A stretch of DNA of 64,000 nucleotides, taken from Bolinopsis microptera. Its lineage: Eukaryota > Ctenophora > Tentaculata > Lobata > Bolinopsidae. Every line of letters begins with the position of its first letter. Positions within the stretch are counted from its first letter, which is position 1. Below, in pieces: positions 1 to 64,000 of the stretch. The DNA lies in NCBI RefSeq assembly GCF_026151205.1, contig NC_087072.1, forward strand, positions 15,949,669-16,013,668, in the 5' to 3' direction. A program made the position numbers and the translations under genes. The notes below the pieces were generated by a model. The model saw only the letters and a list, made by a program, of their open reading frames with translations, had not been told where the DNA came from and searched no databases.

Positions 1-966
1 ATAACATTGCATCTTTGATATGACTCATTGATATGAGCATTGAGCATCGAACTAATTGACCAATGACCGTTAAATAATGACAAAACAACTATATCGGTGC
101 TTTTTATACAAAGTTACAACGAATTCTTCATGTTATGCATCCTTGATACATGTTTCGTATCCAAATACGGCGGCGCGCGCTTCGCGCGCGAAAAGTGGCA
201 TGCAACGTATGTCAAATGCATCCTGGGTTTGGACAGGATATGACCCGTTTAAAATATTTCCATCGTGTTACATTACATAATTCTGAAACATATTATATTT
301 ACAATAAATTATGCAATCACAACATTATAATCAACAAAATAAATTTAATCGCAGAATCTCAGATACTAGTAATCATGAATTAAGCACAAAAAAAAACAAT
401 TAAACAAGCAATAAATGCCTATACATTCCCCTCATGTGATTAAAATGCAGGGCTTCGTGAGAGGAAATAGACTGAAGCTTATATATTTAGAACAAAATCA
501 GCAATTAAATTAAGTTATTATACATAGGCATTACTAAGTTTATCGATGTTTCAGTGTATAACTCCGCGTTTGTGTCCATGGTATACCAGGCTGTATGTGT
601 TTTCTACCGTACCCCCATCTACCCGAAATCAGAGTCCAGACTGTGTAGTTTAGGACCAATAATTTCCAGACCATGCTCCCTGGACCGATCTTCTGTCTTA
701 ATCCTAACCTTATAATTCCATAAACAAAAATCTCATTTGGAATGTTAGAGTGTCAAATGTCGAGGGGTGAAATGTTTGCCTCACACAATGCTGCAAAATT
801 TATGATACATAGCGAGCTGCTAACTTGTCCCATCTCGATTTCAGCCCGAGCATGCCACCATTTCGCCAACTATTCCTCTGGATGCAGCGATGTGGAAAAT
901 GTATCGTACATAAATGATTATATTAACAGTTAATTCTGTGATGTGTATTAAACCTGACCCTTTCAG
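1..966. other. Upstream intron or 5' flank, no gene seen
   Basis: No convincing coding exon or RNA gene was found here. Because exon 967-1036 starts inside a codon, this stretch is most likely intron of the same gene. A GC-rich perfect hairpin (arms about 174-180 and 184-190, CGCGCGC over GCGCGCG) stands out in AT-rich DNA. Confidence 0.5.
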
Positions 967-1036
967 TTTTGAAGACGATGAGCTGAATGATTCTGAGCTG
1001 GAAAATGTAGGAGCATCCTTTCTCTCCGACCCTGAC
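967..1036 (+). CDS. Exon 1 in window, acidic segment
   Basis: Acceptor ccctttcag and donor gtaagc border 70 bases that read, after one leading base, as [19 protein letters not shown] plus SDPD. The exon ends in phase 0. Its acidic composition matches the following exons. Earlier exons must exist outside the window unless the start is in the next exon. Confidence 0.6.
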
Positions 1037-4000
1037 GTAAGCATTTACAATATAATTTTATTCCATTTTTTTTTAAATGAACGAAATTGATTGATCAGAC
1101 TTCTTTCTTGTCAACTTGCAAACAAGATCTGCAAGCAAAATTTGTTACCTATTAACAATTGTGGGTAAAAATATTTCGGTGCTCCAACAAAAACAGTATA
1201 TGATAATGAGGAATGAGTATCTTTAATGACAATGTAATGTTCACGGACTCCCCTGAACAGCCATTATTACGAACATATTCGAATTTGTATACATACTTAT
1301 GTCTTATACTGAGTTATAGTCGTTGTCAAATGGCAAGACCACCTCGATAAATATTAAATCCCGATCCTCGAACGATCAAATATCGTAGTCATTTAGCTCT
1401 GCAAGGTTTGACAAGGTACTGCAGTACGTTACAGATAAAAGAGATGGACCACTTTACAGTAAGAGCGTGGATTAAGGTGCGACTCGGACTAATCTAGAAA
1501 TAAAACGCCTAGAAACGATAACGTCTCACTTAAAATGTGAACGGATGCTATTTAAAAGGCAGCGTCTGCAAAATTTGGGTCAAACCGATCACTCTACTTC
1601 AACTGCCCATAATCTAGATTTAAAGTAGTCCTAAATCATTGGATGAATTGTTGGCCCATTACCTGCAGCTATAATTATAAAGGAGAGCTCTATAAGTCAC
1701 ACGGCTGTCTGGGTTCGGCTGGACCTCTTATTGTAACTGTAAGTGCCGCTTGTGAGATCGCGATACTATTACTTGAGTAGTAAAAAACTGAGTTCATTTT
1801 ATTGGTCGGTTAGCCTTACCCCATTTTATAAAACTAAGCAGCCACTTAATAGTTGGCCACAGTTATTCGAAAAATCAACTAGTTTGGTGGATTTTGGGAC
1901 ACAAAACCTTGCAAAGTGTGCATTTAAATGCATTTGTTTATATGAAACGGAATGGGTTTCTTGTGATATTATGTAAATGAATAATGGAGTAACTTTATGG
2001 TCCCGCCACCATTCAACTTAAATTATTCTCTCATTATAAGATTATAAAAGATGTGCACTAAATGTTTATATTAATAGACCGATCTGCTATTCAGTATGTT
2101 CAAGCAACAACGCCCCACTTATACAAAGTTAGGATAGCTTTATCCAATCTTAAGTTCAAATTAATATCCCATGAAATATTTAAACTCAGAAATCTGCGAC
2201 TGTAAATTTGAAAAGGTGCCAATTTTCAACAATCTGATTCTGCCTTGATATGACCAGTGTTCACATACAGACATATCTAACCAGGCAGCTACAAATCAGT
2301 TGCCAAAAAATATGTTTTCGAATCCTGTGCTAGCAACCGTGAGGTTTTATAAATAATATATCAATATCTACAAAACAATATGCGCTACCTTACAATTTTA
2401 ATCCGAAACCCGAGTCTAGCTAACTTTTGAAGTTAAGACAAATTAGAAATAATTAAACACCCAACCATTGGTAGAATCTACTGAATTGTACTGAGCCCTC
2501 CAAATATGTCATTCTAACGAGAACTCCTGAGTAGATGAAGAGAGCGCTGCAACTGCAGATATCTGACGACAGTGACTCCGTTTTCGGTGAAAGTACGGCT
2601 GCAGGTGGCAGCCAATCGCGTTTTTCGGTGAGTTATAGCATGTTATCAAGACAATCAGTCAATATGGAATTGGAATGAACTTGATTATCATCGATTGTTG
2701 AGCATGGGCAAAAGTTTTACATTGAAACGAGACGCGTAAGTTGTTTTATAAAAGACCTGAGCTAATTCATTCGCGCGTTTCTGTGTTGAAAACTTATCTC
2801 TTTCATTGTTTAAATGGGGCAGTTTTTTATAATTCTCTGCATCTTATTTTTAGAGTATTTTATTCACAAACAGCGTTTAAAACGATGGGAAAACAGAAGA
2901 TTTGATCTCTGACATTATTTCTGCTGTGAATGTAGATGCTTAATGAACCTCAAATGTTTTGACAGCAGCATGATAGATGGCACAATATTGCGGCCAGGGT
3001 ATATAAAATTTAATACTAATTAAAACTGGAAAACGTGACGGCTGTCATGGATCGCAATACAATTAAGGAAGTTCAAGCCATAAATAGGAAAATTTGTGAT
3101 TAATCTTGAATCAAGATTAATGACAAATTCTTGAATCCTGATGGTTAGACTGCCTAGACTAGGAGATTTAATATCAAAATAAAGTGATCACGAGAACCTG
3201 CAGGACATGCGTCCTGAGCTGCAGTCATCCATATTAATATAAATTGCAATCATGTCGAGTTTTACTACTTATACTGGCGACGCACTCATCGGCCAGGTAG
3301 CGGCCAGGTAGCGCGGCCAGGTAGCGCAGTTGGTTAGCCAGCTTTGCAATCGTGAGGTTGCGGGTTCAAATCCCACTGCCTGCCTGGTCGTGGGGTGAGT
3401 GTCGTTGACATTCAGCTAAGGATCGTGAGTGGTCTATGCAGCCCCCCGGTCTACTCAGCCGAATACTCGAGAAATCGGGTGTGAGGGTTAAATGAGGAGC
3501 TGCACATTGCAGCAAAGTCTCGGGCGAAGAAAGTATGGTACACACTACCTTAACCGTCACTGGCTAAAAACAAATCCTTCGGTTTCCTGTAATTGGCTGG
3601 TTGCACTTGTGTAACAATATGGCTGTTGGAATACTCCGAAGTAAAATAAGTGTCTAGATTAAAAAAAAATCATAGTATATAGAGTATATATACTCATATT
3701 TGAGAGTTCTACACCGTTTGATAACTACAAGCACTGATTGGGATAAATTTTTTCATAGCTATGTTAGAGAGCGTTCACATATGACGTCAGCAGCCGAGGG
3801 GGGAGGGGGGTTTGGAAATGCTGACGGTTGATGACGGGGGGGGGGGGGGGAGGCGGGTCTGAGCCTTGCTGACGTCATATGTGAACGCTCCCTTAGAGCA
3901 GAGGAGAGGGCCGCATTTTGACGGTAGTTAGAGGGCCATTTAACTACTAAACTTATAGAAAACGGAATAACGGAGTTTCTAGGGGCTTAAAGTATTATTA

Positions 4001-7000
4001 TTACTTGTAGTATTTGTAGTATTAAACTATTTGAGCTCTGGTCATGTAAAACGAACGGCAGGGTGTACCTGGTGTTCTAACTGGGACAACTTTAGTGACG
4101 GAGAAGAATTATCGAATAGAATAAGAAATATAAAAGAGTTATAAATTAATATATTATGAATAAGATAAAACTTTCCGCGTAAAACGTTTTGACTTGATTA
4201 TAGACTCGCTCGAAGGAGTCTATAGATTATCGCTCGGGCTATCAAGGATTGCATTAGTTTAGGACTAAGACAAATTAGGCTATAAATTATAACCTCTAAC
4301 GCTTGTCAATTGGTATCCTCGAGATTAATAAGATAAGTCTCGAACTCAGAATCAGAGTTGATCTTGGTTCCACAAACGCGAGCTCTTCTGAGAAAGAACT
4401 GCTCCTGAATATAATGGGGGGCCGACAATATGAAAAGCAATAAGCAAGATGTTGACCACCGACCACGGTTCACACGTCGGAACACTAAACACGTGACTCT
4501 TCCAAATTACCTCTCTGGTCCAATCACGTCATTATATGTCAATAAAAAGGATTCTTAACACCTTAATTTAAGGTGAGTCATATTAATAAATATTGGGCAG
4601 ACCTCAGTAAGTGGTAGAGTGGTGGCATTGCATCAAAGATCTTTTAAAGAAAATTAAATGCGGCGAATATAATAGTAGAGGCTCTTACGGGCAAAAAGAC
4701 GTGTTTTCTGCTACGAGTTTAGAGACCTAACCGCTAATTGGACACAATAGTATGATGTCTAAGGATCGATAATATGTTAAGAAGTAAAAATTTGGCCTTA
4801 TTAGTCACGTGCTATACCAATGCGCGTTTTAAACTTTGACAGTCTATTACTCTAAGGCAAATAGAGTAATTATATTCATATTTTGTCAGCAATAAGATCA
4901 CATTATTTTCTATTTAGTGTGAAAATATGAGCTAGAACGGACATAATCTTGCTGAGTTATAGCTGTTTGAAATTTATGATGAACGCGCGGGTGCCAATTG
5001 ATAACAACTAAATGCTTTTGCGCGTAGTGCGCGTCGAAAATTTGGAAAAAACGCTTGCGGAGTGACAATATTCAAACTTCGATTAAGTATATGAAGTGGG
5101 TACTTCTCGGAAAGGAAAAATTTAGGCAAACACGATGTGACTATTTTTGGGTTGATTTAATACAACTGCAAAAAATTATTCAAACTTCAAGCAAAAAAAG
5201 TCAAATTTTTACTACTTTTTTGGATTTTTACCCCCAAAAAAATAGAGGGATTTTTCAAATTTTTATATCATCTTGTGCGGCTGTGTTTTAGCTATCTCCA
5301 TGCAAGTTTTGCCGACATGCCAACAGAATTAACTTGTTCAAAATATCAAAAAACATGGTTTTTTGGCTTATTTTTTGCCCAAAAATCGGTTTTTTGCAAT
5401 TTTACCCCCAAAAAGTCAGTCCAATCATCTTAAAACCACTTTAAATCGATTCTACGGTCAAAAATACGTCTAGTAAGGTGTATCTGGGGTCCCTAGCGTA
5501 TCGAGCAGACAATGCCCGTAAGAGCCTCTACTATAACAGTCAGCATGATAGCCAAAACGCTGGATAATGTGTCCTGCCCCTTATCAAATTATTGGTATTA
5601 TATCCTTTATCGTCTCCAAATTGCAGCTTCAAATTATTTGTTATATAGTAGTGTTGAGAGTATTAAATAAGTTTTAACACTTCTAATTTGAGAAACTGAC
5701 ATCACTAAGTTTATTCGGAAATTTTCAGGAAAGAAACTTCAAACTTGGTTTTACCGGGTTTTGCTCGTTAGTATGACTCAATTTAAGTTGAGTCAGTGAT
5801 TTTTAAGAAATTTAAATTCGGCGAATAATACAGGCAGCTTAGCAGTTAGCCACAATGCTGGATAAGTAATTACTTAGCCCCAACCCAAATAAAATCATCC
5901 TAATTTATCATTTGTCGTCTCGTACGTACAGTTTCAAAGATAATTTTGATGAGCAGATTATGGCCAGATTTTAGAAAAGTTAAACCCTTGTGTTCTACAC
6001 CCTCGTGTCTACTGCTCTCGTGACACCCGCCCTAGTACCCTATATCAGTTATATATCCGCCGTATCGGCTAAATATGCACTAAAATAAAAATTAATCGTG
6101 ACTTATAACTCAATAACCCTCAGAACCCAGTCGAGTCAGACGGTGGCAGAGAGTCCGAGTTGGCCCCGAACACACCTCCCTCCCAATCATCTGATCTTGA
6201 CGACTTCGAGCGGTTTAAACGTGAACTGGAAATGAGCATGCCAATTCCTTCTCCTGGACTGAGCGATACGGACAGACTCAATTTGGAGATAGTAAGTGGG
6301 ATCGATGTGGTAAGATTATATTGTGGGGTTGGGAATGGGGAGGGGTTCCAACTGGTTACTTGGTTCTTTCAGGAAAACATTAAATTAATCGTTTAACCAG
6401 TTGATTGTTGCCCACAATGACTATTCTGTTCGCATTGTATCAGATAATCGATGTACATTTTCGATAACAATCCTTTAGCAGACCATAAAATGTCGTCGGG
6501 TATTATATGCCATAAATTCGATTTGATGTCTTGTTCAAACAATTGGCCAATATTTTGGTCAATCTAAAACAATTGTGACAGTATATATAGGCCATTAAGC
6601 AAATCACCGGCTGTAAATCGTCCTTGTTATGGATTTTGCTTTGCAATGAAATGCCAACATTCATATAAGGATAACAATTTACGTAATACGTTGTCATAGC
6701 TAAAACTTTTCAATCTGCAAAACTTTGAAATGCGTTAACAAAATCTCAAGAATAAAACGTTCAAACACGAAAAACTACTCACTAAAATGAACCCAAAGTC
6801 GAAAAATGTTTGAGTTGGTATTAAAAAATGGCTCCGTGATGAATAGCGTGAGCACGAACATTTTTAAGCTGCTGGCGTTCTGTTGTGCGCTTCACGTCAC
6901 CGTACGACTCGTTGAACTTTGAAACGATCACAGTCATGGGAAGGGCTAAAATGACAATGCCAAGCACAACTGCTATGCTCCCTATAAGCCTCCCTGAAGT

Positions 7001-10000
7001 AGTGATCAGACATTGTTAGATTTATTTGTTACATGGGTCATTTGTTCAAACAACTAATCTAAAAGTAAATGATAAAGTGGTAAGATGTATTATAACAGAT
7101 CAGCACACTCATTTTTTGTGAGTATTAGGTTCTCTGAAGTAAATAAGTAGTAATATTGCTTACCGATAGTGCTTTTAGGTGCCAGATCTCCGTACCCCAC
7201 TGTTGTGACTGTCACGATCGCCCACCAACATCCTGGCATTGATTGGAGTCATTTATTTTTCGGGCACGGGTGTCAATGTCATTTGTCAAGCAGATTAATT
7301 TGTAATTTACGCATTTATATTCTATATAGCTATCCAGTGAATTTAATGTCACATTTCACAAAATGTGACATTAAGTCAGTGAATTCAATTAAGGACAATT
7401 ATAACTAACCGAGTGGTATTGAGTTGTATCCAGAGTCGTATCCCATTTCCGAGTAATAGAGCAAGGTTCCGAACAGAAGGACGAAGACCATGATGAGCAT
7501 GGCGAGCATGGCAAATTCCTTGGAGGCACTATGAACCACTCTTATGACCACCAGTAATTCCTTCGAGTGTCTGGCAAATCTGAAGATTCTGACCACTCTG
7601 CTGGTTCTGCAAATCCTCAGGACGACAAATTTTCCTCCGGCTGAGCTTCCACTCGATGTCATCATTGCTATGAGCTCCATGTAAAATGGCAGGATCGCCA
7701 TAAAGTCTAGAAAATTTAGCGGGCTTTTGAAAAACAACCATGGTTTTGGCCATGAAACAAGTTTAAGGAGAAAGTCTACTGTGAAGAAGCCGTTAACGAG
7801 AATTTCTATGCCGTAGAGAACGTAGTAAACGTTTGATATTTTCGGACTTTCAAAGTACACAGTAGCTGATGGCACGGATTCTGCTACCAACATGATGATT
7901 GATACAACTATCGCTGCCATGTCCGCGAAGGACCAGTATAGTGCAGCTTTCGAGTACTGAGGTTCCATGAGAAAGGTATGAAGTTTTTCTCTTATTGTCA
8001 GTTTTACTTCAATTACTTCTTCTGCATTTGGGTCTTCTACTTCCAATAAAGCCACGACATCAATCTTAAAGAAGTCCATTTCTTCGTTCATCAAATCAGG
8101 GTCAACGTTTGTTGGCGCTCTGAAAATGCCACGAGACTGATAGAAAAAGAGAATAGAATTGAAAACACCTCGGTGACGGTTGAAGTAGTAAAGTCCGGTC
8201 TCCTCATTCCAAAACTCCTCGATCTCATCTGATCCCAACAAAGTGTCAGGGAAGAAAGTGAGGGTTTTACGAAGTGTAACGTACACTTTCCCACTGACAC
8301 TTAGCTTCACAATAGAATAGGGTTTCCAACGCTCTGCCTTCTTCGTGTCAAGCTCATAATTCATTTCTGAGACCGGAGGAGACTTCCCGTTAGGAACTTC
8401 CACTAGTGCAGTCTTGTTGTTCCCGTTGGAGCAATTAGCACACACCATCTCAGAGAGCAGTTCAGAGGAAGACTTCTGAATCCCTTCCCTCAGAAGACGA
8501 AATTCGTCACCTGGAGTAGAATTAGCGTCAAAGAGAAAGTACATACAAGTTCAGAGCCTGGCTGCAGCAGGTGGCCGTGTAGCAGCTGCTGCTGGTAAGC
8601 AAGGGGGGTAATTAGACGGTGCCTTGCTGTCAAGTCACAACAATCAGATCGCAAATAATCAACAAGCAGTACACATACTCACTTGAAGCCAGCGGTCGAC
8701 GACAGTTTGATGCCAGTCCTTGGCTTATACAACACCACACTCGATAATGAAGCTGAGCGATGGAACACTGTACACTTGCTATAATGGAGCATTACCCAAT
8801 GGATGACACGTTCTACCAACGCGACGATGGATCGGTCAGTGTCTTGTGATATTGCTATGCCAATCGCCAAGAAACAATCATTATTATTAAAGTTGAATGA
8901 TGAACCGTGAACGTTTATCGATATTTAATCAAAATGTTACATCTTTACATAATATAGCTGTTGATGTGAGTGTCAAGAGAATAAACTTGTTGGTCAGACT
9001 TGTGCAGTGCAACGTTACAATATCAGCACAGTTTAAAAAACCAATAATGAAATATCGGTTTTCTTTTTCAAACTACCAGCTTGCTCGAAGTTAACTATGA
9101 ACTATCAAGACATGTCCCATTTGTTGATATAAAACTTAGAACTTGGCTAAACGGTATATGCTGCATAGGTTAATAGATTAAAGCCCTTAGGAAGTGTACG
9201 GACCTTAAACAGTTCCTCCGTAAGGATTTTTTAGCCGCTTTCGGATCTTACAGGTTGCATAGCTACGATTTTGTATTCCACTCATCGATATCGGAATACC
9301 ACAGAATTCAAATTTCCCATCGAACATTGGAGCATGTACCTGATTACCTAACCAACTATAATATATAATAATATATAATAATATATATAATATAACTAAC
9401 CAACTAACTACCTACTTTCTACCTTCCCACTAGATTGTAGCTCTGCCAATGCCACGAAATAACAGTAACTAACTATACTTATAGACTATAGTGGAGAGCT
9501 GCACATGGCCTTGCAATAGCTGCAATTGTGCTGCAGCCTCTGAATGAGCATGTTCTGCAGACTGCAATACAATATGTTGACCGTCTGTCGTCTTTTAGAA
9601 TCATTCGGTTGGTCTGTAATTGGGCAGGAAAATATAACTATCGTGTGCCTGTTGGACAGCATTTAACTTAAGTAAAATTAGCTTCTGAAAATAACAAAGG
9701 CAGTAATATAATAATATTACAGAGATTAAACATGGTCTCAAGTAAGTGTAACCAATTTACCTAGCAACTGGAGCCCACAATCATCTTCGTTCCTCCCAGA
9801 TCCCGCAGAGTAAATGGACTTTTCATAGAAACCTAAACGAACAAATTTCGTTACTACGGAAAGAGCAAGTATATTATTGAATAATGATTTGGCGAATACG
9901 TTATGGACATTTATAAAGACAAGGATAAGCAATAGACGAGTTGACTGGTAAATTGATTAACTACAAACGATAAACTTAGTGGAAGGTTTATACCGAAACG

Positions 10001-13000
10001 GCAATTGTGAAACCATAGAAGAGCCGTCAAAATGCCGTTAAATGACCATAAAGCTGCAAATGGAACGAAACCAGCACTAAACCCGAAACCGATGGTAATG
10101 CGGTTACAAATTCCCGTTTTTTCTCTTAGCAACACGTACAATAAAATTTCTCGCTCTCTGTTACTGTACTAATTATAACAGTTGCGCTGTCACGCAGATC
10201 ACTAAACTTATAGTTGGCAGCTCAAAAGTTTATAATGTATATATATTTATAAAGTTTAACTATATATATCGTGACTGCCAACAACCATGAGGAATGCAGG
10301 CTGATCATTCACTATTCACTATCCCGCCTAGCCCCTTGGCCGTCAAACTTTAAAATATTTGAGACAAGATGGCTTCGATGTTAAGTTGGACCCTGAATAA
10401 TAAGGTATGAATATTTTCCTCAGACGAATTGTAATAGTAATACCTGACAATTTTATATCTAATCCTGACTTTGGATGAGCCCAAAGTGAAGTTAAAACCC
10501 AACGTCATTAAAGGTTTACTAAAAATAACCAGGGTTTACTAATCAGCGATCCAATAAAAGCTGACCTAATATTATACTTATGCTGTGTGAGTGTGTAGGC
10601 TTATAGATTTGCGTAAAGCTAAGGTCATAGTTAATTCGTCATTAGTACTGTTCGAGGGGTGATTAACTATGGTTTATATGCCATAATTGTTGGTGTTCCA
10701 GTACAATGTACATAACTGGTTCATTTTATCTAACACGATCCATAGTCCGAATAAACGCTATACTATTGATACAAGGAACCGTACTGCTAATAACGAAGAA
10801 GCCTGCATCACTTTGTGCATCAGTGTGCTTTCATGAGTATTATCAATATATAAAAATGTAGATTATTGACGTCTCGTATTTTTGACCGTTTAACTTTATA
10901 AAAAAATAGAAAAAGGGAGAAATTCTTGTTCCTCCTTACCTACTACAGTAATTAATAAACTTGCCGTCAAGAGAAAAAAGGGATTTGTAACTGTATTGAT
11001 CAACGGAAATGAAATCCCAATCAATATTGAAACATATAGCTACAATATACCAAACAGCACCAGTAACCTTAACAAAATCCTTCCTACCGATTTGAGCAGA
11101 GTTAGAATTCTCCTTGAAGGTTGTATCTCTGATACTGTCGAGTCCGTTTAAACTGTTGGTGATATTTCTACCCTTGAGGCTTTCCTTTATGGTTTCCTTA
11201 AAACTGTCCCTGAGACTGTAGTAACCCTTGTCTTCACTTATAAACTCACTGTCAATGTCAGGGTCACTGAAGAAGTCAGACAACAATGTATCGTCCTCGT
11301 CCATATTCTGAAATGTCAAGATTGGGCTGGAAGATGCAGTATCATCACAGAAAAAGCAATCATAATAATAAAACAGCAAACAAAAAGAAGCATAAAATGT
11401 CTCAGCTGAAAAACGAAGGGACTCCGAAAGTTACCGATTGAGTCATGTAATTAGTTTGGTACCTGGTCGTTGAGCTGAAGTCTTATGTTCGATCGTTTTT
11501 CGTCAGGATAAGAGGCTGAATCCGGCATTATTGAGACGGAACCTTTTATAGCTCTATCCTTTAAACAATTCTAAAGTTAATGGAATCGTTAAAACAAGCA
11601 AATAAACTATCACAAGTCGGAGGACGAAAATAATAAATAAATAAATGAAGAGGCTCTATGATTATGGTGTTGAATTAATTTGATTTTAATTTGATTTGAT
11701 TGTCTCATACGTCAGAGAATGATTGACTTTCGATCTCTACTTTCTGTCGACAGGAATGCTTTAACGGATTTTTTTCTGACGAATATTGCCGGCGTTAATT
11801 TAAATGTAATTTTGATGCATTTTTGGTTTAACTTTAATGGACGCAGTGAAGAGAATGCATAACCAAGTACTGAACTTTACTGATGTCTTATACACAAGAG
11901 AAAACATTAACCTACGCCCTACTGGCTTAGAATAAATGAAATAAAATATTAGCAAAGATCACTCGTCAATATGTCCAGAAGCCAGTCCAATTACTATACT
12001 AGATGCCTACATTTATTACTGGATACTTACATTAATTAACATAGCTTGAATAGCAACATAATTGCTGCTGAAATGTCGCGATTTTAAATTTTAGAAAATT
12101 ACATTTTAGGAGTGAGGGTTATTTTGTTTTTCCTTCAGATATTTTTTCGTTAATATACTGCACACCGAGCTACCGAGCAAGCGTTAAAATTTGATAAAGC
12201 CTTAAAGGCGGTATTTTTTGTCAGACTTTTTTTCATGAGATTATAGATATGCAATTTCAAAACAAATAACTTAAATATTTTATCTTTATATTGCTTACTT
12301 TTAACGCTTTAATCAATCAAAATATTTCTGCCAGGACCCCTCAAACTCGGCGCGAACCAAGCGTGGAACCGGATCAGACTCGGACAGAAAGAAACTGACG
12401 GGGGTCGAAAAAAAACTTCAAAAGAAATCACTAGGCGGCAAACCACCGACTGGAAACAACCTAAGTGAGTATTGGCGTCAACATGAGTCATGTAATAATA
12501 GCTTAATTTGGATTTTGAAAGGGCGTACCCTACGCTACAGTCTTTGATACGAGCTGTTTTCTCTCCTGAATAAACCGGCATGTTGGTTGTAAATTGAGTG
12601 ATTTGCTCATTACCGTCTTATTCACTAATTATCGTCTCAAGTTCATGGCACTAACTGACTCTTACGTGATAAAATAAAGACTCGGTTTGTTATTCTTGCT
12701 AACAAGTAGCTCTATATACCCTGTTCGGCAGTACCAAGGCAACAGAACAATAACAAAACGTGTGAAGCAGAATTATATTATTGGATAAGATTAGTTAGAT
12801 TAGGTTACCCGTTAACCGGAATCAGATCCTGTAAAACTGGTAGCTTTAATATCGGTCCAAAGAAGAAAAACAAAAAGTTACACAGATCTAAAACTAACGA
12901 GCGGAACTAAATATGCGTCAGTCATGACTGACAAATGTTTCTAAGTGGCTCAGACCGGGCTGGCACAAAGGGTCTCCTACATCCTCGTCTGAACTAATGG

Positions 13001-16000
13001 ATTAATCGGACGGAATGAATTTCCTCCAGGGTTTGGTCCGTATCTCCAGTACAGTTATGCTATCCTGTCAGAGAATATATGTAACATGCTAAATAGGTAA
13101 TTAACCTTACTTAAGCTTAATTCTTGGCTCAAATTTGGTGAAAGCGGGCTTTTATGTTGCAAGGCCTGTATATTATGCCAAGATTTTAAATCCTGCTTGA
13201 TAAGAATGTACTAATTAAAGTACATAATTGTATAAGAACTTAAACTTTACGGAAGCTGCATGAACCACAGAAACTTCTGTCTCTGAGAAATGAGAAATCA
13301 GCTGATTCAGAACTGTAATGAGAATTGACGTTGGAACAGGAAATTGCATTGAAGTTATCGATAACCGATTTCGGGAGCAGTGATGCACGCCGGTTCATTT
13401 TTCGCCAACCGGCGGCGGCGTGCCCAAAATGGCCCGGCGTGGCGGCGTTCGGTGGCGTGGAACATAATTTTGTCAAAATTTAGGTTTGAATTTCCAGGCC
13501 CACAAAAATTGTGGCGTACGTGCGTGCATGAAATAATGATGTAATAAGTGTGGTTTTTACAATTATATTTGGTGGTTTTTACAATTATATTTAAGAAAAA
13601 TCAAATTCTTAACATTGTCGTTGGACAATTTGGATCTCCTAGAGTTCAAAATCAACCCCGACTGGCTCCATACTCTTTCTATTTCCTTTCACGCCACGCC
13701 GACTTGAGAGGTATCGGCGTGGCGGCGTGTGAAAATGTGCCGGCGCGGCGGCGTCCGGCGGCGGCGTGCATCACTGGTCGGGAGGAAAGTTCAGAATTCG
13801 AGACTGTGTTTATTGTGGGCAATTACCTTCTCAGTTAACTCATTAGGCAATATGAATACAAACAGACGTTTAACAGTATAACTGATACTAAGGTACTATA
13901 TCCATATACTATATTATATAGTAAAAGATCGACCTATTATATAATTGGTTTCAAACATCTCGCATCAGACAGCCAGAAGTAGACTTATTTGTTATGAACC
14001 TACAATCACAAAAGTCAGAACATGATTTCCAACTAACTATGGTTGTATCTAAGATAAAATTACTAGATTCGAGGAGCAAGATCAAAGTTTAGTTATAATT
14101 TCACTAGTAAAACATTGGTAGCTGCCCAAACTATGAAAGGAATTGGAGCTGGACAATTACTAGTATGAGGTAACACTAACTAATTATAATTAGTGTTACC
14201 TCGTCGATTTAGGATCGATTAATGAAATATTGATGTCGTAGTCATCAATAGTCATAAAGTTGGCGATTATAGACTTTGAGGGGCTCGGAGTAGATCCTTT
14301 GTAGGGTCCGGCAACGAAAGGTCTCACACTGTACCATAAAATAGCTGTTGTATCAGGTCCTACTGCCCCACGATAAGATGATATTACTATGCATAGATCA
14401 CTATGTCTATAGTACAGCACGTGCTACGCTGATCTCAAGTTAGAAACCAGGGTCACATCCAGTAATTGTATGATTACGTCATGGGCTTAATGGTTCGCGA
14501 ACCCATAAGATTAAGTTTGTTCTATAGGGTCTTTAAGAGGGTATTTAGATTTAAGTATGATTACCCAGCGCCAACTATAATACAGTGTGGCCCTGTAAGG
14601 CCTTAAATATTAAACGGCGTTAAATACGTTGAATAGTTATCTTTGATCAACGTATTCGTGTTGATTACCCTATTCAAAATTTGGACTGTCGGGCTCTTTT
14701 AGCTGATAACATACAACTAACAAAGGAAACGGGCAAACAAGAAAATAAGAACAACTAATTTCTGTAGAATTTACATTTTAACTCGTCTTCAGAGTCTAAA
14801 ATACCGGTATACTCCCCTTCAATATCTTACGGTAAGCTTTGTGAGGATACAATCGTTACATTTGGGAAATTTGCATGCGCTGGTTATTGTCGTTTGATCA
14901 CGAAAAAAGTTCAACCGAATAAAATGGCACAATGCGATTGTCACTATAACTAACTATAAGAATAAATGGTTTTAAATTGATCCATAAAGTGTTGTACTTG
15001 AAAGTCTTTATCGCTGGCATGGTTTTTGTGTAAGCATGATTAGTTTTAAGGTCGTAACTGAGATTAGAATTATCTTCTCCGCCCTATATAATATACAATA
15101 AATGATGCCTATCATCGTCAGTAGGATAAAAATCACACATTAAATCCCGTCTAATATTAATAAGTTTTACATGGAACTATTCCACTTTTCGAGTTATTAA
15201 CATAGAACGGGAGGCAAAAATGGCTGATATAACAAATTTTGCTCTATTTTGTGCCAATTTTCTCTGGTTTTTCCCCAAATAACTCGAAAAGTAAGCATTT
15301 TAGGGTACATGTTGCTACATAAATTGTATATAAACATGGCCATTCTGCACAATTTGCACTCATTCTAAAATCTCAAGGGCCTTCATAACCCAATTTACCC
15401 ATAGATGCGGAGTTCGTTGATTTTTGGCGTAGAGTTCGTGGAGTTCGTTCAAAATTTGGAGTTCGTTAGAGTTCGTTGGAGTTCGTTAGTCAATTTTTCA
15501 AAAAAAAACATGGAAAATGTTTTTTAAAAAAAGTAATCAGCTCAGGATTTCTCGCATGATCTCAGATATTTATTGGGGTAAAAATAAAGAATAAAACTAT
15601 AATATTTTTGTATAAATAAATAAATAACGAGCAATACAGAATGTTAAATTTTACTAACTTTCAGCAGACATAACATCGGAAATATACTTCAACAGACTTG
15701 TTGAAGCATGTTTATGGGAACAGCGAACTTCCTGTTTTGACTTACAATAACGTAGATTTCCATGAACGTAAACCAGCTTTTCAACTCTATCAGTCGACAA
15801 TCTATTCCTCTTTTTATTGAATATATACTCAAATGAGCTCCAATTATGTTCACACAAGGAAGCTGACGTATGTTGTTTAAAGACCTTAATGGCCAGTTCT
15901 TGCAGTTCAGGGGTCCCACCACCAAGTGTTTCCAGGGAACGTGCGCGCGCAAACTATTGGCGCCAGAATGTTCCAGTCGATCGACCAGTCCTTGTACTGT

Positions 16001-19000
16001 GAAATGTACAGTGTACACGCGACGCGTGGTAGAAGTTTCGAGTACCAATATATTTAGTTGTTTTACAATCGTATGTTATGTGTTGAATTGGCTGAATTGT
16101 AAATACAATTTCTGTTTAATTTCATTTTACGTAAGTTGTACAAAACGAACTCCTCAAGAGTTCGTAATTTTGGGTTGATGAGTTCGTAGAGTTCGTTATC
16201 ACTGAGGAGTTCGTAGAGTTCGTACGTATCATCTATGAATTTACCAGATACCCATGATTTCTGGAACCCAAAATAAGTTTTTCGCCAATTACTGAAAAAG
16301 TTAGCACTTTAAGGCTTATGTTTCTTCGTAAGTTATATATAAATATGCCAATTGCGGTTCTTTTACACCTTAGCCAAAGTCTGTATCACGATCCTATCAA
16401 AAGTTAGTAAAATGGGCGCCACGCCCAAAATGGTTTTTGGCGAATTTCTCGAAAAGTAAGGATTTTAGGCCATGACGTTGATCAATAACACCTATATAAA
16501 CATGCATATGCGGCTTCGTTTTAGCCTATTCTGAAGTCTTTACGACCTTCAGAAGCAAAGGGTCAGTTACAATATTGGGTCAACATGGGCGTGGCCCTCC
16601 TGGATTTCCCCACGGTAAAAAAATTTCTCCAACCGAAAATCGTTTATTCATACCTTTGGGAAAGTCTGTGCAAAGTTTCGTGAGTATCTGAAGATTTGCA
16701 AGTAGATGTCCTTAAAGTTAAATGACTGGACTATAAGTTAATGGTTGCAAAGCGTTCACGTAGCGCTTTATATTGCTATGACATCAAGATTAACTTGAAA
16801 CATTTTTAGATGTGAAAACTTCTTGAAGGTTTCTTAGCAAAAGTTTAAAACCATTGGAATCGGCTAAACGCCAGTTTAGCTCTTTACCCTCTCGAGACTT
16901 TCTCGTAAACTAGCAGTTTACGGGAAATATTCCTGTTTGTATAACTGTTAAACCTGTTCAAAACAGAACGGTTGTAAAATAAAAAGGATCGCAAATCGTC
17001 ATGATAATTATATTGTTTGAGAAGAATATGCGCATGGATTTAATTGGTAGTCACGGTGAGGCAGAGTATGAAACATTTTCATACTCAAAGATCAACAAGT
17101 TTTTATCATGAATTTCAATAACCATTGTTTGGCAAGTTTCCATAAACGATATTTTATTATTGGCGCCGATAATAAAATATCGTTTATGAAAACTTGCCCA
17201 TTGTTTTATGATGAATAAATTTCATATAAAACTGTATTCGAACGATCTAACAATATCTTATATGGTTTATTGAAGGGCCAGTATTTGAAATTATAACAAT
17301 TAGTTAAATAATGGAATATTACAGGAAGAAGCAAATCAGCTAAGTTGAGCTCAGAAGATGCTCTTGGTCCCAGAGAAAGGTAAGCATTTGGCGGTAAATT
17401 TTAATCGATCTCTTCAAATATTTATATTAAGACTTAATTACACATTCTAGTTAGCGTGATGGTATTTGTGTAGAGGGCATTAACCTCGTGAGCCGATTCC
17501 AAGACCAGACGCCATATTTCTCATTGTTGTTCATAACAATGAACATGTCATTGACTACTGATTATGGCACTCTATTCATTTATATATAACACGATAAACG
17601 GCGGATTTTATGTAAAATATTCAAACAAAACAGTCAAATTCGTATCTATACTTCAAAATCATCGATCAAGTACAATATAGAACTTGACGATTCGCCAATA
17701 AATAGATGCTCGGCATAAGTTCATCTGTTTGGAAAAAAAGATTTAGAATTAATTCGCATATTTTCCACCATTAAAATTATATGACGAAAATATCCCCACC
17801 TCATGTCTTTAAAGTACCGTCAAGTAAAATGTTACATTGTCCCAGATATCGTGGCTGTGTATCGGGGGCCCTGACACCCGGAGCTCGGAGAAGGAACCCC
17901 CCTCCTTCAGCTCAAGCACCTACCGAGTTCGACAACAAAGACTTTGCTGCTAGATGCAAATTCAAGGTGAGCGGAGCGGTGAAGCTGACAAAAATTAAAG
18001 AAATACAAAATAGATAAAAGATTAGATTAAAAAATGTTCTGCTCCTGATTTTACATAAAAATCAGATCTAGTAATAAACCGATGAGAGGACCCTTTATTT
18101 TTTAGTGACCCACATCTCACAAAAATTCCAATTCTCTACGCGCGCTTCAGCTATTATAGTTTCTATGGTTAATAAGTAACACACATACTGCTTACAATAT
18201 AAAGTTCTCAGAAACTATTTTAGAAATTATGATCGTAAATACGAATATAATGAGGAGGTCACGTTAAGGAGTGAGGTATTTTAGAACCACAAATTGTCAT
18301 AAAAGCTTAAAAGGTGCTATGCTAACATGAGCTTCCAGCTTATCATATCGAGTTGTGATCTATTTATATGTTGATGTGAGACTTTAGATGCATATATCAC
18401 TTTATATAATGGCTTTACGTGACTGCTGAAGTCGGATTTGAAAAGTTAAATTTTTTTAAATATATTAATATAGGGCCGAGGGTGTTCTAAATCTAAAAGT
18501 GACGAGATTTAAATAAAGTTATAATATCAACAAAACAAAACAACGAGATAAGTTACATGGATCCTTTCATTAAACGTGCTAACTTGAGATTTCAACTTGT
18601 CATATCAGCTGGAACTGCTGGATTCTATTTATATCTTTATATGTCTGAGAGGCATAAATGAGAATATAATGGATTTGTAAAGCTTTATGGCTAAAATCCA
18701 AGGTTAAGGCCAGAGGGGGGGGGGGGGTAAAATTCTTTTAATAAGCGAATTTGATGTAAAGTTAACCTCATATTTCAAGAACAGAGGCAAATATCAAAAT
18801 TCTGTACTATAGAATTGTGTGAAACAGTTTAAGGAACACCTGTGCCAAGTTTCAGGTCCTGGGTGTGGCCAGTCTTTTTTAAAAGTTGAGCTCTATCTGG
18901 AAAAAATATATGAAGAGTTAAAATAAAAGTTTTACATGTAATTACAGGTAAACCTCAAATTTTGGCGCGCAATATCTCAGCAACGCAAGGTCAGATTTTT

Positions 19001-22000
19001 ATGCGTTTTTTTTTTACTTGTTCATCTCCAACAGCTCGATCACATATGTGAAAATTTGAAAAAATGATAATTACCCCCTCCCCCCCCCCTCTGGCCTTAA
19101 TGCCCTCTGCACTTATTGAAAGACTAATTTAGGGAGGGCTCATTTTACGATTAAATCGAGCAGCTTTATATCATTATAGATCTGCCCTTGCCTCATGACG
19201 TGAAAAAAAAGCCCCGAATCACTCTAAGTAAATATATTGCTCTCATTTTAGCATTGGCTCTGATTCATATTCAACTAAGGAGGTAAATTTCTATTAGTGC
19301 AAGCGGATTTCTCCACAATCATAGAATTAGTGTATAAGTGCTCACTGCTCGTGGGGAGTGACTGCAGCAATTCATGATTCCTTCCGGACAGGTTGAGCAT
19401 TGCGCAAGCTTTTTACCATGCCCACGAACTTGGCAACAGATTTTAAAATTTTAGACTTCATTATGATGACCGCATCTAAAAAGTAAAATGTTGTTAATTA
19501 TTTAAGCCCAGAAATCATAATTTTATTGGCTAATGACAATGTTTCAATAGCAATTTGTGAACTGTTTATGCAGGACACAAAAGAATTCAAAATGATGGAA
19601 ATGTTACGAAAAGCAGAGTTAGGCATCCAAAAGAGAAAAAGGCAATTGATGAACAGGCAAATAGCTGAATTGCAGCAAGAGCTGGCGAACTTTGCTAACG
19701 ATTCCATTGACACTATGACTGTCGAAGAGTACGATGCCCTCAGAGAAAAACTTAGACTCCTTCCCAAGGTGAGCATTATATTTTCCTTCCTTTATTACGG
19801 ATTTAGTTTATAGTTTATGATGTTTTCTAAATTTTAAATGAACTATTTTAATTACGTTTGGAGTGTTCCAACGTAACATCCGGACACTTCGGTATCTTTT
19901 AGGATGTTCGAGAAAATAATAAGGGAAAGGCTCTGATCGCGAAGATCGAACAGGAAGCATATCTATCACGTGCTCGAATGAGACAAAATACGTACCAAGC
20001 TGAAAGTGAGGAGCAGAAGAAAGCTTTCCGTAAAGCTCAACTTACGGTAATAATGTTTAATTAATATTTCATATTAATTCAATTAATACCATTTAGTGTA
20101 AGGACTAATAACTTGACGGTAATAATTTTTATATATTCGAGCTTTTTACTTAGAATTAAAACAAGTCCTTAGTATTATTCATATTTAATATTAATTGTAT
20201 TAACACCATTTAGTGCAGAATTTAATTACTTTGTGATTACAGTGATAATTTGTAATAAGTATAATTCATATTTGATATTAATTGTCATAATACCACTGAG
20301 TGAATGACTCTTAAATGAACTTTTCTACAATATTATTATTACATAATATATGATCTTTGTTTTGAAGCAATAGTTATTATTTTATTACAAATGCAGGCAA
20401 TTCGGAACAAGCGTAAAAAAGAGTCAGCCATGTTGAAGCAGGTGATGGCTACAGGAGACGTGGCTCCACAGCAGACTTTGAAGCGAACAAGAGAGGCGGT
20501 AAGCAGATGGCTCATCACCAACGAAAACGGTAGGTTTTGAAAATTGAGTTTTCCAAGAATTTCAGCTGAATTTATGTTATAACGTATGTTCTTGTAAATT
20601 GCTCAAATTGACAAGGTCACAGCTGAGAATATTCAGATATATTCGACGGTTAAACATGTCTACAGTAAAACAGACATGGTCGCAAGACAAGTTCCTTTAG
20701 CGCCTGGAACAGTCAAGTGATTGCAACTCAAACCTGAAACTGGTAGCTGACAGTGCAAGCCAACTTTCATCACACCTCTCAGCCACAGCCAAATCTATAG
20801 CTCTATTTAATGCGTTTAAATTGCTTAAATACCAGTTACCACTACCAGGTGCTGCCGGTGAGATCGATACGAGCGCTTTACGTTCCAGCCAATCCTCCCA
20901 GGACGACTCCGCATCCAATACAGTGGAACCGGACGTGATGGAGCAGTACTCTGTCTTCAGGGACAAGGTGAACGCTTTTTTATTACGAAATCTACAGAAT
21001 TTGCAATCAATATACAAAAATTGACAATCTGCTTGATTAAGTCCACGCCCAAAATAGCTGGATTAATAAAACTCTATGAAGGTATAATGATAGCAAATTA
21101 AACTACATCATGTAGGGCTACATGGACAAGATTATAAAATTTATTGGAATTGTAGCGCACATGATCTGCAGGTGAAGGCAGTAAATGAGGAGATCCTGGC
21201 GAGTGGAGACGAGAGTGCAGTGTTGATCGCAGTTCAAGGGATCATGTTTAACACCTTCATTGAGTTCAGAGAGTGGCTCTATGGTAACGCCAAGTTCCCT
21301 TGCGATATGTCTAATATCCCAGGTATGTAGTATAAAGTAATATTAATAGTGATAATAGTGATTTTGTAATGTGTTTTCGTGGAAGAGAAAAAGGTGTTTC
21401 AGTTCTCAGAACACTATTCCACGAACACGAACTACAGTCCTATATTGATCTTAACCAGTTAACCGATGACATAATATTTATTAATTTGTATTATACTGAG
21501 GGTTTTATAAATGCAGTAAATGCATTTCAAAATTTCGAACCAAATACTAAATGCTGTACAGACAATTCAGGTTTATTGCTGTATTTTGAGAGTGCCGAGG
21601 TGTTGGCTCACTACAACGAGTTCAAAGCAAACAAGAAGGAATTGAGACGTCAGAAAGCCAGACATCGACGTATGCCTGGTAGTGGGGTAAGCTATATATC
21701 CAATATATAGAAGCTTATATTTATATGAAATTAATATTCTCGTTAAATGTGGAAGAGTCTCGCCATTTTAAAAAAAATTAATTTCATGGTTTAATACCTA
21801 TCAGTTCTCGCCAATTTGATAAGAACATTGATGACGAAATGTGATAATCTTAACCTCCCTTTAAGTTTACGTCCACTAATTTCCATGAAATCATAAGATT
21901 AGATGTCAAAAGTTACGATGGTCGCTCAGAATTTGGCCATCTTCCAAGAATGAGCGATTGGTTTGACCGGCAAAGGTTTAATTTTGCATTACCAAACTAC

Positions 22001-25000
22001 GATTAACTTGATTTCCCTTAGACTAATTAGTTGAGACGTCTCGCAGATTTAGACGATGATTAACATAAATTCGTTCATATGAGTCATTACTTTCATTCCT
22101 AATTTTCATTTCAAAAACACCATTAAATTATAAAAATTCCAAATTTTTGGCTGAATTTGGTTACTCTTAAACGCATAACCGATTTTGCAGCGCAGCCTTG
22201 TTTTGTCAATGGACTCAATTGTCAAACTCAATGTTGTGAAAACTTGTAACAGTGAAAGATAATAAGTAAATAATTAATAAATAGTAACCATACTCGCAAC
22301 AACACAATAATCTAAGACTAAGAGTTCGTATGGTTGAAAAGCAACCTGGTCGAAAAATTATTGTATGTTCGATAAGCAATATGACCGAAATAGTATTGTC
22401 AATACTCGCATGCAATATCGTATTGGATGAGTCCTGTCATGTAATGAGTATAAAAGCGCGGCTTCGAACAAAACGAAAGTGTAGCAACTTAGAGTTAGAT
22501 CAGCGTGTGCCGTGTATTTAACGGGATGGCTGGTGGAAACCGAAAACGCTGACGATTTTTGAGTATTTCTTTCAGAAATAAAAAAAGGTGATTTGTGCAC
22601 GCAGTTAAAAATATAAGGAATGTCAGGGACAGTATTTATTTATAGTTTAATAGTGGACCAGCAACCAAACAACTAAACTAGCCTAAATACTCACGCGTGC
22701 ATGTCCTGTGTTTTTACAATCAAGTTGGGTTTTAACGTTAATGGGCTGCCTTTTGGCGCAATTATTGTGAATTGGTGTAAATTACATACAGTCGGGTGGC
22801 ATGTTGTCGACTAAATTTGCTGATTATTTTTAAAATCAATGAAAAAAATGGAGGAGCATCACGTCCGGACGTGTTGCTATTCGCGTCCTTGATTATTGGA
22901 CTGCTGTTTTTCTAGCTGGAGTCTGGACCTAATGTCCGTATTAAGACTTCGGTTCCCCCCGGTTGACAATCTAAATTTAGATTTTTACTATAAAACTAAA
23001 AGTATGTCTATAATACTATATTTTAGACTTGACGAAATCTCCCCGGCAACGGCATAAAAAACAAAAAATTGGCCTTCCGTTGAAAACAATTTCAGCTCCA
23101 AGAGTTAGAGAAATAGGATATAGTATTTTTAGAATTTTGATTAAAGGCTTAAATTTTTATGAATAACGTCGGAAATGAAGGAAAATACACGTTAGAATAA
23201 AATCACAACTTCAGGTAAGGTGTTTGTTGTTGCGTCAATACGTCGTTGCTTAAAAACATCAAAAGATTTTAAATTTCGTTGTTCGAAACGCGTTGTAACA
23301 TCTCCTGCGTAAGTGTAAATGTAATATGAAAATTGATCAGCCACTGTGCAATGTCAACTGTGTGAAATAAATCACCTTTAAACTGTTAACTATTATTATC
23401 GTCAAATTGCAAGTTGGTTATTGGCTGCAATCATAATATGCTGATGCATATTCTGTAAATTGCATTTGAGTTTGAAGTTTGAAGTTTGTCAATTTATCAT
23501 TGTCTCAATTCGCGTTGGTAATATCAACGAGAATTGAGACAGCGAAATAATGGGCAATTGTGGAGCAGAACCACACTTACATGGGTAACTATAGCGTTAA
23601 GTCGCTGATATTATAAAACCATGAACTTGATGCCGAGTTATTAGTTTTGCTATGAACAACTTATTTAGGTTGGACGAAGTCAAAGCTTGAGACGATCTCG
23701 AAAGACTGACAGTGTCGTAGACTCACTCAAGAAATCTGGCAGTGCTCAAAACATCGCAGGTACTTAAATGCTCCAAATCATCCTTTCTATTACTATAAGT
23801 ATAACAAGTGGATTAAATATTACTATTTGTGGCAGAAAGTACAGGCCGCAAGATTTCCTACTTTAAAGTGACAGCAATTTGTCTACCTCTCCGTTCTTAT
23901 TTCATGGTTATATGTGATTCCGCTCAATAGATTTTTATTACCTACTAAGCCACTAAAGATCGATATTAATGGAACTATATTCAAACCGCGAGAGTCGAGA
24001 CCAATTGCTAATGCAAATGGTGTACATCGTAAAATACCTCTAGCACGACAAATCAAGATTGGATTCATCCTATTAATCATATAAAAACGTTTCAGACGGT
24101 CTGAACGGTTTGAAGAGATCTGAGAGTGGTGCCAGTATGACGAGCAGTGCGAGTTGTCTCAGTCGATCTAGCAGCTTTCACAGGTTAGCATTTCATATAC
24201 ATGTAGTATTTCATATACATTTCATATATATGTAGATATTCAGGTCTAGAACGGTCTGGTGGTTTGTTGGGTATGGAGTTCAAAATGCAAAACAATTCTG
24301 AAGGTATGTTATAGTGCGAGTGATATAATATATGATAGTGTCAGTTACGTTTAATGAGACAAAAAAACAAACTTCCTTACTCTTCCGCCCTGTTCTTGTG
24401 CTTCTTCATATTTTATATTTAATTGAGAGAACCTCAGAGTTCGAATAAATAGCACGGCTGAAGAACCTCAAATATACTGCAAATTGGAATATGTGTCTAC
24501 GACTAAAAACTTAATGTGTGCCTGTATTCAGCTGAACGGCATATACAGTAGTTAAACAGTCACTAATGAGAACTTTTTTAAATTATACTTTCAAGATTAC
24601 GCCTTCGCGGAAACATTCTGTCAAATTGAGAGTTTTCCATCAGGGATGCCCCCCCCCCCCCCCCCCGGCCCCTGTCATTGTTCAGTAAAAAGTCACCTTT
24701 CCGAAGATTTAAATATTGGCCTAATACAATTGGTTTCTGGCAGCAAGTTCACTACAAGAATTCTGAAAAATCACTATCGATATTGTCTGTCGCTGTCATT
24801 ATTTAGTAAAGAATCATCTTTAGAAGGGGTAATATCTTAAAAGAAATCATTATTTGCTGAGTATCGGCATAACATATTTATGACAGCAATATGATTAAAT
24901 GTTGAACAAACTCTATTGATGTTTAAACTTTTAAGATTCGTTATGCTGGTTCTAAAATTCTAAGCATGTTTTAAATAGCTGTTAAATGACATATTATACT

Positions 25001-26978
25001 ATGTTGCTTTCGAGAATCTCATTAATCAATGAAGAATTCTTAGAAGAGGCAATCATTTCAAGCTAAATAGTTGCACTTAGTTAAATACGATGGTGTTACT
25101 TCATGACAGGAAGCACTTCATTCCCTTCAAGAATAATAAATAATCTCTAAATCATTTAACTATTTGTCTGATTACCTCATTACTGACATAATGCTGAATT
25201 CGGGCACTAGGTCGAGACAAAACCTCATCTCAAGAATCTCAGCCTTAGATTACGTGACCATTATTTTACTTTACGATATGCGGTCACTTTGACCCACTGC
25301 AACACAAATATTTAGGACATGGTGAAGTGGTACTTTACCGTGTAATATGGCTACTGGCTGAGCAGCAGTAAAATCATCAGACGGTCGTCACAGTCTGATC
25401 CTGAGATTGAAGGCGTATTGTAGACGAATAGATACAGTACCGTAACGGTCTTCCTCGCTACTTGAGCAGGAGGTTAATAGGTTATTAGGTTACTAGGTTA
25501 CTAGGTTACTAGGTTACTATGTTACTATGTTACTAGGTTATTAGGTTACTGTGTTACTAGGTTACTAGATTACTAGATTACTAGATTACTAGGTTACTAG
25601 GTTACACTTACTAGGTTAATAGGTTAATAGGTTAATAGGTTACTTGGTTACTATGTTACTAGGTTACTAAGTTACTAGGTTACTAGGTTACTAGGTTACT
25701 TGGTTACTATGTTACTAAGTTAATAGGTTACTAGGTTACTTGGTTACTTGGTTACTTGGTTACTAGGTTACTAGGTAACTAGGTTACACTTACTAGGTTA
25801 CTAGGTTACTTAGTTACTATGTTACTATGTTACTAAGTTAATAGGTTACTAGGTTACCTGGTTACTATGTTACTAAGTTAATAGGTTACTAGGTTACTAG
25901 GTTACTAGATAACACTCTCTCTATCTCTCTCTTGCAGGCTAGCTAGAGGATCAGGTAGCCAGATCTCACTGCTGGTAGCTGGACAAGACAGTCAGGGTAT
26001 GAGTGTTCCTGCCTCAGCTGCAGGCCAGTACGACAATGAAGATAACTCTACTTCCGGAGATGAGGTGGGTTTATAAACAGCATCTCACAATGTGTCACAA
26101 TATCGAGTTTAGCCTTGTTATTTAATCACTTATTGCTTTACCAACAGTTGGTACAATTAATGCGATTCAGAAAATGAGACAATTATCATTAACTTCGTTA
26201 TGGATAAATGTGATTTAAGTTTTGGATATTAGATATGGGGATTTTGGTTTGCTGAGCGTACGGAGTCTCGTGGTCATAAATCGCAGAAAAAGTGTTGAGA
26301 GGTTTATTGTTCTCCAGGGCAGGGCGCGCATTTTTGAAACTGAAATTGTTTGCCGAAATTGAAAATATGCCAGTGGGCTGCGTCCAGTGTACAACTATAT
26401 TGTCATCCAGTTGATGTGGTTACCTGAGAGTCTTTCTATGACGGTAAGCTTTTTAAACCTCTGGTTATCATTTGTGAGGCGTGCCTTTGGATAGTCTCCA
26501 GTCCCTCTGAGTGGTGCCATACACTACAGCTGAGTGGTGCCATACACTACAGCTGAGTGGTGCCATACACTACAGCTGATTTTGTTGTCTATAGTCACAC
26601 CTAAATTAACAGTGCTGTTAAGCAGGGGAATCTACTGTAGTTATTTATATTTTATGGGAACCATCGTTTTAGATAGTCGATAATCGTAAACCTTGTCTGC
26701 TAAGAAAAGTTGGTCAAAATTAGAAATATTCTTGTATTCTATCTCTGAAAAGGTTCGACATAGCCCATAGGTTTGGTAAAACTTTTGCTGAACCCTTATA
26801 CGGTTATAGTAAGTAACCATATAATAGCCACAAATTCCAATGATTATCATTGTCATTTCTCACATACTTCCTTTTTGCCTGCCAGGTTTGGTTACAAATG
26901 GTGGCTGCCAAACTGGAAAAAGTTAAGCAGGCCAAGAAAGAAAAGCTCACCCGCCTCGGAGACATTATAGACAAAGTC
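967..26978 (+). CDS. Unrecognised 16-exon protein, partial (at least 670 aa)
   Basis: Sixteen exons (967-1036, 2535-2627, 6124-6291, 12335-12464, 17325-17379, 17846-17966, 19574-19768, 19903-20046, 20397-20498, 20701-20967, 21172-21322, 21571-21686, 23669-23759, 24096-24183, 25938-26064, 26886-26978) join in one open frame with matching phases and AG/GT borders, which is strong evidence for a real gene. The protein begins acidic and Ser/Pro-rich, has a Lys/Glu/Leu-rich predicted coiled-coil region (exons 7-9), then a mostly helical globular-looking part (exons 10-12), a basic RRxKARHRR-like stretch, a Ser-rich region with repeated R/K-S-x-S motifs, and ends helical. I do not recognise the family. 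A cytoskeletal or scaffold role would be a guess from composition. The 5' end lies before the window. The last exon ends in phase 0 with a good gtgagt donor, and no obvious terminal exon follows before 29.9 kb, so it may splice into the downstream blocks or the GAR exons. Confidence 0.8.
1037..2534. other. Intron 1, nothing recognised
   Basis: About 1.5 kb of AT-rich intron. I see no exon, RNA gene or clear repeat in it. Confidence 0.5.
2535..2627 (+). CDS. Exon 2, possible alternative start
   Basis: Thirty-one codons beginning [20 protein letters not shown] and ending before gtgagt, phase 0 at both ends. ATG lies directly after the acceptor tag, so this could be an internal exon or the first coding exon of a shorter form. 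The polypyrimidine tract is weak. Confidence 0.6.
3091..3129. repeat. 39-bp near-perfect inverted repeat
   Basis: AATTTGTGATTAATCTTGA is followed directly by its inverted copy with one mismatch. It could form a cruciform or RNA hairpin, and may be a remnant of a tiny palindromic element. Confidence 0.7.
3295..3670 (+). mobile_element. tRNA-derived SINE
   Basis: A tRNA-like head has a pol III A box (TAGCGCAGTTGG, 3322-3333) and B box (GGTTCAAATCC, 3363-3373) spaced as in tRNA genes. It is followed by a roughly 280-bp unrelated body ending in an A-run (about 3661-3669). The 5' end has three tandem copies of GGCCAGGTAGCG, which may be slippage or a duplicated head. A tRNA gene is unlikely because the 3' acceptor arm continues into the body. 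Target duplications were not resolved. Confidence 0.7.
3767..3892. mobile_element. 126-bp MITE, PIF/Harbinger-type
   Basis: Terminal inverted repeats of about 26 bp (GAGAGCGTTCACATATGACG on the left, GGGAGCGTTCACATATGACG from the right) are flanked by TTA on both sides (3764-3766 and 3893-3895), the target duplication typical of PIF/Harbinger. The interior is a G-rich low-complexity run. Each arm contains a TGACGTCA palindrome, the consensus CREB/ATF site. Confidence 0.8.
4673..5533. mobile_element. 861-bp nonautonomous inverted-repeat element
   Basis: Both ends read TAGTAGAGGCTCTTACGGGC inward, and the element is flanked by TAA on each side (4670-4672, 5534-5536). A 3-bp TWA duplication suggests a Harbinger-like or related element. 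The interior has A/T homopolymer tracts (notably 5150-5420) and no transposase-like frame. Confidence 0.75.
6124..6291 (+). CDS. Exon 3, Ser/Pro and acidic segment
   Basis: Fifty-six codons, phase 0 at both ends, between a cag acceptor and gtaagt. It contains a [20 protein letters not shown] stretch and a [11 protein letters not shown] Ser/Pro cluster that could be a phosphorylated linker. Confidence 0.7.
6821..6993 (-). CDS. Kv channel exon 3 (S6 and C-terminus)
   Basis: The exon starts after the acceptor acttcag (minus strand) and joins in frame to exon 2. It encodes [20 protein letters not shown], the S6 helix, then [13 protein letters not shown] and a short tail ending HGAIF and TAA at 6821-6823. 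The gate motif that is P-V-P in Shaker reads P-M-T here. The C-terminus is short and lacks a PDZ-binding (T/S-D-V) end. Confidence 0.9.
6821..8544 (-). CDS. Shaker-type voltage-gated K+ channel (Kv), complete
   Basis: Three coding exons (8544-7410, 7232-7164, 6993-6821) make a 458-residue subunit of a tetrameric plasma-membrane channel. In order: a Ser/Asn-rich N-terminus (1-77), a T1 tetramerisation domain (78-165; SFDAILYYYQSG-like [12 protein letters not shown]), S1 (202-222), S2 (240-262), S3 (276-297), S4 (306-330, with R/K every third residue: R-x2-R-x2-R-x2-R-x2-R-x2-R-x2-K), S5 (343-365), the pore with TTVGYGD (388-394), and S6. T1 lacks the Zn-binding Cys cluster of Kv2-Kv4, which places it with Shaker. 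The start is fixed by an in-frame TGA upstream of the ATG. It lies antisense inside an intron of the plus-strand gene. The P-M-T in S6 resembles electrically silent Kv subunits, so it may act as a modifier in heteromers. Confidence 0.93.
7164..7232 (-). CDS. Kv channel exon 2 (pore selectivity filter)
   Basis: A 69-base exon between atgccag and gtaagc (minus strand), phase 1 on both sides. It reads [20 protein letters not shown] plus TI, the pore helix and K+ selectivity filter, in frame with both neighbours. Confidence 0.95.
7343..7374. repeat. Perfect 14-bp-arm hairpin in Kv intron 1
   Basis: TTAATGTCACATTT, a 4-base loop CACA, then the exact inverted copy. It lies in the short intron between Kv exons 1 and 2 and could affect RNA folding or be a palindromic transposon remnant. 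Confidence 0.8.
7410..8544 (-). CDS. Kv channel exon 1 (T1 domain, S1-S5)
   Basis: Encodes 378 codons plus one base, from [10 protein letters not shown] to NSIPL. The donor is G|gttagt, phase 1. It carries the T1 domain, the voltage sensor and S5. An AG acceptor (ctgctgcag) lies 17 bases before the ATG, and an in-frame TGA is in between, so upstream exons would be untranslated. Confidence 0.93.
11068..11306 (-). CDS. Candidate exon on the minus strand, acidic
   Basis: After an acceptor-like gacatttcag, an open frame starts [20 protein letters not shown] and continues with a Lys/Ser/Asn-rich helical-looking stretch to about 11088 (donor G|gtagga) or 11068 (AAG|gttact). The composition looks coding and then changes to intron-like. 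Its start resembles plus-strand exon 967-1036 (both have (L/F)SDPD after an acidic run). It cannot add coding sequence to the Kv gene in frame. A real exon of another gene or chance are both possible. Confidence 0.3.
12335..12464 (+). CDS. Exon 4, basic Lys/Ser-rich segment
   Basis: Forty-three codons plus one base; acceptor ctgccag, donor gtgagt, phase 0 in and phase 1 out. Reads as a strongly basic linker ([20 protein letters not shown]) with no recognised domain. Confidence 0.7.
13378..13776. mobile_element. 399-bp GC-rich hAT-type MITE
   Basis: Ends read CAGTGATGCACGCCG inward on both sides, matching the hAT terminal pattern (YARNG). The flanking 8-mers TTCGGGAG (13370-13377) and GTCGGGAG (13777-13784) match at 7 of 8 positions, an 8-bp target duplication. 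Subterminal parts are GGCG-repeat rich, which explains the local GC peak. No transposase. Confidence 0.8.
14167..14202. repeat. 36-bp palindrome
   Basis: GAGGTAACACTAA and its inverted copy TTAGTGTTACCTC flank a short AT-rich centre. Nearly the whole segment is self-complementary. Confidence 0.75.
15400..16237. mobile_element. hAT transposon, 838 bp, internally deleted
   Basis: Terminal inverted repeat CATAGATG (15400-15407) / CATCTATG (16230-16237), with exact 8-bp target duplication AATTTACC on both sides (15392-15399, 16238-16245), the hAT hallmark. Many GAGTTCGT units lie just inside both ends (about 15411-15492 and 16157-16228), typical of subterminal transposase-binding repeats. The interior keeps only the 3' part of a hAT transposase on the minus strand. 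Too short to be autonomous. Confidence 0.9.
15654..15990 (-). pseudogene. hAT transposase C-terminal remnant
   Basis: The minus-strand frame reads from about 15990: [13 protein letters not shown], then [20 protein letters not shown], then [20 protein letters not shown] and [15 protein letters not shown]. This is the C-terminal dimerisation region of hAT transposases (C-E-x-N-W-S-x-F, E-K-L-V-Y-x-x-x-N-L-R). The catalytic and BED zinc-finger parts are missing, so it is inactive. Confidence 0.85.
17131..17198. mobile_element. 68-bp palindromic micro-MITE
   Basis: Almost entirely self-complementary: GGCAAGTTT, then CATAAACGATATTTTATTAT, a centre TGGCGCCG, then the inverted copies. Flanked by an exact 8-bp duplication CATTGTTT (17123-17130, 17199-17206). 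The 8-bp duplication fits hAT or P-type elements. One of the smallest insertions with readable borders in the window. Confidence 0.85.
17325..17379 (+). CDS. Exon 5, Ser/Arg-rich
   Basis: Fifty-five bases, phase 1 in and 2 out, reading [17 protein letters not shown] after the split Arg codon. Acceptor attacag, donor gtaagc. The short length and matching phases with exons 4 and 6 support it. Confidence 0.65.
17846..17966 (+). CDS. Exon 6, Pro/Arg linker
   Basis: Forty codons after one leading base, ending phase 0 before gtgagc. Reads [20 protein letters not shown] and then [16 protein letters not shown]. No recognised domain. Confidence 0.7.
17967..19573. other. Intron 6 with a TTAA-flanked element
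   Basis: 1.6-kb intron. Contains the inverted-repeat element at 18708-19096. The rest is AT-rich with no exon seen. Confidence 0.6.
18708..19096. mobile_element. 389-bp element flanked by TTAA
   Basis: Both ends read GGCCAGAGGGGGGG inward with long G-runs, and both are flanked by TTAA (18704-18707, 19097-19100). TTAA duplication is typical of piggyBac and Kolobok superfamilies. The interior has no open frame of note. Confidence 0.65.
19574..19768 (+). CDS. Exon 7, coiled coil
   Basis: Sixty-five codons, phase 0 at both ends (tatgcag / gtgagc). Reads [20 protein letters not shown] followed by [18 protein letters not shown] and an acidic tail. Leucines at heptad-like spacing among Lys/Glu/Gln suggest a coiled coil. 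Confidence 0.8.
19903..20046 (+). CDS. Exon 8, charged helix
   Basis: Forty-eight codons, phase 0 at both ends. Reads [20 protein letters not shown] and [14 protein letters not shown]; probably continues the exon 7 helix. The donor ACG|gtaata is not the strongest. Confidence 0.75.
20047..20396. repeat. Intron 8 with three diverged ~100-bp repeats
   Basis: The intron is built largely from three degenerate copies of a block containing TTCATATT-TAATATTAATT and then TAATACCA-TT-AGTG, near 20066, 20182 and 20266. An ACGGTAATAAT string at the exon 8 donor recurs at about 20114, so a second donor-like site exists in the intron. Confidence 0.5.
20397..20498 (+). CDS. Exon 9, basic helix
   Basis: Thirty-four codons, phase 0 at both ends (atgcag / gtaagc). 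Reads [20 protein letters not shown] then [10 protein letters not shown]. Strongly basic and helical. Confidence 0.75.
20701..20967 (+). CDS. Exon 10, helical plus Ser-rich acidic
   Basis: Eighty-nine codons, phase 0 at both ends. The first half looks helical ([20 protein letters not shown], then [17 protein letters not shown]); the second is Ser/Asp-rich and ends EQYSVFRDK. Not a recognised domain. Confidence 0.8.
21172..21322 (+). CDS. Exon 11, globular helical segment
   Basis: Fifty codons plus one base (ctgcag / gtatgt). Reads [20 protein letters not shown], then [18 protein letters not shown] and [12 protein letters not shown]. The hydrophobic spacing with aromatic residues suggests part of a folded domain together with exon 12. 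Confidence 0.8.
21571..21686 (+). CDS. Exon 12, helix and basic cluster
   Basis: The acceptor at gacaattcag gives the frame [20 protein letters not shown] then [19 protein letters not shown], matching the phase of exon 11. A nearer AG would break the frame. The basic cluster could be a nuclear localisation or polymer-binding patch. Confidence 0.75.
21687..23668. other. Intron 12, no gene seen
   Basis: 2-kb AT-rich intron. Only a short inverted repeat CTCAATTCGCGTTG/CAACGAGAATTGAG near 23506-23541 stands out. Confidence 0.5.
23669..23759 (+). CDS. Exon 13, Arg/Ser-rich
   Basis: Thirty codons plus one base. Reads [20 protein letters not shown] then [11 protein letters not shown]-x-x-S motifs suggest basophilic kinase or 14-3-3-type sites. 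The short S-G-S-A-x-N motif resembles one in exon C (SGSSANL). Confidence 0.75.
23760..24095. other. Intron 13, no gene seen
   Basis: 336-bp intron with no further feature recognised. Confidence 0.5.
24096..24183 (+). CDS. Exon 14, Ser-rich
   Basis: Eighty-eight bases; phase 1 in, 2 out. Reads [20 protein letters not shown] then LSRSSSFH. Continues the Ser-rich region. Confidence 0.75.
24184..25937. other. Intron 14 with poly-C tract and minisatellite
   Basis: Contains a run of about 20 C (24646-24666) and a 440-bp minisatellite (25471-25910) that ends about 27 bases before the exon 15 acceptor. The rest is unremarkable. Confidence 0.6.
25471..25910. repeat. (GGTTACTA)n minisatellite beside a splice acceptor
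   Basis: About 55 copies of an 8-bp unit GGTTACTA with variants (TTACTAT, TTACTAA, TTAATAG, TTACTTG). It fills the 3' part of intron 14 and is followed by a CT-rich tract and the exon 15 acceptor. The unit is not a telomere repeat. Confidence 0.9.
25938..26064 (+). CDS. Exon 15, linker
   Basis: One base plus 42 codons, ending phase 0 at gtgggt. Reads [20 protein letters not shown] and then an acidic [11 protein letters not shown] end. No domain recognised. Confidence 0.75.
26065..26885. other. Intron 15 with a 23-bp triple repeat
   Basis: 821-bp intron. Only the tandem repeat at 26508-26576 stands out. Confidence 0.5.
26508..26576. repeat. 23-bp tandem repeat, three perfect copies
   Basis: Unit TGAGTGGTGCCATACACTACAGC is partly shown by TGAGTGGTGCCATACACTAC repeating exactly three times. 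Confidence 0.9.
26886..26978 (+). CDS. Exon 16, terminal helix before a phase-0 donor
   Basis: Thirty-one codons between tgccag and gtgagt. Reads [20 protein letters not shown] and [11 protein letters not shown], a charged helix. It ends in phase 0 with a strong donor, and no stop or next exon is clear before 29.9 kb. The exon can be joined in frame to exon B (37342), X (40325), C (42516) or the first GAR exon (60270), but not to exon A or exon D. Confidence 0.8.
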
Positions 26979-29912
26979 GTGAGTACCCAACTTGACTTTC
27001 GTTCTGTAGAAAACAAGATTATCCAATCAGTAATTACTTATTAGTGCTGTACGGGATTACTTTATAAGTGTTAACATAACAGCGGCACAGCCAAATGACA
27101 ATACCCAGTCGCGAAATATTTGCGAGGAATGTGTCAGTGTATACCGTGAAATAATAAAAGTCTAGTTAGGTTTTTAGTATTTGTACCACTGCCCACACCA
27201 GCGCATTGGTCGGTTAATAGAGGTAGCTCTCTGCTTGGGTTGTGTAGTCAATTTTTAAATTTTCAACTTTTTCGTTTCTTGCATGATACCGTAACATTGT
27301 TAAACGTGTTTCTGACCGATTGTCCTATAACTGGCCTTGGTTTCGACGTTTCAGATTACCCAGCCCTGATCAATAATTGAAGTACATGTCATCGCGTCTA
27401 GCTGCGTGTCATAAACATTGCATAGATTACTCCTATTGATTACCTCATGATTGTTTAGAGATTACCACCACTAAACGTGTTCAATTCAATTGACGGAACA
27501 TATTATCTATATAAATGTAATGGAATGCCGACCTTTGCCAGGTCTTTGCTAGTCACATACTCCCAAGTGAGCCCCTTATAGTCACTCAGTGTTAGCCTCT
27601 TATCTACACACGGTATACTTGTAAGGGTTCCTGCTAGTCAACACATAGCAACTGCTGTGAAAATACTCTTGCTTACTATACTGATATAATACTGTGTGTG
27701 TTGATAAAGCTGGATTGTTGAGTTGTAGGAGCTCATCTCTCAGCTCCGTGTAACTGTAATGTACACCTTGTGTCGCCTTATATTTGAGCAGTTTAAAACT
27801 AGATGTTACATATTTTTATTCACCCTGTTTTGCTTTCTGTTCGCTGCGCAGCCCCCGTTACAATATGAGCACTTTTATGGCAGAGGCTATTTCGGAATAG
27901 TACTAAGCTCCATTTAGTATAAGAGCTCATGTCAATATTAATACATTGTCTGATGAGAAGCCGTACACTGAATGTTCTTCGACAGGTTCTGTTGTTGGTT
28001 GTTGGATGTTCATGCTGTAAGCCGGAGTTGTCGCAGCACACGGATTGTTAAATATTATAAAACTGTAGAATATTGACCAAGTTGACAGCTGTAATTGGGT
28101 ATTCTCGTTAATTTTACGACTTTTCTTTGCATTATAAAGTGTTTATTACCTTTTCGCATTTTGTGACAGATGTAATGTTTAAAGCTTTGGGGCCACGTTA
28201 TATTATTAAATGTATTCATTAAGTCATCCTGTCACGTAAACTTCACGTGGTGTGTCCGGATTAGGAAAACAGCCGCGTACAATATAAAAATATTGATAAT
28301 TAAATTGTACACGTTTCAGTAAGGCTGTATCGTGTGGCTGAGTGTGATGTCACGGTATATCGTGAGGTCTTATTGGTCCTCACGGTGCGCTGCCTTCCAT
28401 CTAATTTAACTGGCAACTGGCAGAATATAATATGTGTGTTTGTGACAGCGGTGGTATTATATTTTTACGCGGATGTCTGGTCGGGAGTTGAGCCAGGGTA
28501 GACCAGCTCTCTTAGTTTTGCCGGACTGCTCTCGTTTTCCTGTTATCCCTTGTATTTTCGCACCTCTCCCTAAACTACCTTATTTACCGTGTCTGTTTTT
28601 CTTCGTGCTGTGTCGTTTGTACGAACTTTCTAATATATAACTGTGTGATACGATGACACAACACCGAGCACTGAGCAGTCTAATTGTGGTATAATTGACA
28701 ACTACACGTCGGGCTATTCATTATGGTAGCTGTCATGTTACATTGTATTTGTTACCGAGCGCGCCGCGATGACTTTAGTTTGTTAAGAAAATATACAGCC
28801 CAACTGAATAAATTACAGCTTTATCCCCTTATTTAACTCTGACACAAATCTCTCCGAAAGAGTTAACAGTCTAAACTTTTCCGTTACACACTCGTCATAT
28901 TCTCTTCTCTCCAGCACTTCAACTGAGCGCAGTAGTTTTGCGCATGAGGTGAGCTCACGGCGCTAGAGTTTGCGTTATGACGAGTTGGGCGCTGTGCGTT
29001 GTTAAGGAAAGCTTTGTACACGCTACTGTACACACAGGAGCTATAGTGTTGATAGGCCTAACAGGCGGGTTGAACACTACATCACTCCTAGCGTTCTACA
29101 GTGCATATATTATGTCATCCCCGGCCAGCTGGTCCGCCAATTGTTGGCTTTCTAGGAATGTTTGGTCAATGGTCTGGTGAGGTTTTGCTCCGGGTTTTGC
29201 ATTTATCTCCCTGCAGGGCCAGGATGTGAATTCTGTTGTCTCGATGATTGCTGTTGTTGTTTGGCGTGTTTTCCGGAATGCGCCAACTTTATCCTGATGA
29301 TTTCATCTTAAGAATGTTGCTTAAAGTTTGCTCAAATATTAAATATGTAACGTAGCTTCATTAGACTCCTTATGGATTCACCCTGGGTTTTAAATTGAAA
29401 TTGTACCCGACTTAGTACTTTAGTAATGTAATCTTCTTGTAAACGCAGTTCCTTAATCACTTTGAAACAACATTTTGCTAATTTTAACATGGATTCCGGG
29501 GTGCAGCTTTTTGAAGCCAGAGTACTTCGGATATTTGGCATAGTTTTCTCGTGACCTTAAACAAAATCCTCGTTCTTTTAATCATACATGGAATCCAAGA
29601 ATCTAGTAAACTATATAATAATGTCCGAAGAAATGTTGCAGTGTAGGTAATACCTTAGTCATGAATGATATATCCGCTTTATATTTGGCTGGAATAGTTT
29701 TAGAAGGGCCACCTTAGAATCCTCACTACCCCTATAATCGCATTCTTATAACTATAAGGAAGCCATCGAAACGTCACTGACAAGATGAAGACATGTCGAT
29801 ATTGCTCGACGGTCCCAGTGCAGTGGCAGTATAATTGGTAGTTCACTCATATCGTTTCTTATTCTGTTTTGTGCATTGTGTTTGATAATTTTTATGTTTC
29901 ACTATCGTCCAG
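26979..29912. other. Gap between upstream gene and exon A
   Basis: 2.9 kb without a convincing exon. It is the place to look for a terminal exon of the upstream gene and for the promoter or 5' untranslated exon of exon A. A possible but weak terminal exon follows ctgcag at 29216 and would read GQDVNSVVSMIAVVVWRVFR before a stop. A gtgagc donor-like site occurs near 28947. Confidence 0.4.
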
Positions 29913-29920
29913 GCTATGCT

Positions 29921-32900
29921 ATGACCTCACCCATCGGTTCACCCGGTGGGTCACCATTTGGAGAGAGAAAATCCTACAAGAAATTCGAGCCGCGGAGGAT
30001 GTCCTCTCGATTCTCTAGGCAGGAATCTGCGAATTCGAGTGATGGAGATGATTTCAGATCGATGGCCAGAAGAATGTCAAAATCTGCTGCAAAGAGCAGT
30101 CACGTGATGGACCCTGCTGCACGACTAGCTGCTCAAAAGAAACTAGAGGCCGACGAGAAGCTCAGGTTACAGAAAGAGATTGAGGACGTGAAGAACAAAA
30201 TGAACAACGTCGAGACAGTCGAGAAAACGGGATTCAATTACGATCCATCCAAAGTAAAGGGTCAGATTGAGATAGAGATAACAGAGGCAGAGGAGGTTGT
30301 GTTTGATGGTCCTCAGGAGAAAGAGCAGGAGTTTAAAGAGTGGTTAGAGGAGATAATGTCACAAGGGTGGAGTGACGAGGTTAAGGAGCTTGTGTCTGGG
30401 AGGAAGAAAGTAACTAAAGCCAATCTGCTGAGAGCGAGAAAGAGGAGTATTGTGAGAAGGTACAGTATTATTGTTCCTGATTTAAAGGACCAGTACCAGC
30501 TTGCTTCAGAGGAAGATGAGTGGACTGAGGAGGAGAAACTCAGACGAGAAGTTGAGCGGAGATTTTTATCTGAGGTTGACTTGGATTACAGCATCGAGAA
30601 GCTGTCCAATGATGCGCAGTGGATGGCAGAGATTCAGGAGTTGGTGGGTAGTAAGAAAATAATTAATCATCATAATCTTGAAAACGCAAGAAGACGTAAT
30701 ATAGTCCGAAGCTCCGAGCAAAAGTATCCTGGATGCAAATACGACCTCATCCTTGAACCTGACGAGTTTACAGATGAGGAGTTAGAAAGGCAAAAGCTTG
30801 ACCGAGAAATCCAGGTGATACGGATCATAGTGGATGACAGCAACGATATTGAAGTCATCGTAGAGTCTCTGAGTAAGAAATGGATTTTTAATCTCGATGA
30901 CTTAGATAAACAGAAAAAGAAAAGAAACAAAAAGAATATATTCAACCTCCTTGTTCGACAGCTTATTAAAGAAGCTAAGGATAAATTCCCTGATCTTGAA
31001 TATCACGTAGATTTAGAAGAGGATGAATACACAGACGAGGAACAGAGGCGGAGAGATTTTGAGGGTGCTGTGAATCATATAGATGCTGAGGTAGGTGGTC
31101 TGTCCACCGAGGAACTAGTTGAAATGTATCCTGACTTAGTTCCCCGATTGGATGAGAATAATCGGGTTGTATCTCGGGACAATGCAGTTCGCTTACTCAA
31201 ACGGGACGCTTTAATTAAAATCTATGGAGAAGGGGATAATTACATGTTGAAGTACCATGAACTCTCCGATGACTGCTTTGAACTTAACGATAGGGGGCTC
31301 GCTCTTCAGTTTATCAACTCCAAAATGGAAGAAATTGATGAAAAGTTGGAAGATAAAGAGAACTTTTTGTCAAATTTCTCGGATGAGCTTGCATACTTTA
31401 GCTCTATATTGGCACATACAAGTTCTGAGAACGTTTGGCAATTTTGTCTAAATCGAATCAAAACCGAAGCAATAAAACTATTTCCAGACTGTGGAATAGA
31501 GAAGCCCACCCCAGAATATGACCTAACCGACGAAGGAAGAGCTTTTATAAAACTAATGGCAGATTTCTCTGAACTGGACTCACTGCTAGAGAATGTTCCA
31601 GAATCGGTTCTTTTAGCAGAGAGTGCCTGGGTGAGACAACGAGCGTTTCTGGAGTCCCTAAAGACCAAAGTGTGTGGAAAGAACATAATAACCGTGCAAA
31701 AGCAGAAGTTGTACGATGAGTTCAAACGAGACTTCCCTGATTTTGACTATGAAGAGATCTTCCCCTTCGAAGATTTCACTTATGGGGAAATGGCAGTCAT
31801 GAAAGCTGAAGAAAAGCAAGCACGCTACAGCGTTATCTGTGAGAAACTTGAACAAGACCTAACGGATTCTAAAATCAGTCTTGATAGAGCTCATAAACGA
31901 TCAGAGCTCGAGGGAGATAGGCTTGAAAACCATCTTGAAGAATCTGAATGGAAAGAGGAGCTGGGCCAAATCAAATTAATAGACAATTTGCCTGTAAACA
32001 GGAAAAATCTTTTCGAATTCAAGGCTCGTAACTTGGTTGCAAAGTACAGAAAAATGCACCAGGAATATGATTTTACAGAATATAATGAAATTCCTCATGA
32101 GTACGAAACAGAAGATGAGGGATTCATCACAGCTGTGGGTTGTCTTACTTGTGAGATTAAAACTGACACTGCTTTCTTTGATAGCAACAGCGAAGGTAGC
32201 AGCCCTATCAAGTATCTCTCAGCGGAAGGAGACCCCTGCCCCCAGGGACCAACCCTTCCCGCTATTCCTGATCTCAGCGATACTGATACAAGCGTTCCCA
32301 GTTTAACACCATCCCCTTATGATCTCCAAAAAGGTAAGTTCTTCGAGGGTATTGAAGAAGAGAAAAGCACTGGAGAAACTCAGAAAAGAACAGAAGACCA
32401 CGTTGATACACAAAACGAAAGAATTCCCGTCATCGACCATGATCAAAGCACCATCAATGTCTTACCTAAGAACAGCATTGACATTAATGCGGATAATCAT
32501 GCTGTTAAACAGCAAGATAATCAGTTGTCCGAGACAACCAATATACATGAAGAAAGTGCAGATCAAAACAATAAACAACTATTTTTGCAACCCAGTGGTG
32601 ACCCTGATATCAACAGTTATAATACAGTTAATAAGGATAGTAATGAGATTGCTAGACAAAAAACTGAACAGAGCGCAGATAATCTTCAAAATGCTAACCT
32701 GATCGATCAAAAACACGGACAGCTTGTTGATGTTAATCAAGCTGATGAAAAGCACAATGGCCTATCGAAAGATAGTATTAAGAAGACCCACTTTGCTGCG
32801 CAACATGACAAAAAGATAACAGAAAATGGCCATGAAGATAGTGGGGACCTGACAGATTGTCTTGATATCCGAGCAACAGAGGACTCTAATTATATCAGTA

Positions 32901-35900
32901 ATATTGGAGTTGCTAAGAGGGCAGGTGGTATTGAGCTTAGTGACTATATTCAGGGAAGCCTACTAGACAATCATATTGATTCAAATGAAGATAATCAAGA
33001 GAATTCTGTGAACACAGACTCTGTCGGGCCACAGGGCAACCGAGGTTCTTCTGAAGAAAGAGACCACAACTGTGTTGATAAGCAACAGAATGTTGAAGCT
33101 GAGTTATCTTCTGAGCAAGATAAAGTTGGCTCCCTCAGTGCTCAAACAAGGAACACAGCCAAAATTGCTGATAACAAGGTCGACGAGCAACCTGCAAGCG
33201 AAGAACTCCACGCTGAATCCAGAGCAGTGGAATCGAATTCTGATAGAAAAGACATCATTCTCCAAGATACGAATCCTGATATTAATAGTTTTGCGAAAAA
33301 GCAACCAGAAAACACGCAACAATGTCCTTCAGTTAAAATTGAAATCCCTACACAATTGCCTGCTGAAAATGAGGATCATCTTGAAGATTTTGCCGATGTT
33401 GTTACACTCAATTTTGACGGAAATCCTAAAAACGATAAACTCGTCGGAGAAATCAGGACCGGAGAATCTGATGCTAATAGAAAAGAAATCATTGTCCAAA
33501 ATGAGAATTCTGAGATTGACAGTGTTGTGAAGATGCAACCAGAAAACTCGCAAGATGAAACTTCTGTTCAGAACGACAAAGCACTGCCTGTGGAGAATAA
33601 AGTGGTGCATCTTGAAGATTTTGCTGACGTTGTGACACTAAACATTCCAGAAGATGTAAGCCCGTCAGGTGAAAATAGTGTTCCACTGGAAAGAGAAGTT
33701 AGTAAGGGACAGTCTATTGATCGTCATCGTTCGAAGGATTCTGTTGATACCGACTTTGTTGCGCAACATAATGCAGATAATCTGATCAATGGTCATGAAG
33801 AAATTGAGGATAATGGTGACCTAACGAATTCCTTTAACAATCAAACTGCAGAGGACGTCTCTAATACCATCAGAGATAGTCAAGTCACCAAGGGTCCGAG
33901 TGAAATGGGACTCAATAGTAAAGTCAAGGAAGACACCAGTTCAGGAAACAATTTCGAACCAACGAGTACTACAAATGATTCTGTGTTGAGTGACTTATCA
34001 GGAGGCTCTTCTGGTCGTCCTGCTGTTGAAATTCAAATCGAGGAATCCGAATTGGATAGTAGCTTTGAAAGAAGTGACCATGCTAACTCTGATGCTGACA
34101 AAATAGATTTCAGAATGTCAGAGCCATCTAGATCATTTATTGAAGGGAACGAAGATCTTATTCTGAATCCTGAAGTTAAATGTTTGTGGAATGAAACCGA
34201 TTCTGTGCTGAACGTAGACAACCAAACGCCCATCATTGGTAATAATGTTAATCCGCATGTTACTTCCATCGAATCTGCTACAACCGTTCCGTCTATTGAA
34301 AAGGCCGTTGACCAGACTCAACAGAGCAAGCGAGGTTTTTCAGAAGAAACTTCCAATAATCAAAACCACGCTGATATCTTTGAAACTAAGCAACAGAATG
34401 TTGAAACTGGGTTAACATCTGAGCAAGACAAAGTTGGCATCCCTAGTCCTCAAGCATTGGATTCAGCCGAACCTGTTGATAATATCATCGACAGAAAATC
34501 TAATAATGTCGACCACGGTGCTGAATCCAGAGTTGTGGAATCGTACGATACTAAAAAAGACAACATTCGCCAGGATACGAAATCTAAGATTGATAGTGCT
34601 CTGAAGAAGCATCCAGATAACGTGCAACAAGACGAAATCACCAAACCATTGCCTAAAAGCACAAACTATAGTCTTGAGACAAAGGCACTTTATGAAAGGA
34701 CTGTCCAGAAAAAGGCAAAAACTGTTAACCAAGAAGAATCTCCTGACACAATTTATACACCGAGTGGTCAGAAAATGATCCCTCAAACCGATCGATCAAC
34801 AGAGGGCACTATTCAGAAGCCTGTTTCTAAATCTACTGATGCACTCGGCAAGAAGAATGCAAATGATCGCATGCGAGATGCAAATAGTCATGATAATGCC
34901 GTCGAACAGCCGGATGTTGAGGTAGATGGATCTGTCGACAGCAGGGTTGAACGTCCTGATGTTTTGTGTCCACAAGGATTTGATTTCGATAACATCGAAG
35001 TTGATGACGATTTGGAGTCTTGCACATTACCTTCCGGTTTAATGCTGACTCCCCATGATCCGATGACTTCACCGTTCCCCAGCCACGGTTACGTTAATCC
35101 TCTCAAGACATTCGAAAGTCGGGAACCAGATGTTAATTCTGCGTCAACTTTATGTAATGGAGTTGCCCACAGAGATTCTGCATATGAATCTAGATCCACT
35201 TTGAAAAGTGAGGACGAAGTCCATCGTCCTTCAGGAAACAATTCGCCTAATGTTGGCCTTGGAATCAAGTTCCAAGCACCCGAAAGCGATGAAACTGAAG
35301 AAATAGAAACTGAAGAAAACAATGTACTGACAGGAACTGGCTTGAATCTTGTGAATCTCGCTGCTTCGAAATCAGAGTCGTTTGGGAGTGATAGCGTGTT
35401 CTTGAACTCATCCCCTAGTCCACAGCTTCTAGAAACTGCTGACGAATTGTCTGAGGCTACTCAATATTCAGGAGCTGAGGATTCAGAGGCTACCGAAGCT
35501 GGTTCGGGCCCTGACGAGATGGAACAAACAGAGTTTTCTGGTAATGACGGAGACACTGAGTACAGTCCTGCCGATGAAAGTCTTCTGAATAAAACCTCAT
35601 CTGATCCACCTAACCAACTTACTTTACCTGGAAAAACTATATCCCAGATGAGGAACTCTTCGACATCTGGATCTTCAGATGATGAAACCGATGACAAAAA
35701 GACCAACAGAAGTCCCAAACGTAAGAAGTTGTCTGGTTCCGTAGCTCCAGAACAGCATCCTATAATGAAGCGACAAGAAGAGTACAACAGACGAAATTCT
35801 ATTTTAGAAAGCAAAAAGTTATCTGCCCTTAGTAAAAAGTCTCTTAATTCAGACGACACCCCTACCGGACGTGCGCCAGATCAAGAAACGACCCCAACCA

Positions 35901-36322
35901 GGGAAGAGTCTTCATCGTCAAGACCTTCCTCGCTGCCAATGAGAAAGCCAGTCAAACGAACTAAAAGTAACGAAGGGGTTGTGACACCCAATTTCGATCA
36001 CATCAAGTCGACATATAAACTAGAAAAACAGAATCCGCTCTACGATCGAAGCAAATACGTCAAAGTTGCTACCCTTGAGGAAAAACATGTGGCATCAGAA
36101 CCCCTACTCGAAGGACTCCTGCCTAAGAAATTTTACGAACAGAAGCTTTCGTATGATCTCAACAAAGATGGCGATGCCGCTAATTCGACACCAAAAGGTC
36201 CCCAGAAAATTCATAACAGAAGCGATTATCATACGACTGGCCATATGTTGTCGGAAATCATGAAGGAACGAAAACTTGATCGTGAAAAGGAAGATAACAT
36301 CATTACAGATTTGGATCTTGCG
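29921..36322 (+). CDS. Giant exon A, 2134 codons, repeat-containing N-terminal block
   Basis: One exon from ATG 29921 to the donor GCG|gtgagt. The ATG is chosen because an acceptor (cgtccag) lies 8 bases before it. In order: a basic Ser-rich head; a helix ending NNVETVEKTGFNYD (about residues 94-108); about seven degenerate repeats of 80-100 residues (about 130-770), each with a helical part, an R-x-x-x-V-R/K segment and an acidic D-E-(W/F/Y)-T-(D/E)-E-E type boundary; a long disordered Gln/Asn/Asp-rich part (about 790-1980) with its own diverged duplications; a basic Ser segment; GLLPKKFYEQKLS (about 2060); TTGH; and ITDLDLA at the donor. I recognise no known family. A cytoskeletal role is inferred only from its relatives B and C and the GAR exons downstream. 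If not spliced, it would end at 36403. Confidence 0.8.
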
Positions 36323-37341
36323 GTGAGTCTACAGCCACTAACATTGCATGATATGATTTCAGCAGCATTCCACATTTTTGTTAATAAATATATGCAACAA
36401 TGATTATTTCAGCATGGTCGAATGTTTATCTTTAATTATGATATCCGATTGATTGTATTATGATAAGCATTTATGAGCACTGAAGCAAGCGAAGTGATCT
36501 CAGCTCTGAATGTTCTAAAGCACTCACGATCAAACTTTGCTGACTGGAGTTATCAGTAGTATGCTGGTTACTGATTCATTATTAGTACCTGAAGCCCCGA
36601 CGATGGCAATTGGAATAAAAGTTTATAATACACCATTTAACGACGCATGTTTCTTGTCAGTTTTCATTTTAATTTTAGTTGTATAATTATAGTTGACTAT
36701 ATTCAAATTCACTCAGCGTTGCTAACAGAGAATATTTAAGTTAAGTATTTGTTAACCGTTCGCGAAAATATTTGATTCTATGAGTTAAATGGATAATGTT
36801 GATGCCATAAAAACAGTTTTGCGAAGCCGTTTGCTTTAAATCAATTAGATTTTTCTTGTAAAGCCCAATAAATAGTGGAATCCTTAAGATTTTTATATAT
36901 TACTCCACAGTCCATGCCAGTTGCGAAAGATTGCCTTGCGTCAACGAATTCAGTTCTTATCATCAATTTTTTGCTCAGAGAGTTGACCCTTTTCCCGTCC
37001 CCCCACTTATAGCATAGAGTTTGGAAATCTAACAAGCTGAGAATTTTAATTACTTTTGAGTTTTTTAAGTTCTTCACGATATTTTCAGCTTTTGGTCGAT
37101 ATGAACCTTAGTAACTACCATTTTTTTCGGCATATTTGATCGTTGGATATTTTTGCAGATTTGATTCTGAAAAAAACTTGTTCGTGTGCACCGATTTTTT
37201 TGTTCGTACATTGTGACAGTCGGCCAACTTCTTTCTAAAAATTCTTTATTTTAATACTAGTATCAGCAGATCAAAAAATATGGAATAAAGCGTGGCCCAA
37301 AGATGGACTGAAGACAAAGATCATGTATCTTTAAGGATTAG
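36323..37341. other. Spacer between exons A and B
   Basis: 1 kb, AT-rich, no exon seen. It could hold a promoter for exon B or be an intron joining A to B in frame (both phase 0). Confidence 0.4.
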
Positions 37342-37344
37342 GAA

Positions 37345-39882
37345 ATGAGCTACAACAGGTTCAAAGAATTGTCTGGAACTAGCAACAAGAAACCGTATCA
37401 ACCGAAGGTTCGAGCTCAAGATGAAGATGGACCTGTCAGTGAATTCAAGCAGTTGCAACAAAAACTCCAACAAAAGAAATCAAAATGGACTGTTCTAGAT
37501 TCAAAGAAGGATGCCCTGAAGAAATTGGCCGATGAAGAAAAGGAACGTTTGCGGAGAATTGAGGAGCTGAAAAATTCCATGCAGCATGTAGACACCAAAG
37601 AAATGGAGTTTGGGTATGATGAAGAAACACTCGCTGCTTTGAGAGAAAAGAGGAGGCTAGAAGAAGAAGAAAGACTAAGACAAATTCAACAAGAAGAGGA
37701 CCGATTGCGAAAACTAGAGGAAGAGCGTCAGGCTATAGAAGCAAAAGAAGCAAAACGTGTTGCTGACGAAGAAGCAAGGCGGTTAGCCAGACAAAAATCA
37801 AAGGAAGAAGCAAACCGGCTTGCTAAAGAAGCAAAGCGGTTAGCTGAAGAAGAAGCACAACAACTTGCTGAAGAAGAAGCAAAGCGGTTAGCCGAAGAAG
37901 AAACACGACGACTTGCTGAAGAAGAAGCAAAGCGTCTAGATGAAGAAGCAAAGCGGCTAGCTGAAGAAGAAGCACGGCGACTTGCTGAAGAAGAAGCAAA
38001 ACAGCTTGCTGAAGAAGCAAGGCGGTTAGCTGAAGAAGAAGCACGACGACTTGCTGAAGAAGAGGCAAGACAGATTGCTGAGAAAGAAGCAAAACAGCTT
38101 GCTGAAGAAGCAAAGCGGTTATCTGAAGAAGAAGCACGACGACTTGCTGAAGAAGAAGCAAAGCGGTTAGCTGAAGAAGAGGCAAGACAGGTTGCCGAGG
38201 AAGAAGCAAAGCAGCTATATGAAGAAGCAAAGCGGTTAGCTGAAGAAGCAAAGCGGTTGTTAGCTGAAGAAGAAGCACGACGACTTGCCGAAGAGGAAGC
38301 AAAGCGGTTAGCTGAAGAAGAGGCAAGACAGGTTGCCGAGGAAGAAGCAAAGCAGCTAGATGAAGAAGCAAAGCGGTTAGCTAAAGAAGCAAAGCGGTTA
38401 GCCGAAGAAGAAGCACAACGACTTGCTAAAGAAGAGGCAACGCGATTAGCTGAAGAGGAAGCAAGTCGACTTGCTGAAGAAGAAGCAAAGCGGTTAGCTG
38501 AAGAAGAAGCAAGTCGACTTGCTGAAGAAGAAGCAAAGCGGTTAGCTGAAGAAGAGGCAAGACATATTGCTGAAGAAAAAGCACGACGACTTGCCGAAGA
38601 AGCAAAGCGGGTAGCTGAAGAAGAAGCACAACGACTTGCTAAAGAAGAGGCAAAGCGGTTAGCTGAAGAAGAAGCACGACGAATTGCTGGGGAAGAAGCA
38701 AGACGGCTTGCTGAAAAAGAAACAAAACGAATTGCTGATGAAGAAGCACAACGACTTGCTAAAGAAGAGGCAAAGCGGTTAGCTGAAGAAGAAGCACGAC
38801 GAATTGCTGGGGAAGAAGCAAGACGGCTTGCTGAAAAAGAAACAAAACGAATTGCTGATGAAGAAGCACGAGGAATTGCTGGAGAAGAAGCAAGACGGCT
38901 TGCTGAAGAAGAAACAAAACGAATTGCCGATGAAGAAGCAAGACGGATTGCTGATGCAGATGCAAAACAGATAGCTGAAGAAGAAGCAAAACAGCTGGCC
39001 GAAGCAAAACGGGTTGCCGAGGAATTAGCAAGGCGGATTGCGCAAGAAGAAATCAGTCGATTAGCTGATGAACAAGCAATGAGGTTGGTCAGAGAAGAAA
39101 TTGACCGTCTCGCTGAGGAAGAGCTAAAACAGCTTACTGAAGATGATACAGAATGGCTTGATGAAGCGGACGCGAGAGGACACGACTCCGATCCGCTCGG
39201 GAATCTTTTCAGAAAGAATTCCAACTCATTCTTTCACAGCCATAAAGAGAAGTCAGGTAGCATAGGGGACCTACGACGCAGCTCCAGGGAATTTCTTGCC
39301 AAAAGTTTGGAAAACATCACTGGAACCATTTCTGACGATGAAGAACTTCTTAAAGAAGCCGTTGAGTTGCTAGAAAAAGAACATGAACTAGAAGAATCTC
39401 GCAAACGGAAGACCACCAGATTACCACATCCTGGGAAGCACGCTCGACTCGAAAAAGCAAGATCGCTTGCTCTGGAGGCTGAAAAAGAACGGCGACTTTC
39501 AGCTGAATCGCCCGTGACTACGCGATCTCGACAACAGTCAATAGTTGAAAAAAGAATATCAAGGTTACGGAAACCTACTTCCTACGCCTCCAAAATCAGA
39601 CGAGTTAAATCATGTGAAAACATGTTAGACTTGTTTCACTCTAATGAGGCCCCGAAACTCACTTCAAAACCCTTGCTGAACGGCTTGCTCCCTGATCAGT
39701 TCTACCAACAAAAACTCTCCCAAATGTCCTCTTACAACAGCGAGGTGGACCTCAGTAGTGTTTCCCTGGACATGGGAGCAAAGACAACCGGCCACAAGTA
39801 CTGGAACCACATCATGAAAAAGACACTCTTCAGAAGAACAGACAGCTCGGCACATGACATTGAGACTGACCTTGACAGCGTG
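37345..39882 (+). CDS. Large exon B, 846 codons, long charged helix of 8-residue repeats
   Basis: The ATG lies 3 bases after an AG (attag|GAAATG) and reads on to GTG|gtgagt. Residues about 1-95 carry a helix ending QHVDTKEMEFGYDEE, matching exons A and C. From about 97 to 605 the protein is a long run of A-(K/R)-R-L-A-E-E-E octads, very rich in Glu, Lys, Arg and Ala; this predicts a single stable alpha-helix or long coiled coil acting as a rod. A basic Ser region follows (RRVKSCENMLDLF), then GLLPDQFYQQKLS, TTGHKYWNHIMKK and ETDLDSV at the donor. GAA before the ATG keeps the frame open, so B could also be an internal phase-0 cassette after exon A. Its family is not recognised. Confidence 0.85.
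37735..39170 (+). repeat. 24-bp coding minisatellite inside exon B
   Basis: The DNA repeats in 24-base units (GAAGAAGCAAAGCGGTTAGC and variants) encoding A-K-R-L-A-E-E-E. Two 120-bp blocks at about 38639-38758 and 38759-38878 are nearly identical, a recent duplication. Occasional 21-base units shift the helix register. The minus strand stays open for 498 codons here only because of the repeat. Confidence 0.9.
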
Positions 39883-40324
39883 GTGAGTAAGTTTTGTGAT
39901 TGGTCGTGGAGGCACGTGACATACCATCCAATACGGTAAACTACTAGTATTTTTATAGTGCAGATCAGGGACAAAAGGATTTCGCGGCATGTACGAAATC
40001 GCGAAATTTTCCATTCTCCGCGACAAATTTTATGTATAGTTTAATGTATAGCCTGTTAAATTTCCCTAAATTTCGCGGTACCGCGATTTTTGGCCAAAAT
40101 AATCGCGAAATCCTTTTGTCCCTGGTGCAGATCGAAAAATTCGATTTGCATGCTCAAAGAAACTGCATGTTTATGTTTCTATTAAGTGATTGATTTTATA
40201 TCAAAAATGTAATCGATTGTAAAACATTTTCGTGATTGTAACTTTATGTGACCTTGTTATTATTATCGTGGCACCGTAACTTGGGTATTGTCGTTGAGAG
40301 TGACGTGGGCATTTTGTTTTTTAG
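39883..40324. other. Intron after exon B with a hAT MITE
   Basis: 442 bp, with the MITE at 39966-40124 making up over a third. It joins exon B to exon X in phase 0. Confidence 0.6.
39966..40124. mobile_element. 159-bp hAT-type MITE
   Basis: Terminal inverted repeats CAGGGACAAAAGGATTTCGC at both ends, flanked by exact 8-bp duplications GTGCAGAT (39958-39965, 40125-40132). The CAGGG end matches the hAT consensus. Confidence 0.92.
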
Positions 40325-40447
40325 ATTATCGACAAGAAACATGATACTGTGGTGTCTACTTCAAGTAGCAAAATTTTGGAAGACCAGCCAGCAACTTCGT
40401 CTCCCGAAGTACACAGAGTGCAGCCCATCGCAGAAAAGTCAAAATGT
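40325..40447 (+). CDS. Small exon X after exon B
   Basis: Forty-one codons between gttttttag and gtgagt, phase 0 at both ends. Reads IIDKKHDTVVSTSSSKILED then QPATSSPEVHRVQPIAEKSK and C. The good splice sites, length divisible by three and open frame support it. It follows exon B in frame (DLDSV then IIDKK). The next acceptor is unknown; exon C or the GAR exon would both fit. Confidence 0.6.
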
Positions 40448-42515
40448 GTGAGTGCTTCATGTCCTATTTTTTCCATCGCACCGAGCTGCCTTACTGTTGC
40501 ATGTGGAACGCTCTTCCCTTTCAACTTCTTTGGTTGCGTTTCTGTTTATCTCTGCGGTTTTCACAACTCTTGCATGATGTCTTCAGGATATGGGGCATGT
40601 TTTATGTTTATCCAATATTCGCATGGTATATTATATGTTTTTATAGTTAAAGGGGTATTTATTTGTATTATTATTGCAAGCTTGCATATTTGGTTAAAGT
40701 TAAACATCAAGGAAACATTTATAAGGTAGAAAATCATACGGTCGAAAAACTAATATGATAACCGATACTCATAAATCATGTTGATTGTAGCAATATTATG
40801 GTTTATTAATTGTTGACGTCTGTGCTTAAACTGGGTCAATAAACCCGATCAACTCTACATCTTTTGGAAAAAAGGGCTTGCCGAGTATCGTTTAAAGAGA
40901 AACGCGTTTAATAATTGATAATGGTATAACCATCATGACTGGTGCCTAATTCAACCACCATCCCATTTTTGAAGTGTCATTTTCTGGAAATGCGGCTGCG
41001 TAACTGAGGAAACTGAACTGTGATTTTATGAAGCTTAATTTATTTCAAATTTCTGGTTAAGCTTTATTGCTGTCAGGGTTAGCTGGTTCACTCTCAAATA
41101 TCGTTCAAAGATATTTACCATTAAATGCTATGTTAACGTCATAATACACTACGTTTGCTAATATTTGCAGAGAGTATTCAACTCTCTGTTTCTTAGACAC
41201 GCGGTATGATAAACATTAGAGTTCTCGGAGTTTTAAAGAATTAGCACTAGCCCACAAGTTTGGCTGTGAAAGTCACTGACATTCTCAGTCAATGTTTGTC
41301 TCCAATAATGACAGATAGCTGCAAACTTTCTATGTGTAACAGCCTGATAGAGCTGTGAGCTATTTACATGCAGCAGTGACATAACGTTAAGGAATCTTAG
41401 GACTCCGGGCGTGAAACTAACCCTGGTCGGGTTACTGATTTTTAAGTTTTCCCGTGACATAATATCGCTAATATTAACTATTTTCAGCCTAAAGTGGGTT
41501 TAAGTCATTTTACTACTGTTTAAGTCATTCAACTCCTGGGAGCACAAAAATACTTGTGTAGAAATAACGTCTAATGAATCTGTAAATACATTGATTATAG
41601 CAGTACTACAAATTTAACATTTTTAATATTGGAAAATGCTTAATTATTGGATAAATAAATTCACCATTCTTGACGCAGAAAAAGAGGTATTAAAACTTAG
41701 GTCAACCACAGGCTCCTCGAGTGTATTCCACATGAAGTATGCACACCACTCCACTGCTAATATAAGTCCTTCACTCAACTATTTGATTCCATTACTCTCC
41801 ATTCACCCAAAGTACCAAGTTTTGACCAGCCAGTGGTGACACGTTTTCCCGACTCACTAAAATAGAAACTACAATGACAGGCACCCACGGCAGGTTTCTA
41901 ATCGAATTATCTCCACCTGAGCTCCACAAAACATCTCCTTTCTGTCTGCCTAAACTGCTGCAAGAAGTTTGGATTTGGGTGGCAACGTTAATTTATTCTA
42001 TAATTTCTTTAATTTTCTTTTTCTGAAATCCATAGCTGGAGTTGTGTCATGTTTGGGCTTTAAGTTGCAAGTTACAATGCAAGGACAACACAACCAACTT
42101 GCCTATATTTGCTTGTAATTCACCAAACATTTAGTGGATTTGGTTGCATACAGCCATGCGGATACCGCAACTTATTAGTTTCGTGAAATGTTCCCAATTA
42201 GATTTTCCTGAGGGCTTCCCTCAGCTATCTGTTGACGTGGTTCTCTAGTTCGTGTTGACATATTTTGCTACCATTAGTTGACGTTCCCAAGTCTTTTTAT
42301 TGTACACGTAATGATTACTTCATTAGTGTCACTTTCTTGATTGAGGTGATTTTATACTAACACCAAAGTCAGTGTAAGCAGATTTGCAGAGCTGTAATTT
42401 TTCAGTGCAATAGGAAGCCAACCGATTGTTAGACATGTAGACGAAGTTAAAGATTACTATTAGTCATGATTTACAATCCACATTTATTCTATCGTAATTA
42501 ATAAACTTCTCGCAG
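40448..42515. other. Spacer between exon X and exon C
   Basis: 2 kb AT-rich, no exon or repeat with readable borders seen. Confidence 0.4.
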
Positions 42516-42527
42516 TCCCATATAATA

Positions 42528-44456
42528 ATGGCGTTTCTTAATTCCCCGATTCTAAAAGCTCGCCGACTTGGGGCCTTATCTCCAGAGACGGAGAGAAAAT
42601 ACAAACTTGCTCGAGATCGCCCTCATAAGCCAGATCTGAGTGACTTTAAGAAACTGCATGAGAGTATAGCTAAAACTCAAAAAAGCTTTGCTCTTTTCGA
42701 CATGAAAGCAAGCGAAAACGCTTTAAAGAGAATAAATGAAGAGACAAAAAAACACACAGCAAAACTTGATATCATGAAGGAGGGGTTCAACAAAGTCAAA
42801 GTGAACGAGAAAGTTGGATTTGAGTTTGATGAACAAGTAGTTAAAGATGTGAGGGAGAGAATCATGTGCAGCATGATAGATCCTCTTGGAGGAATGTCTA
42901 CGTCCAGTATCTCCGTTTCAAGGAGGTCTTCAAGATGCTCTGATCTGGACCTCACCGCAACGTCAGCCACACTTCTACCTGACCTAACTGAGGACAGTTC
43001 CACCTTGAAACCTCAGTTCTGTCAGGACACTGAAGATTTGTTCGACACTGACACAGAGAGTATTCTGTCTGACTTTGAGATGGAAATCATTAACGCTTCT
43101 TTGATATCTCATGATTTCCCTGATTACAAATTTCCCACTCAAAGAAAAATAGAGCAGCTAGGAATGGATATAAAAAGTCCTACTTCCCACTTATCCCAGA
43201 AAAGTATCATACTGTCATCGTCGGGCATGTTCTCTATAGATCACGATGAAGGAGAGTATGCTATAGTAAATGAGGTTAGGGTCTCTCCAAACGAACACAA
43301 TGAAATTTCTGATCATGTGGAGGAAATACTTTCATCCTCAGATACAGAAAATGATATATCTGAGACGTATTACTCTAATCCAGTAGTCAAGGAAAGTCAA
43401 GACGGTGGAGAGGGCTTGGGAATGACAACAGTGAGCAGCGAGCCAGTTTGTATCACGTGTTCCTCTTGGGACGCCTGCACGTGGCTTTGTTCACAAGAGG
43501 ATAACGAAGATATTGTAAAACACCATCTAAACATGGTCATTCAAGAAGACAAGAGCCGACCTGTTCAAATAGCAGTCTTTAAATCTCCTATTTTGGCTCG
43601 TAAGGTATCGACTAACGAGAATGCGGAAAAGCTTGAGATTACGGGCGTGGATCTAGTTCACTCAAACCCAGGCCTAGTCAAGGTTGACATCCCCGGAAAT
43701 AATCAAACATTGCAGACTTGTGTCACGCAATTGGAAGAATCCGACTTTTATGAATCTGAAGAAGGGTCCTCGTTTGAGGAATTCACAACACCTGGAGAAT
43801 TAGAATCAGATAAAGATGGCGGAGCACTCCATACCTACCTTGAGAACTTGAACAAGTATGATAATTTAGACTCCGTATCTGTGTGTGAGTCTCTGGACAC
43901 CAAATCACTGGAATCTCTTGACTTTGAGAGAATGGAACTTATGGTATCTGGCGGAGAGAAGATGGTTACATTTGAAACTAATCCTGCCCAGAAAAACAGA
44001 CGGCTAGGTGCGATGAAGAACATGAGAAATGAGAAAGTGAAAAGTCTCGTAAAGCAGGCATCCAACGTGCTTCACTCTGCTTCAGCTGACTTTGCTAGAT
44101 TTGGTCTGAAGAGGAGTGGAAGCTCAGCGAATCTAAAAGTAGCTAGATCAAGCTCGACCACATCATTCAACAGGCGGAGTTACATACCAGCCCCTAACTA
44201 TAACCTCACAGCTTCTCTTTTTCCGGGTAAAAAGGAGAAACTTAATCTGGACACCAGGCTTAAACTTCGAAACAAAGATCTTATCGAGGTTGAGCCACTC
44301 CCAAGGTGGGCTAAGAAACCTATATTTGCCACTACAACAGCAGGCCACAAGGCTTGGTACGAGAGAGCACAGGATATGATAGAGGGAAGACGCAAGGAGA
44401 TAGCAAACATGAATACTTTACAGGAAGATTCTGGTCATCAAGACCTCGACATCATT
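42528..44456 (+). CDS. Large exon C, 643 codons, relative of exons A and B
   Basis: Acceptor ctcgcag at 42515 is followed by four open codons and then ATG 42528; it reads to ATT|gtgagt. The first 110 residues form a helix ending KVKVNEKVGFEFDEQ, equivalent to the motif in A and B. The middle is acidic and Ser-rich, probably disordered. Near the end are a basic Ser stretch (LKRSGSSANLK), PRWAKKPIF, TTAGHKAWYERAQDMIEG (equivalent to TTGH in A and B) and QDLDII at the donor. The function is not recognised. It starts and ends in phase 0, so it can be a first coding exon or a cassette. Confidence 0.85.
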
Positions 44457-45307
44457 GTGAGTAGTCCTTAAAGACCAGTATAAGTTTACTTAGATTTAAG
44501 TTTCAACAAGTATAACAAAGTATCGCAAACAATGTATGTTATATGTACGAATTATCGCATAATGATAAATAATAGTGTAGTATCGGAATCATTATCACGC
44601 GAGAACTGAACCGCACACATATGAAAAGTATTGTAATTCCCGATACCAATTCCCAAAAATATTGGTCATCGTTTTATCATCGGACAGTTTTCCTGAAATT
44701 GTGCAGTTACCACTCCCCACTCATGTCACAAAACCATTTTCGCTTAAACATTTTCTTACATGTGCTATAGAAGCAAATTATCGATGACTGAAGCTGAACT
44801 ATGAGCGTGTCATGTGACTAAATCTAGCGATATCATTAGTCTATCTCATTTACATTCAAGACAGGCCAGGTTAGTTAAGACTGCAATTATTTAGGGCGTA
44901 TTAGTATATGTGGAATTGTAGCCGGTTTTGCAACATAACACGACGTGATTTTATTGCAAATTGCGCGGCTCATTTTTATTTGGAGCCGCGCACTGACTTG
45001 ACGTTATAAATCTTTTGCGCCTCACGCTAGAAAACGTTTGCGGAGTAAACCCTGTCTTCTATTAGTCGATTCTCAAAAGCGTACTATTTATTCGTTCAGA
45101 AGTACAAACGCTAATTACGTGCCGCCGGTTTATCTTGTAACGTGTTGTTAAACTTGTTGAAATATTTCATAACATCCTTGACGCGGAAGTGCTGGCAGTG
45201 TGACACATCAAGGATTATAACAGAACGTGTTGCCGACCTTATTCGATTACTCTCCATTTATTTGCTTGCGTTTGTTTACTTGTTAGCGAGCTGTTAAATA
45301 GACTCAG
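44457..45307. other. Spacer between exon C and GAS2 exon D
   Basis: 850 bp with no exon. A GC-rich hairpin GCGCGGCTC/GAGCCGCGC (44963-44991) stands out. A promoter for exon D is expected here or upstream. Confidence 0.4.
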
Positions 45308-45321
45308 GCTATGTTGTTATC

Positions 45322-46113
45322 ATGACTTGTTGTGAGTCCGAATCACCTATTACTCCTAAAAGGAGACGTTCATTCGAAAAATCTACCTCTGAAAACGGAC
45401 TTAATTTATCAGAGGAGCCAGTTTTGATTCCCTTACTCGAAGATTTGGCTATATGGCTGTCTGGTTTTCTTTACACCGAAATCGCCCCCGAAAATTTCAT
45501 AGAACTTTTTGAAGACGGGTCAAGGTTTTGTAAATTGGCCTCGATACTCCATGACAAAGCGGTTGAGTACAAAGAGACGACTCAGCATTCACACCCACTA
45601 CCGAGCTATGCTATCAGAAAATGGTACGAAACCCCCAAAAAAGGTTCATTTTTCTGCAGAGATAATGTCTGCAAATTTATAAACTGGTGTAAACACTTTG
45701 GAGTGTCAGAGATATGCTTGTTTGAATCAAATGATATCGTGGAACACAAATCAGTTCGAGCTTTAAGAAATGTACTCATTTGTTTGTTGGACGTCGGTAA
45801 AATCGGTGTAAAACACGGAATCGAGCCCAGCGAACTTGTTAGAATAGATCTCGAAATAGAGCAGGAAATTCAGGCTGAACTACTTCGTGTGAAGAACTCT
45901 GCATTGCCAACACGAAAGACCGCCATTCCAAGGAAGAACATTCCAAGGAAGAACTCCTCTCTTAACTCCTCCCTCGCTTCTTCATCTGAACCCCCGTCCA
46001 GCGAAGAAGAAGAAGAAGAAGAGGAAGAAAGACCTGAACCTGTTTCTAGTCCTGAACCAGACGAAGAGGAATTGGAGAGGATCAGACTCAAACTCCTAAC
46101 TCTTGAAGAGCAG
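45322..46113 (+). CDS. GAS2-family exon D: calponin-homology domain
   Basis: 264 codons from ATG 45322 to CAG|gtactt, phase 0. Residues about 38-165 form a single type-3 CH domain, as in GAS2 (DLAIWLSGFL, FCKLASIL, FFCRDNVCKFINWCKHFGV, CLFESNDIVEHK, VLICLLDVGKIGVKHGIEP). A Lys/Ser linker and a Glu run follow, ending LTLEEQ. Joined to the GAR exons at 60270 and 62689 it gives a protein of about 335 residues, close to vertebrate GAS2. GAS2 proteins link actin (CH) and microtubules (GAR). An acceptor AG lies 14 bases before the ATG and is followed by GCTATG, as before exon A. The intron to the GAR exon is 14 kb. Confidence 0.9.
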
Positions 46114-46777
46114 GTACTTTCCCCCATTCTGTTATTGATTTGATCGCTGGCTATGTGCTTGTCTCTCCAGAATGTTGAGATCCACTGACCACTTTTATTC
46201 ATTCAGAATGTTACATTTTTTATTTTATTTTTTATTTTATTATAATCTATGGACTCCGTGAACGTTCTGGCACGTGTATGTGCTTGTGATGATTATTCTG
46301 TATATTCTACATACATCGGTGATGGTGCTTGCCTGAGCTCTTATCAATAACTTCACTATCGGTTATACTCCAGTGGTTGCGCCACATTTCCGAAGACTTA
46401 AAAGTGAGCCCCTTTTCTACTTCAGCTTGGAGTTCATAATCTAATATCATGCATGACGTAAGCTGGAATCCTATTACAAGGTCATATTGAGGGAGGAGGG
46501 TTTTTATGAAACGGGGCCGGGTCACAGTATTTTATGCACAATTTATTAATTGTTCAAATTACCTAATTGGGGGAGTATTGAACTATAATCACCTTCTATT
46601 ACATTAGAGCCAACATTGGCTGGGGGGGGGTCAACCTCATTTTACCTCATGAGGCCAGCCAAAAAAGGCAAAATTGGGATGAGGTAAAATGAGGTAAAAT
46701 GAGGTAAATAAATCTAGTTTTCTAAGCCTTTTTTAGAGACAAAAAAGGTTTATTCGAAGTCATTATACTATAATTCG

Positions 46778-47401
46778 GCAGTATCGAGATAGCCCGACCA
46801 CTGTCCGCGGACAACTGTCCGCGGACACCTGTCTACCAGATCATATTACTGCATAATAACAGTATCCCCTGAATCAAGCAACAGGTGTTTGTGAATAGTT
46901 GATTGGTTACCAGATCATATGAATGGTATGTATGGTATCTTGGATGCAATTAGTTACGACTAGCATAATTAATTGTAGCATAGTAAATTACTGGATCAAA
47001 CTATTGATTACGATTCAAATGTGGTCTCTCGGATATAATTAGTTACGAATAATATTGATGGGGCTGAGTTCATCCGTTTCGTTTTCTCTGAGAGCATAGT
47101 TGTAGTTGTTCAAGAAGGAGTTGATGATAGAAATGATTGATGCAGTCTGATAATAGTTATTGATTATTCTTTATATATTGCATGATGTGAACTGATCTCG
47201 TAAGGTTGCTTAATCGTTTGATAAGCCTTGACACCACCGCTGATTGAAATTCGCGAGCGATGATGTGAACCCTGCTTGATTCAGGGGATGATGTGAACCC
47301 TGCTTGATTCAGGGGATACTGTTATTATGCAGTAATGATCTGGTAGACAGGTGTTCGCGGACAGTTGTCCGCGGACAGTGGTCGGGCTATCTCGATACTG
47401 C
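46778..47401. mobile_element. 624-bp element nested in the foldback left arm
   Basis: Terminal inverted repeats of about 100 bp start GCAGTATCGAGATAGCCCGA and include TGTCCGCGGACA palindromes. Exact 10-bp duplications CTATAATTCG flank it (46768-46777, 47402-47411). A 9-11 bp duplication with long inverted repeats suggests a Mutator-like (MULE) nonautonomous element. Confidence 0.85.
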
Positions 47402-48059
47402 CTATAATTCGGGGCTGTGCATGGTCTCCCATGATATTTAATGGTTTATTAGGGGTGATGTGGTCCCTGGGAAGGGGCATTCCCAGTTTAACCTACTTAC
47501 TCTCCAAACTTGGGGTAAATAAAACTTCGCATTATAATTATTATTTATGAAAAGAAAATTGAACATTTCAATTTCCATGATCCATTAGGATATTGTTAAT
47601 AGCACTTGCTAAGTTTTGTAAAGGAATTAGCAATAACTTTAGTGTCACTTTGGCAGTTGCCAATTTATGGGGATATTTCCGCATTGCATGACATGGACCA
47701 TTTAAATAATATCTTAATTTGATATTGCGATTATCGAGTCACTCTGAAACAAATTGTGTCTAACTAGACCAAATGTAAACAACAGTTGTGTATGGAACTG
47801 GATTGGATATCTACATGAATTTAGTCGAAATTGCATAGTGAAAGGTCATTTTATAATAAATTACTCATATAAACTCATACTTCATACAATTCTAAGTTCT
47901 TATGTTTCGCTGTAGAATAAAGGGCGGTTCAAAAAAACCACCTTTCGTTGAAATAATTAGATATCACCTCTAATTAGTTGCTCTATAGGGTCGGGAACAA
48001 CCAAAAATGTTTTTGTGTCTCTTAGGTTTCGTATAATATTGACTTGGGCCACGCCCACA

Positions 48060-49700
48060 TTTTTCACCAATTTTTAACAGGTAAAATTCTCTAAATCGTC
48101 AATTTAGTCACGAAGGAGTATGGAAGGAGTTCTAAATGTGTGCTCCTCTAATTTAAACAGTAGGAAATGGTTAACTTTAGTCGAGGTTTCAGGTCTCTAC
48201 AATGTCGGGAAGTTCCTGCAGAAATTTTCGCATTGCGCCGAAGCGCAAGATTCACAGCACCAAAAGCGAAGGTCGTAGAGACATGAGACCTTGACTAAAG
48301 TTAACCATTTCATACCATTGCTGTAAGAGTATGCCACTTTCAGAGTCCTGAACACACTCCTACAGCTCTTAATCGTCAATTATATGAATTTTACCTGTTA
48401 AAATATATCATCTTTAACTGATGTCAATTTAGTTTAACACTGTTAATTTTTTTTTAAACATAATACTTCACACCAAACTAACGCACAATATGATAGTATA
48501 AAAAAGGAAGGTTTTCCTTGGATTCCAAATTCAACTTTGATTATATCCTGGCACTGATTATCATTTCTCGATTGTTCTCCATTTTCCAATGCAGTCAGCA
48601 AGTTCCAATTAAGGTAGACTAGGTTTTCGAATCTTCATATTATGTTCAGAAGCAGGCCAGAAGGGGTTGTTACCAGAGGAATATCTTCTTGGAACAAGGG
48701 AATTAATGAGGTCTTCATTTATAACTCGTCAGTGACAGTCCGGACAGGATGAGCATTGACGAGATCCACTGATTACTTCATAGCTCGTCATTGATAGGAT
48801 CAGTATTAAATGAGGTCGAATGATTATTTCATAGCTCGTCACTAACTGGATCAGCATAACATGACTAACAACTAACGAGGTCCAGTGATCTCTTGCTGAT
48901 ACGTCAAGACAAGATCAGTAAATAGCTAAAAATATCGAAAAAAATTAGCTTAGAAATTACAGAGTACAAATTCCTTCTTCACAACTAACTCTTCGGCCTC
49001 ATCTTTTTAAATCACTCATTCCCTCTGAAACAAGATAATGCTTAGGACTAGGAGGAACTTAGTTAAATTCTTGTATGATTCAGTAAGAGGAAAATTCCTT
49101 AGTAAGCTAACATTCTTTTGTAGGATGTTACCACTTATCATATCTGTTATCCAGCATAATCCCACAACTAGACCCTCTTATTCTTGAGTCTTGACAATGA
49201 CAGTAGCAATGTACACTATTTTGATGCTCGGTCCAGGTCTCCAAGAAAACCTTCCTTTTTATATTCTCATATTGTGTGTTAGTTTGGTGTGAAGTATTAT
49301 TTTCTTTTTTAGAACTAACAGTGTTAAACTAAAATGATATCAGTAAAAGATGATATATTTTAACAGGTAAAATTCATATAATTGACGATTAAGAGATATG
49401 GGAGTGTGTTCAGGACTCTGAAAGTGGCATACTCTTATAGCAATGGTATGAAATGGTTAACTTTAGTCAAGGTCTCATGTCTCTACGACCTTCGCTTTTG
49501 GCGCTGTGAATCTTGCGCTTCAAGCGCAATGCGCAAATTCCTGCAGGAACTTCCCGACATTGTAGAGACCTGAGACCTCAACTAAAGTTAACCATTTCTT
49601 ACTGTTTATATTAGAGGAACACACATTTAGAACTCCTTCCATACTCCTTCGTGACTAAATTGACGATTTAGAAAATTTTACCTGTTAAAATTTTTGCCGA
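48060..49700. repeat. Inner inverted arms with hairpins inside each arm
   Basis: Each arm contains its own smaller inverted repeat: AAATGGTTAACTTTAGTC facing GACTAAAGTTAACCATTT (about 48167-48311 left; mirrored 49450-49598 right). The transcript could fold into a long double-stranded RNA. Confidence 0.7.
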
Positions 49701-52700
49701 AATTTACCTCATTTTACCTCATGAGGCCAGCCAAAAAAGGCAAAATTGGGATGAGGTAAAATGAGGTTGACCCCCCCCCTTGGCTCTAAAATATCTTCAG
49801 GGGTTTGGGGAAATTCTTACTTTTGACGATTAAGACAACATGAAACCTCGAAAATACGACCTGTGTACCTGACTCTTAACCTCTAAAACACCGAACACAA
49901 GTTCCAATATGTAGAAGTAGGACTGACTCTCACCAAATAAGCTTCCATATTTGGCCTTATCACAACTGACACGTACAATCCGGACACATACCGAGGAAGT
50001 TATCCTGATGAGAATTTTCTGACGTCTCTTGTCAGTTCATAAAATAGATCTGACTGCCTGGGAAAGCGTTACAATCTTATAGTTTACAAGTGCCCTTGCT
50101 CAACTTGTGCAAATTACCCATCCTAATTTTGGAGAGTTGACTAAACCAAGACATTGTTAATCCTTCCCAGCTCGTAGCAGCCCAGTAGGTTAATTATACT
50201 GAAGTTTTAAGGAGAAGTACTACATTATTCTCATTGTTCCTCGAGATATAGGTAGTTTACAAAGAGGTGATATGAGTTGACAGCTTGTAGAGTATTGTTA
50301 TACATCGAGCCATTAGTCGCTGACAATGCAATTATTGCCTTGCATACCGCTTATTAACAAGACGATAATATGCACTGTCGAGGTAGATGCAAGCCCAGGC
50401 TTGATCCTAATTTTCATCCAACAGTACAATCCCAGACCGGCAGCTGTAATAACACTACCACGGAACTGCTACACGTAGACTACGATAGACAGCGGTTCGC
50501 TCACAATTACCACTTTTCACAGCACAGCACTGACCACCAATCCGGAGAGCCGATTTTCAATTAGGCCTCAACCGGAAATTCGGCCAATTATAATCGGAAT
50601 TTACCGTTTGTCTGCGTGTGCAACGTGATCAGGAGTAAGCCGGCTCAGTAATCTCCAGAAATTTTGAAATTTTTGAGAGGAATAATCTTGTAGTGCAGCT
50701 CTGTTGAAGAGTGTTTTGAACAAAATCAAGTAGGAATTAATGATTTTAACATGTACATTTTGATCGGCATTAGTATCAGGCACGCTTTAGCAAACTTCTC
50801 GTAAGGAGGCTTGTAACAAAAGAAGGGCGTGCAATTTTTAACATCGCCATATATTTATTAAATTTAATGTTATCAAGCTCCAATTGGAGCCGACTGAAAC
50901 CATGTCGGTTTGAAATGCAGAACTTACAACCTCACGTTCCAGCGTATTATATCACATGCCAGCTGCATCTGCCAACATCGACATAACTTCAGACTATCAC
51001 GATACAATAACACCCGGTTTAAAAGTTTGAAAAATCTTAGGGCGGTCATTGTGATTGTTTCGAAATAATTTAAATTCTTGAGATACTTAAACCACATGCT
51101 TGATAGCTTGTGCACTAACTTGAGACTCAGGTGGCATTTGGACGGAACTTTTGCATGTGTATCAAAGTAGACCTCCACCAGGTTAAAATTCAAATTTCTC
51201 AGGAATTAAATTTCACGTACTCTCTTGAGGCATTACTTTTGAAGTCTACAGAATATGTCACATAATTATAAGTTTACGTAAAATCATGGCAGTATTAGTT
51301 GACATGACAAACGCACCGGCATCTTCCCTGTCAAAACAATAACAACCGGATTCGTGAAGTGTCCCGAAATATCATCACATCTTATTAGATCATCGACTAT
51401 AAATGATGTACCTCAGGCGAGTTTTTTAACCCTGGCCAATCATGACACTGAATTATCACCGTATTCAATCAACCCACGGTGTACTAATATTGTTTATTTT
51501 ACCAATATTAGATCGTGTAGTACACTGAAAGTGTAGTTCACTGAAAGCTCGCGTTTCCTCCTAAACAGTCCTACCGAGTCTCTACTACCGGATATTATCC
51601 CTGGAATCATTATCTTATCATGAGACTGATAAACAGCGAACCTCTCCGGGATCTAATATTAGATCGATTGCGGTAAAATACAAAAAACCTTCCGCACTAC
51701 TTTCCGGAATGATCATGCTTTACACCGTTTGTAAGAAAGCAATTGAGCCGTTCTAAAAATAGAATACTTGGACTTTTCAATTGCAGATCTTTAAAATGTT
51801 TCATGAAGATCGGAGATGACTGTCAATAAATTGACCTGCGTGGGGGGAATCCTCCTTGAATATTGGGAAGCACACGAGATTTCCAGCTAGTGCCGATCCT
51901 GCGGTCCGTCCAGTCTCTAATGCATGCCAATAAGTAACTTGGTTCACTTCTGTCCCATTTCATACCACTTTCTAATTTCATTTGTAATGTGGTCTTGGCA
52001 CGCTTCCCTCTAAATCCACTTCAAAGCTATTTCCAACTTCAAATAAAACGTCTTGCTATGTATCCCGTGAAACATAAGACTTGAAAAAAAAAGGAATTGT
52101 GCAGCACAGAAATTGAATACAGCTGGATCTTGTCTCGATATATCAGAGAAAGACAGACTGTCGGTGTTAAAGGTTAATAAACTAATAATGTCCAGTCTGC
52201 AACTCGACTATAACCTAGACACAGTGATATGTGGTTACTGGTTAGCGGTTACACTGTGTGATTGTGCACCGCACCCTACACGCAACGAGGAGTTTTGGAG
52301 CCGCTTGATTTTGAGAATATGTGAAATTTATAACAGACCAAAATTACTGACTGTGTGTATAAACTCACCACATTTTCAAATTCAGTTAACCCCGCTCAAA
52401 AGTGTGTTGCCATAACTGGTAAACCCTAGTTCATTCACAGCTTTATTATAAGAGCGCTACCAAATTAGCTCCACATAATATGGGCATCCTGAATCGAATA
52501 CCACCGCTGATATATTTACCTATTAAATTCAATTAATACCAATTGTGGTACGGCTCATGTCTGTCCCTGAACAGAGGGCGGTCTACTCACCTTCCTGCAC
52601 CTTCTGGTTCTCTTGTCTAGTCGCCTCTCTACTATCTCCACAACTCTCTTTTAACACTCTCCACCACTCTCTAGAAGCTCAGTAACTTGACCTGTAGTAA

Positions 52701-53524
52701 TCCCAGGGTAGGGCTGGTACCCACTACCCTACCTAGTAATCGGGTAATCCTGACAATTGACAATCCGTATTTAGTGTTCGGTTTTCTGGAGCGTATTTAG
52801 AAAGTCTCAATTTAGAAAGTCTCGATATTCTGATGATAATCTGGTTACTTAACCATTTAGTCGTTAGTGAGGGGAGAGTGCATGGTTAGGGTTCTGATAG
52901 AGGTGAGGAATAATGAGGATCCTGGGGAACCTTGATCAGCTCATTGGAGTTGGTAATCTGTAATGACTAATAGCTTGTAATCTGTAATGACTAATGAGTA
53001 ATGAACGATTAGGTTTTGTACCTTTGCACCGTGAAATATGTTAACATAGCATTAGCCTGCTTCTCCCATCCAGTCTACAGGAAGTCTAATAGCTAACTCC
53101 TAGCTGCAGCGAGCATTTTACTGCAGACAAAGAAAATACAGTGTAATTCACTGTCTTTGCATCATTAGTAATACGATGGTCATTGTTGTAGGTAGATTTC
53201 GACCATTGTAGGTACGTCATTTGAACAGACTTGCAGTCTTTGGTCATGGATATTAAATGTCTGACTTATTCATTAAGATATAAATGTAGCCCCATGAAAG
53301 ACTGTACTCAAGATACAGTGTTAGGCATTAAAATAGGGCAAGAACCAAAGCTGTCAATCTTCTGAGCTCCGGTATTTCCCGCTTTTTCATAATCACATCC
53401 AGATTGGAAGTCGTAGAGCTACCATTTTCAAACTCATCCACTCTGCTGAGTCTGCCCTCATGAAACACAAGTGAGCTGTGTCTGCAGCATGGAATCTGCT
53501 GTAAACCCACGTAATCCTCTGCCG

Positions 53525-53563
53525 GGTGTGTACGTGTGTGTGTGCGTGTGTGTGTGTGTGTGT
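53525..53563. repeat. (TG)n microsatellite
   Basis: Interrupted TG repeat with C substitutions. Confidence 0.9.
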
Positions 53564-54589
53564 ATTGCACGTGTTGTGCGTGGTAACAGCACGTGTTATA
53601 TGTTATTGTATTCACACACTTAGTCTAATGTAAATATTTACCTAAACCAGGAAGTATATTAGTGTGTACTTGCCTTGAAATGTCGTCCCCTGTTTTTCAC
53701 ATGATATACGTGATCATGGGACCGAATGAAGTACAGTGATTACTCCGAAAATAACTAATGTAGTTATATTCATCTTCAAAACATGCATAATGTGCTTCAT
53801 TTTACATCATTTTCACACGGTCACTAAGTGTTAAACATTTCATACGTTATTTTCAAACAATGTAAATTGAATATCAATTGAGATGGTCACACACTTTCCA
53901 AAATATCATGTTTTGATTATGTGTAACACACGTTTCGCTAGACGGCGTCCAAAAAGTGCCAAACCCAAACATACCGAATATATTAATATAAGCTCACATA
54001 AGCTTGCACGTAAGCTTGCACGTGCATTTAATAAGTTATTATATGCTCATTTCATTAGACGACGATTAGGTATAATGATTGGTTATAATGAGTCCGCCGT
54101 CAGGACGATCAGGGTGCTTTCACTTGCTGACCCCTGCTTGAAGAGTGCCTGAAGTTGAGGAGTAAGTCTGAAGAGAGAATGTCTGCATAAAGTTTTAGCG
54201 ATAGTCTGATGAGGTAGTGTGAAGTTTTGGAGGTTATAAAATATAGACAGGGTAGTCTAGTTGGTTGGATATAAACTGCCTAAACTGATAACCCTGAAAC
54301 AGTCAGTTCCTGCCCGGAAGAGAACAGGGAACCACTAAAACTATCTCTTGGTTATAAACTGTCTAAAGTCTAAACTGATAACCGTCCTGAAACGTGGGTT
54401 TCGGAATTCCGTGCACTATACCGATCACTTTGAAATCCCTATCTCGAACATTCTGCCAACTAAAACCATCACTCGGTTATAACCAAAGTTGGATGTACAC
54501 ATGTAAGCGCTGAACTCTGACTTTGACCTATCATCAAGTTAAACTCTAACTACCGTTATCTGTTAGTTAAACTCACCACAGAGAACCAC

Positions 54590-54594
<5 letters not shown>

Positions 54595-54638
<44 letters not shown>
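54595..54638. repeat. (GA)n microsatellite
   Basis: About 21 GA units; complementary to the (CT)n tract 170 bp downstream. Confidence 0.95.
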
Positions 54639-54640
<2 letters not shown>

Positions 54641-54806
54641 ATCTCCAGTGACAGGGTGGGGTGCCAAGCTTTTAACTGCCCCTTATCTCTATTCTCTCTC
54701 TCGCACTTTGTGTCCCGACTCCCCTGACTGTATTTCTAACTGTCCGCTCCTAATTATGCTGGAGATCCTGTCATCACTGGTTGTAGTCAGATCACCCTGC
54801 TGCTTC

Positions 54807-54808
<2 letters not shown>

Positions 54809-54850
<42 letters not shown>
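54809..54850. repeat. (CT)n microsatellite
   Basis: About 20 CT units followed by GAGAGAG, so it can also fold on itself. Confidence 0.95.
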
Positions 54851-54853
<3 letters not shown>

Positions 54854-57800
54854 AGAGTTAACTTACTAAACTTTACAACTTACTAAACTTACCCCTTTTG
54901 TGTCAGGGATCTCCCATCTCAGTCTGGAAAGAGGGGTTTTTGTGAGTGTATTACTCAGTTTCTATTTATACCACGTTGCTGCGAGGGAATATTTCTCTGG
55001 CCTTAGAGGGAGTTCGGGAGGTATTTTGTGTTGTATGTGCCAGCCAATGAATTTACTGGGTTTCCAAGTGACTAACCAATCAGGCCTTGTTCCAGCGCCC
55101 ACGTGCTCTTCTCATGCACACGTGACTGCTGTTGACAAGCGTCAACACCTGCAGAGTTGAGCGGATTGGAGCGGACTCGCTGTTGGACTGTATTACCTAA
55201 TACTAGATATTAGAGGGTATATCTGCGTCAGTGGACTCATTCCGGTTAAATATCCTTAATAGGAGTTTTGATCCAGCCCTTGTCATCCTACGTTTTTAGA
55301 CTGATGGGAAGAATGAACATGGTATTTATAAGCGTCATATTGATTGGTTATAGAGGAAGTGGGTGATGTCATCTGCACGCTTGCGTAAACATGGGGAACA
55401 TTGACCATGTTATTATTGTAGGAACAAAAGAAGAGTTATTTTAAGTGAAGAGTTACAACTACAATTCAAGATACATTGTTCATAAGTAAACAATACTTGG
55501 TACACAAAGTAGTCTTTATTTTGACAGCAGAGGACACAGACTAACCTGTGATAACAATTAGACAATTAATTAGACAACTAGTTAGCTAATACGGCGAGAT
55601 AATACTGTATCTAAGACTTAAGAGGGCTGACTTCAAGGAGGTTAGGGCGACTTCTTCAAGTAGTGCATATCATTTATATTAGTGTCTGTAGAATACACAA
55701 CCTCAACGGTGCTTTGTTGGATTGTGGACACCCTAGAGGTTAGCCTAAGAGATGCCTATTTGGAGAGATGTTACATTAACTGAAGATTATAAAGCGAGGC
55801 GGGTGTTTGTAAAATAGAGGGCTACCAACCGGGCTGGTAATGGTTTATGCAATATGCATCTCACGTGTAGTTCCCGTATCTCCAAGTAGAGAATAAGAAT
55901 GAGTATCTTCCAGTACCAATGAGTCCCCGCCAAATATAGCCCTTTCGCAGATTCAATCTTTATACACTTCAAGTCAAGGTTAATACCCTTCTCTTCACTT
56001 ACATTGACAATATGATGATCTTGACCTCTGCATAATGTATAAGCACCTAGCTTGTGCCCTGCCCCTCCCAAAGCCCTATAGAAACATTTGAGAGCACACT
56101 GGCTAAATTAGGAATAACACGGTGTATTATTCTTAACATCCTGAGCCAGTTCTCTTCCTCTTCCTCTTTGAGTCCGCTGTATTACCGGAGATACAGCCTG
56201 GTAGTGGTTATGAAGAGTGTTGCGGGGTACTTCTTAGTAACGAGTCACGTGGGAATGTGTGCGGGAATGTGCGTGTAAACCCACCCTGTGTAAACCCAGT
56301 GTGTCCCGGCAGTGTGTAAAGGTGTGTAAGGTTGTCATGGTGATGTCAGAGTGTGTGGTAGTGTGTGGGCTAGCAAGCAGAGTTGCGTGACTAGGGAGCT
56401 AACTGGTTCACTGTTCAGCTGAGTAGATATGAGGTAACTTCCTTCTCACAAGTTTACTATTATATTGGCCGAGTCTGGAATACTTTTAAGGCATAATGGT
56501 CTTCAATTTTCAAATATATACAAAGATGATGATATGCTTTTGACTCACCCTTCCGGTCAAAGAGGGTGTCAAAATAAGTTTCTTTCTTGTAACATTTTTT
56601 TTAAATACAGAGCTTTTATTTTGATGTGTTTTGAACATAAGTCATAGGTCACAAATATTGCTAATAGTGAACAGTAAATGTGGCTAGATATAATAGCCAG
56701 TATTTAATAAAGCTATAGTGAATAGTAAATAATAAATGAGACTAACATTGAGTAAAGCGATAGTAAATGTTGAAACTTATTATTAATGACCCCTTCACTC
56801 TGTCACATACAGACAAAAAATCATCAGAAAGGTGGTGAAAAGGAGGCTATGAGTAGGGTTACAAAACTTTCCTAACTTCCATATAAGGAAAAAGGAAGCA
56901 TATCTTTAAGTTTCTGCTTTGATCTGCTGTAAAGGGGTAGGGAGAGTATCTGCTAGTCTCTTGATATGCTGTAACCAGACTGTAATATTAAATGGGGCGT
57001 GGGTGTGACCAGAAAATAGCTTTATTTCAACTCTTTAACTGGCCGCTTCTCCACTTCCTCATCAAAGAGAAACTACTTTTGAACTTTTAAAAACGCAGTT
57101 TTGAATTTCAGTGTCGCTGCTTCATGTCCACCGAAACTCCAGAACGTTTTACGTCACAGTCCCTCATTCTCCACATTCAGATGCAGCGGGGGAGTAGTAG
57201 CTCCTGTTGCTTCCCGCAAATGTGTCAAGAACTTGACTAGACTTTGTGACTTGTACCAACCTAGACTTTGTGAAGTGTTTAATGTGAGACTTTGTGCTGG
57301 CAGACTGCCAGAAGTAGGGCCCCGGTTTAGCATGTAGTTAAGGAAGTACAGAATTAGTGTACACATAACTGTTTGGTGCGGGTGTATTATTACTCAGCAG
57401 TACTAGCAGTACTAGTAGTAGTACTAGTAGTATAGGTTAGTATATAGCTACTTGTCCCCCAGTGTGTATGTACTGTGTGTATTACAGAGCAGCATCTCTC
57501 AAAGGGGTGTTGTGAAATATTTGTAGGTCCTTAGCACAGAGGGAATTAACGAGAATATGTGAGACTAAGTACAAAGTGACCCTCAACTGTTTGTCACATT
57601 AACCAGGATGATATAGTGAACTACTCGCTCAGCTGTCAGAATACTGATCAGATACACTGGTATGGACTGTCATGTGTAGGTACATCTTCTAGATATTATC
57701 TAGCAGTACGACATACGAATTAGCTATCGGAGCCACTTGTAGTTAGGGCGGCTCCTGCGTTCCTTGAGGATGTCCTGAAAATGTGACAGAGGAATTTGTC

Positions 57801-58532
57801 TTTAGAGGAATGCAGCTGATTGAGGTTTTAGTGGCAGTTAGTTGACTTCGGAATTCGGATAGGAAATATACGTATTAGGGTATTATTTGTATGGTATAGA
57901 AATCTGAAGGGTGGTCACTGGTCATTATTATGTTTCAGCTTGGTATGTGAAAAGTCTCCTGGTAGAGATGCACAACAAATTGATCACTACATCACCCGAC
58001 TCCCCTGGCTATAAGAACCATACATTGTAGGCCATTACTTGCCTGTACGTGAGGGAAGAGGGTTCACTGTAATCTGGGAAAGTAATGAATCTCCCCAATC
58101 TTACATACTCTCAGTAGCACTTGTAGATGTGGTTGCAGCAGCGCACATAAACCTGCACCCTACCCACTACCCAAGTATTAACATGGGCGCAGCACAGTGA
58201 CAACAGCAACACAGTTGATTCCGTTGTAAATTAAATACGTTCTCCACCACTTCAACAAGTCAAGAAACCGGCTATACTTCTGCTGAGTGAGACCGTGTTT
58301 TCTATTTTTATGCACATAGTTGACGGGTACTGGTTGTGTACTAATATACACTCCACTGAGAGAGATATAGAGAGAGAGAGAGTGCGGGGTAGAAGCACAC
58401 ACAGACAGTGATTATTGTGTTTGGGAGGACTCAGTGCTGGGAGAACATGTCCTGCTGGTGTGTATATTGTGGGTATTATCTACTGTACCACCTGATACCT
58501 GTCACTTATCTCCTGTCACAAGATGTAATCAC

Positions 58533-58600
58533 TGAGATATCACGTGGTCTATCATTGAGATATCACGTGGTCTATCATTGAGATGTCATGTGGTCTGCTA
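58533..58600. repeat. 23-bp tandem repeat, three copies
   Basis: Unit beginning TGAGATATCACGTGGTCTAT repeats three times, the last diverged. The first two copies carry CACGTG (E-box); the last reads CATGTG. Confidence 0.8.
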
Positions 58601-60269
58601 GACAGCTGACTATGTTGTTACAGTTCTGACTTAGATTTAACTTTCCCAACTTTAATACTTTAAATGTTTCCGATTTAAGTCTTTTAACAAAAAGACTGAA
58701 GAGCCTGCAAATCAATATCGGATGTACAGTTTTCTAAAAATAACAAACATTTTTTGTTTAGTCCTAGAAATATGTAGTGATAAAAATAAATTTAGTTTGA
58801 TAGAAATATGTAACAATATTAACTGATAAATGACATGACTTAATACTGACATTTAAACTGATTAACGTTAACACTGACAGACACTAACACAAACATTGAC
58901 AGATCCACGACAGACGACAGCAGTTACTGAAAATGTTTTTCAGACACACAAAACTTCCTTTGTCAGAAGCAGACAAGAGGGTACAGTAAACTTTCGTAGA
59001 TAATAAATATTAGATCTAGTGGACTAGATAGTTGATAGTAGATATTCCTATCATCACGCTTTTCATCACACTTTCATACTTTTCATCACACATTTTTATG
59101 GTTCTTTTAAATGCTCATTATCTAATTGAGAGACTGTCATATATATCCATAAACTTTTTGTTCATTTACCCATGCGAAACAACTAGTTGATTATTGGGCA
59201 CCTTGCTTACCAACCTTAAAAAGATACCACACCAAATTGTCCGTATTTTAGCGTGGAAACAATGATTGCAGTTAGATATGTAACTACTTTTAAGGTCATT
59301 GATCACGGTCAATGAGCAGCGTCAGATGTTAGTAATAATATTAAACGGTGTCATTATACCTTTGACAAAGTTGATTTTGAACGATTAGTAGCATCGACTG
59401 ACAATTCAAATGTATCGGCTGAATAATATATCGACCACTGTGGTCAGCAAGTGCTGACAGATAGCCCTTCTCCAAATTCCATCGCTTGCAAAAGGCACAT
59501 TCTCCACAATCCTCCCTTACACAAATCCATTAAATTAAGGAAATATGTATTGCCACTATTATAATACAATACATGCTTTGCTGAAAATGGTTCACTTTTT
59601 AAGTGAGGCGTGGTTGTGCCAAGTTAACTGCGTACATTGTTTATGGGATAATTACAGTTATTCGCTACTTCGGCTGCTTACAATCTCTGTTATGCGTGGT
59701 GGAGGCATTACTGCATTACCAATTTACATTTACAAGAGGTGGCTTTGTCTCTTCTAATCTACATAAAGAAGTAGTATTAATGCCCACAAAAGTGACGTGA
59801 CTCTTCATGAGCACTAGAACCTGAATTTTAAAAATAGCTGTTTATATAATGCTACAGTTTTTATTGTGTGGCGCTGGGGTTATACAATTATTTATTTGTG
59901 TGTGTGATACCATCACGTAAATAATAGGATAACAAGGAAATGTTAATTGTTGAAATCTTGTTAATGAGAGGATTTGATTAGCCAGGAGTAGTGCAAGTCA
60001 TTATAGTTAATTAGGGCTAATTAGAATTAATTATCCATGTCAAAATTTCCTAGTTCTGATAATTTGATTGAATATAACCGATAAGCTCAAAACTCGACAA
60101 CTCCAATGATCATGGCATGTTTGGCATAAATTATAAAGCTGAAGCCGCTGTTATCTGTTTTACACGTGTAAAGTATTTTCATACTCCCCATACTTTTAAC
60201 ACCTGCTAATTTCAAAACCATATAATTATGCTAATTAATTATCCAATTAACAAGCTATTACCTCTCCAG

Positions 60270-60377
60270 GTGCGAGCTATTGTATCGAGGTGCACGTGTA
60301 AAACCCCCTTCCAGCTGGACCGAGTAGGAGACGGCAAATACAAACTACCTCACACTAGTCAGATCTTCTTTGTCAGG
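60270..60377 (+). CDS. GAS2 exon: GAR domain, first half
   Basis: Thirty-six codons, phase 0 at both ends (ctctccag / gtaagt). Reads VRAIVSRCTCKTPFQLDRVG then DGKYKLPHTSQIFFVR, the start of the GAS2-related (GAR) microtubule-binding domain, with the C-x-C pair involved in metal binding in this family. It joins in frame to exon D (LEEQ) and equally to A, B, X and C. Confidence 0.93.
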
Positions 60378-62688
60378 GTAAGTTTTTTACTTAGTTCTTT
60401 ACTTCTATTTAGTTTTATACTTATTTCTTTATCCAAACTTAGTTCTTTACATACACCTGCTACATGAAGAGGTCTCCTCCTAGTCGTTGGAGTGGCCTGC
60501 ATCACACACATCTTTTCTACGGCGTAACATGTTCCTCCATTCTACTCGTTTAGACTCGTTTAGAACTTAGTTCTTTACTTATACTAATTGTAATCCTCAT
60601 CATCCCTTCACTTGTTCACATTGCATTACACTTATTCTGTAGTTGAGCTTATTAAAGAGTCGCACAGAAAGCTAAACCTGCTACAGTAATTACTCCATTG
60701 TACTAATCTAAAGCTTGTGTGTTTGATGACGTGTTTTCCAGAAAACGAATAACTATTGTTAATGTAAACTATACACAACACTCCAAACACAATACAATAA
60801 ATACACGACTATTCAAACTTTAGAAACTTTAGCTCAAGCGCCCTCATTGAATTTAACGATGCTTTGTCTGTCTTCACTTTTCTGCCCCTTAATTAATGTG
60901 ATATTTTATACAACCTTTAATCTAATCTGGACTCGTGCGCGCTGTCAATTATAGTGTCTGGAGCCGCAAGTTTTTCATTATCTAGAATTAGAAGTGGAAG
61001 TTTCGTGTATAATTTTCGGGGGAAATATATTCGTCCAATTTGAGTCCTTGCACACATAATCGTATTACATAATCAGGCTGATGACGTAAAAGAGGACAAT
61101 GCAGTGCTAGCAAAACGGGGACCATGTGGTGTAATCCCCATTGTCACCCCAACTCACCCTGTATCACCTCCCTCACCATGTACATAATTCAAGAGTACAC
61201 ACAACACGCACAGTGGTATTTATACATTCCGCACCCCTGTATTCTGATGTACAATATAATTCAGTGTAATCTGTTCATACATTGTTCAGTTTGAAAAGTA
61301 TGTGAGACTTTTTGGTGCGGATAATTCCTTTCCATTTTGTAATGGCGCTGGTTAGCACTATCTTACCCGGTATGATCACAAACATTATGTACATTATGCT
61401 GGTCTAGGAAAATATTATCCCACTGTACATAATTAGATTGTCATACCAAAATTTGGTGTTTGTGAAAAAAGGTTTTTGAAGGTTCGGGTGTTCGATTAAT
61501 TGATTTACATCGGATGTTTGTGTGTGCCGGTATCAAATGGAATGCAATTTACTCCTTGTCACTGATCAGGAATTCCGCTTCGCACTAATTATAGCATTAC
61601 ATTTTTCCCATGAATTTCCAAGGATCTCCATTCCATTTGAAACAGTTCTGAGATTCCATTTGTGTTCCAACTTGAGCCATGTAAGTGGGTCATCATGATG
61701 TTCCTAATAGGTGTACTGTAACCAATAGCTGCAATAGTGCACCCATTTACCGTGGGAAGCAGAATACAAGTCGGGGAATGGACCAAACTTCTGATGATTA
61801 GCAACTTACGAGCGCGCGCATGGTGCTTTACTTGATGTAAATCTGCAGCAGTCTTCATAATTTTGAAGAGGGACGCGCGCACGTTTTATTGCTAGCTTTG
61901 GCGCGTATACGCACCATTGATACCAATTCTCTGTAGTCTGTTCTAGTAGTTTGACTCACTATATATCAAGCTTGGCTGTTGGCCCAACTGCTATGTTGAT
62001 TCTTCCATATTAGCACTATATTTACATGTCTCTTATCTTGCAAGACGCCAAAGCTGCAGACTGCAGACTAAATCACCCTACAGTCAGTCTATTATGTGAA
62101 ACCGTCTCGAATGACCGCAGTGAATATGTCACCATCCAGACATGTTATGTAACATGAGAACTGCTACCGACCTCAGCAGACACGACATTAAACACTGGCT
62201 CTTCATCCTTAAAGCATAGGATCATCCATTCCAACCTTATTTCCATAATTCCATTACCATAACTGTGCGCTTGAGTCATACCCTAAATATCGTGTTTTGT
62301 CATCTTGAGTGCCATTATCTGCTTCACACCTTTGAGTCTGATTGTTCTTTGTTGCGGTTACAGTTCACCTCTTCATGGCTTATTATTCTAACCATATTAT
62401 ACCGGTATGTTTAAGTTGTCTTCAAGTCTATACATAACTGATACGTTTGGTTTTCTACCATTTGCTGAAAAGATTCTTCAGCTGGTAAACCGTTTTTATA
62501 GACTTACAGTCTGCCAAACAATTATCACCGCAGTTAGCATCTGCATTTGAATCGTCGCCCGCCACTAATCACTAACCAACCTCACCATTTCACGCAAACA
62601 AACACACTACCCACTGTCTGCAAATTATCACCTCTCTCGCTGGAATTTCCCTCCACTTACTTCCTGGTAGTAACAAATCTATTTTCAG
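60378..62688. other. Intron inside the GAR domain
   Basis: 2.3 kb without an exon. Loose T-rich repeats (TTAGTTCTTTACTT) at 60390-60590. Confidence 0.5.
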
Positions 62689-62794
62689 ATCCTGAGGAAC
62701 CACGTGATGGTGCGAGTAGGAGGAGGGTGGGACACTCTCGACCACTTCATCGCCAAACACGACCCCTGTAGAATGAAGTTCAAGCAGATTGTCG
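62689..62794 (+). CDS. GAS2 exon: GAR domain, second half
   Basis: Thirty-five codons plus one base. Reads [20 protein letters not shown] then [15 protein letters not shown], the diagnostic GAR core ([19 protein letters not shown]). Splicing at G|gttagt continues the protein beyond the window or to an unrecognised exon; without splicing, GGT TAG gives a stop right after the domain (62797-62799). Confidence 0.93.
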
Positions 62795-64000
62795 GTTAGT
62801 GGTTACAACTTTACACTTTACAGTGTTGTTACACTCACCCTGTCACACTGTAACATGTTCTCACTGTTATTTTTGTAGCCCATCACCTGGCATTGTTACA
62901 CGTGACTCAGCTGCTATACAAGCTGCTCTGCTCATGCGGAAATTATCTGAATTTACAAAATATTTGCCAATTTCTACATTGTTCACTCCGCGTAGCTGGA
63001 GCCAAGCAGTCTCTCTCGTGCTCTCTTTCCTTTGCGTTATCTTCAGTATTGAATAACTTTCTTACTTAAGTTATTTATCTCCAGTATTGAATAACTTTTT
63101 TTCTCCGAAACATTTTTTGCTTATCTCGAGTTTTGTCATTGCTTATTTTACTCGTTCAAAAATATCCCAACTGCTGTGTCAACTGTGAGTGACCCCGTCA
63201 AGCTGAACACCCCATCAAAGTGTGATCGGAGTGTGATATAATAAGGTGAGAGTAAAAAGTGTGATTAAACAGCTCTCTGTGTGTGTGTGATTAACTCTTC
63301 TACTTGATTGTCTGTGAGCGTGAATATCAATCTACCTTGTGTAGTGTGAATTGTATGGTCCGCGAAGCAAATCTCAAGCACTTTGATACTCGATTATGGG
63401 GATTTTATATTTACGAAGCACTGATTTTTTAGCACATCTGATTTTATTCTACAACTTCATTCGAAAATCTTCAACTTCAAGTGGAGAAAAGGTTCGTGAC
63501 GTGACAAAGGTACGTGTCGTAAAGTGACGGAAGGGTCTGTCACCGCTGTGCTGTTCGCTAAGGTGGAATTATGCTATCGTACTGTAAACGCATGCTGTCG
63601 GTGAAAACACTGCATTAGACTTATTACCTACTTTGGGAACCATAAATATTACTTAGCCCTTTATGCTGGTGTACCATGTATTATATACCAGAACGGAATG
63701 GGGGAGCTTTGAACATTGAAATTGAAAATGCATGTAATTATAGTTAATACTAGGAGGAGAGCGAACTTATGTTCTATAAATTTATGTAATACTGCTGGAA
63801 TCTTAGGTAAACGTGTGGTCATGCTATCAAACCACATGAAGTTGAGGAATTTTAAAATCTTGAAAGATAAAGCCATTCTTTATCGGTATCGTTCCAATCA
63901 CTTCCAAACAGCCTCATGATCTTTCTTTCATTTTTGAGACAAATTTTACCCATATTGACACACTATCTGACTATAAGTAACTTGATACACACTAACAGTT
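62795..64000. other. Downstream of the GAR exon, no gene seen
   Basis: No phase-compatible exon is convincing. An acceptor-like tttttgtag at 62878 precedes an open stretch (SPGIVTRDSAAIQAALLMRK) but in the wrong phase for the GAR exon donor. Confidence 0.4.

What the first reader, a model, noticed from the sequence alone, without database searches (positions are those of the whole stretch)
29913..62794. Several large N-terminal blocks may share one GAR C-terminus
Seen: exons A, B, X, C and D all end in phase 0, four of them at gtgagt donors, none has its own terminal exon in view, and the GAR exon at 60270 starts in phase 0. Known: the GAR domain binds microtubules and usually follows a CH domain in the GAS2 family. 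Inferred: A, B and C, which lack a CH domain, may be alternative N-termini of a GAS2 locus, giving GAR proteins of about 700, 900 and 2200 residues. I know of no described GAS2 locus with this layout.
Basis: partly seen in the sequence, partly recalled or inferred. Interest (0 to 1): 0.88.

Follow-up and report, generated by a model that had tools for sequence, protein, structure and literature searches.

The report
Tandem alternative heads before one GAR
In a comb-jelly genome, three related giant protein-coding exons lie next to the normal actin-binding start of a cytoskeleton linker gene and probably plug into the same microtubule-binding end, which would let one gene hang a microtubule grip on four different heads; the joints are not yet seen in RNA.

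Summary
The sequence features are real. Exons A (29921-36322), B (37345-39882), X (40325-40447), C (42528-44456) and D (45322-46113) end in phase 0, four at GTGAGT, and GAR exon 60270-60377 begins in phase 0. New here: the N-termini of A, B and C are homologous, and searches of the 264.65-Mb genome (by size and largest chromosome the ctenophore Bolinopsis microptera) found no further copy. Coding signal stops at or near the donors, not at the downstream stops. D is a GAS2-type CH exon (best solved match GAS2, E 1e-30). The GAS2-like paralogue on C2 has two near-duplicate exons that enter its GAR exon in phase 0. The genome carries a probable spliced-leader array, and a YAG lies 3-14 nt before all four start codons, so each block could be a first exon. 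Not shown: that A, B or C join GAR rather than short exons or intronic poly(A) sites of their own (four AATAAA after A; a Pfam junction test did not discriminate). Verdict: probable variable-first-exon cluster feeding a GAS2 C-terminus, about 0.6; junction RNA would settle it.

The parts
29921..36322 (+). Exon A: 2134-codon head; N-terminal motif shared with B and C, a series of ~85-residue repeats (residues 131-746; three clear, four weak at 15-19% identity), long acidic low-complexity part, tail shared with B; ends phase 0 at GTGAGT. Likely 3' splice site 29912|29913, 8 nt before the ATG
37345..39882 (+). Exon B: 846-codon head; N-terminal motif, ~500 residues of E/A/K/R/L-rich repeat, tail shared with A; ends phase 0 at GTGAGT. 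A TAG ends 3 nt before the ATG
40325..40447 (+). Exon X: candidate 41-codon cassette exon, phase 0 at both ends, GTGAGT donor; codon score reached by 0.4% of 933 open windows in the large intron
42528..44456 (+). Exon C: 643-codon head; N-terminal motif shared with A and B, acidic serine-rich body, TTAGH...DLD tail; ends phase 0 at GTGAGT. A CAG ends 12 nt before the ATG
45322..46113 (+). Exon D: 264 codons, GAS2-type CH domain; ends phase 0 at GTACTT; the orthodox GAS2 head. A CAG ends 14 nt before the ATG
60270..60377 (+). GAR exon 1: 36 codons, phase 0 in and out, GTAAGT donor; begins at position 5 of the PF02187 model
62689..62794 (+). GAR exon 2: 106 nt, leaves in phase 1; continues in frame into a tail exon beyond the window (G + AC CCT = D P A R P P R Q)

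Best explanation
This is a variable-first-exon cluster on a GAS2-like gene. Three diverged paralogous head exons (A, B, C) and the orthodox CH head (D) each begin with their own start codon just after a possible 3' splice site, and each ends in phase 0 at a 5' splice site. Each is most likely spliced to the same constant part: GAR exon 1, GAR exon 2 and a basic tail beyond the window. With D the product is an actin-microtubule cross-linker; with A, B or C it is a microtubule-binding protein with no CH domain, so the head would carry it to something other than F-actin. Because the genome has a probable spliced-leader array, the first-exon choice could be made by trans-splicing to the site before each ATG and need not use four promoters. 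SHOWN: exon frames, paralogy of the A/B/C N-termini and of the A/B tails, the CH and GAR domains, end of coding signal at or near the donors, the tandem array with leader-like units. INFERRED: that the donors are used, that A, B and C join GAR exon 1, trans-splicing at these sites, and all function.
For: Homology: N-terminal 130 residues of A-B, A-C and B-C are reached by 0 of 1000 shuffles each, and so are the A-B tails; a whole-genome search with B's first 113 residues returns itself, then C (E 0.027) and A (E 0.058), then E 5.4 elsewhere. Donors: max-scoring coding segments end at 36322, 39879, 44453 and 46113; read-through codons score -5.6, -7.4, -0.25 and -5.1 bits; A-B similarity ends there (past the donor 449 of 1000 shuffles do as well); exact GTGAGT has probability 0.043 per copy given codons for V-S. 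Target: with strict limits (at least 60 nt) the phase-0-entry candidates between 39882 and 60200 that do not overlap C or X score at most 0.4, X scores 11.3 and GAR exon 1 scores 6.7; no candidate internal exon in the A-B or C-D gaps even with relaxed limits. Register: A LDLA|, B LDSV|, C LDII| match the [LIVM][DE]xx| that precedes the GAR in D (LEEQ), in both C2 exons (LDEQ, LDEK) and in MACF1 (IEDE); base rate 150 of 3747 in-frame positions. Precedent: C2 exons 19988053-19987865 and 19987816-19987679, 48 nt apart, encode the same CH end and both leave in phase 0 towards the GAR exon. Trans-splicing: probable 591-bp spliced-leader array on C3; a YAG ends 3-14 nt before all four ATGs, against 415 of 1133 window ATGs with one 0-14 nt before.
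Against: No transcript was available. The A-B gap has 4 AATAAA against 0.8 expected (P 0.009), as if A could end in its own intron. Relaxed scans give tiny candidate exons before GAR with nearly the same score (6.3, 6.3, 6.0 against 7.5 for the best candidate overlapping GAR exon 1), and short terminal exons cannot be excluded. The Pfam junction test failed to discriminate: A +1.7, B +1.7, C +0.9, D +2.2, X 0 bits, but 4 of 20 decoy tails reach A and B, 8 of 20 reach C and 3 of 20 reach D. The tail of C is not significantly similar to A (231 of 1000) or B (45 of 1000). The [LIVM][DE] register was noticed after the fact, A/B/C are not independent, and X lacks it. B also scores up to 91 against an unrelated coiled coil (7 of 92 controls at 75 or more). 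The upstream gene holds an in-frame GTGAGT at about 26980 where coding signal goes on, so the motif alone is no proof. The YAG pattern is weak (chance 0.018).
Confidence: 0.6

Rival explanations
1. A, B and C are separate tandemly duplicated genes (possibly in one spliced-leader-processed transcript unit with D-GAR), each ending in its own short 3' exon or at an intronic poly(A) site; only D joins GAR.
For: In the ctenophore Hormiphora trans-spliced leaders are on at least 56% of long reads and nested genes are common (PMC8527503, passages and section 37). A-B gap has 4 AATAAA against 0.8 expected. Short terminal-exon candidates exist in every gap scanned, e.g. 36979-37017. Blocks A, B and C match no Pfam family over its cut-off.
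Against: No AATAAA in the C-D gap; no internal-exon candidate in the A-B or C-D gaps; three donors in one phase with the same six letters in diverged copies, as expected for one shared acceptor; register of LDxx| with known GAR boundaries; no A/B/C copy found elsewhere.
Confidence: 0.25
2. A, B, X and C are consecutive exons of one giant transcript (A-B-X-C-GAR, over 3,600 residues of head) that skips D, not alternatives.
For: All are phase 0 and the sequence between the possible acceptor and the ATG is in frame for B (1 codon) and C (4 codons).
Against: Acceptor scores are poor for B (-3.8) and C (-1.0); each block starts with an ATG with a purine at -3, which an internal exon does not need; A, B and C repeat the same N-terminal motif. 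D's possible acceptor scores poorly too (-4.0).
Confidence: 0.1
3. The donors are not used: each block is a single-exon gene ending at the read-through stop (36403, 39939, 44471).
For: Read-through adds only 26, 18 and 4 codons and AATAAA follow A.
Against: Read-through codons score negative in all three (C's four codons nearly neutral), GTGAGT is the same to the letter in phase 0, and A-B similarity stops at the donor.
Confidence: 0.05

Closest known systems
GAS2 family (GAS2, GAS2L1-3, Drosophila Pigs)
   Same: D + GAR: one GAS2-type CH domain in front of a GAR domain, then a basic tail with SxIP-like motifs. CH with GAS2 domain is reported as the usual pairing in distant unicellular relatives too (PMC9145010, passages).
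   Different: The isoforms named in the passages I saw (GAS2L1 and GAS2L2, alpha and beta, differing in length; PMC7791176) are not described there as having giant CH-less heads.
Spectraplakin alternative N-termini (MACF1, BPAG1/dystonin)
   Same: A GAR-bearing locus some of whose isoforms lack one or both CH domains through other starts or splicing (PMC5979291, passages).
   Different: Spectraplakins have a long plakin/spectrin part between head and GAR (same paper; background knowledge); here each head would abut the GAR. Tandem paralogous giant first exons were not mentioned in those passages.
Variable-first-exon clusters (UGT1, GCNT2, clustered protocadherins)
   Same: Tandem array of homologous first exons upstream of a constant set (PMC1885805, abstract and outline).
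   Different: In UGT1 each variable exon has its own promoter (PMC3325998, abstract start in listing). Here the copies have diverged so that only their ends are alike, an unrelated CH head (D) shares the position, and spliced-leader sites may stand in for promoters.
C2 GAS2-like paralogue of the same genome (C2:19.985-19.988 Mb)
   Same: Two near-duplicate exons, both phase 0, precede one GAR exon.
   Different: Small internal exons for the end of the CH domain, probably mutually exclusive; no long coding block in the about 27 kb upstream that I scanned by codon use.

Membership tests
GAS2 family (CH + GAR) | GAS2-type (type 3) CH domain | tested here: met
   For D only: PF00307 39.6 bits, best solved chain GAS2 9kbx E 1.1e-30. 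For A, B and C: no CH found, so products with these heads would not be CH-GAR proteins.
GAS2 family (CH + GAR) | GAR domain | tested here: met
   PF02187 104.4 bits for joined exons 60270-60377 and 62689-62793; solved matches MACF1 and GAS2 GAR.
GAS2 family (CH + GAR) | Tail with SxIP-type end-binding motif (GAS2L/Pigs) | tested here: inconclusive
   TSNIPR and RSRIPV in reading frames beyond the window; short motif that also occurs in other parts, and the joint between the two tail segments is unresolved.
Variable-first-exon cluster | Tandem homologous first exons with one exit phase | tested here: met
   A, B, C N-termini 0 of 1000 shuffles; all phase 0. Tail homology met for A-B only. That they are FIRST exons is inferred.
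Variable-first-exon cluster | Each variable exon spliced to one constant set | tested here: inconclusive
   Exon scans and register agree; the Pfam junction test does not discriminate; no RNA.
Variable-first-exon cluster | A promoter (or leader site) per variable exon | not testable with these tools
   A YAG 3-14 nt before each ATG and a probable leader array in the genome fit leader sites; not shown.
Spectraplakin | Spectrin repeats and EF hands before GAR | tested here: not met
   No such domain in A-D; between 46113 and 60270 on the + strand no codon-like segment scoring 10 or more except GA-repeat stretches near 54.6 kb, a scan that would miss small exons.

The most novel reading that the evidence does not exclude
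A comb-jelly GAS2 locus works as a cytoskeletal head-swapping gene: spliced-leader trans-splicing picks one of four tandem head exons (three of them an otherwise unknown paralogous family of 640 to 2130 residues) and joins it to one constant GAR/microtubule-tip module, so that microtubules are tethered to actin (D) or to other, unknown partners (A, B, C).
Probability: 0.5. Interest if true: 0.68.

Novelty: new variant of a known kind. Interest (0 to 1): 0.52.

Why it matters
If the junctions are real, an early-branching animal uses the protocadherin/UGT1 gene layout for a cytoskeletal linker, shows how a GAR domain can be freed from its usual CH partner, and gives a natural set of head domains to compare on one microtubule module. 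It would also show leader trans-splicing acting as a first-exon selector rather than only as a 5' cap donor.

Tried and rejected
Whole-genome searches with A and with C (E up to 0.001) found only themselves; the tail of B found itself and one hit at E 2.5. So no A/B/C-GAR fusion elsewhere could serve as a witness. These searches scored 3, 5, 11 and 6 candidates and would miss very diverged copies.

Pfam junction test: rejected as evidence, decoys do as well. Codon scan alone: GAR exons themselves score below zero, so it cannot exclude small exons. The codon table was trained on the blocks up to their donors, a mild circularity; retrained with the downstream tail, A's segment ends at 36316 instead of 36322.

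Repeats of A (cut by eye): a PDB profile search gave DEK at E 0.03 and carboxypeptidase M at E 0.36; AlphaFold2 on one repeat with the seven as alignment gave a helical model, mean pLDDT 76, pTM 0.60; Foldseek's best was E 3.4; Pfam gave six families with one of 7 members each; whole A had nothing in PDB at 0.1. Head function left open.

Spliced-leader-like motif inside the window: 6 hits at 3 mismatches, as by chance. No tRNA or Rfam family in the window.

Identity of the genome: inferred from size and largest chromosome; scaffold count differs (346 in print, 232 here), so the assembly version may differ. A glutamate-receptor protein had the ML032222a ligand-binding chains (Mnemiopsis, recalled) among its strong solved matches, at ranks 11-13, not at the top.

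Spectraplakin labels of the other two GAR loci on C1: an EF-hand pair is confirmed for the one at 2.43 Mb; spectrin repeats were not found by Pfam in the segments tried at either locus, so that label is by eye and recall for the one at 20.57 Mb.

Literature, full-text searches: 'GAS2 + GAR domain + alternative first exon' 0 papers; 'ctenophore + Gas2 + microtubule' 2, listing only; 'pickled eggs / Gas2 / alternative promoter / isoforms' (3 of 4) 10 papers, 8 listed, listing only; 'Gas2-like / spectraplakin / GAR domain / CH domain / isoforms' (4 of 5) 13 papers, 12 listed; 'GAS2 / GAR domain / lacking the CH domain' (2 of 3) 19 papers, 12 listed. I saw no described locus of this layout in the listings and in the passages opened (PMC9145010, PMC7791176, PMC4732294, PMC5979291, PMC12084551); I read none of these papers whole, and the library lacks most subscription journals.
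Full report
WHAT IS THERE. The window is C1:15949669-16013668 of a genome of 264,652,675 bases in 232 contigs, with C1 of 26,206,493 bases. A printed table gives Bolinopsis microptera 265 Mb, largest chromosome 26.2 Mb, GC 38.5% (PMC11797021, passages), so I take this to be that ctenophore; scaffold counts differ (346 against 232). Consistent with a ctenophore, the genome has a tandem array of mostly 591-bp units on C3 (13511055-13533403; 36 listed pattern matches) whose units hold ...CAACACTACTATATAACAAATAATTTGAG|GTAAG, very like the printed Hormiphora leader that ends in AATTTGAG (PMC8527503, section 37); the stretch after the leader gives a sub-threshold SmY match (26 bits, gathering 39, E 0.0044), as an Sm-type RNA might. 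The pattern with up to one mismatch has 354 genome matches against 64 for the reversed control.

The exon limits of the finding are right. A, B, C and D start with ATG at 29921, 37345, 42528 and 45322 and leave in phase 0; GAR exon 1 enters in phase 0. The GAR gene does not end in the window: GAR exon 2 leaves in phase 1 and would join in frame to an exon at 64040 (window-equivalent), with further coding at 64889-66022. The joint between these two tail segments did not resolve in phase (by eye), so the tail is at least about 200 residues and perhaps 580. Products would then be roughly 2,400 to 2,800 (A), 1,100 to 1,500 (B) and 900 to 1,300 residues (C), not 2,200, 900 and 700.

A, B AND C ARE ONE FAMILY. 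This was not in the finding. The first 130 residues align pairwise above all of 1000 shuffles (scores 93, 75 and 92), around a motif of the kind K..M..V...EK.GF.YD. Against 92 other segments of this genome (A's own interior included), A never exceeds 68 and C never 59, but B reaches 91 with a coiled coil, so B's similarity alone would be weak. A genome-wide search with B's N-terminus ranks C and A next after itself. The tails of A and B are clearly related (0 of 1000; with B's repeat masked, about residues 1894-2132 of A align with 615-844 of B); C's tail is not significantly so (231 and 45 of 1000), although it keeps TTAGH and DLD. D shows no similarity to them. No other copy was found.

DO THE BLOCKS END AT THE DONORS? 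Most likely. Maximal coding segments end at or one codon before each donor (two codons before for A after retraining). The read-through codons to the stops score negative, C's four almost neutral, and past the donor A and B are no more alike than shuffles (449 of 1000 reach the score). GTGAGT is never found in phase inside the 3,887 codons of A-D and once in 5,648 dicodons of six other stretches. A counter-example exists: the upstream gene has an in-frame GTGAGT near 26980 in what looks like its last exon.

WHERE DO THEY GO? D most likely goes to GAR exon 1: the same junction exists in the C2 paralogue (LDEQ| and LDEK| before VQACAAECNC) and the coil runs on (LEEQ|VRAIVSRC). For A, B and C the case is indirect: one exit phase; GAR exon 1 is the best phase-0 entry exon downstream of C with strict limits (18 candidates in 39882-60200; those outside C and X at most 0.4; GAR exon 1, scored apart, 6.7); the last four residues LDLA, LDSV and LDII match the [LIVM][DE]xx seen before the GAR in D, both C2 exons and MACF1, base rate 4.0% (150 of 3747). 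I hold this last point as suggestive only, because I noticed it after looking and because the three are related; X does not have it. The formal version, Pfam score of joined exons, failed its control. Relaxed exon scans bring in mini-exons nearly as good as GAR exon 1. Four AATAAA in the 1,022-nt A-B gap (0.8 expected, P 0.009) may mean that A also, or only, ends there.

X. It is probably a real exon: codon score 7.6 for 41 codons, reached by 0.4% of 933 open windows in the large intron, acceptor score 2.7, donor score only 1.0. It could sit between B and GAR, or after A.

HOW IT WOULD WORK. A YAG ends 8, 3, 12 and 14 nt before the ATGs of A, B, C and D; 415 of 1133 window ATGs have one within 0-14 nt, so 4 of 4 has chance 0.018, and by my splice weights only A's looks strong (4.1; B -3.8, C -1.0, D -4.0). 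In a genome with a leader array these may be trans-splice sites, so that any block can be the first exon of an mRNA. D binds F-actin and GAR binds microtubules by analogy with GAS2 (PMC12084551, passages); TSNIP and RSRIP in the tail may bind EB proteins as in Pigs (PMC4732294, passages). What A, B and C bind is unknown: A has a series of helical ~85-residue repeats, three clear and four weak, without a known fold, B a long charged repeat, C an acidic body.

PLACE AMONG KNOWN THINGS. D-GAR looks like an ordinary GAS2-family gene. The A/B/C heads would make CH-less GAR proteins, which are known from spectraplakin isoforms but, in the listings and passages I saw, not from tandem giant first exons of a GAS2 gene. 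The layout works like UGT1 or protocadherin clusters. Membership in that class is not proven, because the shared junction was not observed.

SCORES (judgement). Donors real about 0.9; A/B/C paralogy about 0.95; shared GAR acceptor about 0.6 to 0.65; alternative first exons rather than a chain about 0.85 given sharing.

Noticed in passing
G000 C3:13511055-13533403 (L028 = C3:13515000-13516600): Tandem array of mostly 591-bp units (36 listed matches), each with a probable spliced-leader RNA gene (leader ending AAATAATTTGAG before GTAAG, then a region with a sub-threshold SmY match in the three units read).
   Followed up: partly
G000 C2:19988053-19987865 and C2:19987816-19987679 (minus strand): Two near-duplicate exons, 48 nt apart, encoding the end of the CH domain and both leaving in phase 0 before the GAR exon: probable mutually exclusive exons in the GAS2-like paralogue.
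   Followed up: partly
window 7408-8550 (minus strand): Open stretch of a voltage-gated potassium channel (BTB_2 and Ion_trans).
   Followed up: no
window 19487-27044 (plus strand): Exons of an unidentified gene upstream of A (six stretches, no Pfam match over cut-off); its probable last exon 26886-27044 holds an in-frame GTGAGT that seems to be coding, with AATAAA soon after.
   Followed up: partly
G000 C1:20560816-20564820 (L011) and C1:2424893-2427244 (L012): Upstream of the two other GAR exons on C1 lie giant open coding-like segments (4,005 and 2,352 bp); the second is a long coiled coil and an EF-hand pair follows it. Possible giant exons of spectraplakin-like genes.
   Followed up: partly
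G000, 32 matches on several contigs (loci L013-L018 for six of them): Many ionotropic glutamate receptor ligand-binding matches; 10 of the 32 lie in open frames of 900 codons or more, so those genes seem to lack introns.
   Followed up: no
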